From contig CM039466.1 in NCBI GenBank assembly GCA_022414725.1, positions 17,880,817 to 17,944,816 on the forward strand: a stretch of 64,000 nt of DNA. The letters run 5' to 3'. Below, piece by piece: positions 1 to 64,000 of this stretch. Under the pieces are notes generated by a model. The model saw only the letters and a list, made by a program, of their open reading frames with translations, ran no database searches and had not been told where the DNA came from. The stretch comes from Microglena sp. YARC. Lineage: Eukaryota > Chlorophyta > Chlorophyceae > Chlamydomonadales > Chlamydomonadaceae. Position numbers and translations under genes: made by a program. Each line of letters begins with the position of its first letter. Within the stretch, counting starts at the first letter, position 1.

Positions 1-628
1 CTTGCACCAGGCCTGATATTTCTTTTGCTGTGAGCTACTTGTCCAGGTTTTTCTGCTCAACCTACAGTCTCTCTCTGGAATGCTGCCAAGAGATTGCTGT
101 TGTATTTGAGAACACATTCCCACCTGGGTCTCACTTACACCCACAGCCCTGAGTTCTCTTTTACTGTCTTTAGTGATTCCTCTTTTGCTGATGATGGGTC
201 TGACAGGAGGTCTCAGACTGGCTTTGCTGTGCTAGCTGGGGGGTGCATAGTAAACTGGATGAGCAAGCGGCAGCCTACCGTTTGCTATTAGCTCTAGTGA
301 GGCTGAGTATCAGGCCCTGTCCCAAGCTGCCAGGGAGGTACAATGGTTGAAGAAATTGAGAGTGGATCTAGGCCTGCCTTGTGATTTGGTTACCATTCAG
401 GGTGATAACTTAGGATCCCTGAGCTGGGCCAAAGACTGGCAGCTTCTCCCTCGCAGCAAGCACATTGATGTTATTCATCACTACATCAAGGAGCTGGTGG
501 AGGATGGCTCCCTTGCTGTTGCCTATGTGAACACAGTTGATAACTGTGCTGACCCATTCACCAAGCCCCTTGATCCTGCGGTGTTCTGGCGGTTCATTCG
601 CATGTTTGGAATGACTGCTTCTCCTTAG
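1..628 (+). pseudogene. Ty1/copia polyprotein remnant: end of reverse transcriptase plus RNase H
   Basis: Conceptual translation shows the end of a copia-type reverse transcriptase (RPDISFAVSYLSRF near 17-60) followed by an RNase H domain. Visible RNase H landmarks are FSDSSFADD (first catalytic Asp), SSSEAEYQAL (catalytic Glu), GDNLGS (catalytic Asp), RSKHIDV and the terminal ADPFTKPL motif typical of Ty1/copia. In the family this enzyme removes RNA from the RNA:DNA hybrid during reverse transcription. The frame breaks at least twice, near 55-60 and near 285, so one intact protein cannot be made from the sequence as written. The stop at about 628 fits the natural end of pol. Either this is an old inactive copy or the breaks are sequencing indels; the family call is secure. 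Confidence 0.85.
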
Positions 629-704
629 ACCAATTTTTTTTGGTTCCATGTATTCTTGACTTTTGCTTACATGTGTTCTGGAATTTTTTTTTGGTTCATT
701 TTAG

Positions 705-1392
705 AGTTTCTCTCGTTATCTTTGATTGCATTAGGTTCCTATTCCCGGATCGGGTTTTCTATACCGTTGTTACCCGACTTAGATATTTAGTTTCTCCACT
801 AGGCAAACTTTGGTTTTTTGCCTTGTTACATTCCTTCATTTACACCCTTTGGGTTCCATTCATGGTTCTCTCGTTTTCGGAGTTCTTTGATTTTTTTTTT
901 AATTGTTACATATAGTTCTATGTCCCCAGTGCCATAGGTGGAGTACTAGTATTGTATGTCACCTGTGTCATAGTGGAGTATCAGCATGAATTGCGTTGCT
1001 CTCACGCGTTTTATGACTTGGTGACTACTTCTGTACTCCCTTAGAACTATCGGTCCTGACAGTACTGTGACAGCTTCCCGTACTGACAGCTTCCCGCAGA
1101 CTGTGTCATCCTTTGAGTGACTCAGTGGTGACAGCTTCCTGTCAGCTAGGTTACCGTTGCATCTCTATGTGGATATACCTGACTTAGGTTCTAGTTAGGT
1201 TATAGTCAACGGTCTCTTCCACCACTGGTGCCCCTTGATGGGTCTCCAGTGCTTGTAAAGCTATTCTCGTCTCTGTGTATAGATTGGCGCGTCTGTCTCC
1301 GCTGCATACATCTCTGTCCACTCTTAGAAGTGATTATAGCTGATACTGCACACACAAAGTCCACTCATCCGGAGTGTTATCAAAGCTAATAG
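705..1392 (+). repeat. LTR-like repeat, copy 1
   Basis: This stretch follows the end of copia RNase H and recurs at 4,791-5,646. The match is partial up to about 912 and strong from about 919 onward (the shared segment beginning TGTC-C/A-CCAGTGCCATAGG). Both copies end with the same segment CCGGAGTGTTATCAAAGC. Position directly after pol, a TATA-like TGTATAG at 1,277-1,283 and a downstream primer-binding-like site support a long terminal repeat. Exact LTR ends are not resolved: no clear polypurine tract precedes it. Compared with copy 2 it carries roughly 70 extra bases between the TATA-like box and the 3' end. Confidence 0.6.
1375..1386 (+). other. Primer-binding-site-like sequence of a copia element
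   Basis: TGTTATCAAAGC resembles the TGGTATCAGAGC site complementary to the 3' end of initiator methionine tRNA that lies just inside the 5' LTR of many copia elements. An identical copy is at 5,630-5,641 after the second LTR-like repeat. The match is imperfect and the role is inferred from position. Confidence 0.35.
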
Positions 1393-2699
1393 GTTATCCG
1401 GCCCCTCATTTCTACCACTGCTTTGAAATGCAACTTCCGCGAGGACCCCCGGCGACATTTGAGAAACTCCATGACAAGAATGGAGAATCCTGGTCGCGCG
1501 GGATGCGCAGCGTTATTATAAGTAATGGCTGCGACCGTGTCCTTCCCAAGGAGGACGCGGTTTCTCAAGACGATTGGCTAGACGTCTGTGCACCAGCGAC
1601 CTCTGCTGGCGGTTATGAGAGTCCTTCCGCCATCATGGAAGTAACCCCCCCCCAATCATACCTCTACCTTTGCGCTCCTTCAGCTACCGTCTGTCGTAGA
1701 CGACTTTGACGTGCAGACTCAAGTCGGCGACTAGCCTGGACATCGGTGGAGATACCCCGTCTTCGTCTGCTCGCGTCCTTGATGTCGCTAACTCCGATGT
1801 TTGAGGCTCTGCCTGCATACCGGAGGTTGCCAAGCCGACCAAGCTCCCTGCTGATGTCTACGTCGTCTTTGCCCCCCCCCCTTTGCACTCTAGTGGCTAT
1901 GTGCTACCTTCTGGAGAATTTTTTCGATCAAGCTGGCGGATCGCCGGCACTGCCGTAGGGTTCGCCACAGGAGGACGACTACGCGTCTGGACCTGGAGAT
2001 TCTTGAGGTGGTAGGAAGCAGGGGGTATGGTCAGCACCACTCGGGTGCTGCTCCCTCTACCCCCATCCGGGTGAGTCGAGCGATAGAGGGGGGGACTTGG
2101 GATTGACTGCTCATCGACGGCGGAATATTAGGACCTTTGCATGCCTCGGCTCTGCTCTTCGCATCCTAGCGATAAATTTTCGAATTCTGCCCTTGCGATT
2201 TGCGATTTTCTGCCATTGGTGCGATTTTCTGCACCAGGTGCGACTTGCTGCACTGTCATTCTCGTCTCCTTTTTTTTTCTTCCCCCATACCTCTAATCTC
2301 GACTTCGCCTAACGCTTCCCCACCTTCTGTGATCCCAGGTCTCGCAGCGCCGGACTTCGCCTTCGCCCATGCTACAGGCCGAAGTGGAGGCCGAAGTGGA
2401 CGCCGTCCTGGCCCTAGTCCAGCGGCCGTGGAGGATCTTTGGCATGATATCTTTGATATTTTTCTCTCTTAGGCTCCTTGTGACCCCTGGGTGCGTTCTG
2501 TGGTTCGACAGAGGTTACTTCTTTGTCTTCCCGTGCCCCTGGTTCCCCCCTTAGGTGTATGCCTTAGCAACGTGCGTTTGGGTTCGAGTGTTTGAGTTCT
2601 GATAGGGCTCAGGGGTTTTATAGTAAAGTGGTTTTGAGGATTGGCTGATATCGGTTGGGGAGGAGCATGAGTTATCTTTGGCATACACTGCACAAGCAG
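1393..2699 (+). other. Internal retroelement-like stretch, no domain recognised
   Basis: It lies between LTR-like copy 1 and the integrase fragment, where gag and protease would sit in a copia element. An open frame at 1,374-1,709 (111 codons) has no recognisable zinc knuckle or protease motif. A purine run AGAGGGGGGGA at 2,085-2,095 resembles a polypurine tract and is followed by TTGGGATTGACTG, which could mark another LTR start, but no matching repeat is visible. Function unassigned. Confidence 0.3.
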
Positions 2700-3196
2700 A
2701 ATGCAACTGTGGAAAGGTACAATGGGGTCTTACAGTCTATAGCTAGGAGCATCCACTTAGAGTCCAAACTTGCTAAGTCTTTCTGGCCCTATGCCTTCCT
2801 CGCTGCTTGTTTACCTAGTTAATCGCTTGCCCAATCAGGGAGAGAAGACTCCTTACGAGCTTTTCTTTGGGGTTCAGCCTGATGTGTCGATGTTGCGTGT
2901 GTTCGGTTGCCCTTGCTACGTTACGCTAGTAAATGGGAAGAAGCGCAACAAGCTGGACGAGCGGGCGCTATGTGGAAGACTGGTTGGGTATTCCCTGGTG
3001 AGTAAGGGTTATTTTGTTTGGGTTCCAAAGTTGCGCGAGGTAGTAGAGAGTCGTGATATACTCTTCTATGAGCAGTTTGAGCATAACTGTATACCTGGGC
3101 TATCTCCTATGACGGGTCTCCGTATTACACTTGCATCCCTGCCGCAATCAACGGACATATGCATGTGCCTGCGGTTCATTCCCTTGACCCTTTGCT
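2700..3196 (+). pseudogene. Ty1/copia integrase fragment (C-terminal half)
   Basis: Translation gives the end of the integrase core (VERYNGVLQSIARS, then FWPYAFLAACL and VNRLPNQGEKTPYE) followed by the diagnostic copia C-terminal box RVFGCPCYVTL, KLDERALCGRLVGYS and YFVWVPKLREVVESRDI. Integrase inserts retrotransposon cDNA into chromosomes. The reading frame shifts near 2,800, between the FLAAC and VNRLP segments, and the N-terminal zinc-binding and catalytic parts are missing or unreadable. It has the same orientation as the RNase H at 1-628 but, lying downstream of an LTR-like repeat, must belong to a second element. Confidence 0.8.
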
Positions 3197-3728
3197 AACC
3201 CCAATTGTCGACCGCTGCCCTGATCATGGGATGCCCTTCCATGGGATGACCTTTGCGCCCCAGGTCAGGGGCTGATGGTGCTGTATTGCGTGTGAAGGCA
3301 TTGGGTCAGCGAGATTCTGCGGTCCTTTCAGATAAAATCTTAGCCGAATCTCAGGGGGTCGCTGGGATCTCCAATACGTCGCTCGTCGGTGAAGCTTTTA
3401 GGTGTACGACAGCCTTCAATCATAGTGGTATCTGGATCAGGTCCATTGCCTAATAGTCCCCCACCCTCCGACCACCTTAAATGACTCGCAGGTGTCGTTC
3501 ATTCAGACGCCTCCCGTTGTCCCTGGTGGAACACTCGGGTCCCGGCCTGGGGATGATGTAACCGTTGCTGACTGGGCAAGTGATGATTTAGAACACTGGT
3601 CGGGTTCCGATACTGCGTACGGCTGGGGTGTTACAGTCGACTCAGGCTTCGTTGATATAGAGGCAAATAAGGCCGGCCCTGTTCGACCAGGCAGCAGTTC
3701 TGCGCTGGGCTATACTACCGGTTACTAG
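3197..3728 (+). pseudogene. Probable integrase-RT linker of a copia element, degraded
   Basis: Directly downstream of the integrase fragment. Open frames at 3,253-3,453 and 3,492-3,728 are rich in G, S, D and P, as expected for the low-complexity region between integrase and reverse transcriptase. No reverse transcriptase follows, so the pol gene is truncated here. A segment of about 47 bp at 3,609-3,655 (TACTGCGTACGGCTGGGGTG and flanks) is repeated with changes at 3,732-3,778. Confidence 0.35.
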
Positions 3729-4790
3729 CTTGATACTGCGTATGGCTGGGGTGTTACAGTCAACCCAGGATTCATTGTTTTAGGTGCTGATGGTTCTCAT
3801 ACGTAGGTTAACATGGCCCTATGTGTGGGTGCCTATTCCTCAGCACCGCCTAGACTGACTTTATAGGGTAGTCTAGATTGGTGGAGCGTTACGACGCTTT
3901 GTTTAGGCAGCTTCCTTTCAGCTGTCTTTCTTGGTTTTGGTGAAGGTGGTAATTAATTCAGACCACCGTTATAGCGTCTTGATGGTTTCTGACTCTTAGT
4001 TCCATAGGCAGATGGTTCGTTCGGTGGAGCTCATCATAGATTAGCTATTTCTTTTTACTCCAAACTGTTTTTAGATCACCAGCCCCCTCATGTGATTGGA
4101 ACTTTTTTGTGGAGTGTAGTAGTTGTTTCCCTTCGGATTTTACTGTGAATTGGTGGGCTGGGTAATCTTGCAGTTGTACTTGCAGATGTACCGCCGCTCA
4201 CCTCTTTCTTGTTTTCCGAGTGTATTTCAAGCGCCCTTTCAGTCCATCCTTTGCAGTCAATTCTTTGACGTCCTTTTTTCTGCGTTTACTATTTTTCAAG
4301 TGGACATTAAGTTTTCTGTACTGTGTTTGTACGTCTAAACTCCTATTGTTCATTGAGCTGTGTTTCCTTTGTTGGTTACAAGTTTCTTGAGATTTATCTC
4401 CGCATCCTTTGGATTTTCAGTTGCTGCAGGTTTAGTTTGCTTGTGGTTAGGTGCTTGGTTTGTCTTGAGTGCATGAGTTCTTTGCGGTGCGATACCCACC
4501 TCCTAAAATGTTTTAGTTAGTGCCGTAACTGGGGATTTATGATAATTAACTTTCATAAATCTTCTTACTTCCATCTTTGAGTAAGAAACCAGTTCATCAT
4601 GGTTTTTTCATCCCAACCTAGTCATGAATTCTATGCTAAGAATAGTTTTTAAGGTAGTGGATTTTTCCATCGACTTTATTTTTCCATCGTAGTCTTTAGT
4701 GTCCTCTTGTCTGCGACCTTTAGGTTTTGATTCTCTTGTGTGCTGCTCTCACACGATATTTCAATCCGTCTCTTTGGTTATCATTGATTG
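3729..4790. other. T-rich non-coding stretch inside retroelement debris
   Basis: I see no open frame with a recognisable domain. The + strand is T-rich, similar to the sequence 3' of copia pol at 629-704. It contains the second copy of the short duplication described for the upstream linker (3,732-3,778). Confidence 0.4.
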
Positions 4791-5646
4791 GCGTTAGGTT
4801 CCTATACCCGGATCGGGTTTTCTATACCGTTGTTCCCCAACTTTGATATACGTTTTTTCAGTCTTCTCTTTAGTTACGTTCTCGGTTCTTTTAGTCACCG
4901 TTGTTCCCCTTCCTTTGGTATTTGGGATTGATTTCTGTTTTGGCCTCCCTGTGATTTCTGGTTTGGTGCCTCCTATTCTGGATGAATAGTATTTTTTGCG
5001 CTTACCATGGATGGTTACATTTCCGTTTTGGTCTCAGCTCTGCTCGGTATGACCCAAGTTTTTTTTGCTGCTACATTTTCGGAGTACTACAGTGGTTTTT
5101 GGTTCATCCTTTCTCATCCTTTTATTTAGACAAGGCTTTCTTCTGGTTTCCTGATTTTTCCGCCGTTCCTTCATAACTTTTGTTTGCTACCAGTTTATAG
5201 TTCTATGTCACCAGTGCCATAGGTGGAGTAGTAGTATTGTATGTCACCTGTGTCATAGGTGGAGTGTCAGCATGAATTGCGTTGCTCTCACGCGTTTTTA
5301 TGACTTGGTGACTACTTCTGTACTCCCTTAGAACTATCGGCCCTAACAGCTTCCCGTAGTGACAGTTTCCCTTAGCCTGAGTCATTGAGTGACTCAGTGA
5401 TAGGTTCCTGTCAGCTACTTCACCGGTCTTGCCTTTACCCTGATAGTTTCCCGGCTGCCCGGTTTCCTCTGACATTGACTGTATAGTGTCTAACCCTTAT
5501 CAGGGTATAGCCTACCTTTCTTTCTTCCTCCACTGGTGCCCCTTAATGGGTCTCCTGTGCTTGTAACTTACTCTCGTCTCTGCATATATAGATTGGCGTG
5601 CTGCACACACAAAGTCCACTCATCCGGAGTGTTATCAAAGCTAATA
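4791..5646 (+). repeat. LTR-like repeat, copy 2, abutting the 1.23-kb array
   Basis: It matches copy 1 (705-1,392), patchily at 4,791-5,197 and strongly at 5,198-5,646. A TATA-like TATATAG is at 5,585-5,591 and a primer-binding-like site at 5,630-5,641. The shared sequence ends at about 5,646, exactly where the first 1.23-kb unit begins. Because both copies carry the primer-site-like segment, both look like 5' LTR junctions, as in tandem copies sharing LTRs. Confidence 0.6.
5585..5591 (+). promoter_or_regulatory. TATA-like box in LTR-like repeat 2
   Basis: TATATAG lies about 55 bases before the primer-binding-like site, where an LTR promoter could sit. The equivalent in copy 1 is TGTATAG at 1,277-1,283. 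Sequence-only call with no evidence of activity. Confidence 0.25.
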
Positions 5647-5705
5647 CTTGGTAGTTCGCAATGCTTGGTCTCAAGCCTTTTATTTGCTCTTTCATACGCT
5701 TTTTT

Positions 5706-5718
5706 GGAGGTCACCTCC
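5706..5718 (+). promoter_or_regulatory. Conserved GGAGGTCACCTCC palindrome, upstream of a TATA-like box
   Basis: A perfect inverted repeat (GGAGGT-C-ACCTCC) recurs at 6,931, 9,395, 10,627 and 11,854 and as a shorter form near 8,164. About 50 bp downstream each unit has TTATAAAACTG, and the hairpin and upstream ORF start about 140 bp downstream. The order is promoter-like, but this is inference. Confidence 0.3.
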
Positions 5719-5849
5719 TGGACCAGGTTCTGAGGGGTATGTTGCCCAAACCCTCACTGTTATAAAACTGTCCAGCTGCCTCGGCGCTGTTCAGTCTCGG
5801 CATTGATTTGTGCTGAGTATGTAACTACATCCTCTCTCTCTAAAGCCAT

Positions 5850-5888
5850 GGTTGCACATCCAGAGAGCTAGCCTCTGGGTGTGCAACC
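5850..5888 (+). other. Hairpin with upstream ORF in each 1.23-kb unit (copy 1 shown)
   Basis: GGTTGCACATCCAGAG, then a 7-base loop AGCTAGC, then CTCTGGGTGTGCAACC form a 16-bp stem with one G-U wobble. The ATG at 5,848 starts inside the base of the stem and runs seven codons (MVAHPES) to a TAG in the loop. Identical copies are at 7,076-7,114, 8,307-8,345, 9,539-9,577 and 10,770-10,808. The hairpin lies just upstream of the 152-codon ORF in every unit. Confidence 0.75.
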
Positions 5889-5905
5889 CCCGCCCCTCCT
5901 CAGCC

Positions 5906-6361
5906 ATGGATACCGATGTGTGGGGAATTGTTTGCCTTGCGGCCCTGTCAGCTATGGATCATGGCCGCCGGCAATTGTGGAGGTTGGCCTCCTCTGTCCG
6001 TGGTGAGGCCACTTCCGGCCCTCGCCAGGCACTCTGTATGAGCTATGGGGCCTTCCACCTCCTCAGTGCCAGCTGTTCGCCCCCTCTCAGAGCGGGCTGG
6101 AGCACTTGCTGTGGCTGATTTCTGGGCTCGCATTGCTGATTTTGTCGGCTACAGAAGAGCCCCTCCTGAGTGGGAGGACACGGTGGGAGATGATCACCCC
6201 TTTATCAGCCATGGTGGGTCCCGTGTTAACATGGGAGTTCCCAACCCTCCACATATGTCAGTGGCGGATCCTCCGATGGCCCAGGACCATTCCCCCGACC
6301 ATTTGCTTCTCTCCCAGAATGAGCTTCTTCCCCTGATCCTCCCTGACAGCCTGGATGACTA
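5906..6361 (+). pseudogene. 152-codon repeat ORF, copy 1, frameshifted
   Basis: This matches the ORF at 10,826-11,284 but has several single-base differences in length, for example GCCAGGCACT for GCCAGGCCACT, CTCAGTGCC for CTCAGGTGCC, and GTCGGCTAC for GTCGCTAC. These split it into overlapping frames. All sit in short homopolymers, so they may be sequencing errors. The initiator context GCCATGG and the final DSLDD-stop are intact. Confidence 0.5.
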
Positions 6362-7131
6362 GCTCGGATTTGTTCTTGTCCCTTTGTAGCAACCGTCTTG
6401 TTTTGTGCGGTGTAGGTGATGGGGGGTAGCTTATGTTTTCACTTCTCGAGTCTCCGTTTGACTCTTGACCTGTTTGGCTGCTCTCCTGTGCCCTCTCTCC
6501 GTCCTTTAGCTTGATGGTTTCTTGACAGATAGGCTTTGGACTCTCTTAGCTTTTCCCCGCTGGTCTTGGTCTTTCGCTTTTCCTCACGCTTTTTATCGTG
6601 TTAGTAGTTCTGCTTAGGTTGTTAAGTGTCCTTTCTTAGCTGTGCTTTTCCTTGTGGCGTTTTGGCTGACGGCTTGGCCTTGTGTTTGCCTTTAGATAGG
6701 GAGTGTTAAGGCCGCCTTTTTAGAGCTCTATGCTCTCTCCTTGTTTGTTTGGTGATTTTCCTGTGCCTTTTGTCCTTCACGTCTTCTGTAGAATCTCGCT
6801 TTTTAGGCCTCGGCAACTCTCAGCCCTTCTACAATATTCTGTATACACTTAATTCGCTAGTTTCTCTATGCCTTGGTAGTTCGCAATGCTTGGTCTCAAG
6901 CCTTTTATTTGCTCTTTCATACGCTTTTTTGGAGGTCACCTCCTGGACCAGGTTCTGAGGGGTATGTTGCCCAAACCCTCACTGTTATAAAACTGTCCAG
7001 CTGCCTCGGCGCTGTTTCAGTCTCGGCATTGATTTGTGCTGAGTATGTAACTACATCCTCTCTCTCTAAAGCCATGGTTGCACATCCAGAGAGCTAGCCT
7101 CTGGGTGTGCAACCCCCGCCCCTCCTCAGCC

Positions 7132-7588
7132 ATGGATACCGATGTGTGGGGAATTGTTTGCCTTGCGCCTGTCAGCTATGGATCATGGCCGCCGGCAATT
7201 GTGGAGGTTGGCCTCCTCTGTCCGTGGTGAGGCCACTTCCGGCCCTCGCCAGGCCACTCAGTATGAGCTATGGGGCCTTCCACCTCCTCAGGTGCCAGCT
7301 GTTCGCCCCCTCTCAGAGCGGGCTGGAGCACTTGCTGTGGCTGATTTCTGGGCTCGCATTGCTGATTTTGTCGCTACAGAAGAGCCCCCTCCTGAGTGGG
7401 AGGACACGGTGGGAGATGATCACCCCTTTATCAGCCATGGTGGGTCCCGTGTGAACATGGGAGTTCCCAACCCTCCACATATGTCAGTGGCGGATCCTCC
7501 GATGGCCCAGGACCATTCCCCCGACCATTTGCTTCTCTCCCAGAATGAGCTTCTTCCCCTGATCCTCCCTGACAGCCTGGATGACTAG
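7132..7588 (+). pseudogene. 152-codon repeat ORF, copy 2, frameshifted near its start
   Basis: Same ORF as at 10,826-11,284. Two bases are missing near 7,165 (CTTGCGCCTG instead of CTTGCGGCCCTG), which breaks the frame after about 11 codons. Downstream, from about codon 13, the original frame is open to the natural stop. Confidence 0.5.
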
Positions 7589-8362
7589 CTCGGATTTGGT
7601 TCTTGTCCCTTTGTAGCAACCGTCTTGTTTGTGGCGGTGTAGGTGATGGGGGGTAGCTTATGTTTTCACTTCTCGAGTCTCCGTTTGACTCTTGACCTGT
7701 TTGGCTGCTCTCCTGTGCCCTCTCTCCGTCCTTTAGCTTGATGGTTTCTTGACAGATAGGCTTTGGACTCTCTTAGCTTTTCCCCGCTGGTCTTGGTCTT
7801 TCGCTTTTCCTCACGCTTTTTATCGTGTTAGTAGTTCTGCTTAGGTTGTTAAGTGTCCTTTCTTAGCTGTGCTTTTCCTTGTGGCGTTTTGGCTGACGGC
7901 TTGGCCTTGTGTTTGCCTTTAGATAGGGAGTGTTTAAGGCCCGCCTTTTTAGAGCTCTATGCCTCTCTCCTTGTTTGTTTGGTGATTTTTCCTGTGCCTT
8001 TTGTCCTTCACGTCTTCTTGTAGAATCTCGCTTTTTAGCCCTCGGCAACTCTCAGCCCTTCTACAATATTCTGTACACACTTAATTCGCTAGTTTCTCAA
8101 TGCCTTGGTAGTTCGCAATGCTTGGTCTCAAGCCTTTTATTAGCTCTTTCATACGCTTTTTTTGAGGTCACCTCCTGGACCAGGTTCTGAGGGGTATGTT
8201 GCCCAAACCCTCACTGTTATAAAACTGTCCAGCTGCCTCGGCGCTGTTCAGTCTCGGCATTGATTTGTGCTGAGTATGTAACTACATCCTCTCTCTCTAA
8301 AGCCATGGTTGCACATCCAGAGAGCTAGCCTCTGGGTGTGCAACCCCCGCCCCTCCTCAGCC

Positions 8363-8822
8363 ATGGATACCGATGTGTGGGGAATTGTTTGCCTTGCGGC
8401 CCTGTCAGCTATGGATCATGGCCGCCGGCAATTGTGGAGGTTGGCCTCCTCTGTCCGTGGTGAGGCCACTTCCGGCCCTCGCCAGGCCACTCAGTATGAG
8501 CTATGGGGCCTTCCACCTCCTCAGGTGCCAGCTGTTCGCCCCCTCTCAGAGCGGGCTGGAGCACTTGCTGTGGCTGATTTCTGGGCTCGCATTGCTGATT
8601 TTGTCGCTACAGAAGAGCCCCCCTCCTGAGTGGGAGGACACGGTGGGAGATGATCACCCCTTTATCAGCCATGGTGGGTCCCGTGTTAACATGGGAGTTC
8701 CCAACCCTCCACATATGTCAGTGGCGGATCCTCCGATGGCCCAGGACCATTCCCCCGACCATTTGCTTCTCTCCCAGAATGAGCTTCTTCCCCTGATCCT
8801 CCCTGACAGCCTGGATGACTAG
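8363..8822 (+). pseudogene. 152-codon repeat ORF, copy 3, one-base insertion
   Basis: Same ORF as at 10,826-11,284. One extra C in the C-run near 8,620 shifts the frame and gives an early stop at about 8,629. The remainder is preserved in another frame to 8,822. This is a homopolymer difference and may be an assembly error. Confidence 0.5.
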
Positions 8823-9594
8823 CTCGGATTTGTTCTTGTCCCTTTGTAGCAACCGTCTTGTTTGTGGCGGTGTAGGTGATGGGGGGTAGCTTATGTTTTC
8901 ACTTCTCGAGTCTCCGTTTGACTCTTGACCTGTTTGGCTGCTCTCCTGTGCCCTCTCTCCGTCCTTTAGCTTGATGGTTTCTTGACAGATAGGCTTTGGA
9001 CTCTCTTAGCTTTTCCCCGCTGGTCTTGGTCTTTCGCTTTTTCCTCACGCTTTTTTATCGTGTTAGTAGTTCTGCTTAGGTTGTTAAGTGTCCTTTCTTA
9101 GCTGTGCTTTTCCTTGTGGCGTTTTGGCTGACGGCTTGGCCTTGTGTTTGCCTTTAGATAGGGAGTGTTAAGGCCGCCTTTTTAGAGCTCTATGCCTCTC
9201 TCCTTGTTTGTTTGGTGATTTTCCTGTGCCTTTTGTCCTTCACGTCTTCTTGTAGAATCTCGCTTTTTAGGCCTCGGCAACTCTCAGCCCTTCTACAATA
9301 TTCTGTATACACTTAATTCGCTAGTTTCTCTATGCCTTGGTAGTTCGCAATGCTTGGTCTCAAGCCTTTTATTTGCTCTTTCATACGCTTTTTTGGAGGT
9401 CACCTCCTGGACCAGGTTCTGAGGGGTATGTTGCCCAAACCCTCACTGTTATAAAACTGTCCAGCTGCCTCGGCGCTGTTCAGTCTCGGCATTGATTTGT
9501 GCTGAGTATGTAACTACATCCTCTCTCTCTAAAGCCATGGTTGCACATCCAGAGAGCTAGCCTCTGGGTGTGCAACCCCCGCCCCTCCTCAGCC

Positions 9595-10053
9595 ATGGAT
9601 ACCGATGTGTGGGGAATTGTTTGCCTTGCGGCCCTGTCAGCTATGGATCATGGCCGCCGGCAATTGTGGAGGTTGGCCTCCTCTGTCCGTGGTGAGGCCA
9701 CTTCCGGCCCTCGCCAGGCCACTCTGTATGAGCTATGGGGCCTTCCACCTCCTCAGGTGCCAGCTGTTCGCCCCCTCTCAGAGCGGGCTGGAGCACTTGC
9801 TGTGGCTGATTTCTGGGCTCGCATTGCTGATTTTGTCGCTACAGAAGAGCCCCCTCCTGAGTGGGAGGACACGGTGGGAGATGATCACCCCTTTATCAGC
9901 CATGGTGGGTCCCGTGTTAACATGGGAGTTTCCCAACCCTCCACATATGTCAGTGGCGGATCCTCCGATGGCCCAGGACCATTCCCCGACCATTTGCTTC
10001 TCTCCCAGAATGAGCTTCTTCCCCTGATCCTCCCTGACAGCCTGGATGACTAG
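9595..10053 (+). CDS. 152-codon repeat ORF, copy 4, open, function unknown
   Basis: Full-length open frame. An extra T near 9,931 and a missing C near 9,986 compensate, so about 18 residues between them differ from copy 5 (SQPSTYVSGGSSDG region). The rest is the same protein. I do not recognise a family. See copy 5 for the description. Confidence 0.4.
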   Translation: MDTDVWGIVCLAALSAMDHGRRQLWRLASSVRGEATSGPRQATLYELWGLPPPQVPAVRPLSERAGALAVADFWARIADFVATEEPPPEWEDTVGDDHPFISHGGSRVNMGVSQPSTYVSGGSSDGPGPFPDHLLLSQNELLPLILPDSLDD

Positions 10054-10825
10054 CTCGGATTTGTTCTTGTCCCTTTGTAGCAACCGTCTTGTTTTGTGGC
10101 GGTGTAGGTGATGGGGGGTAGCTTATGTTTTCACTTCTCGAGTCTCCGTTTGACTCTTGACCTGTTTGGCTGCTCTCCTGTGCCCTCTCTCCGTCCTTTA
10201 GCTTGATGGTTTCTTGACAGATAGGCTTTGGACTCTCCTTAGCTTTTCCCCGCTGGTCTTGTCTTTCGCTTTTCCTCACGCTTTTTTATCGTGTTAGTAG
10301 TTCTGCTTAGGTTGTTAAGTGTCCTTTCTTAGCTGTGCTTTTCCTTGTGGCGTTTTGGCTGACGGCTTGGCCTTGTGTTTGCCTTTAGATAGGGGAGTGT
10401 TAAGGCCGCCTTTTTAGAGCTCTATGCCTCTCTCCTTGTTTGTTTGGTGATTTTCCTGTGCCTTTTGTCCTTCACGTCTTCTTGTAGAATCTCGCTTTTT
10501 AGGCCTCGGCAACTCTCAGCCCTTCTACAATATTCTGTATACACTTAATTCGCTAGTTTCTCTATGCCTTGGTAGTTCGCAATGCTTGGTCTCAAGCCTT
10601 TTATTTGCTCTTTCATACGCTTTTTTGGAGGTCACCTCCTGGACCAGGTTCTGAGGGGTATGTTGCCCAAACCCTCACTGTTATAAAACTGTCCAGCTGC
10701 CTCGGCGCTGTTCAGTCTCGGCATTGATTGTGCTGAGTATGTAACTACATCCTCTCTCTCTAAAGCCATGGTTGCACATCCAGAGAGCTAGCCTCTGGGT
10801 GTGCAACCCCCGCCCCTCCTCAGCC

Positions 10826-11284
10826 ATGGATACCGATGTGTGGGGAATTGTTTGCCTTGCGGCCCTGTCAGCTATGGATCATGGCCGCCGGCAATTGTGG
10901 AGGTTGGCCTCCTCTGTCCGTGGTGAGGCCACTTCCGGCCCTCGCCAGGCCACTCTGTATGAGCTATGGGGCCTTCCACCTCCTCAGGTGCCAGCTGTTC
11001 GCCCCCTCTCAGAGCGGGCTGGAGCACTTGCTGTGGCTGATTTCTGGGCTCGCATTGCTGATTTTGTCGCTACAGAAGAGCCCCCTCCTGAGTGGGAGGA
11101 CACGGTGGGAGATGATCACCCCTTTATCAGCCATGGTGGGTCCCGTGTTAACATGGGAGTTCCCAACCCTCCACATATGTCAGTGGCGGATCCTCCGATG
11201 GCCCAGGACCATTCCCCCGACCATTTGCTTCTCTCCCAGAATGAGCTTCTTCCCCTGATCCTCCCTGACAGCCTGGATGACTAG
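10826..11284 (+). CDS. 152-codon repeat ORF, copy 5, reference copy, function unknown
   Basis: The best-preserved copy of the ORF carried by each 1.23-kb unit. The ATG lies in a strong GCCATGG context, and the protein starts MDTDVWGIVCLAALSAMDH and ends at DSLDD-stop. The middle part contains YELWGLPPPQVPAV, RPLSERAGALAVADFWARI and a proline-rich, acidic stretch (EEPPPEWEDTVGDDH). There is no clear signal peptide, transmembrane segment or catalytic motif, and I recognise no family. It sits 17 bp after a strong hairpin that encloses a short upstream ORF. It could be a gag-like fragment of a retroelement, an amplified host gene, or chance coding in a satellite. That two of five copies are fully open and the rest differ by homopolymer indels mildly favours coding. 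Confidence 0.4.
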   Translation: MDTDVWGIVCLAALSAMDHGRRQLWRLASSVRGEATSGPRQATLYELWGLPPPQVPAVRPLSERAGALAVADFWARIADFVATEEPPPEWEDTVGDDHPFISHGGSRVNMGVPNPPHMSVADPPMAQDHSPDHLLLSQNELLPLILPDSLDD

Positions 11285-11990
11285 CTCGGATTTGTTCTTG
11301 TCCCTTTGTAGCAACCGCCTTGTTTGTGGCGGTGTAGGTGATGGGGGGTAGCTTATGTTTTCACTTCTCGAGTCTCCGTTTGACTCTTGACCTGTTTGGC
11401 TGCTCTCCTGTGCCCTCTCTCCGTCCTTTAGCTTGATGGTTTCTTGACAGATAGGCTTTGGACTCTCTTAGCTTTTCCCCGCTGGTCTTGGTCTTTCGCT
11501 TTTCCTCACGCTTTTTATCGTGTTAGTAGTTCTGCTTAGGTTGTTAAGTGTCCTTTCTTAGCTGTGCTTTTCCTTGTGGCGTTTGGCTGACGGCTTGGCC
11601 TTGTGTTTGCCTTTAGATAGGGAGTGTTAAGGCCGCCTTTTTAGAGCTCTATGCCTCTCTCCTTGTTTGTTTGGTGATTTTCCTGTGCCTTTTGTCCTTC
11701 ACGTCTTCTTGTAGAATCTCGCTTTTTAGGCCTCGGCAACTCTCAGCCCTTCTACAATATTCTGTTAACACTTAATTCGCTAGTTTCTCTATGCCTTGGT
11801 AGTTCGCAATGCTTGGTCTCAAGCCTTTTATTTGCTCTTTCATACGCTTTTTTGGAGGTCACCTCCTGGACCAGGTTCTGAGGGGTATGTTGCCCAAACC
11901 CTCACTGTTATAAAACTGTCCAGCTGCCTCGGCGCTTTTCAGTCTCGGCATTGATTTTTGCTGAGTATGCAACTATATCCTCTCAAAAGC

Positions 11991-12935
11991 CTTTTTTTTG
12001 CTCTTTCGTACGCTTTTCTTGAGGTCACCTTCTGGACAAGGTTCTGAGGGTTATGTTGCCCAAACCCTCACTGTTATAAAACTGTCCAGATGCCTCGGCG
12101 CTGTTCAGTCTTGGCATTGATTTTTGCTGAGTATGTAACTATATCCTCTCTTAAAAAGCCCCTGTAATCTTTCTGTAATCCAGGGTTATAAAGTTATAAA
12201 ACTGTCCAGCTGCCACGGCGCTGTTCAGTCTCGGCATTGATTTTTGCTGAGTATGTAACTATATCCTCTCAAAAAAAGCCCCTGTAATCTTTCTGTAATC
12301 CAGGGTTTAGGGTTTAGGGTTTAGGGTTTATGTAATGAACCCTCTCTCTCTGTAATCTCATGTGGTTGGTAGGCTTGGTGTTCTGGATTGCATACTTTTG
12401 CATCCCTCCCCTTTCCGCTCTACTTTACGACTCTAGTTTGTTTCCTTGTTTTGGACTTAACCTAGTTTGTTTCCAGGTTTGTGGGAGTACCTTTAAAACC
12501 CTCGTGCTTCCGTGTTATAAAATTGGATGGTTGGCAGGCTGTGCTGCTGTCCAGTCTCGGCAGTGATTTGCTGAGTTTATGTAACGAACCCTCTCTCTCT
12601 ATAATCTTTCTTAAAAGCAAAAAAGAAATCCTCTCTCTCAAAGCCACTTTCACTGCTAGAACACGAGCCCCTTGTCATATTTCAATCTTTCATAAGCCCT
12701 TTGTAACAATACGAATGGGGTTCATCCTTTTCTAAAAGACGCGGTGTTGTTTCACTGCTAGGACATGAGCCCCTTGTACTCTTTCAAAAGACGTTTTTTT
12801 TAGGTTACCTCCTGGACCAGGTTCTGAGGGGTATGTTGCCCAAACCCTCACTGTTATAAAACTGTCCAGCTGCCCCGGCGCTGTTCAGTCTCGGCATTGA
12901 TTTTTGCTGAGTATGTAACAATATCCTCTCTCTAA
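11991..12935 (+). repeat. Decayed short copies of the 1.23-kb unit leader
   Basis: Only the leader part (palindrome region, CCCAAACCCTCACTGTTATA, CTCGGCGCTGTTCAGTC, TTTTTGCTGAGTATGTAAC) is present, in diverged copies at about 11,988-12,160, 12,190-12,275, 12,520-12,600 and 12,790-12,935. No copy retains the hairpin or the 152-codon ORF. This looks like the degenerating edge of the array. Confidence 0.75.
12302..12330 (+). repeat. Short interstitial telomere-type repeat (TTTAGGG)
   Basis: Four consecutive TTTAGGG-phase units (AGGGTTTAGGGTTTAGGG and onward) lie inside the decayed array. TTTAGGG is the telomere repeat of most plants and many green algae, and of some other protists. The run is short, so chance or local slippage is possible. 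Confidence 0.5.
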
Positions 12936-12943
12936 AAAAAAAA

Positions 12944-12974
<31 letters not shown>

Positions 12975-13218
12975 ATCGAGGGGGGGGGGGGGGGGCAAAA
13001 ACAAATTTCCTACCCCCGATGCCATTTTTCCTACATGAGGGCTGAGTTTACCACCCACCCACCCACCCACGGCTCCGGAACCCACTTGGAGGCCATTATC
13101 TCCTCCCACAATAATAATTAGGGGGTCAAAGTAGGGTGCATTTTGTATACCGGTAGCTTGAAAAGGCCTGTTTAATGGTGCTGGTCCCATAACATGCACC
13201 CTATATGAGCAAGAAAAC

Positions 13219-14110
13219 TCAAATCAGACAAAACATATAGGGTGCATGGTTATAGGGGGGGGGGGGGCGGGGGGGGGGGGGGGGGAGGGTTGAGTGGGGC
13301 GGGGTTATAGGGGCGGGGTTATAGGGGGGTGGGGGTAGGCTTGGGGTGGGGCGGGGTTGAGTGGTGGGGGTTTTAGTGGGGTGGGGGTGGGGTAGGGCGG
13401 GGGGGGGTTGAGTGGAGTGGGGGTGGGGTGGGGTGGAGTGGGGTGAGGATAGGGGGGTGGAGGGGTTAAGTGGGGTGGGGGAAGGGGACGGGGGCGGGGT
13501 TGTGTGGGGTGGGGTGGGGGTAGGGGTGTGGGGTGGGTGGGGGTAGGGGGCGGGGGCGGGGTTGAGTGGGGGTGGGGTGGGGTGGAGGTAGGGGGCGGGA
13601 GCGGGGTGAGTGGGGTACGGGGTGGGGGGCGGGGTTGAGTGGGGTGGGGGTAGGGAGCGGACGGGGTCGAGTGGGGTGGGGTGTGAGGGTTGAGGTGTGA
13701 GGGTGAGGGTAGGGGTGCGGGGGCGAGGTTGAGTGGGTGTGGGTGGGGTGGGAAAGGGGTGGGGTAGGGGTGGGGGGATGGATGTTCTTGGGGGGATGGG
13801 GAGGGGTGGGATAGGGGTGTGGGGGTAGGGTTGGGGGTTGGGGATGGGGTGTGGGGGTTGGGGTTGTGGGTGGGGTTTGAGTGGAACGGACAGTCTGAGC
13901 AAATTCATATCCTCAACTCGTGCCTTACACCACCTAACTGTGTCAGGCCTGGGATAGGGTATGGTGTGGGGGCGGGGGTGCGTGAGGTGGGGGTTGGGTT
14001 GTGGGGTGAGGTGTGGGGGTGAGGATAGGGGTGGGGTGTGTGGGGGAAAGCGTGTGGTGGGGTTGAGTGTGATGTGTTGAGAGGGGTGGGTAGGTGTCAG
14101 ATCAGATGCC
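13219..14110. repeat. G-rich (GGGGT-type) low-complexity tract
   Basis: Irregular GGGGT/GGGTG/GGGGTA repeats on the + strand. The minus-strand open frame here (proline, threonine and histidine rich) is a composition effect. A 70-bp non-repetitive segment at about 13,880-13,950 (ACGGACAGTCTGAGCAAATT region) recurs at about 14,408-14,478. The G-rich tract resumes at 14,480-14,740. Confidence 0.85.
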
Positions 14111-14119
14111 AATCAGGCA

Positions 14120-14345
14120 CTCGTGTCCTAGTAGTATACGCTGACAATAATGCATGTCCCGGGAGGGAGACAGATTACCCAGAGGTTCCACTAATCCACT
14201 GACAAGCTTTCGGCTTAGGTCTTACGATTGGGGGCAACTTAGTACTGATCAGACCCGCCTATGTACCGCGACCTTCTGGGGAGGATCGAACCCCCCCGTG
14301 TCCCTCCCGGGTCAGGCAATATTGCCAGCGTGAACTACTTGTGTG
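14120..14345. mobile_element. Small fold-back (MITE- or inverted-SINE-like) element
   Basis: The left arm near 14,128-14,172 (ACGCTGACAATAATGCATG, then TCCCGGGAGGGA) and the reverse complement of the right arm near 14,299-14,338 (ACGCTGGCAATATTGCCTG, then ACCCGGGAGGGA) match over about 40 bp. On the minus strand the right arm also has an A-box-like TAGTTCACGCTGG (14,325-14,337) and a B-box-like GGTTCGATCC (14,283-14,292), as in tRNA-derived SINEs. No acceptor stem can be formed, so it is not a functional tRNA gene. Confidence 0.45.
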
Positions 14346-14744
14346 GGGTAGGGGTTGGGTCTGGGTCTAGCGGGCTGCGGTGGGGGTAGCGGTGAGGGTG
14401 GGGCTGAGTGGAACAGACAGACTGAGCTATCATGTCCTCGTCAACTAGTGCCTTACACTCCTTACTGTGTCAGCTACGGGTGGGGATAGGGGGTGGGGGT
14501 GGGGGCGGGGTTGATTGGGGTGGGTTGACTCGGGGTGGGGGTAGGGGTCTGGGGTGGGCGGGGGTGGGGGTAGGGTTTGGGGTGGGGTTGGGGGGATAGA
14601 GGTGTGGGGGTAGAGTTGGGGGTGAGGGGGGGGCTGAGTGAGGGGGGGAGTGGGGGTGGGGGGTGGGGGGGGGGGGGGGGGGGAGTTCAGTGGGGGTGGG
14701 GGGGTGGGGGGTGGGGGGTGGGGGGGGGAGGAAGCCCTAATAGC

Positions 14745-15000
14745 ACCAATGGAAGACTGGACTGTAAGTGCTGGAACCCCCAGTTCCATTCCCATCAACA
14801 CTATCATTCTGTGGGATATGAAACAAATTCAGTTTTTTCTCTCACCACCCACCACCCACCACTATTTACTTGTTTGTCCACTTGGAGGCCCATAACCTTT
14901 TTCCTACTGCGCAAAATAATAAAAATAGTCCAGATTCTTTCATCCTCTCACAAGCATTACCATCTGGGGCATGGGGTCGGATTTGTTTTTCTGCCCCCCC
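14745..15000. other. Right inner part of the poly-G-ended element, no gene seen
   Basis: The segment CCACTTGGAGGCC and the neighbouring ACCCACC repeats at about 14,848-14,930 resemble 13,050-13,120 in direct orientation. I see no coding region. Confidence 0.35.
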
Positions 15001-15019
15001 CCCCTGGCCCCCCCCCTCG

Positions 15020-15285
15020 ATAATAATAATAGTAATAATATATAATAATAATAATTAATAAATAATAATAATAATATATAATAATAATAATAATAATAAT
15101 GAAAATAATAATAATATATATAATAATAATAATAAATATAATAATAATCATAATAATAATAATAGTAATAATAATAATATAATAATAAATAATAATAATA
15201 ATATAATAATAATAATAATAATAATAGTAATAACAACAATAGTAAAATATAGTAAATATAAATAGTAAATATCTCTCAAAAGAAC
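15020..15285. repeat. AT microsatellite, (TAA)n type
   Basis: About 265 bp of TAA/TATAA repeats. The minus-strand frames rich in Y and I are composition artefacts. Confidence 0.95.
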
Positions 15286-17935
15286 AATGGCAAATTTTTG
15301 CTGAGTACGTAAAATATCCTTCTCTCCAAAAGAACAATAACCACAGTTGAACTGTTTCTTGATTATGCGGGCTAATTTGTTTTGAGTAGGGGGGAAGAAG
15401 GTGAATCTCCCATTATATATCATTTTGTCTAACAGGGATTCAGAACTCAGTAGGTATACCATCTACTCCAACTGCTTTGATTTCCTTTTTTTGCCGTCAG
15501 GATTAAAAAAAGCTGCAGACCGTCGAGCCTAAAAATACTAGGGGGGTCATTGAGGGGGGTGTTTTTTTTTAGCAACTCGATATACCGTAGGCGCTGTATT
15601 GTTGGCGCTTTTAATTGTTTGGCGGCCACAAAAAAAATGCACCAAATGACTCTGTGCCATAACTTAAGGTCGGTAATTTACAAATTTTGGAGAAACATAA
15701 ATTGGCCCAAGTGCCATGCACTGGCGGTTTCATTTTAAACAACATTCTTTGCATGGCTGCTCCGATTTTAAAACAATTCAATGCCAATGGCCATAAGCAG
15801 TTGTTTGTTATTATTCAGTCCAAGGGTAGCCAAAACAGGCTGAAGGGACTCGCCAAAAAAAAGGAGGGGCTAAAAAAAGGAATCTCTAGATCTTCTGCTG
15901 GTAGTCACGGTGGGCTATGCCCCCTCATCATGTACGCATGACTTCCTCCTAAGCTTGGCTTCAGCTTCTGATTGGCAGACTTAGTAGCAATTTGGGGCTG
16001 CAGCCTTCGCTTCGGCAAGGAGTTTCCTTGGCGGCTAGCTTGCACTAGCGGCTGCTCAACATAAGCTTCAATATCGGCAGCCTTCTTCTCGCAATGGCAG
16101 GCTGGTCGAGCTGTTAAAAAAATCGAAGAGAAGAGAGATGGCCGGGACCGTTGTTGCTGGGATAAGGGCGGGGGAGCACCACCTTGAAGAGGGGACAGGG
16201 AGGCGAAGGCCAAGCTACGTCTTGGAGAAATCCATCAATTATGAACATATGCAGAAGCGAACTAGCAAGACACATATCGGTGTTTGACCCTCTCTGAAGG
16301 CTGTATGTTTGAGTGTGTACTGCACTGTAGTCAGCTGCTCGCGCCTGAACGTTGGCGGTTGATCCGGTTTTGTGCTCGAACGGTTTTGGCCTACACGCCC
16401 TGTCTTGCAGGAACAATGGCGGTACACCGACCAACCGCCAATTTACCGCCAACATTACAGGCGCCTAAGTAGATTCAGAGGGTTTACAGTAATGGCGCAC
16501 ACAATGGCGTCCTCGGATTTGTAGTGCAGGGATCGCACGATAGTCAAAAACCAGTTATAATGGATGCTTATGGGGAGGGGGGGGGGGTTAATCTTATTGC
16601 ACGAGGTCCAAAGTGGTGCAATGGACTACCTTACCAAGGCCTACTCATGGTGGTCTCAGAATTGCATTTGGAGGTCTGAGTAAAAAGGTAGCAAAAAACC
16701 AAATGAGGGCTGACCCCCCCCCCCCCCCCCCTAATAAGGTGCCCAGAAAAATCTAAAAACAATCGCTCATATAATCGCAAATAATTTATGTCATAAACAT
16801 CTATACTAATAAATCGATCAGCTAAAACATTCATCTATACTAATAAATCGATCAGATCAAATCCTTACTAATAAATGATCAGCTGATCAATTTAGTGGAA
16901 GGATGGATACCATCCTGTTGCCGTTGAGTATTTTGAGCTCGGTAAAGAATCTTACAGATGTTTTACAACTAGCATCTGCTTGCATATCGTGGACAATGTT
17001 ATCTTTTCTGACATTTTCACTGGACTGCAGGGCCGTGGAACATACCTTGTTATGAAAAACAGAGAGGGGAAGCAGATGGGGGATGAGAGATTATTAGACC
17101 TGTCCCCTACCCGGGGGAGGAGAGGAAGCAGAAGTTGTGATAAGCCGGAACTTGCACGCGGTTTGTCGCCTTAGTTTCTCATAGTAACCCGGGACCTCCA
17201 GGATCTTCTTTTGCGATTGGATTCATCGCCAATTCCCGTTGCTTGGTTTCCTGTCCAACTTCACATCTCATACAACGCTCCCATCCTTCATTGCGATCTC
17301 ATTGGCGACTCTGATTGCTAGTTTTAATTGTCGAATCTAGATTCGCGCCAACGACAAAGATGGATTCTCCGAGCAACATCTACGTTCAAAATCTGTACGG
17401 AAGTTGAGAAGGAGGGTGAGTAAGGATTTCCGTCGCCTGTTCGCGGGTGTGATTATCTGCCTGAGCCACCTGGATCTGCCATCGTAGAAGGAACCATTGA
17501 TTGTGTCCTACAAGGACAAGGGAAGGGGAAGAATGAGAAACAAGACGCCAGTGGCCATTGGCTTGGTCTTCGGCGGCGCAGGTGGAGAATTAATTTTTAC
17601 GTGACTGAGTGACAGAGGGTGCACCCGTTCCAGTATAAAATTGTAGTTCTGTGAAGAAGGAGGAGGATTTAGCCGTTCAGCAGATGATTTGGATATGGGT
17701 CTGATAAGTTGTACTCACTTGTCAGGTCAAACCAGAGATTCTGAGAATTCTTCCCAAGATCCTCCCAAAATGTCTGAATTATCGGCGCCATATTCACAAG
17801 TGCGAGGTACATCGACGAACACAAAGTGTTTTAAACCAAGTCCAAAATCATTTGCTGAATGGCTAATATAAGAGATGAGGATGATGATGAGGATGACTGT
17901 TGCCCTCCTACGAGTTTCCCAACTGCTCATTTAAC
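15286..17935. other. Unassigned intergenic or intronic sequence
   Basis: A remnant of the 1.23-kb unit leader is at about 15,288-15,335 (TTTTTGCTGAGTACGTAA). A G-run at 16,569 and a C-run at 16,715 bracket about 150 bp and pair as an inverted repeat, suggesting another small poly-G-ended element. A segment at 17,360-17,415 starts with ATG (MDSPSNIYVQNLYG) and ends at a good donor, AGG-GTGAGTAAG, but an in-frame stop precedes the donor. Open frames such as 15,905-16,213 (-) have no recognisable family. I cannot support a gene here. Confidence 0.4.
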
Positions 17936-18530
17936 ACTCCTCACTAATATCAGTTATGTAGCTTATGTCAGCTTCATGACTACCCTACCATCACCTTAAC
18001 ACAAACAAATATAAGCATAAACCAAGTATACACACACAATATGAGGCACACCACAGTACTAATCACTACCTAACTCACCAACGCTCACACACCACTTCTG
18101 ACAACTTTCACCCCCACCCACAGACACCCAACGTCACCCCCTTCACAAACCTCACTCCACAACACATCACCAGCTGGCAAAACAGACAGACCACACCACA
18201 CCAGAAGTCACTCTCACTCCTACCACGTCCACACACACACACACACACAACACACACACCACACACAACAAATCACAACCACTGACACACACATGTAGAC
18301 ACATCACTATACATACCACACACACCACACCCACACTGTAAACACCACGCTCAAACACACAACACACACTCACAACTCGCAATCACATTCACCACACGCA
18401 CACGCCACACACCACACCACACAACACATATACACACCAGACTCAAAGTACACACACGCTCACACAACACATACAAACTCACACACACATGCATACACAA
18501 CACACACACACCACACACACACACACCAAC
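17936..18530. repeat. AC-rich simple sequence left of the gap
   Basis: The + strand is almost all A and C with (CA)n runs. No 62-bp periodicity is obvious before the gap. Confidence 0.8.
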
Positions 18531-19530
18531 NNNNNNNNNNNNNNNNNNNNNNNNNNNNNNNNNNNNNNNNNNNNNNNNNNNNNNNNNNNNNNNNNNNNNN
18601 NNNNNNNNNNNNNNNNNNNNNNNNNNNNNNNNNNNNNNNNNNNNNNNNNNNNNNNNNNNNNNNNNNNNNNNNNNNNNNNNNNNNNNNNNNNNNNNNNNNN
18701 NNNNNNNNNNNNNNNNNNNNNNNNNNNNNNNNNNNNNNNNNNNNNNNNNNNNNNNNNNNNNNNNNNNNNNNNNNNNNNNNNNNNNNNNNNNNNNNNNNNN
18801 NNNNNNNNNNNNNNNNNNNNNNNNNNNNNNNNNNNNNNNNNNNNNNNNNNNNNNNNNNNNNNNNNNNNNNNNNNNNNNNNNNNNNNNNNNNNNNNNNNNN
18901 NNNNNNNNNNNNNNNNNNNNNNNNNNNNNNNNNNNNNNNNNNNNNNNNNNNNNNNNNNNNNNNNNNNNNNNNNNNNNNNNNNNNNNNNNNNNNNNNNNNN
19001 NNNNNNNNNNNNNNNNNNNNNNNNNNNNNNNNNNNNNNNNNNNNNNNNNNNNNNNNNNNNNNNNNNNNNNNNNNNNNNNNNNNNNNNNNNNNNNNNNNNN
19101 NNNNNNNNNNNNNNNNNNNNNNNNNNNNNNNNNNNNNNNNNNNNNNNNNNNNNNNNNNNNNNNNNNNNNNNNNNNNNNNNNNNNNNNNNNNNNNNNNNNN
19201 NNNNNNNNNNNNNNNNNNNNNNNNNNNNNNNNNNNNNNNNNNNNNNNNNNNNNNNNNNNNNNNNNNNNNNNNNNNNNNNNNNNNNNNNNNNNNNNNNNNN
19301 NNNNNNNNNNNNNNNNNNNNNNNNNNNNNNNNNNNNNNNNNNNNNNNNNNNNNNNNNNNNNNNNNNNNNNNNNNNNNNNNNNNNNNNNNNNNNNNNNNNN
19401 NNNNNNNNNNNNNNNNNNNNNNNNNNNNNNNNNNNNNNNNNNNNNNNNNNNNNNNNNNNNNNNNNNNNNNNNNNNNNNNNNNNNNNNNNNNNNNNNNNNN
19501 NNNNNNNNNNNNNNNNNNNNNNNNNNNNNN
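18531..19530. other. Assembly gap of exactly 1,000 N
   Basis: A run of 1,000 N, a round number typical of a placeholder for a gap of unknown size. It lies inside the AC-rich satellite region. Confidence 0.98.
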
Positions 19531-22500
19531 GTCGACACAGCATTAACATACACGCACACATCTTGAGGCAATACCACATACACACCAACCACCTGAATAG
19601 CCGGGGAGTCTGAACAAACTATACACTGAGTATACACACACACAACCTCGCCATGCGTTTGCGAGCCTACACTACCATCACAGCGTTCTGGTTGACCAGT
19701 CTAAAAAAAAACCAAAGCCGATACTACAGGCCCATTACCCAATGAGTTCGGTTCGACAACGCATAAGACTATATCACACATGGTCATTCAACACACACTG
19801 GAAAGTATTTGGACTATACAACAGCATTACGGACACCCTTTGATTATCACAATTCGAGGTTTCGACAAAAACAGACAACATGATCACATCAACACACACA
19901 CATTGAGCATGTAACACACATAACACACCAATAATCTATACACAATGTCCGAAATGCCCACACATTACCACCGATACACACAATGACACAGTCTTGCGGT
20001 CTAGACGATGCGTGGACACGACATTCGGACACCAGGCCCGGTCAAAACGGGAACGTCGCCTGATGCATCAACACTCCAGTCGGATGATCACTCCTAAACT
20101 ACTTTCTAGGATCCATAACACACCACATCCTACACTGGGATCATTCACCACTCATTATTACCCACCAATCTCTACAGGTAATCAGATAGGCATGACGGTG
20201 ATGGTGATTATTCGTTGGATGGCTTCTGAGTCCCCCCGACACGACAACAGACGCGAGTACACATCAGCACCGAATCCTGGGCAGATACGTAACAATTACC
20301 ACAGCCCCGGCATTTTAGACACGACGCTCAAACGTGCATAGTGTCGCGAATACGGGACACCAAAGAACACACCTAATATGCACACACACAACTGACAACG
20401 CATACATCACTACAACTGCATTCACATCATGGAAAGCTACACACACACCACACACACAAACTGAGCATACACACTACACACCATTAACCCTAACTTCGGA
20501 AAATCCACACACAGCACATACCACCAACCAACACGCAACTCTGAGACATACACAATTACGACACCCATGACACAATCTCGAACCGCACAGCACACATCAC
20601 ATTACAACACGACACAATTGAGCATACCACACATACACAGCCCATAACCACAACCCGAAGCCAAACACTTACACACCCACCACACCAGCTGGAGACACAG
20701 CCTACACACCCTACAACGAACACACCCATATCACATATCCACACACAATTGGCATTTACACATAACTACACCCAATACACAATCGAACACACATACACAT
20801 ACACACACACATTGAGCATACACACATACAACCCCGGAACACATTCGAACACACCGTAACACATACACATACACACAAATTGAGGCAACACACATTTACC
20901 CACACCCATGCAGCACCAACGGAAAAAACACATAAGCACACAACACATAGCTAGCTACACAGCATTAACAACATAACTGCCATCAAGTTCCGACACACCA
21001 ACACCCAGCATATCGACACACTACAATTAGGGAGTGTAGGTCCACATCTACCACCCAACTACATCAATCAATCAGCGATACATACAAGATCATATGGACC
21101 AATGTCACACAATGGTATGGGAGCATACAATCATTAACTTTCACGCCATACACTAAATCGAATCACATGCAGCTAACACCATACACACCACACCAATTGG
21201 AGATACACAAACATTTTACACACCCATTACACAGAGTCGAACACAATACGACAACACACACACAATTGAGCATTACCACAAAATACAAACACCCATACAC
21301 AACATGAACACACAATACACATACACACACACAATTGGATAACGCAACAGACCACAGCCATACACCAAGTCGTATAACACACACAACACACTACACACCA
21401 ATTGGAGCATACACCACATACACACCCCCATACACAATCGAACACACATACACATACACATCACACAATTGAAGCATTCTAACAACAAAGTACGACATCC
21501 AATACACAACAGCGATAAAATTCACACTAGCACACAACATACACACACACAAGTGTGCAGCATACACACATAACACAACCCATACCACAATCGAACATAC
21601 CACACGGACCATCACCTACGGTTCCACACACACAATTGTGGCATACAGCAGTCATACCAACATAACCCCTGACACAATCGAAACACATACACATAACTAG
21701 CCACACAATGAGGCATACGCACATACACACTCTACTCACAATCAACACAGCATGGTCACATACACGACAGCATCCGCGATATGAGCATACAACATACACC
21801 ACCTCATACAACAATCGACTACGTGACACATACAATACACACGACACAATTGTTGATACAGCCAAGAAACGACCATTCTACTGAACAATCGAACACACAC
21901 ACCAACATACACACACCAACGTTTGGTAGGACATCATAAACCATACTACCCAGATCGGTGAACACCACACACACATACACACAGAAACAACTTGTGACTA
22001 GTCACATATCAAGCACGATTCTAACACACGCCATTACTACAGATCCGAACACCCACACGACACACACATCACAACCATGATGCAGATACACCTACATTAC
22101 CGACCTACCCATACCAATCGAACACAATACACATACACACCACAACCAATTGACAGCATACACACAAATTACACCTATATCACAATTCGAGGTGTACACA
22201 GCTTGACACTACACCACATCCAATTGTGCTACACACATGCACACACTCCGACAGCACAGATCCGAACACACAGCACATCACACACCATTCGAGCATACAC
22301 AACATACACACCTATATCGCCAATGCGAACTACACACACCACACACATGACGACACACCACAATTTGCGCATGGTCACCTAGTCTGCGTTCTGGCATACA
22401 TAACGGGTTTAACGCCTTGTATGCCCCCCCCACCAACACACCTCACCAAGCTCGGAACACCCTACACATACACACACACCATCGAGGCTACACAACGTAC

Positions 22501-25500
22501 TACGCACCATTACCACAATATCGAACACAACCCACACCTAGCACACACCAATTGGCGCTACACACATACACCCCATAACACATCGGACACACATCACATA
22601 CCCACCCCAACCCCCACCCTACCTCCTATACATGACAACAGTCAAGAAATCACTAATTTCAGTACCAACATCATTATCATCATCCCATCCACTCAGACGC
22701 TCCCACTGACTCTCTCCCGCCAAACACACCACAAAAAACATAACCCCACCACACAATTGACGCATAAGCACCAGCCATACCCCCACCCACCCTACCCCAA
22801 CACACACCACCTCTTTACTCTCGCCTGAAACCATATTATCTTCCTGTACTTCAGAGTCGATGGACCTCCCCCCATTGTCCATTCACTCACCATACACATC
22901 ACCTCCTCCCAGTCACTAACCACCCCTACAACACCCACTACACCCATATCGATAGACCACACTCTATACGGCACCCATACAAACCACCACTCCACCAATC
23001 TGACCCCCAGCAATACCACATCCATACACGCACATCTCTCTCCTATTCTTCTCACTCACACTTAACCTCCAACCACTCTCCCGTATCCCCAACCACCAAA
23101 ACACGCACCACAATCATTCTTTCCCTACTCTAACTCTTCACTACTCCACCTGGGACTTCAATCGATGTCCACGAAAAGAAGGCAACACACGCTGTGCGGT
23201 TTGCGAAAGCCCTACCAACCATATATGACCGAAACAAACAGTACTCCAGACTTCCCGATCGCCCTCGACAAGACTAACATCCGGATGAAGCCCAGGCTGC
23301 AAATTTGCAACAATTGACAGCCACAACCTGCCAGCTATCGTGACTTATCGTTCCGTACTATGCCACAGTCGATACTCCAGGTCAACATCCAAGAACACAT
23401 CATCCTTAAGACCACAGTCACATGACATCACACGACACCACCATACACAACGACACACATACACGATCACCCAACACAGATGAGCAACACACAGATAGCC
23501 ACACCCAATAACGAGCAACAATCGAACGCACCATACACGATTTCACCAATATACTATACACACACATTGAGCTTACACCCGATTCCACACACCTCGATAA
23601 CACAATAACGGATCGAAAACGACCATTAAAACAAGAATCGACCTTCTCAAGCAACAGACAAATGGATTGTGAGCGTGCGACAAGCGGGGGCCAACGAAGA
23701 GTGCTCCCAAGCGATGGCGTCGGACACCCATAGTGTCATGGACCGACATACTGAACAAGATTTATCTATCTGCAACTAGCGACGCACATCGGCAAATCAG
23801 CTACCGTAACATGTTTATGCCCACAAGTACTGCCAGTGGCAAAATTTGCGCTGAGCAATTGCGTGAGTACACCATTAGGCAATGATAGGTCACAGCACAC
23901 CGCACTCGCAAGCGGCACGAAATCGATAAAAACAGACATCAACAATCTGACACTACACACAATTGAGCATACACCTACACGACCCATACACAATCGTCGA
24001 ACCACACATAACACATATACCACACAGACAAATATGAGCATACACACATACACCAACCCATACACAAGTCGAACACACATACACATTACAACACCAGATT
24101 TGAGCATACTAACACATACACGAGCCCCATTATCTACAAGATCGATCATCACATGCACATAGCACAACACATAAATTTGAGCCATACACACATACACCAC
24201 CCCCATACTATCGAATCGTAACACACGTACCAAATACACACTCAACAAATTGGAGCTACACCACAATACACACCCATACACAACTCTGAACACACACACC
24301 ACAGCACCACACACATTGAGCATTACACACCAACCACCCATGCACAAGTCCGCAACACACATACACAAGACAGCACACACAACTTGAGCATTACACACAT
24401 AACACCCATACACATCGAAACACACCAAAACATACACACACACGATTGAGCATACACACATACACAGCCCATCACAATCGAACACTACATACACATACAC
24501 ACACCACAATGGCATAACACACCATACACAACCCATACACAACGTCGAACACACATACACAGTTACACAACACACAATTAGACGCAATACACAGGACATA
24601 AACACACGATACTTGACAATTTAGCTCTTTTGAACACAACAACACATACACAGACCACCAGATTGACCAGTACACACATCACAGACCAGACCCATACACT
24701 CAGATCGAACACACATACAGCATACATCACACACCAATTGAGCATAACAACATGCGTGACACACCTTATACACAATTCGAAGCACACACACACACTCACA
24801 CCACACGCAACTTGAGCATACGACACGATCAGCCACCCGTTAAATACACAAGTCACGGAACACACACACACATACGACACAGCACAATCGCTTGCAGCAT
24901 ACTCACATACACCACCCGATACTACCAATCGAAACCCACAGCACACACATTATCACACACACAATGTAGTATACACCACACATACACCACCCCATCATGC
25001 ACAATCGACACACATCACACCTACTAGCACGACACACAACTTGGACATACACACATACACAACCGGGTAGCTCAGTTGATACACACTTGCGAACACATCC
25101 TTCACGCTGAACCAAGTATACACAGCACACATTGTTAGAGAGCCTACACACGACTACAGTGCAACCCGTCAATTAGCTCCACGCGCAGAATCGAACACAT
25201 CACACACATACTACGCGAGCATGCACCAGCTTGACGGCCATGCAGCCACTCAACCTCCGACTCCCCGCTAGCACTCGAGCCTATCATGAAACATCCCTGA
25301 TCTACACTCCATTCAGGCCTATGCGACAAAGCTCAGCGAGTTGAGCATACACAGCATACACACCCCATACACAATGTGCGAAGACACCGCATGACAGCTC
25401 AGTACGACCAACCCCATTGAGCATACACACATACACACCCATACCAAATCGAGACACAACATACACATACCACACACACAATTGAGCATACGCAACATAC

Positions 25501-28500
25501 ACACCCATACCACAATTCGGTCAACAGCGAACTTATACATCTATACAGCACACACAATTGATGATACACACATGATAGTTAGCCCGACTCGTTACCCAGC
25601 TCTCAACCTCGATATCGCCCCAACAATGCCAATTAATCGCTTACACATAAATCACCACTACCCACAGATAATTAGGAAGCAGCAATTTATGCACAACCTG
25701 TGAACACACCGATCACTACAATCCTTAGACATCCCGCCAAAATATCCCAACAAAAGCCCCATTCGACACACCATTAGGCAACACACACACACAAATGATT
25801 GAGTCATTACTACAGCAAGAGACGCACACCAAGGTTTACACAATTATCCTCGAGACAATACACATACATCATCAACACACACAAAATTGCAGTTCGCATT
25901 GCTAGCCTACCAAATTACAACACTCGTCAATTAGGACAGCAAATCGATGGGTACGACAGGGATTGAGCTACACACATCACCCACCCATAATTCATCAATC
26001 GAACACCACATACACATACCTAGTCTACCACCCACCAATTTTTGACAAACCACCTTATCTTACATACAACCCAACCAACGACACACAGTAGCACGAGTAC
26101 ACCACACTACACACAATTGAGCTCATACAACACACATAACCCAGACTCCATACACAAGTCGAAACACACGAAGCACGTATGTACTAGCACGACCGAGATT
26201 CAGCATTTTACAACCACAAGTACCAACCCGTACACATCCGAACACCAACATAACACGACACACCACCACGCGATTGCCAAATTAGAGCATACACCACATA
26301 ACGATACCACCCATAACGAAGATTCCTAACAACACACATACACACACACCACACCCAGCTTAGCATCACACACCCAATTACACACCACTATCGAGCACAC
26401 GACTACCCAACACAAACTTCGCTGCATCATACACATACACACCATTACACAATAGCGCACACCACACACACACATACACACACACAATTGAGCACTAACA
26501 TCAGCTACACACCTACGCACTAGACTCGAAGCACTAACACGCACAACCACGATACAAACCCACAATTAGAGCTATAGACCCCACAATCAGAACCCCATAC
26601 ACAATCTTGAACACACACTACACATTAACACACCATCCATGAGCAATACACACAGTACACACTCATACCACAATCGTCTACACCTACACAATTACACATA
26701 CACACACACCAATTGAAGCATACACACATAACACATCACATACACTAATATCCGAACACCTGGGTGGTAAGACTCACTGAACCCATTGAGCATACACACA
26801 TACCACACACATTACACAATCGAACCACACATACACATACACACACACATTAGCATTTGACACACATACACACCCATACACCAATCGAACACACACACAC
26901 ACATACACACACAATTGAGACATACACACATACACACCATACACAATCGAACACACAACACACACACACAATTGAGCATAACACACAACCACACCAGATG
27001 ACACAATCGAAAACACACACACTACATACACATACACACACAACAACCTTAGCATACACACAATACACACCCAACACAATGCAAACACAATACCACATAC
27101 ACACACACAATTGAGCATACACACATACACACCCCATACACAATCGAACACACATAACACATAACACACACAATTGAGTATACACACATACACACCCATA
27201 CACAATCGAACACACATACACACACACACACACACCAATTGAGCATACACACATACACACCCATACACCTCATCAATTCACCAGCACACACACATTCCAC
27301 ACACACATTCGAAGCATAACAACACATACACCATACACACACACATTGAACGCATACACACATACACACACACAAGTACATACACACTCACCCCATACAC
27401 ATCACACAACATACAACATACACACACGCAACACACAGACAACAACCCTGACACACGTCGCACACACAGTACACAACCCTACCCAATCAAATACAACAAC
27501 ACATTAGCCGATGAGCATCTACACATACACCACAAGTCAATACACACAACACACCGGCCATGAAACATCCAAACAACACAACCACACACACACAATTGAG
27601 ATGACACACATCTACACACCCAACACACTCGAACAACCACTACACACATCTTTTACAATGGTAGCATTACAACAAATACCACACCCAATACACAATCGAT
27701 AATCACACACACATTAACATCCCATGGAGCATGAGCAATTACACCACATACACATAACAACCCCAATTGAGGGCATACACAATCGAACACACACACCACA
27801 CATACGCATTCAAACACAATTGAACACACACTTACACATACAGCCAACCAATGCATACACACACTACCAGCACCATACACCATAACACAAATACACATAC
27901 ACACAGCATACACAATACACACCATACACAATTGGACGCAGTACACATACCACAAAATGGCCATCACCACACACCAGCATAACGAATCGACCACCACACA
28001 CACACACACACCACACACACACAATTGAGCATCACACAACATACCACACCATACACCAATCGAACACACATACCACATACACCAACACAACTGGCATACT
28101 CCGACATACACCACCCATACACCCAATCAGACACACACACTCACAACACACACCACCAACTGAGCTACATCACCATACAGCACCCATACACAATCGAACA
28201 CACATACACATACACACACACAATTGAGCACACACACTACACACCCATATGCACAACATACACACACAAAATTGAGCATTTACACACATACACACCATAC
28301 ACAATCCGAACACACCATACCACATACACACACACAATTGGCATACCACACATTACAGCACCCATACCACAATCGAACACACCATACACATACACAGCAC
28401 ACAATTGAGCATACACACATACACACCATAACAATCGACACACAATACAACAACACACACACAATTGAGCATACACACATACACCACCACTACACATCGA

Positions 28501-31000
28501 AACAGCGAGCCCAGGACAATACCCCACACACACACCCATCACACAATTGAGCATTACACACTTACACAATGCGATCTACACCATAACACAATCGAACACA
28601 CATACACACACAGCCCACCAACACAACGTTGCTTCACAACCAACAACATAACACGTAGCGGCGCATACCACCAATCGATACACACCCTACACACATACAC
28701 CCACCACAAGTACACAACACCACACAATTGAGGCCATTCACACACATACACAACCCCATTACACACAAACTCGAGAACACACACACAATACACACACACA
28801 ATTCAGCATACGACAGGCACACACACAATAACACACCCATACACAATCGAGGTACATACAACACATACCACATAACCACAACGCCATACACCAATGAGCA
28901 TACACACATACACACCCAACACACACAATACACAATCGAACAACGAACAAGCATACACACACACAAATTGAGCATACACACGAAACACCAATACACAATC
29001 AAACACACATTACACATACACACACACAATGAGCACACACACATACACACCCATACACAACTCGAACACAACATACACATACACACACACAATTGCATAC
29101 ACACATACACACCCTACACATTGAAACACACCCACACCACACACACACACACACACAATTGAGCATACACACATACCACCCATACCACAATTCGAACAAT
29201 CATACACACACCACACACACAAATTGAGGCATACACACATACACTACACATACACCAATCGAAACACTACACGATACACACACACAATTGAGCATAACAC
29301 ACCATACACACCCATATAGCGAGCAATCGAAACACACAGATCACATTTACACACCACATCACTTTTGAGCATACACCACATACACACCCATAACACAATC
29401 GAACACACAGCACAACAACATCACACACACACAAATTGCAGACGCCTAAGCCCACCACAGTACACACCATAGCACAATGTCGAACATACATCACAGTACA
29501 CAACCACAATTGAAGGGCAGTACTACAATTACTACAGAAACCCATACACAATCGAAACACATCACATACACATACACACACACAATTGAGGCATCATACA
29601 CAACATACACGACCCCATACACAAAATCGGACACGCAACATACACATTACACCCAAACACAATTGAGCATACCACATACAACCCATTACACAGCTCAGAA
29701 ACACACACACATACCAACACACAGCAATGACGCATACACACATTTACACACCCATACACCAAATCAACGACACATTACACATACACACACACAATTGAGC
29801 ATACCACACATACACAGCCCATCACAATTCGAACACACATACACATCACACACACAATTGAGCATACCACAGCATTACACACCATACACAATCGAACACA
29901 CATACACATTACACACAACCACAATTGAGCATACACAACAACCACATAATATACAACACATCCCTACACAATCCGAACACACATACACATTTTTTTTCAT
30001 ACATTTCTTTTTACACACAACAATTGAAGCATACCACATACACACATACACACCAACACAATCGAACACACACACACATCACCACACACACACAATTGAG
30101 CATACACACATACACCACACCCAATTACACAACATCGAACACACATTCATACACACTACACACACACAATTGAGCATACACACATACACACCCAGTACAC
30201 ACATCGAACACACATACACATACACACACCACACAATTGAGCATACACCACATTACACCCATACACAATCGAAACACACAAATACACATACCACACACAA
30301 TTGAAGCACTTGAGCACACATCGACACACCGCCCATACACAATCGAACACACATACACATACACACACACAATTTGAAGCATACACCCCACATACACACC
30401 CATACACAAGTCGAACACACATAGCACATACACACACACAATTGAGCAGGCTTACACACATACACACCCATACACAATCGAACACACATACACATACACA
30501 CACACAATGAGCATACACACATACACACCCATACACAATCCCGAACACACATACACATACACACACACAATTGAGCATACACACTCTATAACACCCATAC
30601 ACAAGTCGACACAACTAACCACACACCGAACACACTACACACACAATTGAGCATACACACACACAATTGACATTACACACATCCACACAACCCAGACACA
30701 TTGACACACTTTTACACAAATACACACAGCCATACATACACACATACCACACCTACACAACAACGACACACACACATACACACACCATCAATTGAGACAA
30801 CTACACTAACACCATACACAATCTCCAAACACACCCAAATTACAACACAATACACACAATACATTTACACACCATAATACAACCGAACAACACCATACAC
30901 ATACCACACACACAATTGAGCACTACACACCCCATTACCCCACAATCGGAACACACAACACACACACACACACAATTGAGCATACACACACATACACACA
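19531..31000. repeat. Degenerate 62-bp satellite with unique islands
   Basis: Recognisable anchors CAATTGAGCATAC and CAATCGAACACAC alternate, but spacing varies and most units carry several single-base insertions, deletions or changes. Non-repetitive islands interrupt it, for example about 19,990-20,335, 22,820-23,440, 23,580-23,935, 25,070-25,330 and 25,580-25,740. No coding region is recognised in the islands. Real decay and uncorrected long-read sequence next to the gap are both possible. Confidence 0.8.
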
Positions 31001-34000
31001 CCATGCATAATCGAACACAACATACACATACACAACACACAATTGAGTGCGTACACACATACACACCCCATTACACAATCGAACACACACACACATACAC
31101 ACACACAATTGAGCACACAAACACACCATACACACAACAACATACCACACACACACCAATTGAGCTACTGTTTACACTCTCATATACAATCGAACAACCA
31201 CACCACACAACACACACCACCACACACAATTGAGCATACCCACCATACACACCCATACACAAGTCGAACACACATTACACACATACACACACACAACACC
31301 ATTGAGCCATACACACACCTACAAAAGTTATGAGCCTACCCATACACAACTCGAACACCATCACACTACACACACACAATTGAGCATCCACACATACAGC
31401 AACCAATACCAACACACACTCGATCACACAATACACATACACACACACAATTGAGCATACACACATACACACCCACACGATCGGAACCACACAATTGAGC
31501 ATACACACATACACACCCATACACACGAACACACATACACATACACACACACAATTGAGCATACACACATCTCTTACACTCAACCATGAGCATACACCAC
31601 ACAACAATTGACACACACATACACACACACAATTGACATAGCATACACCGACGATCTCACACACATATGAGCGTACACATTGATACACATACACACACAC
31701 GAATGAGCATACACACACACAACATATACCCATGAAGACACACATACACACACACACGAGCACACACATACAACAATTTTGAGCATACACACATACACAC
31801 CCATACAGATTACACATATTGAGCATACAGCACACCCATTCGACCGATAACACACACACACACGAGCATACACACAACACATTGAACACACACACATACA
31901 CACGACACACACACACACATACACAATTCGAACACACACGCGTTACACACACACATTTGCATACAACATACACACCCATAGCACAATCAATACACAACAC
32001 ACACACAATTTCGAGCACACATACTACACAATCGAACACACACACATACACACACACAATTGAGCATACACACATACACCATTACACATCGAGAGCATAG
32101 CACACGCACATACACAATCGAACATACACACACACACACAATAGCACACACATACACACCCATGGACACAATCGAACAACACATACAATACACACACACC
32201 ATGATTGAGCATACACACATACACACCCATACACAAATACAACATCATACACATACATACGACACACCAATTGAAGCATACACACCATAACACATACACA
32301 TGGTGGTTAGCGAACATCACGCACATACACACACACAATTAAAGCATACACACATACACACAACACATTGAGCATACACACATACACACCCATACACAAA
32401 TCGAACACACACACACACATACACACACACAATGAGCATACACACATACACACCATACCACATACGAAACACACACACACACACACACACACAATTGAGC
32501 ATACACACATACACACCCATACACAACTCGAACACACATACACACACACACACACAATTGAGCATACACACATACACACCCATACACAACGTATCGAACA
32601 CAACACACATACACACACGAGCATACACACATACACACCCATACACATCGAACACACATACACATACACACACACAATTGAGCAATACACACATACACAC
32701 CCATACACATCGAACACACATACACACATACAACACACAATTGAGCATACACACATACACACCCATACACAATCGAACACACAATACACATACACACACA
32801 CAAATTGAGCATACACACATACACACCCATACAACAATCGAACACACACACACATACACACACACAATTGAGCATACACACATACACACCCATACACAAT
32901 CGAACACACACACACACCACACATACACACACACAATTGAGCATACACACATACACACCCCACACAATCGAACACACATACACATACACACACACAATTG
33001 AGCATACACACATACACACCCATACACAATCGAACACACACACACATACACACACACAATTGAGCATACACACATACACACCCATACACAATCGAACACA
33101 CATACACACACACACAGCACCACACACAATTGAGCATACACACATACACACCCATACACAATCGAACACACATACACATACACACACACAGAGCATACAC
33201 AGTTATGAGCATACACACATACACACCCATACACACATCGAACACACATACACATACACACACACAATTGAGGCATACACACATACACACCCACACAATC
33301 GACACACATACACACACACACACACACAGAAGCACATACACTACACACCAATTGACACACCACATACACAATCGAACACACATACACATACACACACACA
33401 ATTGAGCATACACACATACACACCCATACACAATCGAACACACATTACACATACCACACACACAGATTGAGCATACGCACATACACACATACACAATCGA
33501 CACATACACATACACACACACAATTGAGCATACACACATACACACCCCATACACAATCGAACACACATAACACACACACACAAATTAGCATACACACATA
33601 CACACCACAATACACAATCGAACACACATACCACATACACACAACACACAATTGAGCATACACACATACACACCCATACACAATCGAACACACATACACC
33701 ACACACACACATAGCACACACACACTCCACACACATACACACCGATGAACACACACACATACACACACACACCACATACACAATCGAACACACATACACA
33801 TTAAACACACACACACAAATTGAGCATACACACATACACACCCATACACAATCGAAACACACATACACAACACACGATACACACACACAATTGAGCATAC
33901 ACACATACACACACACACACCTACACACATCGAACACACATACACACCATACACACACACAATTGAGCATACACACATACACACCCATACACAATCGAAA

Positions 34001-37000
34001 CACACATACACATACACAACACACACAACAATGAGCATACACACATACACACCCATACACAATCGAACACACACACACACATACACACACACAATTGAGG
34101 CATACACACATCACACCCATACACAATCGAACACACATACACACACACACACACAATTGAGCATACACACATACACACCCATACACAAGAATCGAACACA
34201 CATACACATACACACACACACACAATTGAGCATACACACATACACACCCATACACAATCGAACACACACATACACATACACACACACAACAATTGAGCAT
34301 ACACACGATACACACATACACACACACAATTCGAGCACACACATTTTACACATACACAATACACACACACACATACACAGCCACACAATAGCATACACCA
34401 CATACACACCCATACACAATCGAACACACATACACATATAGACACACACACAATTGAGCATACACACATACACACCCATACACAATCGAACACAACATAC
34501 ACATACACACACACAATTGAGCATACACACATGCACAACCCATACACGACGACACAGCACATCGAACACACATAGCACATACACACACTCACACATGACA
34601 TACACACACATCACCCAATTACACAATACGAACACACACACACATACACACACACAATTGAGCATACACACATACACAATACACAAGTCGAAACACAATA
34701 CACATACACACACACACATGAGCATACCACACATACACACCCATACACGACATCCGAACACAAGTACACACACACACACACATTGAAGCATACACACATA
34801 CACACATACACATACAATCCGAACACACATACACATACACGGACACACAATTGAGCATACACACATACACACCCATACACAATCGAACACACACACACAT
34901 ACACACACCAATTGAGCATACACACAGCCCATACACAATCGAACAGACACACACATACACACACACAATGCCTAGCATACACACATACACACCCATACAC
35001 AATCGAACAAACACACACCACACACACAATTGAGCATACACACATACACACCCATACACAATTCGAAACACACATACACATACATCACACACCAATGAGC
35101 ATACACACATACACAAAACCCATACACAATCGAACAACACAACACATACACACACACAATTGAGCATACACACATATACACCACCATACAAACCAATCGA
35201 ACACACATACACATTACACCACACACAATTGAGCATACACATATACACACCCGATACACAATCGAACACACATATACACACACACAATTGAGCATACACA
35301 CATACACACCCACACACTCGAACACACATACACATACACACACACAATTGAGCATACACACATACACAGACACAATCGAACACACATACACAACACACAC
35401 ACATACCACACATACACACATTACACACCACAACACATACACAATCGAGCATACACACACAATACACACATACCACTACACCGAACACACATACACTACA
35501 CGACATACGCACATACACACCCATACACAATCGAACACACATACACATACACATACACACACAACAACACACACACATACACAACACACACACACAAATA
35601 ACACACCATACACAATTATCGAACACACCATACACACACACACACACACAATTTGAGCATACACACATACACACCTATACACAATCGAACACACATACAT
35701 CATACACACACACACCCAATTGAGCATACACAACATACACACACCATGATCACACATCGACACACCATACACATACACACACACACACACATTGAGCCAT
35801 ACACACATAATACACCACACACACGAAGCACACCATACACACCATACACACATCGACACACACAACACACACACACACACACACACACAACACACTTGAG
35901 CATACACACTCCATACACACCCATACACAATCGAACCACACATACACACATACACAACACACAATTGAGCATACACACATACACACCCATACACACATCA
36001 ACACACACACACACACACACACAAATACATAACACAATTACACACCACACAACCCACATTGGAGCATACACACATACACACCCATACACAATCGAAAACA
36101 CACCATAACACATACACGACACACAATTGAGCATTACACACATACACACCCCATACACAATTGAGCATACACACATACAACACACCCATACACAATCGAC
36201 ACACCACATACACACCATACACACACACACATATGAGGCATACACACATACACACCCATACACAATCGAACACACATTACACATACACACACCACACAAT
36301 TGAGCATACACACATACACACCCATACACAATCGAAACACATACACCTACATCACACACAATTGAGCATACACACATACACACACCACATACACAATCGA
36401 ACACACATACACACATACACAACACAATTGAGCATACACACATACACACCCATACACAATCGAACACACATACACATACACACACACAATTTGAGCATAC
36501 ACACATTACACACCCATACACAATCGAACACACATACACATACACACACACAATTGAGCATACACACATACACACCCATACACAATCGAACACACATACA
36601 CATACACACACACAATTGAGCATACACACATACACACCCATACACAATCGAACACACACACACATACACATACACACACACAATCGAGCACACATACACA
36701 CACCATAACACACACCACATACACACACACAATTGAGCATACACACATACACACCCATACACAATCGAACACACATACACATACACACACACAATTGAGG
36801 CATACACACATACACACCCATACACAATCGAACAACACACATACACACACACACACATTGAGCATACACACATACACACCCATACACAATCGAACACACA
36901 CACACATACACACACACAATTGAGCATACACACATACACACCCATACACAATCGAACACACATACACATACACACACACAATTGAGATACACACATACAC

Positions 37001-37851
37001 ACCCATACACAATCGAACACACACACACATACACAACACACAATTGAGCATACACACATACACACCCATCACAATCGAACACACATACACACACACACAC
37101 AATACACACACACACACAATTGAGCATACACACATACACACCGCACACATACACAACACAATCGAACACACATACACACACACACACACAACATTGAGCA
37201 TCAACATACACACCCATACACAATCGAACACACATACACATACACACACACACAATTTGAGCATACACACATACACACCCATACACAATCGAACACACAT
37301 ACACATACACACACACAATGAGCATACACACATACACACCCATACACAATCGAACACACACACACATACACACACACAATTGAGCATACACACATACACA
37401 CCCATAACACAATCGAACACACATACACATACACACACACAATTGAGCATACACACATACACACCCATACACAATCGAACACACATACACATACACACAC
37501 ACAATTGAGCATACACACATACACACCCATACACAATCGAACACACATACACATACACACACACACAATTGAGCATACACACATACACACCCATACACAA
37601 TCGAACACACAAACACACACACACACACACAATTGAGCATACACACATACACACCCATACACAATCGAACACACATACACATACACACACACAATTGAGC
37701 ATACACACATACACACCCATACACAATCGAAACACACACACACACACACCAACAATTGAGCATACACACATACACACCCATACACAATCGAACACACATA
37801 CACATACACACACACAATTGAGCAACACACATACACACCCATACACAATCG

Positions 37852-37883
<32 letters not shown>

Positions 37884-40800
37884 AAACACAATACACATAC
37901 TACACACACAATTGAGCAACCACATACACACATACACAATCAACACACATACACATACACACACACAATTGAGCATACACACATACACACCCAACACAAT
38001 CGAACACACATACACACTAACACACACACAATGAGCATACACACATACACAACACAATCGAACACCACACACACACACACACAATTGAGCATACACACAT
38101 ACACACCCATACACAATCGAATACACACATACACACACACACACAATTGAGCATACACACATACACACCCATACACAATCGAACACACATACACATACAC
38201 ACACACAATTGAGCATACACACATACACACCCATACACAATCGAACACACATACACACACATACACACACACCAATTGAGCATACACACATACACACCCA
38301 TACACAATCGAACACACATACACATACACACACACAATTGAGCATACACACATACACACCCATACACAATCGAACACACACACACATACACACACACAAT
38401 TGAGCATACACACATACACACCCATACACAATCGAAACACACATACACATTACACACACACAATTGAGCATACACACATACACACCCATACACAACGAAC
38501 ACACATACACATACACACACACAATTGAGCATACACACATACACACCCATACACAATCGAACACACATACACATACACACACACAATTGAGCATACACAT
38601 ACACACCCATTACACAACACACATCGAACACACATACACAATACCACACACAATGAGCATACACACATACACACCCATACACAATCGAACACACATACAC
38701 ATACACACACACAATTGAGCATACACACATACACACCCATACACAATCGAACACACACACACATACACACACAATACACAACACACATACACCAATGAAG
38801 CATACACACATACACACCCATACACAATCGAACACACATACACATACACACACACAAATTGAGCATACACACATACACACCCATACACAATCGAACACAC
38901 ATACACATACACACACACACAATTGAGCATACACACATACACACCCATACACAATCGAACACACATACACCATACACACACACAATGAGCATACACACAT
39001 ACACACCCATACACAATCGAACACACATACACATACACACACACAAATTGAGGCATACACACATACACACCCATACACAATCGAACACACATACACATAC
39101 ACACACACAATTGAGCATACACACATACACACCCATACACAATCGAACACACATACACACACATATTGAGCATACACACTACACACCCCATACACAATCG
39201 AACACACACACACACACACACAATACACATACACACACACAATTGAGCATACACACATACACACCATACACAATCGAACACACACACACATACACACACA
39301 CACAATTGAGCATACACACATACACACCCATACACAATCGAACACACACACACATACACACACACAATTGAGCATACACACATACACACCCATACACAAT
39401 CGAACACACATACACATACACACACACACACAATTGAGCATACACACATACACACCCATACACAATCGAACACACACACACACATACACACACACACATG
39501 AGCATACACACATACACACCCATACACAATTCAATCGAACACACACACAATTAGCATACACAACACACACAACACACACACAACAAATTGAGCATACACA
39601 CATACACACCCATACACAATCGAACACACACACACACACACACACACAATTGAGCATACACACATACACACCCATACACAATCGAACACACATACACATA
39701 CACACACACAATTGAGCATACACACATACACACCCATACACAATCGAACACACATACACATACACACACACAATTGAGCATACACACATACACACCCATT
39801 ACACACATCGAACACACATACACACACACACACACAATTGAGCATACACACATACACACCCATACACAATCGAACACACATACACATACACACACACAAT
39901 TGAGCATACACACATACACACCCATACACAATCGAACACACACACACACACACACACACAATTGAGCATACACACATACACACCCATACACAATCGAACA
40001 CACATACACACACACACACACACAATTGAGCATACACACATACACACACATACACAATCGAACACACATACACATACACACACACAATTGAGCATACACA
40101 CATACACACCCATACACAATCGAACACACATACACATACACACACACACACAATTGAGCATACACACATACACACCCATACACAATCGAAACACACATAC
40201 ACACCTACACACACACAATTGAGCATACACACATACACACCCATACACAATCGAACACACATACACATACACACACACAATTGAGCATACACACATACAC
40301 ACCCACAATACACAACACACACATACACACACACATTGACCATACACACATACACATACACACACACATACACACCCTGAACACACATACACAGCACAGA
40401 CAATACACACACATACACACCCATACACAATCGACACACACACATACACATACACACACACACACAATTACACAATCGAGCATACACACATACACACCCA
40501 TACACAATCGAACACACATACACATACACACACACAATTGAGCATACACACATACACACCCATACACAATCGAACACACATACACATACACACACACAAT
40601 TGAGCATACACACATACACACCCATACACAATCGAACACACATACACACACACACACACACAATTGAGCATACACACATACACACCCATACACAATCGAA
40701 CACACATACACATACACACACACAATTGAGCATACACACATACACACCCATACACAATCGAACACACACACATACACACACAATACACACACACAATTGA

Positions 40801-42760
40801 GCATACACACATACACACCCATACACAATCGAACACACACATACACATACACACACACAATTGAGCATACACACATACACACCCATACACAATCGAACAC
40901 ACACACACACATACACACACACAATTGAGCATACACACATACACACCCATACACAATCGAACACACATACACATACACACACACAATTGAGCATACACAC
41001 ATACACACCCATACACAATCGAACACACACACACATACACACACACAATTGAGCATACACACATACACACCCATACACAATCGAACACACATACACATAC
41101 ACACACACAATTGAGCATACACACATACACACCCATACACAATCGAACACACATACACATACACACACACAATTGAGCATACACACATACACACCCATAC
41201 ACAATCGAACACACACATACACATACACACACACAATTGAGCATACACACATACACACCCATACACAATCAACACACACAATTGAACACACATACACATA
41301 CCAACACCACAATAGCACACACACACACACACACAATACACAATGAGCATACACACATACACACCCATACACAATCGAACACACATACACATACACACAC
41401 ACACAACATACACACCCATGAGCATACACACATACACACCCATACACAATCGAACACACACCCCATACACATCGACACACACACAACACACACACACAAT
41501 TGAGCATACACACATACACACCCATACACAATCGAACACACATACACACACACACACACACATTGAGCACACATACACACATACACACCCACACACACAA
41601 TACACAATCACCAATCGAACACACATACACATACACACACACACAATACACAATGAGCATACACACATACACACCCCATACACAATCGAACACACATACA
41701 CATACACACACACAATTGAGCATACACACATACACACCCATACACAATCGAACACACATACACATACACACACACAATTGAGCATACACACATACACACC
41801 CATACACAATCGAACACACATACACATACACACACACAATTGAGCATACACACATACACACCCATACACAATCGAACACACATACACATACACACACACA
41901 ATTGAGCATACACACATACACACCCATACACAATCGAACACACACACATACACACACACACACAATGAGCATACACACATACACACCCATACACAATCGA
42001 ACACACATACACACACACACACAATGAGCATACACACATACACACCCACACAATCGAACACACATACACATACACACACACAATTGAGCATACACACATA
42101 CAACACCACATACACAATCGAACACACATACACATACACACACACACAAATTGAGCATACACACATACACACCCATACACAATCGAACACACATACACAC
42201 ACACAATACACACACACAATTGAGCATACACACACATACACACCACATACACACACATCGAACACACATACACAATACACACACACAATATTGAGCATAC
42301 ACACATACACACCCATACACAATCGAACACACACATACACACACACACACACACATACGACACCCATACACCAATCGAGCAACACATACACACACCACAC
42401 ATACACACATCACAATCGAACACACATACACACAATACACACACACACACCCATACACAATGAGCAGCACATACACACACAGAATAGCACACCCATACAC
42501 AACGAACACACACATACACATACACACACACAACATTGAAGCATACACACATACACACCCATACACAATCGAACACACACACACATACACACACACACCA
42601 CACACAATTGAGCATACACACATACACACCACATACACACGACACACATACACACACACACAACACATTGAGCATACACACATACACACCCATACACGAA
42701 CACACACGCAAACACACCAAACACAATCGAACCACACACAATCGAACATACACACAAACA
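31001..42760. repeat. Homogeneous 62-bp satellite array
   Basis: The unit is 62 bp; for example ATTGAG starts at 36,553 and 36,615. It is a dimer: half A begins CAATTGAGCATACACACAT (about 32 bp) and half B begins CAATCGAACACACATACAC (about 30 bp). From about 36,500 to 42,000 many units are identical, and variants mainly change the number of CA or ACAT steps. The plus strand is almost free of G. Very long minus-strand open frames here exist because the composition lacks stop codons, not because they code. Confidence 0.93.
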
Positions 42761-42889
42761 CAATAACACACACACACACACAACATATAATCACACACAC
42801 ACACAAACAACACACACACACACACCATACACATTGAACACACAAACACGCACAATTGAACACACACGTACATACACAAACACAATCGA

Positions 42890-42923
<34 letters not shown>

Positions 42924-43121
42924 CATAACACACACATACACACCATCGAACACGCACACACACAACACACACACACACACACACACATCAAAACACACCA
43001 TACACAATCGAACACACACACGCACACACACACACACACCATCGAACACACACGTATACACACCATCGAACACACACACGCACACACCATCGAACACACA
43101 CGTATACACACCATCGAACGC

Positions 43122-43157
<36 letters not shown>

Positions 43158-43336
43158 AATCAGACACACACAATCAAACATACACACACAGAATCAAACA
43201 CACACGCATACTCACACACATCAAACAATCGAACACACACACACACGCACAATTGAACATACACACACACATACACAAACGAACACACACACAATATAAC
43301 ACACACACGCACAATCAAACACACACATATACGCAC

Positions 43337-43367
<31 letters not shown>

Positions 43368-43641
43368 CACCACACACACAATCGAGCACACACACACAAT
43401 CGAACACACACACACATACATACATACACAGGCTGAGTTTGGCGACATCTGTCATTAGTATTGCATCAACACAACCGAATGCACACACAATAAAACACAC
43501 ACACACACACACACACAATCAAGCACACACACACACACAATCAAACACACACACTGGCTGAGTTTGGCAACATCCAACATGAGTATTGCATCAACACAAT
43601 GGAATACACACACAATCAAACTCACGCAGTCACACAATCAA

Positions 43642-43708
<67 letters not shown>

Positions 43709-43849
43709 TGAACACACACACACACACCATAACGCACACACACACACACGCACACACACACAATCGAGCACACACACACATCGAACACACACACAATCGA
43801 ACACACACACACTGACACACACACACACTCAAACACACACACACAATCG

Positions 43850-43890
<41 letters not shown>

Positions 43891-44132
43891 GAACACACTG
43901 ACACACACACACACACACACACACACAATCGAGCACACACACACAATAGACCACACACACAGGCTGAATTTGGCAACATCCAACATGAGAATTGCATCAA
44001 CACAATGGAAAACACACACTATCAAACTCACACACACACACACACACAATCGAACACACACACACACAAAATCAAACACACACACACACAATCAAACACG
44101 CGCACACACAAATGAACACACACACACAGAAT

Positions 44133-44167
<35 letters not shown>

Positions 44168-44268
44168 AAACACGCACACACACAAATGAACACACACACA
44201 CACAATCAAACACACACACACACACAATCAAACACGCGCACACACAAATGAACACACACACACAGAAT

Positions 44269-44315
<47 letters not shown>

Positions 44316-44442
44316 AAACACGCACACACACAAATGAACACACACACACACACAATCAAACACACACACAATCACACACACACACACAAATGAACGCACA
44401 CACACAGAATCAAACACACACACAATCACACACACACACACG
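42761..44442. repeat. (CA)n microsatellite with AATCGAACACAC or AATCAAACACAC seeds
   Basis: Simple (CA)n runs are interrupted by CAATCGAACACAC, CAATCAAACACAC and, near 43,040-43,130, an alternating CATCGAACACACACGTATAC unit. Half B of the 62-bp satellite looks like an expansion of such seeds. Three copies of the start of the downstream exon lie inside it. Confidence 0.88.
43432..43500 (+). repeat. Copy of the 5' edge of the exon at 44,446, with acceptor
   Basis: Begins ACACAG-GCTGAGTTTGGCGACATC, the same acceptor and first bases as the exon at 44,446, then diverges into ATTGCATCAACACAA and (CA)n. Further copies start near 43,556 (acceptor AG lost) and 43,963 (acceptor kept). The three copies share the ATTGCATCAACACAA continuation, which the real exon lacks, so they derive from one another. 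Confidence 0.75.
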
Positions 44443-44445
44443 CAG

Positions 44446-44658
44446 GCTGAGTTTGGCGACATCTGTCATGAGTACGACATCCAGAGCAAACTGTTGGCCA
44501 TAGATGGCGCTTGTGCCCACCATGGGGAGCTGGGAAGTCAAACCAACAGCATGGAGTGTCAGCCCACATCAGCTCCGGCAGTACTGGCTGCAGAGCAACA
44601 AGCCAAGTACTTGGCGCAGCAGGCAGAGGCAGCATACCTGCAGCGCATGGTTGACCAG
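44446..44658 (+). CDS. Internal exon of an unrecognised coiled-coil-type protein
   Basis: Flanked by CAG at 44,443-44,445 and GTAGGG at 44,659. It is 213 nt (71 codons), open in phase 0 from AEFGDICHEYDIQSKLLAI to AAYLQRMVDQ. The second half is Ala/Gln/Glu rich (LAAEQQAKYLAQQAEAAYL), as expected of a coiled coil. The next exon, 46,223-46,327, joins in the same phase and continues the heptad-like pattern. I recognise no family; a cytoskeletal, flagellar or scaffold protein is possible but unproven. The exon's 5' edge is copied upstream and its 3' part many times downstream. Upstream exons are not seen and would lie across the AC satellite. Confidence 0.6.
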
Positions 44659-44721
44659 GTAGGGGGCGCGGAGGAGGAATGGTGTGTGTGGGGGGGGGGG
44701 GGGGGGGGGGGGGGGGTACAG

Positions 44722-44836
44722 CAATAGCATGGAATGTCGACCCATATCAGCTCCAGCAGTACTGGCTGCAGAGCAACAAGCTACGTACTTGGCCCAACAG
44801 GCAGAGGCAGCATACCTGCAGCGCATGGTTGACCAG
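44722..44836 (+). repeat. Exon copy 2 (3' part of exon 44,446-44,658) with splice sites
   Basis: TACAG precedes it and GTAGGA follows. It encodes NSMECRPISAPAVLAAEQQ and ends AAYLQRMVDQ, a near-copy of the last 38 codons of the upstream exon, starting at a new acceptor behind a poly-G run. Open in frame. It could be an alternative exon or a non-functional duplicate. Confidence 0.65.
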
Positions 44837-44937
44837 GTAGGAGGGATGGGGCGGGGGGGTGGGATGGGGGGCTTCCCTGCAGTGCAACAAGCTGACTACA
44901 AGATTTAGAGGGTATGGGAGTAGGTAGATGAGTCGGT

Positions 44938-44966
44938 AGCATACCTGCAGCGCATGGTTTACCAGG
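44938..44966 (+). repeat. Short exon-edge copy with donor
   Basis: Only the last nine codons (AYLQRMVYQ) plus the GTAGGA donor are repeated here, within G-rich sequence. Confidence 0.6.
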
Positions 44967-45169
44967 TAGGAGGGATGGGGGTGGGGTGGGGGGGAGTGAG
45001 GTGTGTGTGGTGGTGGTGTGTGGTGTTAGTGGGTGGTGGGGGTGGGGGTGGGTGGGTGGGGGTGGGGATGAGGTAGGGTGGGGTGGGGTGTGTGTGTGGG
45101 GGGGGGGGGGGGTGAGGTGGGTGGGGTGGTGGTGTGTGTGTGTGAGGGGGGGGGAGGGGGGGGGGAAGT

Positions 45170-45289
45170 CGAACCAACTGCATGGAGTGTCAGCCCACAT
45201 CAGCTCCGGCAGTATTGGATGCAGAGCAACAAGCTAAGTACTTGGCGCAGCAGGCAGAGGCAGCATACCTGCAGCGCATGGTAGACCAG
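45170..45289 (+). repeat. Exon copy 3 with donor
   Basis: Encodes NCMECQPTSAPAVLDAEQQ to AAYLQRMVDQ and is followed by GTAGGC. It is nearly identical to the exon at 44,446-44,658 over its 3' part and is preceded by a long GT/G-rich tract. Confidence 0.65.
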
Positions 45290-45356
45290 GTAGGCGGGGC
45301 GGAGGGGAAATGAGGTGTTTGTGGGGGTGGGTGGGGGGCAGGGGGTAGGTAGGTAC

Positions 45357-45473
45357 AGCAGCAGCATGGAATGTCAAGCCACATCAGCACCGGCAGCACT
45401 GGCTGCAGAGCAACAAGCTACGTACTTGGCCCAACAGGCAGAGGCAGTATACCTGCAGCGCATGGTAGACCAG
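45357..45473 (+). repeat. Exon copy 4 with acceptor and donor
   Basis: TACAG precedes SSMECQATSAPAALAAEQQ and the copy ends VYLQRMVDQ before GTAGGT. It is the first unit of the 102-bp tandem array that follows. Confidence 0.65.
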
Positions 45474-45990
45474 GTAGGTGGGGAGGAAGGGAGTTGGGTA
45501 AGTAGGGATGTTGGTAGGTCGGTAGGTGTGTGTGAGGGGGCAGAGGCAGCATACCTGCAGCGCATGGTAGACCAGGTAGGTGGGGAGGTAGGGAGTTGGG
45601 TAAGTAGGGATGTTGGTAGGTCGGTAGGTGTGTGTGAGGGGGCAGAGGCAGCATACCTGCAGCGCATGGTAGACCAGGTAGGTGGGGAGGTAGGGAGTTG
45701 GATAAGTAGGGATGTTGGTAGGTCGGTAGGTGTGTGTGAGGGGGCAGAGGCAGCATACCTGCAGCGCATGGTAGACCAGGTAGGTGGGGAGGTAGGGAGT
45801 TGGGTAAGTAGGGATGTTGGTAGGTCGGTAGGTGTGTGTGAGGGGGCAGAGGCAGCATACCTGCAGCGCATGGTAGACCAGGTAGGTGGGGAGGTAGGGA
45901 GTTGGGTAAGTAGGGATGTTGGTAGGTCGGTAGGTGTGAGTGAGGGGGCAGAGGCAGCATACCTGCAGCGCATGGTAGACCAGGTAGGTG
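45441..45990 (+). repeat. 102-bp tandem array of exon edge plus donor plus intron
   Basis: GAGGCAG-C/T-ATACCTGCAG starts at 45,441, 45,543, 45,645, 45,747, 45,849 and 45,951, an exact 102-bp period. Each unit holds the last exon codons (AEAAYLQRMVDQ), the GTAGGT donor and about 65 bp of intron. Since 102 is a multiple of three, one frame (45,315-46,097) reads through all copies. Intron-derived codons (VGGEVGSWVSRDVGRSVGV) make translation of the read-through frame doubtful. Confidence 0.85.
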
Positions 45991-46029
45991 CGATGAGGGG
46001 TGGGGAAGGAGATGGGGGTGGGGGGGAGT

Positions 46030-46105
46030 CTTGGATGCAGAGCAACAAGCTAAATACGTGGCGCAGCAGGCAGGGGCAGCATACCTGCAGCGCATAGTAG
46101 ACCAG
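46030..46105 (+). repeat. Exon copy after the 102-bp array
   Basis: Encodes DAEQQAKYVAQQAGAAYLQ to RIVDQ and is followed by GTAGGT. It diverges slightly more than the other copies and is the last exon-edge copy before the next exon at 46,223. A poly-G run follows it. Confidence 0.6.
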
Positions 46106-46222
46106 GTAGGTGGGATGGAGGGGGGGGGGGGGGGGGGGGGGTCGGAGGGGCAAGGAAATGGAAGGGGGGGGGGGTCTTCGCTGCAAAGAAACAAGCCGAC
46201 ACACATACATTACGGCATACAG

Positions 46223-46327
46223 GTTGCAGAGGAGAAGGAGCGACTGTCAAGACTGTTGAGGGAGAGGCTTGATCAAGTGGCTCATGCGCAGCTGGGCTAC
46301 AAGGAAGTGGCACAGGGCATTGATGAG
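46223..46327 (+). CDS. Next internal exon of the coiled-coil-type gene
   Basis: CAG at 46,220-46,222 and GTGAGG at 46,328 bound 105 nt (35 codons), encoding VAEEKERLSRLLRERLDQ then VAHAQLGYKEVAQGIDE. It is charged and Leu/Glu/Arg rich, as in a coiled coil, and is in phase 0 with the preceding exon. Its 3' edge has been expanded downstream into a 21-bp minisatellite, and longer partial copies occur at about 46,690-46,793 and 47,690-47,750. Protein family not recognised. Confidence 0.6.
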
Positions 46328-46575
46328 GTGAGGGTGTTGATGAGGTGGCACAGGGCATTGATGAGGTGGCACAGGGCATTGATGAGGTGGCACAGGGCAT
46401 TGATGAGGTGGCACAGGGCATTGATGAGGTGGCACAGGGCATTGATGAGGTGGCACAAGGCATTGATGAGGTGGCACAGGGAATTGATGAGGTGGCACAG
46501 GGCATTGATGAGGTGGCACAGGGAATTGATGAGGTGGCACAGGGAATTGATGAGGTGGCACAGGGAATTGATGAG
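46328..46575 (+). repeat. 21-bp minisatellite derived from the 3' edge of the exon 46,223-46,327
   Basis: About 12 units of GAGGTGGCACAGGGCATTGA with 21-bp spacing. The unit equals the exon's last codons (EVAQGID), so the frame stays open as a seven-residue repeat. The first interruption is the donor-like GTGAGGGTGTTGATGAGGTG at the exon end. C-to-A variants (GGCATT to GGAATT) occur in later units. Confidence 0.85.
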
Positions 46576-47650
46576 GTGAGGGTGTTGATGATGGGTTGAG
46601 GTGATTGATGATGAGGTGGGGGTGGGGTGTTGATGATGAGGTGAGGGTGTTGATGATGAGGTGATTGATGAACTGGAACAACCGTGGTGCAGTGTGGATA
46701 AGTGGCTCATGCGCAGCTGGGCTGTTAAAGCTGTTGAGGGAGAGGCGTGAGCAAGTGGGCTACAAGGAGGTGGCACAGAGCATTGATGAGGTGCGGGTGT
46801 TGATGATGAGGTGATTGATGATGGATTGAGGGTGTTGATGATGAGGTGGGGGTGGGGTGTTGATGATGAGGTGATTTATGATGGATTGAGGGTGTTGATG
46901 ATGAGGTGAGGGTGTTGATGATGGATTGAGGGTGTTGATGATGAGGTGAGGGTGTTGATGATGAGGTGATTTATGATGGATTGAGGGTGTTGATGATGAG
47001 GTGAGGGTGTTGATGATGAGGCGGGGTGGGGTGTTGATGATGAGGTGAGGGTGTTGATGATGAGGTGAGGGTGTTGATGATGAGGTGATTTATGATGGAT
47101 TGAGGGTGTTGATGATGAGGTGAGGGTGTTGATGATGAGGTGATTTATGATGGATTGAGGGTGTTGATGATGAGGTGAGGGTGTTGATGATGAGGTGAGG
47201 GTGTTGATGATGAGGTGGGGTGGGGTGTTGATGATGAGGTGAGGGTGTTGATGATGAGGTGAGGGTGTTGATGATGAGGTGATTTATGATGGATTGAGGG
47301 TGTTGATGATGAGGTGAGGGTGTTGATGATGAGGTGATTTATGATGAGGTGAGGGTGTTGATGATGAGGTGAGGGTGTTGATGATGAGGTGAGGGTGTTG
47401 ATGATGAGGTGGGGTTGGGTGTTGATGATGAGTTGAGGGTGTTGATGATGAGGTGAGGGTGTTGATGATGAGGTGAGGGTGTTGATGATGAGGTGAGGGT
47501 GTTGATGATGAGGTGAGGGTGTTGATGATGAGGTGAGGGTGTTGATGATGAGGTGAGGGTGTTGATGATGAGGTGAGGGTGTTGATGATGAGGTGAGGGT
47601 GTTGATGATGAGGTGAGGGTGTTGATGATGAGGTGAGGGTGTTGATGATT
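46576..47650 (+). repeat. 20-bp minisatellite (GAGGGTGTTGATGATGAGGT)
   Basis: About 50 units with 20-bp period, perfect at about 47,440-47,640, where each 60 bases holds three units. A longer pattern with GATTTATGATGGATTGAGGG recurs to the left. It contains the donor-like GTGAGG and GATGAGGTG motif of the exon end and may have grown from it. A partial exon copy (46,690-46,793, CTCATGCGCAGCTGGGCT) interrupts it. Confidence 0.88.
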
Positions 47651-47689
47651 GTATGGTGTATTATGAACTGGAACAACTGTGGTGCAGTG

Positions 47690-47752
47690 TGGATAAGTGG
47701 CTCATGCTCTACTGGGCTACAAGGAGGTGGCACAGGGCACTGATGAGGTACG
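47690..47752 (+). repeat. Partial copy of exon 46,223-46,327 with donor
   Basis: Encodes VAHALLGYKEVAQGTDE followed by GTACGC. It shares AACTGGAACAACTGTGGTGC upstream with the copy near 46,673. Confidence 0.6.
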
Positions 47753-47819
47753 CAGCCCTTTCCCTACCGCCATAAGACAGGGCTCCCTTAATACTACGCC
47801 CCACCAGGCATTATCATTA

Positions 47820-48150
47820 CTTTGGAGGGTCTGTCACGTGATTGACATAGATTTTACAGGGATTGGATTTCACGTCGCAAAGCATATTTTGCAGGGTCTG
47901 TAACGTGATTGGCATAGATTTGACAGGGGTTGGATGTCACGTCGCAAACACATATATTGCAGGGTCTGTAACGTCATTGACATAGATTTGACAGGCATTG
48001 GATTTCACGTTGTAAACACATATATTGCAGGGTCTGTAACGTCATTGACATAGATTTGACAGGGATTGGATTTCACGTCGCAAACACATATATTGCAGGG
48101 TCTGTAACGTCATTCACATAGATTTGACAGGGATTGGATTTCACGTCGTA
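47820..48150 (+). repeat. 68-bp tandem repeat, five units
   Basis: GGGTCTGT-C/A-ACGT starts near 47,826, 47,893, 47,962, 48,030 and 48,098, each followed by CATAGATTTGACAGGGATTG and TTTCACGTCG. No function is evident. Confidence 0.85.
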
Positions 48151-48245
48151 AACGCCCGGGGTTTGCCAGCCCGGGGTTATCCGGTTAACCCCAAAACTCT
48201 AAACCACGGGCTGGCTAACCCCGGGCTAGCTTACCCCTGCCCCGG
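48151..48245. repeat. GC-rich nested inverted repeats
   Basis: AGCCCGGGGTTA near 48,168 pairs with TAACCCCGGGCT near 48,214, and GCCAGCCCG near 48,165 pairs with CGGGCTGGC near 48,206. These give alternative stems around a GTTAACC centre. Confidence 0.65.
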
Positions 48246-49510
48246 GACAACCAGGGGGTACAACTCACCACATAGATTTTTTTTTGAAAGCAAAAAAGGT
48301 TTTGAAAGCAGGGCATATTTTGAATTGCCCTTCACCAGCCCTGGGTGAAATGCAGGAGTATAGAAATATGAATTATATGTGTGGTGGTTGGCCCCAGTGC
48401 ATGTAACCCACCCACCCACCCCTATTGGTGGTTGGCCCCAGTGCATGCAACCCACCCACCCACCCACCCCTATTGGTGGTTGGCCCCAGTGCAAGCAACC
48501 AGGCATCCCCCTCAACCTCACGCCTCGTAAGGCACACTATATTATTATTATCATTATTTATATTATTATTATCATTATTTATATTATTATTATTACTAGT
48601 ACGGTAGCCCGTGTGGCCGGTGGCCACACCTACTCTCACGAAGACCCCCCCCCCCCCCCCAGTTTTCTCCACCCCTACCCCCACCCGACCATGTACCCCC
48701 GCCCACAAACATACTCCCTTACTCTTCCTGACATATTTCCTGACTCCATCCCTTCCCCCACCCCAGCCATCCCACCAGCCCCCACTCTCATCCCTCCCCT
48801 CCCTCCTACAAGCACCCACCAGCACACACATACTCCATATCTGCCTCCCTCCACTTCAGCTGTGCGCTTTGCCATAGCTGAAAGGCAAACGGGACGATGA
48901 GCATCGACAACGTTTGCGCATCATCCGACTCCGCTAAAAGCATCAGACCTGCTTCCCTGCCACCTCAGCTGTGATCGATAGTCGACCCCACTGAAAAAGC
49001 TGAACCTGCGCAATTGCAACTGTATACAACTAAAGCTTCTTCTTAGCGATCATGTATTCAGTTCGGCCGAAGAACAATCCTGTTCACCGCAACTGCTCCC
49101 GAAGTCAAGTCGATCTGAGACTTGGAAATATCGCTAGGTTCATCCATTCAACTTTGCCGCGTGCTCGCTATAGCACAATGCACAGCGACGACATGTTTCT
49201 CGATGCAGTGGGAAGTTGCTGATTTGAGATGTTCGGTCAAGTTAGGGCGAGAATGCTCAGCGAGATTTTTCGTTCCGTCAACTTTGATGCGTACTTGCTA
49301 TGGCACAATGCAGAGCGACATATTTCTCAATGCAGTGGGAAGAATTTGCAGTCAAGTTTGTGGCATGGGATGGATGCGATTCGGACATTTCTGACAGGTC
49401 GGCTGACTCACCACGTGACTTCCCGTTGTGTGCAGCGACAGGTCTCTTGACGCAAGGGAAAGCTCTTGCAGAGATGCAGGGGGAAAAGCTTGTAGGAAGA
49501 CGAACTGTAG
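48246..49510. other. Unassigned sequence with small repeats
   Basis: Three units of GGTGGTTGGCCCCAGTGCA at 48,382, 48,427 and 48,475 are followed by CTCAACCTCACGCCTCGTAA, a piece of the repeat seen at 58,321-59,860, and then by (ATT)n at 48,538-48,598. At 49,140-49,345 a segment containing GCACAATGCA and TGCAGTGGGAAG occurs twice. No gene is recognised. Confidence 0.5.
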
Positions 49511-49575
49511 CGCTACCGAAATCAGGTGGATGAACTCAGGCGGGAAAAGGAGAAATCGGGCTGGATGCGCAACAG
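49511..49575 (+). CDS. Candidate exon of the coiled-coil-type gene
   Basis: Preceded by ACTGTAG and followed by GTATAA. The 65-nt segment reads RYRNQVDELRREKEKSGWM and RN in the open frame, with a charged coiled-coil character similar to the exons at 44,446 and 46,223. A following segment at about 49,620 (TTCGCAG then GAGGCCAATC) could be the next exon. The call rests only on splice-like borders and composition. Confidence 0.3.
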
Positions 49576-49717
49576 GTATAATACGTAGGAGGCGAAGGTT
49601 GCATAAGGCAGAATTCGCAGGAGGCCAATCAGGCAGAAGTTGAAGCAGGAGGGATTAAAAGCGTGAATTGGCTGAGCGGGAATTGGCTGGGCGGGAAGTC
49701 GGTTAAGTCGGTTACAC

Positions 49718-49885
49718 GATGACACCACCACGACCACCACCACCACCACGACCACCACCATGATTTCTTTATATATATAGATTATTATTATTATTATTAA
49801 TGAATTATATATTGTTACTATTATTTATGAATTATACTAGATTATACCCGAATTCTACATTATTATCATTGTTTATGATTTATAT
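49718..49885. repeat. (CCACCA)n and (TTA)n microsatellites
   Basis: ACCACCACG repeats at about 49,722-49,760, then a TA/TTA-rich stretch with repeated TATATTG and ATTTATGA motifs. Confidence 0.75.
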
Positions 49886-50544
49886 ATTGCATGGTTGCGC
49901 AGGTCTACGTTGCAAGCAGGAGCTGGTACGAAGTGAAGTGACGGGGTTTGCATTCCCACCAGGGCTGTTCAGGACGCTGCGTCGCAAGGGTCCGTTGCGT
50001 CGTAGGCGCAGCTTCAGTGGGTTGGTGGCGTCGCAGGGCGCAGGCTATGGGTCGGTTGTGGGCCGGTTACGTCTCAGAACGCAGAGCTCGGGGTCCTCCT
50101 GAACAACCCTGGTTCCCACTGGAATTGTACATTACGTAGTCATAAACATGTCATTGTTGACCCAACACAAGCCTAAATTACGCCCCTCTGTGTTTGGGTG
50201 CATGGGTTGTGTCTGTCTGCATCTTTTGTTTTGTTTTATCTGGTCTGTTTTGATTTGGTTTGGATGACATTTCATTGACATTCACTGTGTACAGCATGGG
50301 TTGGCTGTCTGCATCTTTCGTTTTCATTTGGTTGGGTGAGAGGGATGTCTGACATTCCATGGTGCTACGTAACATTACGGCGTCATCAGCAGGCCATTGT
50401 TGACCCAAGACAAGCCCGCTCCAAAACATCTGGGAGGAGCCTTCCGACTACCCGGATATTCTCAAAGTTAGATATGCAATATTTCAGCAATCGAGCAAAA
50501 TTGCAGCAAGGGATACAAAGTCATAATAACGCCTGGAGAGGGGC
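49886..50544. other. Unassigned sequence with a dispersed GTTGCGTCG segment
   Basis: CAGGGCTGTTCAGGACGCTGC, GTTGCGTCGTAGGCGCAG at about 49,965-50,015 resembles 52,038-52,150. ACGTA, ATTGTTGACCCAA and ACAAGCC occur twice (50,135-50,175 and 50,365-50,420). No gene is recognised. Confidence 0.4.
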
Positions 50545-50760
50545 GGGGGGGGGGGGGGGGGGGGGGGGGCTATTGGGCTACCCCTGGACTGTAACATACA
50601 CACAGCAACAGAAGAGGAGGGATTACTGTAGTCATAATTCCGGCAGTACGCCTGTGGCAACATTTAATTTACTATTTCCACCGTGCAACTTGAACTTGAG
50701 CTTGGTTGTATAGCTCCAGCCAGCAAATTAGCTGCTCGCCGTCTTCGGCAGTATCTTTTA
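50545..50760. repeat. Poly-G-headed dispersed repeat, copy 1
   Basis: A run of about 35 G is followed by CTACCCCTGGACTGTAAC and, further on, CTTGAGCTTGGTTGTATAGC, TCCAGCCAGCAAATTAGCTG and CGTCTTCGGCA. The same order follows the G-run at 51,570. Confidence 0.65.
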
Positions 50761-51569
50761 CCATGAAATCAAATCCCAAATCCCTTAGAAATCCCTGGTC
50801 GGGTCCACGTATAGGATATGTGAAGTGGCTGATGAAGAGACTTGCCCAAGCGCTTCACGTCCCTCGTGGTGTCAAGTAGACTTTTACATGTAATGTAATG
50901 TAATATGAAGACTGGCAAGTGGCAGTGATTTGATTGACTTTATTTTGATACGTAACGTAAATTTAATGAATGGAAAATAAACCTGTAACGATTTGTATAA
51001 GGCTGGAAGCTGTAGACTTGATCGTCATCATCACCATGACACCATCATCATCATCATGCCTGGTCATACAACAGCGCTAGACAGCTTGGGTAGGTTCCAT
51101 ACGACACTTCACTCCGGCTGAGAAAAGAGAAGAAATCTGCTTGTGTCAACTAGGTTTGGCCGGTAGAAAATATCGAAGTACAAAATGTTTACGGCTGAAG
51201 GCTGGAACTCTGGAAGCGACCAACTTCCCATACGCGTCTGAAATGTTTGGCAGTAAATAGGTTTGGCTGGGGAAAAAACAAGCCTGAAATCATTTGCGCC
51301 ACTTAAGTTGACATGGGGCGCTCCATAATTTTGCTTAAGTTACATATTAGGCGGAATCCTTAAAACAAAATCCATTAAAAACAGATTTCTCAAAAGGAGA
51401 CGCTGAGGAGCCCAGAGTTGGCTGCGAAACTTGATACAATCCAATGCAGAGTGTGGTGTGGCGTGGTAGCGTTTATAGCACCCAGGTTTATTCTGCCCGC
51501 CGACACAGAGCCTGAAGGATAAGGAGAGGAACCATGAGGCGGCGAAGAATGGAGGGGTTGGGCGCCCTA
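50761..51569. other. Unassigned sequence
   Basis: A/T-richer sequence with a short TGTAATGTAATG repeat near 50,890 and ATCATCATC near 51,040. I see no supported gene. Confidence 0.4.
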
Positions 51570-51609
<40 letters not shown>

Positions 51610-51866
51610 CGAGTCTCTTTAGCCTACACCTGGACAGTAACAACGGACATACACTGCAGTTGAGCTTGGTTACATGGCTCCAGCCAGCAATTTGGCTGCT
51701 TACAGTCTTTGGCACCACATAAACAATTAAAATCCAAGCAGTCTTATCAAAATAAGCTTGATCCAATATCTTTGTACATTCATGGATACCCAATGTAACT
51801 CCGCACGAATCACGATTCAGTTCCCTGCAATATTGCTGGCTAGAGCGATGCAACTAAGTGCAAGTT
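51570..51866. mobile_element. Poly-G-headed dispersed repeat, copy 2, with inverted ends
   Basis: Forty consecutive G (51,570-51,609) are followed by CCTACACCTGGACAGTAAC, then GAGCTTGGTTACATGGCTCC and AGCCAGCAATTTGGCTG (51,660-51,700). At 51,826-51,866 CTGGCTAGAGCGATGCAAC and GTGCAAGTTCAAGTT are the reverse complement of that segment, so the element folds back. A further inverse copy is at 61,912-61,957. Confidence 0.5.
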
Positions 51867-52240
51867 CAAGTTCCCCACAATATAACCCTTGGCCACCAAT
51901 GCAACGACATGCCTCATGTGCTTCTCTCGAGGACATCAAACACATCCCCCTTCTGGTAATCTAGAGATTATCTTGATCGTTCGAGGTTAAGAAAGTTCGA
52001 TCAGCCTCGTTGGCTGCCCCTGGAGCATACATCCACCAGGGTTGTTCAGATGGCTGCGTCGAAAAGTTCTGTTGCGTCGCAGACGCAGCGCGTGGAGGAT
52101 CTGTTGCGTCGCAGACGCAAATCCAATTAGTCAGTTGCGTTGCAGACACAGCTTTTGCAGGGTCCCTTGCACTGCCAAGGGTCTGGATGTCATCTACACA
52201 CACATAGAAGCGTGTCAAAAACTATTCCAATAATTTAGGT
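51867..52240. other. 3' flank of the isocitrate dehydrogenase gene
   Basis: Three near-repeats of GTTGCGTCGCAGACGCA at about 52,068, 52,101 and 52,136 (the last degenerate) each contain the palindrome TGCGTC-GCA-GACGCA. No polyadenylation signal is assigned with confidence. Confidence 0.4.
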
Positions 52241-52494
52241 TCAAAGCTTGCCGATGATGGCCTTGGTGAAGTCGCTGGTGGTGGAAGTACCTCCCAGGTC
52301 TCCGGTGCGGTACTTGCCCTCGGCGATGGTGTCGAGGGTGGCCTTCTGGATTCGGTTGGCCTCCTCGTTCATACCCAGGTGTCGGAGCATCATGCACGAG
52401 CTCATGATCAAGGCAGTGGGGTTGGCCAAGTTCTTGCCGGCGATGTCGGGGGCAGTTCCGTGAACAGCCTCGGCGAGCATCATGTTGTTCAGTC
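52241..52494 (-). CDS. IDH: NAD-dependent isocitrate dehydrogenase, last exon
   Basis: On the minus strand CCTAG at 52,499-52,495 is the acceptor and TGA at 52,243-52,241 the stop. The exon encodes GLNNMMLAEAVHGTAPDIAG, NLANPTALIMSSCMMLRHLG and TLDTIAEGKYRTGDLGGTST to KAIIGKL. The AEAVHGTAPDIAG motif and the C-terminal GDLGGTSTTSDFT identify NAD-type mitochondrial IDH rather than isopropylmalate dehydrogenase. In the family the enzyme oxidises isocitrate to 2-oxoglutarate in the mitochondrial citric acid cycle. Phase fits the exon at 57,321-57,508 (split Gly). About 19 copies of its first 65 or so bases lie immediately upstream. Confidence 0.9.
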
Positions 52495-54840
52495 CTAGGG
52501 GTGGGGGATGGGGGGTGAGGGGTGAGAGAGGGGTTGTCAGAGGGGGGTGGGGTTGGCGCAGTTCTTTGCAGGCGATGTCCGGGGTGGTTCCGGGGACAGC
52601 CTCGGTGAGCATCATGTTGTTCAGGCCTAGGGGCGGGGGGTGGGGTGGGGTTGGGGTTGTTAGAGGGGGGGTGGGGGGTGGGGGTGGCCAGGTTCTTGCA
52701 GGCGATGTTGGAGGCGGTTCCGTGAACAGCCTCGGTGATGTATCATGTTGTTCAGTCCTAGGGGCGGGGGTGGAGGGTGGGGATGGGATGGCTAGGTTGT
52801 GAGAGGGGGGCGGGAGGCGGGGTTGGCCAGGTTCTTGCCGGCGATGTCGGGGGCAGTTCCGTGAACAGCCTCGGCGAGCATCATGTTGTTCAGTCCTAGG
52901 GGTGGGGGATGGGGGGTGAGGGGTGAGAGAGGGGTTGTAAGAGGGGGGTGGGGTTGGCGCAGTTCTTGCAGGCGATGTCTGGGGTGGTTCCGGGGACAGC
53001 CTCGGTGAGCATCATGTTGTTCAGGCCTAGGGGCGGGGGGTGGGGTGGGGTTGGGGTTGTTAGAGGGGGGGTGGGGGTGGGGGTGGCCAGGTTCTTGCAG
53101 GCGATGTTGGAGGCGGTTCCGTGAACAGCCTCGGTGATGTATCATGTTGTTCAGTCCTAGGGGTGGGGATGGGGGGTGAGGGGTGAGAGAGGGGTTGTCA
53201 GAGGGGGGTGGGGTTGGCGCAGTTCTTGCAGGCGATGTCCGGGGTGGTTCCGGGGACAGCCTCGGTGAGCATCATGTTGTTCAGGCCTAGGGGCGGGGGG
53301 TGGGTGGGGTTGGGGTTGTTAGAGGGGGGGTGGGGGGTGGGGGTGGCCAGGTTCTTGCAGGCGATGTTGGAGGCGGTTCCGTGAACAGCCTCGGTGATGT
53401 ATCATGTTGTTCAGTCCTAGGGGCGGGGGTGGAGGGTGGGGATGGGGATGGCTAGGTTGTGAGAGGGGGGCGGGAGGCGGGGTTGGCCAGGTTCTTGCCG
53501 GGGGATCATGTTGTTCAGTCCTAGGGTGGGGGATGGGGGGTGAGGGGGTGAGAGAGGGGTTGTAAGAGGGGGGTGGGGTTGGCGCAGTTCTTGCAGGCGA
53601 TGTCCGGGGTGGTTCCGGGGACAGCCTCGGTGAGCATCATGTTGTTCAGGCCTAGGGGCGGGGGGTGGGGTGGGGTTGGGGTTGTTAGAGGGGGGGTGGG
53701 GGGGGTGGGGGTGGCCAGGTTCTTGCAGGCGATGTTGGAGGCGGTTCCGTGAACAGCCTCGGCGAGCATCATGTTGTTCAGTCCTAGGGGTGGGGGATGG
53801 GGGGTGAGGGGGTGAGAGAGGGGTTGTAAGAGGGGGTGGGGTTGGCGCAGTTCTTGCAGGCGATGTCCGGGGTGGTTCCGGGGACAGCCTCGGTGAGCAT
53901 CATGTTGTTCAGGCCTAGGGGCGGGGGTGGGGTGGGGTTGGGGTTGTTAGAGGGGGGTGGGGGGTGGGGGTGGCCAGGTTCTTGCAGGCGATGTTGGAGG
54001 CGGTTCCGTGAACAGCCTCGGTGATGTATCATGTTGTTCAGTCCTAGGGGTGGGGGATGGGGGGTGAGGGGGTGAGAGAGGGGTTGTCAGAGGGGGGTGG
54101 GGTTGGCGCAGTTCTTGCAGGCGATGTCCGGGGTGGTTCCGGGGACAGCCTCGGTGAGCATCATGTTGTTCAGGCCTAGGGGCGGGGGGTGGGGTGGGGT
54201 TGGGGTTGTTAGAGGGGGGGTGGGGGGTGGGGGTGGCCAGGTTCTTGCAGGCGATGTTGGAGGCGGTTCCGTGAACAGCCTCGGTGATGTATCATGTTGT
54301 TCAGTCCTAGGGGCGGGGGTGGGGGTGGGGATGGGATGGCTAGGTTGTGAGAGGGGGGCGGGAGGCGGGGTTGGCCAGGTTCTTGCCGGCGATGTCGGGG
54401 GCAGTTCCGTGAACAGCCTCGGCGAGCATCATGTTGTTCAGTCCTAGGGGTGGGGGATGGGGGGTGAGGGGGTGAGAGAGGGGTTGTAAGAGGGGGGTGG
54501 GGTTGGCGCAGTTCTTGCAGGCGATGTCCGGGGTGGTTCCGGGGACAGCCTCGGTGAGCATCATGTTGTTCAGGCCTAGGGGCGGGGGGTGGGGTGGGGT
54601 TGTTAGAGGGGGGGTGGGGGTGGGGGTGGCCAGGTTCTTGCAGGCGATGTTGGAGGCGGTTCCGTGAACAGCCTCGGTGATGTATCATGTTGTTCAGTCC
54701 TAGGGGCGGGGGTGGGGGGTGGGGATGGCTAGGTTGTGAGAGGGGGCGGGAGGCGGGGTTGGCCAGGTTCTTGCCGGCTATGTCGGGGGCAGTTCTGTGG
54801 ACAGCCTTGGCGAGCATCATGTTGTTCAGTCCTAGGGGCG
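52495..54840 (-). repeat. Higher-order tandem array of the 5' edge of the last IDH exon
   Basis: Units of about 130 bp end at CTAG-GACTGAACAACATG or CTAG-GCCTGAACAACATG. Their starts on the + strand (near TTGTTCAG) are close to 52,617, 52,751, 52,885, 53,020, 53,150, 53,280, 53,410, 53,510, 53,646, 53,776, 53,909, 54,038, 54,172, 54,301, 54,439, 54,570, 54,692 and 54,824. Three variants alternate: A (MMLAEAVHGTAPDIAGKNLA), B (MMLTEAVPGTTPDIACK) and C (one extra base, frameshifted to MIHHRGCSRN). Each keeps the acceptor and about 65 bp of exon, then G-rich intron; none has an obvious donor. The truncated A unit near 53,510 is only about 40 bp. Confidence 0.88.
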
Positions 54841-55045
54841 GGATGAGGGGTTGGGGTTGTGAGAGGGGGGTGGGTGTGGGGGTTGTGAGGGGGGGGGGGG
54901 GTAGATGGGGGTGTGTGAAGGGAGCGGGGTTGTGGGGTTGTGAGAGGGGGTGGGGTTGTGGGGTTGTGAGAGGGGTGTGTGGGTGTGAGATGGGGTTTGG
55001 GGTGGGGTTGTGAGGGGAGATTGGTGGTGGTGGTGTGTGTGTGTG

Positions 55046-55076
<31 letters not shown>

Positions 55077-55200
55077 GGGCACAAGCAGGACTTGTTCCAC
55101 TGTGCTCAAATTATGTTGTTCAGTTCTGGGGGTGGGATGGGGTGGAGGGGTACTGCCTACACTACCTTGCTACCGCATGAAAACTATACTTAATGTATTA
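54841..55200. repeat. G/T-rich low-complexity intron of IDH
   Basis: GGTTGTGAGAGGGG-type repeats and a GTGTGTG run with poly-G at about 55,060-55,079. A last remnant of the exon-edge unit (ATTATGTTGTTCAGTTCTGG) is at about 55,108-55,128. Confidence 0.75.
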
Positions 55201-55213
55201 ATGTACTTCTACT

Positions 55214-55670
55214 CACCAACGTTAGAGCTGGGGGTGATGCCCAGACCACCAATGAGCCCAGCGCACAGATCAGAGATACAAGGTTAGGCATGACCACCAC
55301 CACCACCTCGTCACCACCGCCACCGCAAACCATTTTGCTTGCATGCTCTCCCACTACTCATTCATATCATGCAATTCTGATTCCACTCCAACTCACCAAC
55401 GTTAGCGCTTGGGGTGAGGCCCAGCCCTCCAATGAGACCAGCGCACAGATCTGAGATACAAGGTTAGGCATGACCACCACCACCACCTCGTCACTACCGC
55501 CACCGCTAACCATTTTGCTTGCATGCTCTCCCACGACTCATTCATATCATGCAATTTTTTTTGAATCCACTCTAACTCACCAACGTTAGCGCTTGGGGTG
55601 AGGCCCAGCCCTCCAATGAGACCAGCGCACAGATCTGAGATAATGTCTCCGCACAGGTTAGGCATGACTA
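55214..55670 (-). repeat. Three copies of the 3' edge of the IDH exon 57,321-57,508, with donors
   Basis: Copies at about 55,214-55,292, 55,394-55,475 and 55,577-55,667. All carry the donor GGTGAGT followed by TGG or TA. The third encodes [19 protein letters not shown] then [10 protein letters not shown] intact. The first two lack about 11 bases between MPNL and the ISDL region (CTTGTATCTCTGATC), which breaks the frame. Each is followed by a CACCACCACC intron segment. Confidence 0.8.
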
Positions 55671-56600
55671 TCACCACCAACTCGGCACCACCACCAAGAC
55701 CCCCATATTGGCATCACAACCACTACTATCACCACCAACTCGGCACCACCACCAAGACCCCCATTTTGGCATCACAACCACTACTATCACCACCACCTTG
55801 GAACCACCAACTCGGCACCACCACCAAGACCCCCATTTTGGCATCACAACCACTACTATCACCACCAACTCGGCACCACCACCAAGACCCCCATATTGGC
55901 ATCACAACCACTACTATCACCACCACCTTGGAACCACCAACTCGGCACCACCACCAAGACCCCCATATTGGCATCACAACCACTACTATCACCACCACCT
56001 TGGAACCACCAACTCGGCACCACCACCAAGACCCCCATATTGGCATCACAACCACTACTATCACCACCACCTTGGAACCACCAACTCAGCACCACCACCA
56101 AGACCCCCATATTGGCATCACAACCACTACTATCACCACCAACTCGGCACCACCACCAAGACCCCCATATTGGCATCACCACTACTATCACCACCACCTT
56201 GGAACCACCAACTCGGCACCACCACCAAGACCCCCATATTGGCATCACAACCACTACTATCACCACCACCTTGGCACCACCACCAAGACCCCCAAATTGG
56301 CATCACAACCACCACTATCACCACCACCTTGGCACCACCACCAAGACCCCCAAATTGGCATCACAACCACCACTATCACCACCACCAAGACCCCCATATT
56401 GGCATCACAATCACTACTATCACCACCACCTTGGAACCACCAACTCGGCACCACCACCGTAACCCATTTTACTTGCATGCTCTCCCACTACTACCACCAT
56501 CACCTTGGAACCACCACCTCGACAACACCACCGTAACCCATTTTACTTGCATGCTCTCCCACTATTTATTAATATAATGCAATTTGTTTTGAATCCAGTC
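55671..56600. repeat. Minisatellite in IDH intron (CACCAAGACCCCCATATTGG unit)
   Basis: Alternating units of about 57 and 75 bp contain ACCACCAAGACCCCCATATT, GGCATCACAACCACTACTAT and, in the longer form, CACCTTGGAACCACCAAC. About 12 units. At 56,455-56,600 CATTTTACTTGCATGCTCTC segments recur, as also near 55,330, 55,510 and 57,250. Confidence 0.85.
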
Positions 56601-56604
56601 CAAC

Positions 56605-56692
56605 TCACCAACATTGGCGCTGGGGGTGAGGCCCAGTCCACCAATGAGACCAGCACAGATCTGAGATAATATCTCCGCACAGGTTAGGCATC
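56605..56692 (-). repeat. Copy 4 of the 3' edge of the IDH exon, with donor
   Basis: Donor GTGAGT is kept. The copy reads [13 protein letters not shown] and then loses frame because two bases are missing (AGCACAGATC for AGCGCACAGATC). Confidence 0.75.
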
Positions 56693-57125
56693 ACCACCAC
56701 CACCTCGGCACCACCACCACCACCTCGGCGCCACCACCACCACCACCTCGGCACCACCACCACCACCACCACCACCTCGGCACCACCACCACCACCACCT
56801 CGGCACCACCACCACCACCACCACCACCACCTCGGCACCACCACCACCACCACCTCGGCACCACCACCACCACCACCTCGGCACCACCACCACCACGACC
56901 TCGGCACCATCACCACCACCACCTCGGCACCACCACCACCACTACCTCGGCACCACACCACCACCTCGGCACCACCACCACCTCGGCACCACAACCACCA
57001 CCACCTCGGCACCACCACCACCACCTCGGCACCACCACCACCACCACCTCGGCACCACCACCACCACCACCTCGGCACCACCACCACCTCGGCACCACCA
57101 CCACCACCTCGGCACCACCACCACC
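56693..57125. repeat. (CAC)n-CTCGG minisatellite in IDH intron
   Basis: Units of CACCACCACCTCGGCACCA with variable numbers of ACC, about 20 copies. Another degenerate copy of the exon edge (AACGTTTGCGCTGGGG, AACGCTAGCACTGGGGG) follows at about 57,126-57,215, with most of the exon lost. Confidence 0.88.
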
Positions 57126-57320
57126 ACCAACGTTTGCGCTGGGGTTTACCAACGCTAGCACTGGGGGTCAGTCCTCCGTTTGGCGAACAGATCTGAGATA
57201 AAAGGTTAAAGCATGACCACCATCACCACCACCTCGGCGCCACTGCAACGCATTTTACTTGCACGCTCTTCCACTACTCATTCATATCATGCAATTTGTT
57301 TTGAATCCACTCCAACTCAC

Positions 57321-57508
57321 CAACATTGGCGCTGGGGGTGAGGCCCAGTCCTCCAATGAGTCCAGCGCACAGATCTGAGATAATATCTCCGTAGAGGTTA
57401 GGCATGACCAGCACATCAAACTGGGTGGGGTCTTTCACAAGCTGCATGCATGCGTTGTCGACGATCAGCTCGTTGTACTTAATGTTGGGGTAGTTCTCAC
57501 TCACTTCC
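57321..57508 (-). CDS. IDH: NAD-dependent isocitrate dehydrogenase, penultimate exon
   Basis: Bounded by TTGTAG (57,514-57,509) and GTGAGT (57,320-57,315). The 188 nt encode [40 protein letters not shown] and [20 protein letters not shown] to NV. The aspartates of DIISDL match the metal-isocitrate binding aspartates of the family, and MPNLYGDI is the usual signature. Phase joins correctly to the exons at 60,649-60,788 (CCR-EV) and 52,241-52,494 (VG-LN). It is the only copy with the full exon length; the copies at 55.2-57.2 kb hold only its 3' edge and 57,545-57,612 only its 5' edge. Confidence 0.92.
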
Positions 57509-57544
57509 CTACAAGCAAGTGAAATGGTATGCAAAGTTAGTTAA

Positions 57545-57612
57545 CTGCATGCATGCGTTGTCAACGATCAGCTTGTTGTACTTAATGTCTGGGTAGTTCT
57601 CACTCACTTCCC
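57545..57612 (-). repeat. Copy of the 5' edge of the IDH exon 57,321-57,508, with acceptor
   Basis: TTGCAG followed by GGAAGTGAGTGAGAACTACC and on to GACAACGCATGCATGCAG, encoding EVSENYPDIKYNKLIVDNAC. Only about 68 bp are copied and no donor follows. Confidence 0.8.
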
Positions 57613-57985
57613 TGCAACCAGGTAATCGCATATGCAAAGTTAGTTAAATGCGAAGTTAGTTCGATCATATACCAGTTAGCTTAATGCAAGCAGGTGTAAT
57701 CATATGCAAGTTACTTAAATCATATGCAAGTTACTTAAATCATATGCAAGTTAGCTAAATGCGAAGTTAGTTAAATCATACGCCAGTTAGTTAAATGCAA
57801 GTTAGTTAAATCAGATGCCAGGAAGTTAAATGCAAGCAGATGTAATCATATGCAAGTTAGTTGACTGCAAAGTTAGTTAAATGCAAGTTAGTAAATCATA
57901 TGCCAGTTAGTTAAATGCAAGCAGGAGTAATCATATGCAAGTTAGTTGACTGCAAAGTTAGTTAAATACCAGTTAATTAAATCAG
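57613..57985. repeat. Minisatellite (CATATGCAAGTTAGTTAAAT type) in IDH intron
   Basis: Irregular 18-25 bp units of ATGCAAGTTAGTTAAATC with variants ATGCCAGTTAGTTAAATG and ATGCAAGCAGGTGTAATC. The phrase begins in the sequence flanking the partial exon copy (GCAAAGTTAGTTAACTGCAT). Confidence 0.8.
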
Positions 57986-57989
57986 CCTT

Positions 57990-58060
57990 ATTCACGATGT
58001 TGGCCTTGTGCACATTAGTGACGCCATCAAGCATTGGATTCAAAAGATGGGCAGCCATAT
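57990..58060 (-). repeat. Copy of the 3' edge region of the IDH exon 60,649-60,788
   Basis: The minus strand reads VTNVHKANIVNKAD, like the [14 protein letters not shown] of the exon, but without the GLFIECC end and donor. It is joined to CATCAAGCATTGGATTCAAA, the flank shared by the copies at 60.1-60.5 kb. Confidence 0.65.
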
Positions 58061-58315
58061 GAAATAAACACTTTATTTAGAATATGACAAGCTACATGAA
58101 TGAATATGACATGAATGAATATGACAAGCTACATGAATGAATGAATATGACAAGCTACACGAATGAATGAATATGACAAGCTACATGAATAAATGAATGT
58201 GAAATAAACACAATAATTAGAATATGACAAGCTACATGAATGAATGAATATGACAAGCTAAATGAATGAATGAATATGAAATAAACACTATATTTAGAAT
58301 ATGACAAGCTACATG
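58061..58315. repeat. Tandem repeat of AATATGACAAGCTACATGAA
   Basis: Units of about 28-36 bp with extra AATG steps. ACAAGCTACATGA also starts the 91-bp unit that follows, so the two arrays share a seed. Confidence 0.8.
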
Positions 58316-59860
58316 AATGGCCCGAGTGAAAGCAAACGGGCTGGCCCCCTCGACCTCACGCCTCGTAACAAGGCGTACAATGTTTTTATTTATGACGAGC
58401 TACATGAGTGGCCCGAGTGAAAGCAAACGGGCTGGCCCCCTCAACCTCATGCCTCGTAACAAGGCGTACTATGAATTTATTTATGAGAAACTACATTAGT
58501 GGCCCGAGTGAAAGCGACCGGGCTAGCCCCCTCAACCTCACGCCTCGTAACAAGGCGTACCGAGGGGGGGGGCAAGAAAAAAGCTGCCGTACCGCATCTT
58601 CGCTTTGGATAGAGCTTATCCTCGAACTATAAAAAAGTTGTTTTTTAGCCAAAAATAAAGTTTAACTAAAGTTATAGGGGTCCAAAGTTGTTTTCACCCA
58701 AAGCGGTCAAAATCTTTAAATAAATGACGTCTGAGCAACCTTACGAAAGATGTAAGAGCATAACTAGAATTGGCGCGAAAAGATCTTTCGAATGACCCCC
58801 ATTTTTTTGGGGGGGGGTAGGGTAAAGTAATCGGGTTTTAGGAGAGGGGGGGGGGGGGGGGGGGGGGGGGGGGTAGGTGTAAAGAACTTTTTCAAAACTT
58901 TATTTCCCCCCCTCTTTTTGTATGAAACTTCCACAATTCCTACTACCATCTGAATCGGACACCAAATTGAACATGCGATCCAAAATCTGTCTTTCTGCCC
59001 CACCCCTGAGGCGAACTATGTATTTATTTATGACGAGCTACATGAGTGGCCCGAGTGAAAGCAAACGGGCTGGCCCCCTCAACCTAATGACTCATAACAA
59101 GGCGTACTAATTATTTATGTATTTATGACAAGCTACATGAGTGGCCCGAGTGAAAGCAAACGGGCTGGCCCCCTCAACCTAATGACTCGTAACAAGGCGT
59201 ACTAATTATTTATGTATTTATGACAAGCTACATGAGTGGCCCGAGTGAAAGCAAACGGGCTGGCCCCCTCAACCTAATGACTCATAACAAGGCGTACTAA
59301 TTATTTCTGTATTTATGACAAGCTACATGAGTGACCCGAGTGAAAGCAAACGGACTGGCCCCCTCAACCTAATGACTCGTAACAAGGCATACTATGCAGG
59401 TACTCGGTACTAAGTATTTATTTATGTATTCATGAGAAACTACATGAGTGGCCCGAGTGAAAGCAAACGGGCTGGCCCCCTCAACCTCACGCCTTGTAAC
59501 AAGGCGTACTATGTATTCATTTATGACGAGCTACATGAATGGCACCAGTGAAAGCAAACGGGCTGGCCCCCTCAACCTAATGAATCGTAACAAGGCACAA
59601 TATGCAGGTACTCGGTACTATGTATTTATTTATGTATGTATGACAAGCTACATGAGTGGCCCGAGTGAAAGCAAACGGGCTGGCCCCCTCAACCTAATGA
59701 ATCGTAACAAGGCACAATATGCAGGTACTCGGTACTACGTATTTATTTATGTATGTATGACAAGCTACATGAGTGGCCCGAGTTAAAGCAAACGGGCTGG
59801 CCCCCTCGACCTCACGCCTCGTAACATGGCGTACTATTTATTTATTTATTACAAGCTACA
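58316..59860. repeat. 91/95/117-bp tandem repeat, 11 units, split by an insertion
   Basis: CCCGAGTGAAAGCAAACGGG starts at 58,321, 58,412, 58,503, 59,050, 59,145, 59,240, 59,335, 59,452, about 59,543, 59,660 and 59,777. Each unit continues CTGGCCCCCTCAACCTCACG and CCTCGTAACAAGGCGTACTA, then TATTTATTTATGACAAGC. The 117-bp units contain an extra GCAGGTACTCGGTACTA. The 547-bp spacing after 58,503 is caused by the element at 58,561-59,009. Confidence 0.9.
58561..59009. mobile_element. Poly-G-ended insertion element inside the 91-bp repeat
   Basis: The neighbouring units give the empty site: AAGGCGTACTATGTATT. Here GGCGTAC (58,554-58,560) is followed by 449 bp and then GGCGAAC-TATG (59,010 on), so the site is interrupted with a probable 7-bp target duplication carrying one mismatch. 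The left end CGAGGGGGGGGGCAAGAAA and the reverse complement of the right end TCAGGGGTGGGGCAGAAAG are imperfect inverted repeats. A 28-G run lies inside at 58,846-58,873. No protein is encoded. Confidence 0.6.
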
Positions 59861-60642
59861 TGATGCCATCAAGCGTTGGATTGAGAAGATGGCCAGGCAC
59901 ATGAATATATCATTCAACGATAAGAGCGATTCAAGTGGCCAGGCACATGAATATATCAAGCATTCAACGATAAGAGCGATTCAAGTGGCCAGGCACATGA
60001 ATATATCAAGCATTCAACTATAAGAGGTGAACCAACCACTCACTCACACATAAACACCCCCCTCACATTCACACACCCACATAAACACACTTTCTGTCCA
60101 CCACCACCACCACTACACACAACCTTCCAGCTACACTCGATGCACAGACCGCCAGCCTTTTTTACAAGGTTGGCCTTATGCACAGAAGTGACGCCATCAA
60201 GCGTTGGATTCAGAAGATGAGCAGCTTAATCAAGCATTCAGCTATAAGAGCCCCCCCACCCCCACCCCCTCAACACACACACACACATACCTCCTACCTA
60301 CTGGCAGCACTCAATGAAGATACCGCCATCAAGCATGGGATTCAGAAAATGGGCAGCTATATGAAGTCATCAAGCATTCAGCTATTAGAGGCATACCCCC
60401 CCACCACCCACCCACCCAGCCCCACCACCCACACAAACCTCCAACCTACCGCAGCACTCGATGAAGAGACCGCCAGCTGTTTTTTATGTTAGCCTTGTGA
60501 ACAGAGGTGACGCCATCAAGCATTGGATTCAGAAGATGAGCAGCTATATGAAGTTTCCAAGCATTCAGCTATTAGAGGCATACCCCCCCCCCCCCCCCCC
60601 CCCCCCCCTCCCAGCCCCACCCCCCACCCACACAAACATCCA
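59861..60642 (-). repeat. Copies of the 3' edge of the IDH exon 60,649-60,788, with donors
   Basis: Partial copies at about 60,130-60,195 ([20 protein letters not shown]), 60,305-60,345 (only the IFIECCQ end with TAGGTAGG) and 60,437-60,512 ([13 protein letters not shown], then frameshifted, donor GTAGGTTGG). Each is joined to CATCAAGCATTGGATTCAGA and GATGAGCAGCTATATGAAG, which also recurs alone near 59,865. C-rich runs separate the copies. Confidence 0.75.
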
Positions 60643-60648
60643 ACCTAC

Positions 60649-60788
60649 CGGCAACACTCGATGAAGAGACCGTCAGACTTCTTCATGATGTTGGCCTTGT
60701 GCACGGAAGTGACAGTCTCCCGGCCGTTGTCACGAGCATATTTGAAGGCATACTCAGCAACACGAATGCTGGCCTTCCTAGTGATGAT
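60649..60788 (-). CDS. IDH: NAD-dependent isocitrate dehydrogenase, third-last exon
   Basis: Bounded by TTGAAG (acceptor side) and GTAGGT (60,648-60,643). The 140 nt encode [40 protein letters not shown] and LFIECC. VHKANIM holds the catalytic lysine of the family, and RVAEYAF is a standard neighbouring motif. The acceptor is placed by comparison with the upstream copies, which read CTGTAG or TTGTAG before ATCATCACC. The three recognised exons give about 192 of the roughly 340-370 residues of a subunit. The N-terminal half with substrate-binding arginines is not in view. Confidence 0.88.
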
Positions 60789-61560
60789 CTTCAAGTTATT
60801 CAAAGAAAAAACGTCATGAAGTGTACTAAGCAAGTGTGATATATCAATTTGAAAGGCTTGGTTACATGAAAAGACATGCTGCTAGGTTGTGGAGACGTAC
60901 TCAAAAACACGAATGCTGGCCTTCCTGGTGTTGACCTACAAGTCACGAAGTTTCCTGAGCAAGTGTGATATTTCAAATTTGAAGACTTGGATACATGAAA
61001 AGGCATGATGTCAGGTTGTGAAAGCATACTCAGCAACACGAGTGGTGGCCTTCCTGGTGATGATCTACAGGGTATTTAAACAACAAACGTGATGAAGTGT
61101 ACTGATCAAGTGTGATATTTCAATTTTAAAGACTTTGTTGCATGAAAAGTCATGATGCTAGGTGGAGGCATACTCAGCAACACGAGTGCTGGCCTTCCTG
61201 GTGATGATCTACAGGTCATGAAGTGTGCTGAGCAAGTGTGATATTTAAATTTTAAAGACTCTGTTGCATGAAAAGGCATAATGCCAGGTTGTGGAGGGAT
61301 GCTCGGCGACACGAGTGCTGGAGCTCCTGGTGATGATCTACAAGTCACGAAGTGTACTGAGCAAGTGTGATATTTCAAATTTGAAGACTTGGTTACATGA
61401 AAAGGCATGATGCCAGGTTGTGGAGGCATACTCAGCAACACGAGTGCTGGCCTTCCTAGTGATGACCAACGAGTCACGGAGTTTCCTGAGCAAGTGTGAT
61501 ATTTCAATTTTAAAGACTCTGTTGCATAAAAAGGCACGATGTCCGGTTGTGGAGGCATGC
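60789..61560 (-). repeat. Tandem copies of the 5' edge of the IDH exon 60,649-60,788
   Basis: Five further copies of IITRKASTRVAEYA with acceptors of the CTGTAG/TTGTAG type, at about 60,895-60,945, 61,025-61,070, 61,165-61,215, 61,298-61,345 and 61,428-61,478, spaced about 130-145 bp. Between them lies AAGTGTGATATTTCAA, GACTTGGTTACATGAAAAGG and CATGATGCCAGGTTGTGGAG. Each loses homology soon after GAGTATGCC and has no donor. Changes such as ARG-for-LYS or frameshifts vary by copy. Confidence 0.85.
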
Positions 61561-61910
61561 TGAGACGATAGTGGGTGAATGGTTGGGTGGAACGGTGGGT
61601 ATGGTTGTTGGTGGATGTGGTGTATGGGTGGGTATGGGTGGGCTGTGACAATAGTGTGGTGATGCTGAGACGATGTAGTCAAATGCTACCTGGTGTAGAA
61701 GGATGCTGCAGCCTTGATGGTGGGCTTGCTGCACCACCACCAGCACCACACCACCACAATTCCAGTACCAACACTGACACCATCACCAACATCTGTGTTA
61801 ACCCAACTGTAGGCCAGCCTTGCCAAACACGAAAAAGAAAAAAGAAAAATGGAAAGTGACTCGTTCGAGTGTACATTTTCCAGGTAATATTTTTTTGTAC
61901 TTCCAAAGAC
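61561..61910. other. Unassigned, with a duplicated ATGCTGAGACGAT segment
   Basis: ATGCTGAGACGAT occurs at about 61,557 and 61,662 around a GGTGGGTATGGTTG-rich stretch. No gene is recognised. Confidence 0.4.
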
Positions 61911-61911
61911 G

Positions 61912-61957
61912 GCGAGCAGCCAAATTGCTGGCTGAAGCTATGTAACCAAGTTCGAGT
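61912..61957. repeat. Inverse copy of the poly-G-headed dispersed repeat tail
   Basis: AAAGACGGCGAGCAGCCAAA, TTGCTGGCTGAAGCTATGTA and ACCAAGTTCGAGTTCAAG are the reverse complement of the segment at about 50,690-50,745. No poly-G run is attached. Confidence 0.65.
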
Positions 61958-61964
61958 TCAAGTA

Positions 61965-62030
61965 GGCCAACCTTGTCAGAGGCACACTTGATAGCAGTAA
62001 AGCAAATACTAGCATTCTTGATGATGTCAT
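61965..62030 (-). repeat. Strongly diverged copy of the IDH exon 60,649-60,788
   Basis: The minus strand reads IIKNASICFTAIKCASDKVG, which aligns with [20 protein letters not shown] and NG with one residue less. No convincing splice sites. It could be an older edge copy or chance. Confidence 0.3.
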
Positions 62031-62400
62031 GTGATAGATCTCATAAGGCATGTTGGGCAGAATTAAACCTCGGCCCGCTCCACCCCCCCCCCATACACAC
62101 ACACACACAGGCCGCCTACCCTAAGGTACCGGACTATTATTGCCACAGTTATGGTAGTGCTTGTTGAAACGATGAATACCACGATATTCAAACCTTGGCC
62201 CGGCCTCCCAATATCTATGCTTATCGACATGTGATAGATCTTAAGGCATGTTGGGAGGTTTTGAAGGCATGCTGTGCAGTTTCTATTTAATGTAGTTGGC
62301 TTCTGAAAATATATTGTGTGATTATAAGATATGCTGTTAGAACTGGAATAATGCTGTTTTTTTTAATTCTGCCGTTACATTTTGATTGCATGTCAAGAGC
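62031..62400. other. Unassigned sequence
   Basis: TGTGATAGATCT and AAGGCATGTTGGG recur at about 62,030-62,056 and 62,230-62,253, and CTCGGCCCGCTCC and TTGGCCCGGCCTCC are similar. No gene is recognised. Confidence 0.4.
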
Positions 62401-62403
62401 TTT

Positions 62404-62630
62404 TTTTTGCGGAGCCCCCTCTTCTGGGGGGACAGGAGCCCCCAGGGTCACCGCTTTGTCCAAGTGTCTGTCTATCTGTCAGTCAGTCAGTCAGGCCGTC
62501 TCGTTCCAACCCTGGGCCTCGTAAACCCACTCTCCACACTTCCAACCCTGGGATAGTTCCAACATTGCCGCCGATTTCGAACCCACTCTCCGCCAATTTC
62601 CTGTGTCGCATGCGCCTAGTACTCAATTGT
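62404..62630. repeat. Inverted, diverged copy of the repeat at 63,093-63,355
   Basis: GCGGAGCCCCCTCTTCTGG, GGACAGGAGCCCCCAGGGTC, then ACCCACTCTCCGCCAATTTC and CATGCGCCTAGTAC match the reverse complement of 63,355 back to 63,118 in the same order. About 80 percent similar in the best blocks by eye. Confidence 0.55.
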
Positions 62631-62660
62631 TATTCTTTCATAGAGGGGGTCTTCCGATAG

Positions 62661-62975
62661 CTTTCAGTGATTTGGTCCTTTCCAAGGGTGGGGTCCAGGT
62701 AGTGATTTGACCAGCGATCCATGCGGTGGGGGTTATGTTATTTCAGAAAGGGGGTCTTCTGGTAGCTTTCAGTGATTTGGTCCTTTCCAAGGGTGGGGTC
62801 CAGGTAGTGATTTGACCAGCGATCCATGCGGTGGGGGTTATGTTATTTCAGAAAGGGGGTCTTCCGGTAGCTTTCAGTGATTTGGTCCTTTCCAAGGGTG
62901 GGGTCCAGGTAGTGATTTAGGTAGGGCAGCCCGAAGGGCCATCCTGGGGGGGGGGGGGCTCAGGTTTCAGGTTAG
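62661..62975. repeat. 105-bp tandem repeat, three units
   Basis: CTTTCAGTGATTTGGTCC starts at 62,661, 62,766 and 62,871. Each unit contains AAGGGTGGGGTCCAGGTAGT and, in the first two, CCATGCGGTGGGGGTTATG. Confidence 0.88.
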
Positions 62976-63085
62976 CGGATTTGGGTTGGGGCTCAGGTTT
63001 CAGGTTAGCGGATTTGGGTTGGGGCTCAGGTTTCAGGTTAGCGGATTAGGGTTGGGGCTCAGGTTTCAGGTTAGCGGATTTGTTT
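62967..63085. repeat. 33-bp tandem repeat, four units
   Basis: GGGGCTCAGGTTTCAGGTTA, then GCGGATTTGGGTT, repeated four times. The last unit leads into GTTTTGCCAAAATGGAGTCC. Confidence 0.85.
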
Positions 63086-63830
63086 TGCCAAAATGGAGTC
63101 CCAAGTAGCGATCCCTATAGGTAGCAAGGGAACAGGTACTAGGCAGCGTCGCAAGCGACGCGGAAAATTTACGGAGTGTGTTGGCAACGGAACGAGAGGT
63201 GGCAACGATGGAGCTGACCCAAGCCAGTTTGTTACGAAACAGTCGGCTGACGTGTCAGGCTTCAATTTTTTTGTCGGTCGGTTGGTCGCACAAACGGGCA
63301 ATAGGGTGAATCTTGGGGCTCCTGCCCCCCAGGAGGCGGGGCTCCGCCAATACCCTACGCATGCTATTAGCTTAGGTTTAGGTGGTGATTTGGGAAGAGC
63401 AGCCCGAAGGGCCATACTTGGGGGGTTGGGGCTCAGGTTTCAGGTTAGCGGATTTGTTTTGCCAAAATGGAGTCCCAAGTAGCGATCCCTATAGGTAGCA
63501 AGGGAACAAGTACTAGGCAGCGTCGCAAGCGACGCGGAAAGTTGGCGGAGTGTGTTGGCAACGGAACGAGAGGTGGCAACGATGGAGCTGGCCGAAGCCA
63601 GTTAGTTACGAGACAGTCGGCTGACGTGTCAGGCTTCAATTTTTCGGTCGGTCGGTTGGTCGCACAAACGGACAATAGGGTGAATCTTGGGGCTCCTGCC
63701 CCCTAGGAGGCGGGGCTCCACCACTACCCTACGCATGCTATTAGCTTAGGTTTAGGTAGTGATTTGAGAAGAGCAGCCTGAAGGGCCATCCTGGGGGGAT
63801 TGGGCTAGGTGTAAGGGTAGCGGATTTGTT
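63085..63830. repeat. 374-bp tandem repeat, two units plus a fragment
   Basis: AAAATGGAGTCCCAAGTAGC starts near 63,090 and 63,464, a 374-bp period. A third start near 63,836 (AAAATGTGGTCCAGGTAGTG) is partial. An open frame begins MESQVAIPIGSKGT in both units (63,093-63,482 and 63,467-63,706), but the period is not a multiple of three and no family is recognised, so coding is doubtful. GCGTCGCAAGCGACGC, a perfect palindrome, is in both units (about 63,147 and 63,521). Confidence 0.8.
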
Positions 63831-64000
63831 TTGACAAAATGTGGTCCAGGTAGTGATCGCTATAGGTAACGAGGGGGAACAAATCTGCGCATGCTATTGG
63901 CTTTTGAAGAGATGATGTGAGGTTTGCTTTTTAACATGTGCAGTAAGGGTATGCCTTCAAGGAACTAAAGGCATGCCATGATGTTTTGAGCGCATGTTGT

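Follow-up and report, generated by a model that had tools for sequence, protein, structure and literature searches.

Why should the introns of a green alga carry the edge of the neighboring exon, complete with its splice site, over and over in tandem? The question is raised by a 64-kb window of Microglena sp. YARC (the whole 64,000-nucleotide stretch of DNA analysed here), where an earlier note had described such copies around exons of two genes on opposite strands. We consider it probable that they are splice-junction minisatellites of the mirage kind known from amphioxus, produced as introns grew by random local tandem duplication. The evidence comes from this one window and a single haplotype, and comprises nine junctions in two genes, one of them a probable gene only.

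By its predicted protein, the gene on the minus strand is a chlorophyte NAD-dependent isocitrate dehydrogenase (IDH): its three exons form one continuous frame, and both joins are gapless in an alignment with nine green-algal relatives (75-85% identity), which were selected by hand from the listed protein matches. Among the best 120 matches listed, the nearest protein is 85% identical and none is identical, with Polytomella parva (81%) and Chlamydomonas leiostraca and Sanguina aurantia (both 79%) as the nearest named relatives there. No IDH exon upstream of the 60,788 exon was found within the 64-kb window. In one relative, P0001 (84% identical), N-terminal residues resembling a translated CA repeat and pyrimidine tract stand just before the VITRKAS motif, and a Haematococcus IDH model, P0165, lacks ten residues exactly at that position. 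The predicted start of P0001 suggests a retained intron at the same place in that relative, and the two protein models together hint that the intron before the 60,788 exon may be old, with no bearing on the remaining introns.

The plus-strand gene, to which four of the nine junctions examined belong, consists of two open, phase-0 exons that are probably real, judging by open frame and splice signals. It gave no Pfam match and no homologue among 13 candidates, which were proteins of similar length only, and because no homologue was detected we rate both exons as probable. Its codon-usage likelihood is the highest among the forward frames, yet is equalled by one reverse frame. The ~24 kb in front of it (~20,000-44,440) abound in CA repeats; the repeat units there measure ~62 and 126 bp, small indels are numerous, and the whole region is possibly one giant intron of this gene.

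Elsewhere, the window returned no Rfam match at the gathering threshold, and a Pfam search of eight open frames gave a single match, at 2,761-3,198, to a retroelement domain (SH3-like, from a retroviral-type polymerase). Retroelement remains span 263-3,198; the frame at 263-628, although without a Pfam match, resembles what we take to be a Copia RNase H. Four similar open frames at 7,070-11,284, spaced 1,231-1,232 bp apart, form a 1.2-kb tandem unit, and two of them were searched against Pfam with no match. About four copies of AGGGTTT, presumably the plant-type telomere motif, lie inside the contig at 12,302-12,330, and stop-to-stop frames at 15.3-18.5 kb contained no obvious gene when inspected by eye. 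Exactly 1000 N at 18,531-19,530 presumably mark an assembly gap. Within the IDH intron, a repeat with GGCTGGCCCCCTCAACCT followed by a CGTAACAAGGCGTACTA-like end recurs over 58,300-59,850, and a stretch at 48,500-48,540 is related to it (both by eye).

Table 1. Exons and exon-edge copies, in window positions
Feature	Position	Strand	Basis
Probable exon, plus-strand gene	44446..44658	+	Open frame, AG and GT borders; no homologue
Probable exon, plus-strand gene; acceptor side without copies	46223..46327	+	Open frame, splice signals
IDH exon, first of three in window	60649..60788	-	Reading frame and gapless alignment with nine relatives
IDH exon, middle	57321..57508	-	Reading frame and gapless alignment with nine relatives
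IDH exon, last, with stop codon	52241..52494	-	Reading frame and gapless alignment with nine relatives
Three 5'-edge copies of the 44,446 exon, 36 exonic nt; AG kept in 2/3	43422..43998	+	Edge search
Ten 3'-edge copies with donor, 44,658 exon (31-135 exonic nt); GT kept in 10/10; includes a 102-bp array	44703..46113	+	Edge search, tandem-repeat analysis
Arrays of 21-bp and 20-bp units, derived from the 46,327 exon's 3' edge and donor; also two longer copies (46,722; 47,695)	46342..47749	+	Edge search, tandem-repeat analysis
Five 5'-edge copies with acceptor, 60,788 exon (46-60 exonic nt); AG kept in 4/5	60890..61474	-	Edge search
Three 3'-edge copies with donor position, 60,649 exon (27-65 exonic nt); GT kept in 2/3	60120..60511	-	Edge search
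Remote 60,649-edge copy (the fourth), with 41 exonic nt; stops short of donor	57982..58022	-	Edge search
Single tandem copy of 57,442-57,544, spanning the 57,508 acceptor; abutting, 88.6% identical	57545..57647	-	Alignment
3'-edge copies of the 57,321 exon with donor, at 55,205; 55,385; 55,569; 56,599; ~57,148	55205..57222	-	Edge search
5'-edge array of the 52,494 exon with acceptor; 20 matches, 19 reaching and keeping AG; units ~131 bp, higher-order ~400 bp	52547..55136	-	Edge search, tandem-repeat analysis, alignment

A search of each adjacent intron with a query made of up to 140 nt of exon edge and 12 intron bases recovered same-strand copies that reach the splice site at eight of nine junctions, namely all five of IDH and three of the four in the plus-strand gene. 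In the latter, the splice dinucleotide is reached by 3/3 matches at acceptor 44,446, 10/10 at donor 44,658 and 39/40 at donor 46,327, where at least 24 exonic nt are common to only 13 of the 39 copies, the others forming a 20-bp array that shares 7; acceptor 46,223 yielded zero matches in its adjacent intron. The corresponding counts in IDH are 5/5 at 60,788, 3/4 at 60,649, 1/1 at 57,508, 6/6 at 57,321 (two of these matches overlap, leaving five places) and 19/20 at 52,494. When exon-only 60-nt edges of the nine junctions were used instead, 56 of 57 copies fell in the junction's own intron and none on the opposite strand, the sole exception being a copy of the 46,223 edge in the following intron of the plus-strand gene. 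Zero copies were found with the 60 nt at the stop-codon end of the terminal IDH exon, and six mid-exon 60-mers have 3, 2, 2, 0, 0 and 0, the 254-nt exon being clean inside; the few mid-exon copies arise because the copied edges of short exons extend towards the exon middle. Queries extended by 60 intron bases also match low-complexity CA, C or G tracts elsewhere, including on the other strand, and all counts given here were taken from the 12-intron-base and exon-only queries.

The arrangement of these copies is that of tandem duplication. At acceptor 57,508, two 103-bp stretches abut head to tail, the duplicated unit comprising 67 exonic and 36 intronic nt. The 52,494 array is built of ~131-bp units in three subtypes, together with mosaics of them, and ~400-bp blocks that start at exon base 77-79 recur adjacent to the exon at 52,819-53,212 (95.5% identity) and again at 53,077, 53,964 and 54,367 (95.5-97.1%); as these blocks begin within the exon, its true edge was apparently involved in duplication more than once. 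Across nine units at eight junctions the exonic share ranges, by our own arithmetic, from ~0.29 to 0.65, a variability which argues that the breakpoints have no fixed place. Exon-derived bases account for 45% (0.447), 7% and 35% (0.352) of the three complete introns, and TRF arrays cover 50%, 63% and 90% of them. Together, the bare abutting pair, the in-register arrays, the restriction to one strand and the privacy of each family to one intron bear out the proposal of the earlier note that these introns grew by repeated junction-crossing tandem duplication. Its description of five exons in two genes with junction-spanning edge copies stands at the eight junctions above and needs amending at acceptor 46,223, which has none, and at acceptor 57,508, which has a single one; the array that it assigned to the 3' edge of the 46,223 exon is indeed present on the donor side, with the exon end now corrected to 46,327.

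Are the junctions themselves prone to duplication, or merely permissive of it? The strongest rival to random duplication holds that splice junctions preferentially start duplications, for example through R-loops formed during transcription, through breaks, or through template switching where intron ends are rich in repeats, and the presence of copies at eight of nine junctions speaks in its favor. To compare rates, 40-nt windows of adequate complexity were scored for a copy of 75% identity within 6 kb; the comparison was confined to the 64 kb, and since overlapping windows share arrays the counts are not independent. Copies were found for 45/52 junction-spanning windows, 44/52 exon windows within 60 nt of a junction, 11/58 exon windows further than 60 nt away and 537/640 windows in the three complete introns. 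Intron windows without any exon-derived base still scored 252/334, and other regions gave 318/578 at 1-12 kb, which contains the 1.2-kb tandem unit, and 39/359 at 48-52.2 kb. Block-shuffled targets, preserving 2-base blocks rather than full dinucleotide counts, returned zero copies in every window class, including 0/52 for junction windows, which rules out chance similarity. With a rate approximating that of introns, junctions behave like introns and exon interiors are spared. As a test of refutation set beforehand, the earlier note had asked whether junction-spanning windows are duplicated more often than internal exon or intron windows; run within the window, the answer is split, in that junctions exceed deep exon and do not exceed introns.

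How many junctions undirected growth would reach was estimated by simulating random tandem duplication up to the three observed intron lengths, with log-normal units (median 110 bp), 1000 runs per case, exon-internal events lethal, junction-spanning events neutral and a side counted as copied if at least 20 exonic nt were duplicated; unit lengths, starting length and tolerance were our own choices. With a start of 270 bp, the mean intron length of Chlamydomonas reinhardtii (PMC5966456), the model copied 5.06 of six junctions when all growth was by duplication, 3.4 when half was and 1.9 when a quarter was. The corresponding values are 5.46, 3.8 and 2.2 from a 150-bp start and 4.56, 2.8 and 1.6 from a 460-bp start; the median introns of volvocine algae are given as 198-343 bp in the text compared (PMC8226300). 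The three complete introns have copies at 5/6 junctions. Their exon-derived shares lie inside the simulated 5-95% ranges for all growth by duplication from 150 or 270 bp, except that the 7% intron falls below the 13-70% range at 150 bp, and with half or a quarter of the growth from 270 bp the shares 0.447 and 0.352 exceed the simulated 95% points of 0.23 and 0.16. Undirected duplication can explain the consistency of the pattern if nearly all growth was of this kind and began from short introns, as in this model, or might do so if the arrays, once formed, expanded by themselves or if junction arrays grew preferentially. The view that such consistency calls for a special process is not supported where junctions are duplicated about as often as introns and random duplication with protected exons can predict about five of six junctions. 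The 45% and 35% shares do exceed the simulated means of 22-26% (270 bp, all growth), as targeting would have it; the nearly equal copying of intron windows, the persistence of duplication in intron windows free of exon-derived bases and the variable exonic part of the unit all argue the other way. We thus regard junction targeting as unlikely, and duplication was presumably not aimed at junctions.

What has become of the copies since then? Coding lesions were counted in the 31 IDH copies that align over 35 columns or more; 29 of these are frameshifted, contain a stop or have a missense change at a position that does not vary among the ten aligned sequences. The copies therefore look like fossils and not exons, and their use as alternative exons is rejected on this count. 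The splice dinucleotide, on the other hand, is retained in 44/47 copies outside the 46,327 arrays and in 38/39 inside them, and AAG at the real 60,788 acceptor contrasts with TAG in four of its five upstream copies (60,890-61,474), such that by sequence these decoys may fit the usual acceptor better than the real site. Both observations would suit spare donors and acceptors being kept as functional regulators of splicing. However, fully conserved columns make up 62-66% of three of the four copy families and 47% of the fourth, and with such conservation and a common ancestry of the copies retention of the dinucleotide needs no selection. Furthermore, the copies come without a second exon border, and in amphioxus RT-PCR is reported, in the text compared, to show regular splicing despite such copies (PMC3087553). 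We consider functional decoys very unlikely.

Misassembly could in principle have made or multiplied the copies, a concern fed by the gap elsewhere in the window and by some copies that are ~98.9% identical to the real edge. Nearly all copies, however, differ from that edge by several per cent, and diverged subtypes and mosaics are not made by misassembly, which leaves an artefact highly improbable, even if near-identical units may have been miscounted. Introners are known to multiply intron sequence (PMC9860276, in the text compared), but scattered insertion of a mobile element of that type at junctions is hardly credible, as each family carries its own gene's exon edge and no copy is inverted, and it is contradicted within the window by the 56/57 copies in their own intron.

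The earlier note knew of no named process behind the pattern; in amphioxus, however, repeats of this kind go by the name of mirages, and there, in the text compared, tandem units span the intron-exon boundary at 5' or 3' exon borders of Adh3, the globins BflGb6 and BflGb9, troponin C and PGBD5 (PMC3087553, PMC3902484). Many of those copies are described there as having AG or GT, with units of tens to ~160 bp, concerted evolution in the array, regular splicing and length polymorphism (PMC3087553, PMC3902484). The algal repeats share the boundary-spanning unit, found at eight of nine junctions and in its barest form as the abutting duplicate at 57,508, and they occur at both kinds of border, with acceptors 44,446, 60,788, 57,508 and 52,494 and donors 44,658, 46,327, 60,649 and 57,321. 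Most of them, though not all, likewise keep the dinucleotide, and concerted evolution is indicated by the subtypes, mosaics and 400-bp higher-order units of the 52,494 array only. They differ in belonging to another kingdom-level lineage, in affecting nearly every examined junction where single ones are affected in amphioxus, and in their extent, with up to 20 matches at a junction, higher-order repeats and two introns that are 45% and 35% exon-derived; the algal case is known from the genomic sequence of one haplotype alone.

Other known systems share some of these traits. Gao and Lynch reportedly described internal gene duplication in which tandem duplication touches exon and intron borders. 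In the RdRp gene of potato, tandem duplication touching such borders is described, in the text compared, as giving rise to a new intron or exon (PMC4974935), whereas in the alga introns already in place seem to become longer and leave the joined protein as it was. Introners resemble the algal repeats in multiplying intron sequence, in algae and other eukaryotes alike (PMC9860276, in the text compared), but there one mobile family spreads over many genes, whereas each algal family is private to one junction: the same family across introns or genes is the mark of an introner, and within the 64 kb 56 copies sit in their own intron and one in the next intron of the same gene. Tandem repeats of C. 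reinhardtii and Volvox carteri reach their highest density in introns, with more of them close to intron-exon junctions, and the text compared does not state that their units include exon sequence or splice sites (PMC3887541). The literature searched (titles and the starts of abstracts) showed no earlier description of repeats like these from a green alga, which does not prove that none exists. What is new, as read from the genomic sequence, is a dense chlorophyte example in which the units take in both exon edge and splice site at almost all the junctions studied. Also added to earlier work are all five junctions of a gene for a conserved enzyme, a control drawn from the same window and a model of growth.

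In light of these results, we propose that intron growth by random local tandem duplication would proceed as follows. A stretch of tens to a few hundred bases would be duplicated head to tail. Inside an exon such an event would break the protein and be lost; within an intron or across a junction it would be tolerated, in the latter case because splicing can keep to whichever donor or acceptor copy lies next to the exon, and the redundant edge would turn into intron. Further rounds, along with unequal exchange among the copies, would then lengthen the arrays and generate higher-order repeats. This scheme implies that splicing uses the exon-proximal sites and that the introns once measured some 150-300 bp.

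It is a tentative possibility, on which we would not yet insist, that junction-spanning duplication is a main, genome-wide engine of intron lengthening in this chlorophyte lineage, with splicing tolerating many intact spare sites per junction. Such tolerance raises the question of how splicing selects one site among many intact copies. Intron lengthening is ordinarily hard to reconstruct because intron sequence has no reference; a copied exon edge supplies one that is under protein constraint, so that growth steps become recognisable and can be ordered. If the proposal is true, these introns would preserve, in copies tied to conserved exon sequence, a fossil record by which every growth step could be placed in order, and volvocine algae would have a way of arriving at introns as conspicuously long and rich in repeats as theirs. 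For these, the advantage of keeping introns above a minimum length is described as unknown in the text compared (PMC8226300), and junction-spanning duplication would provide a testable neutral route to their length.
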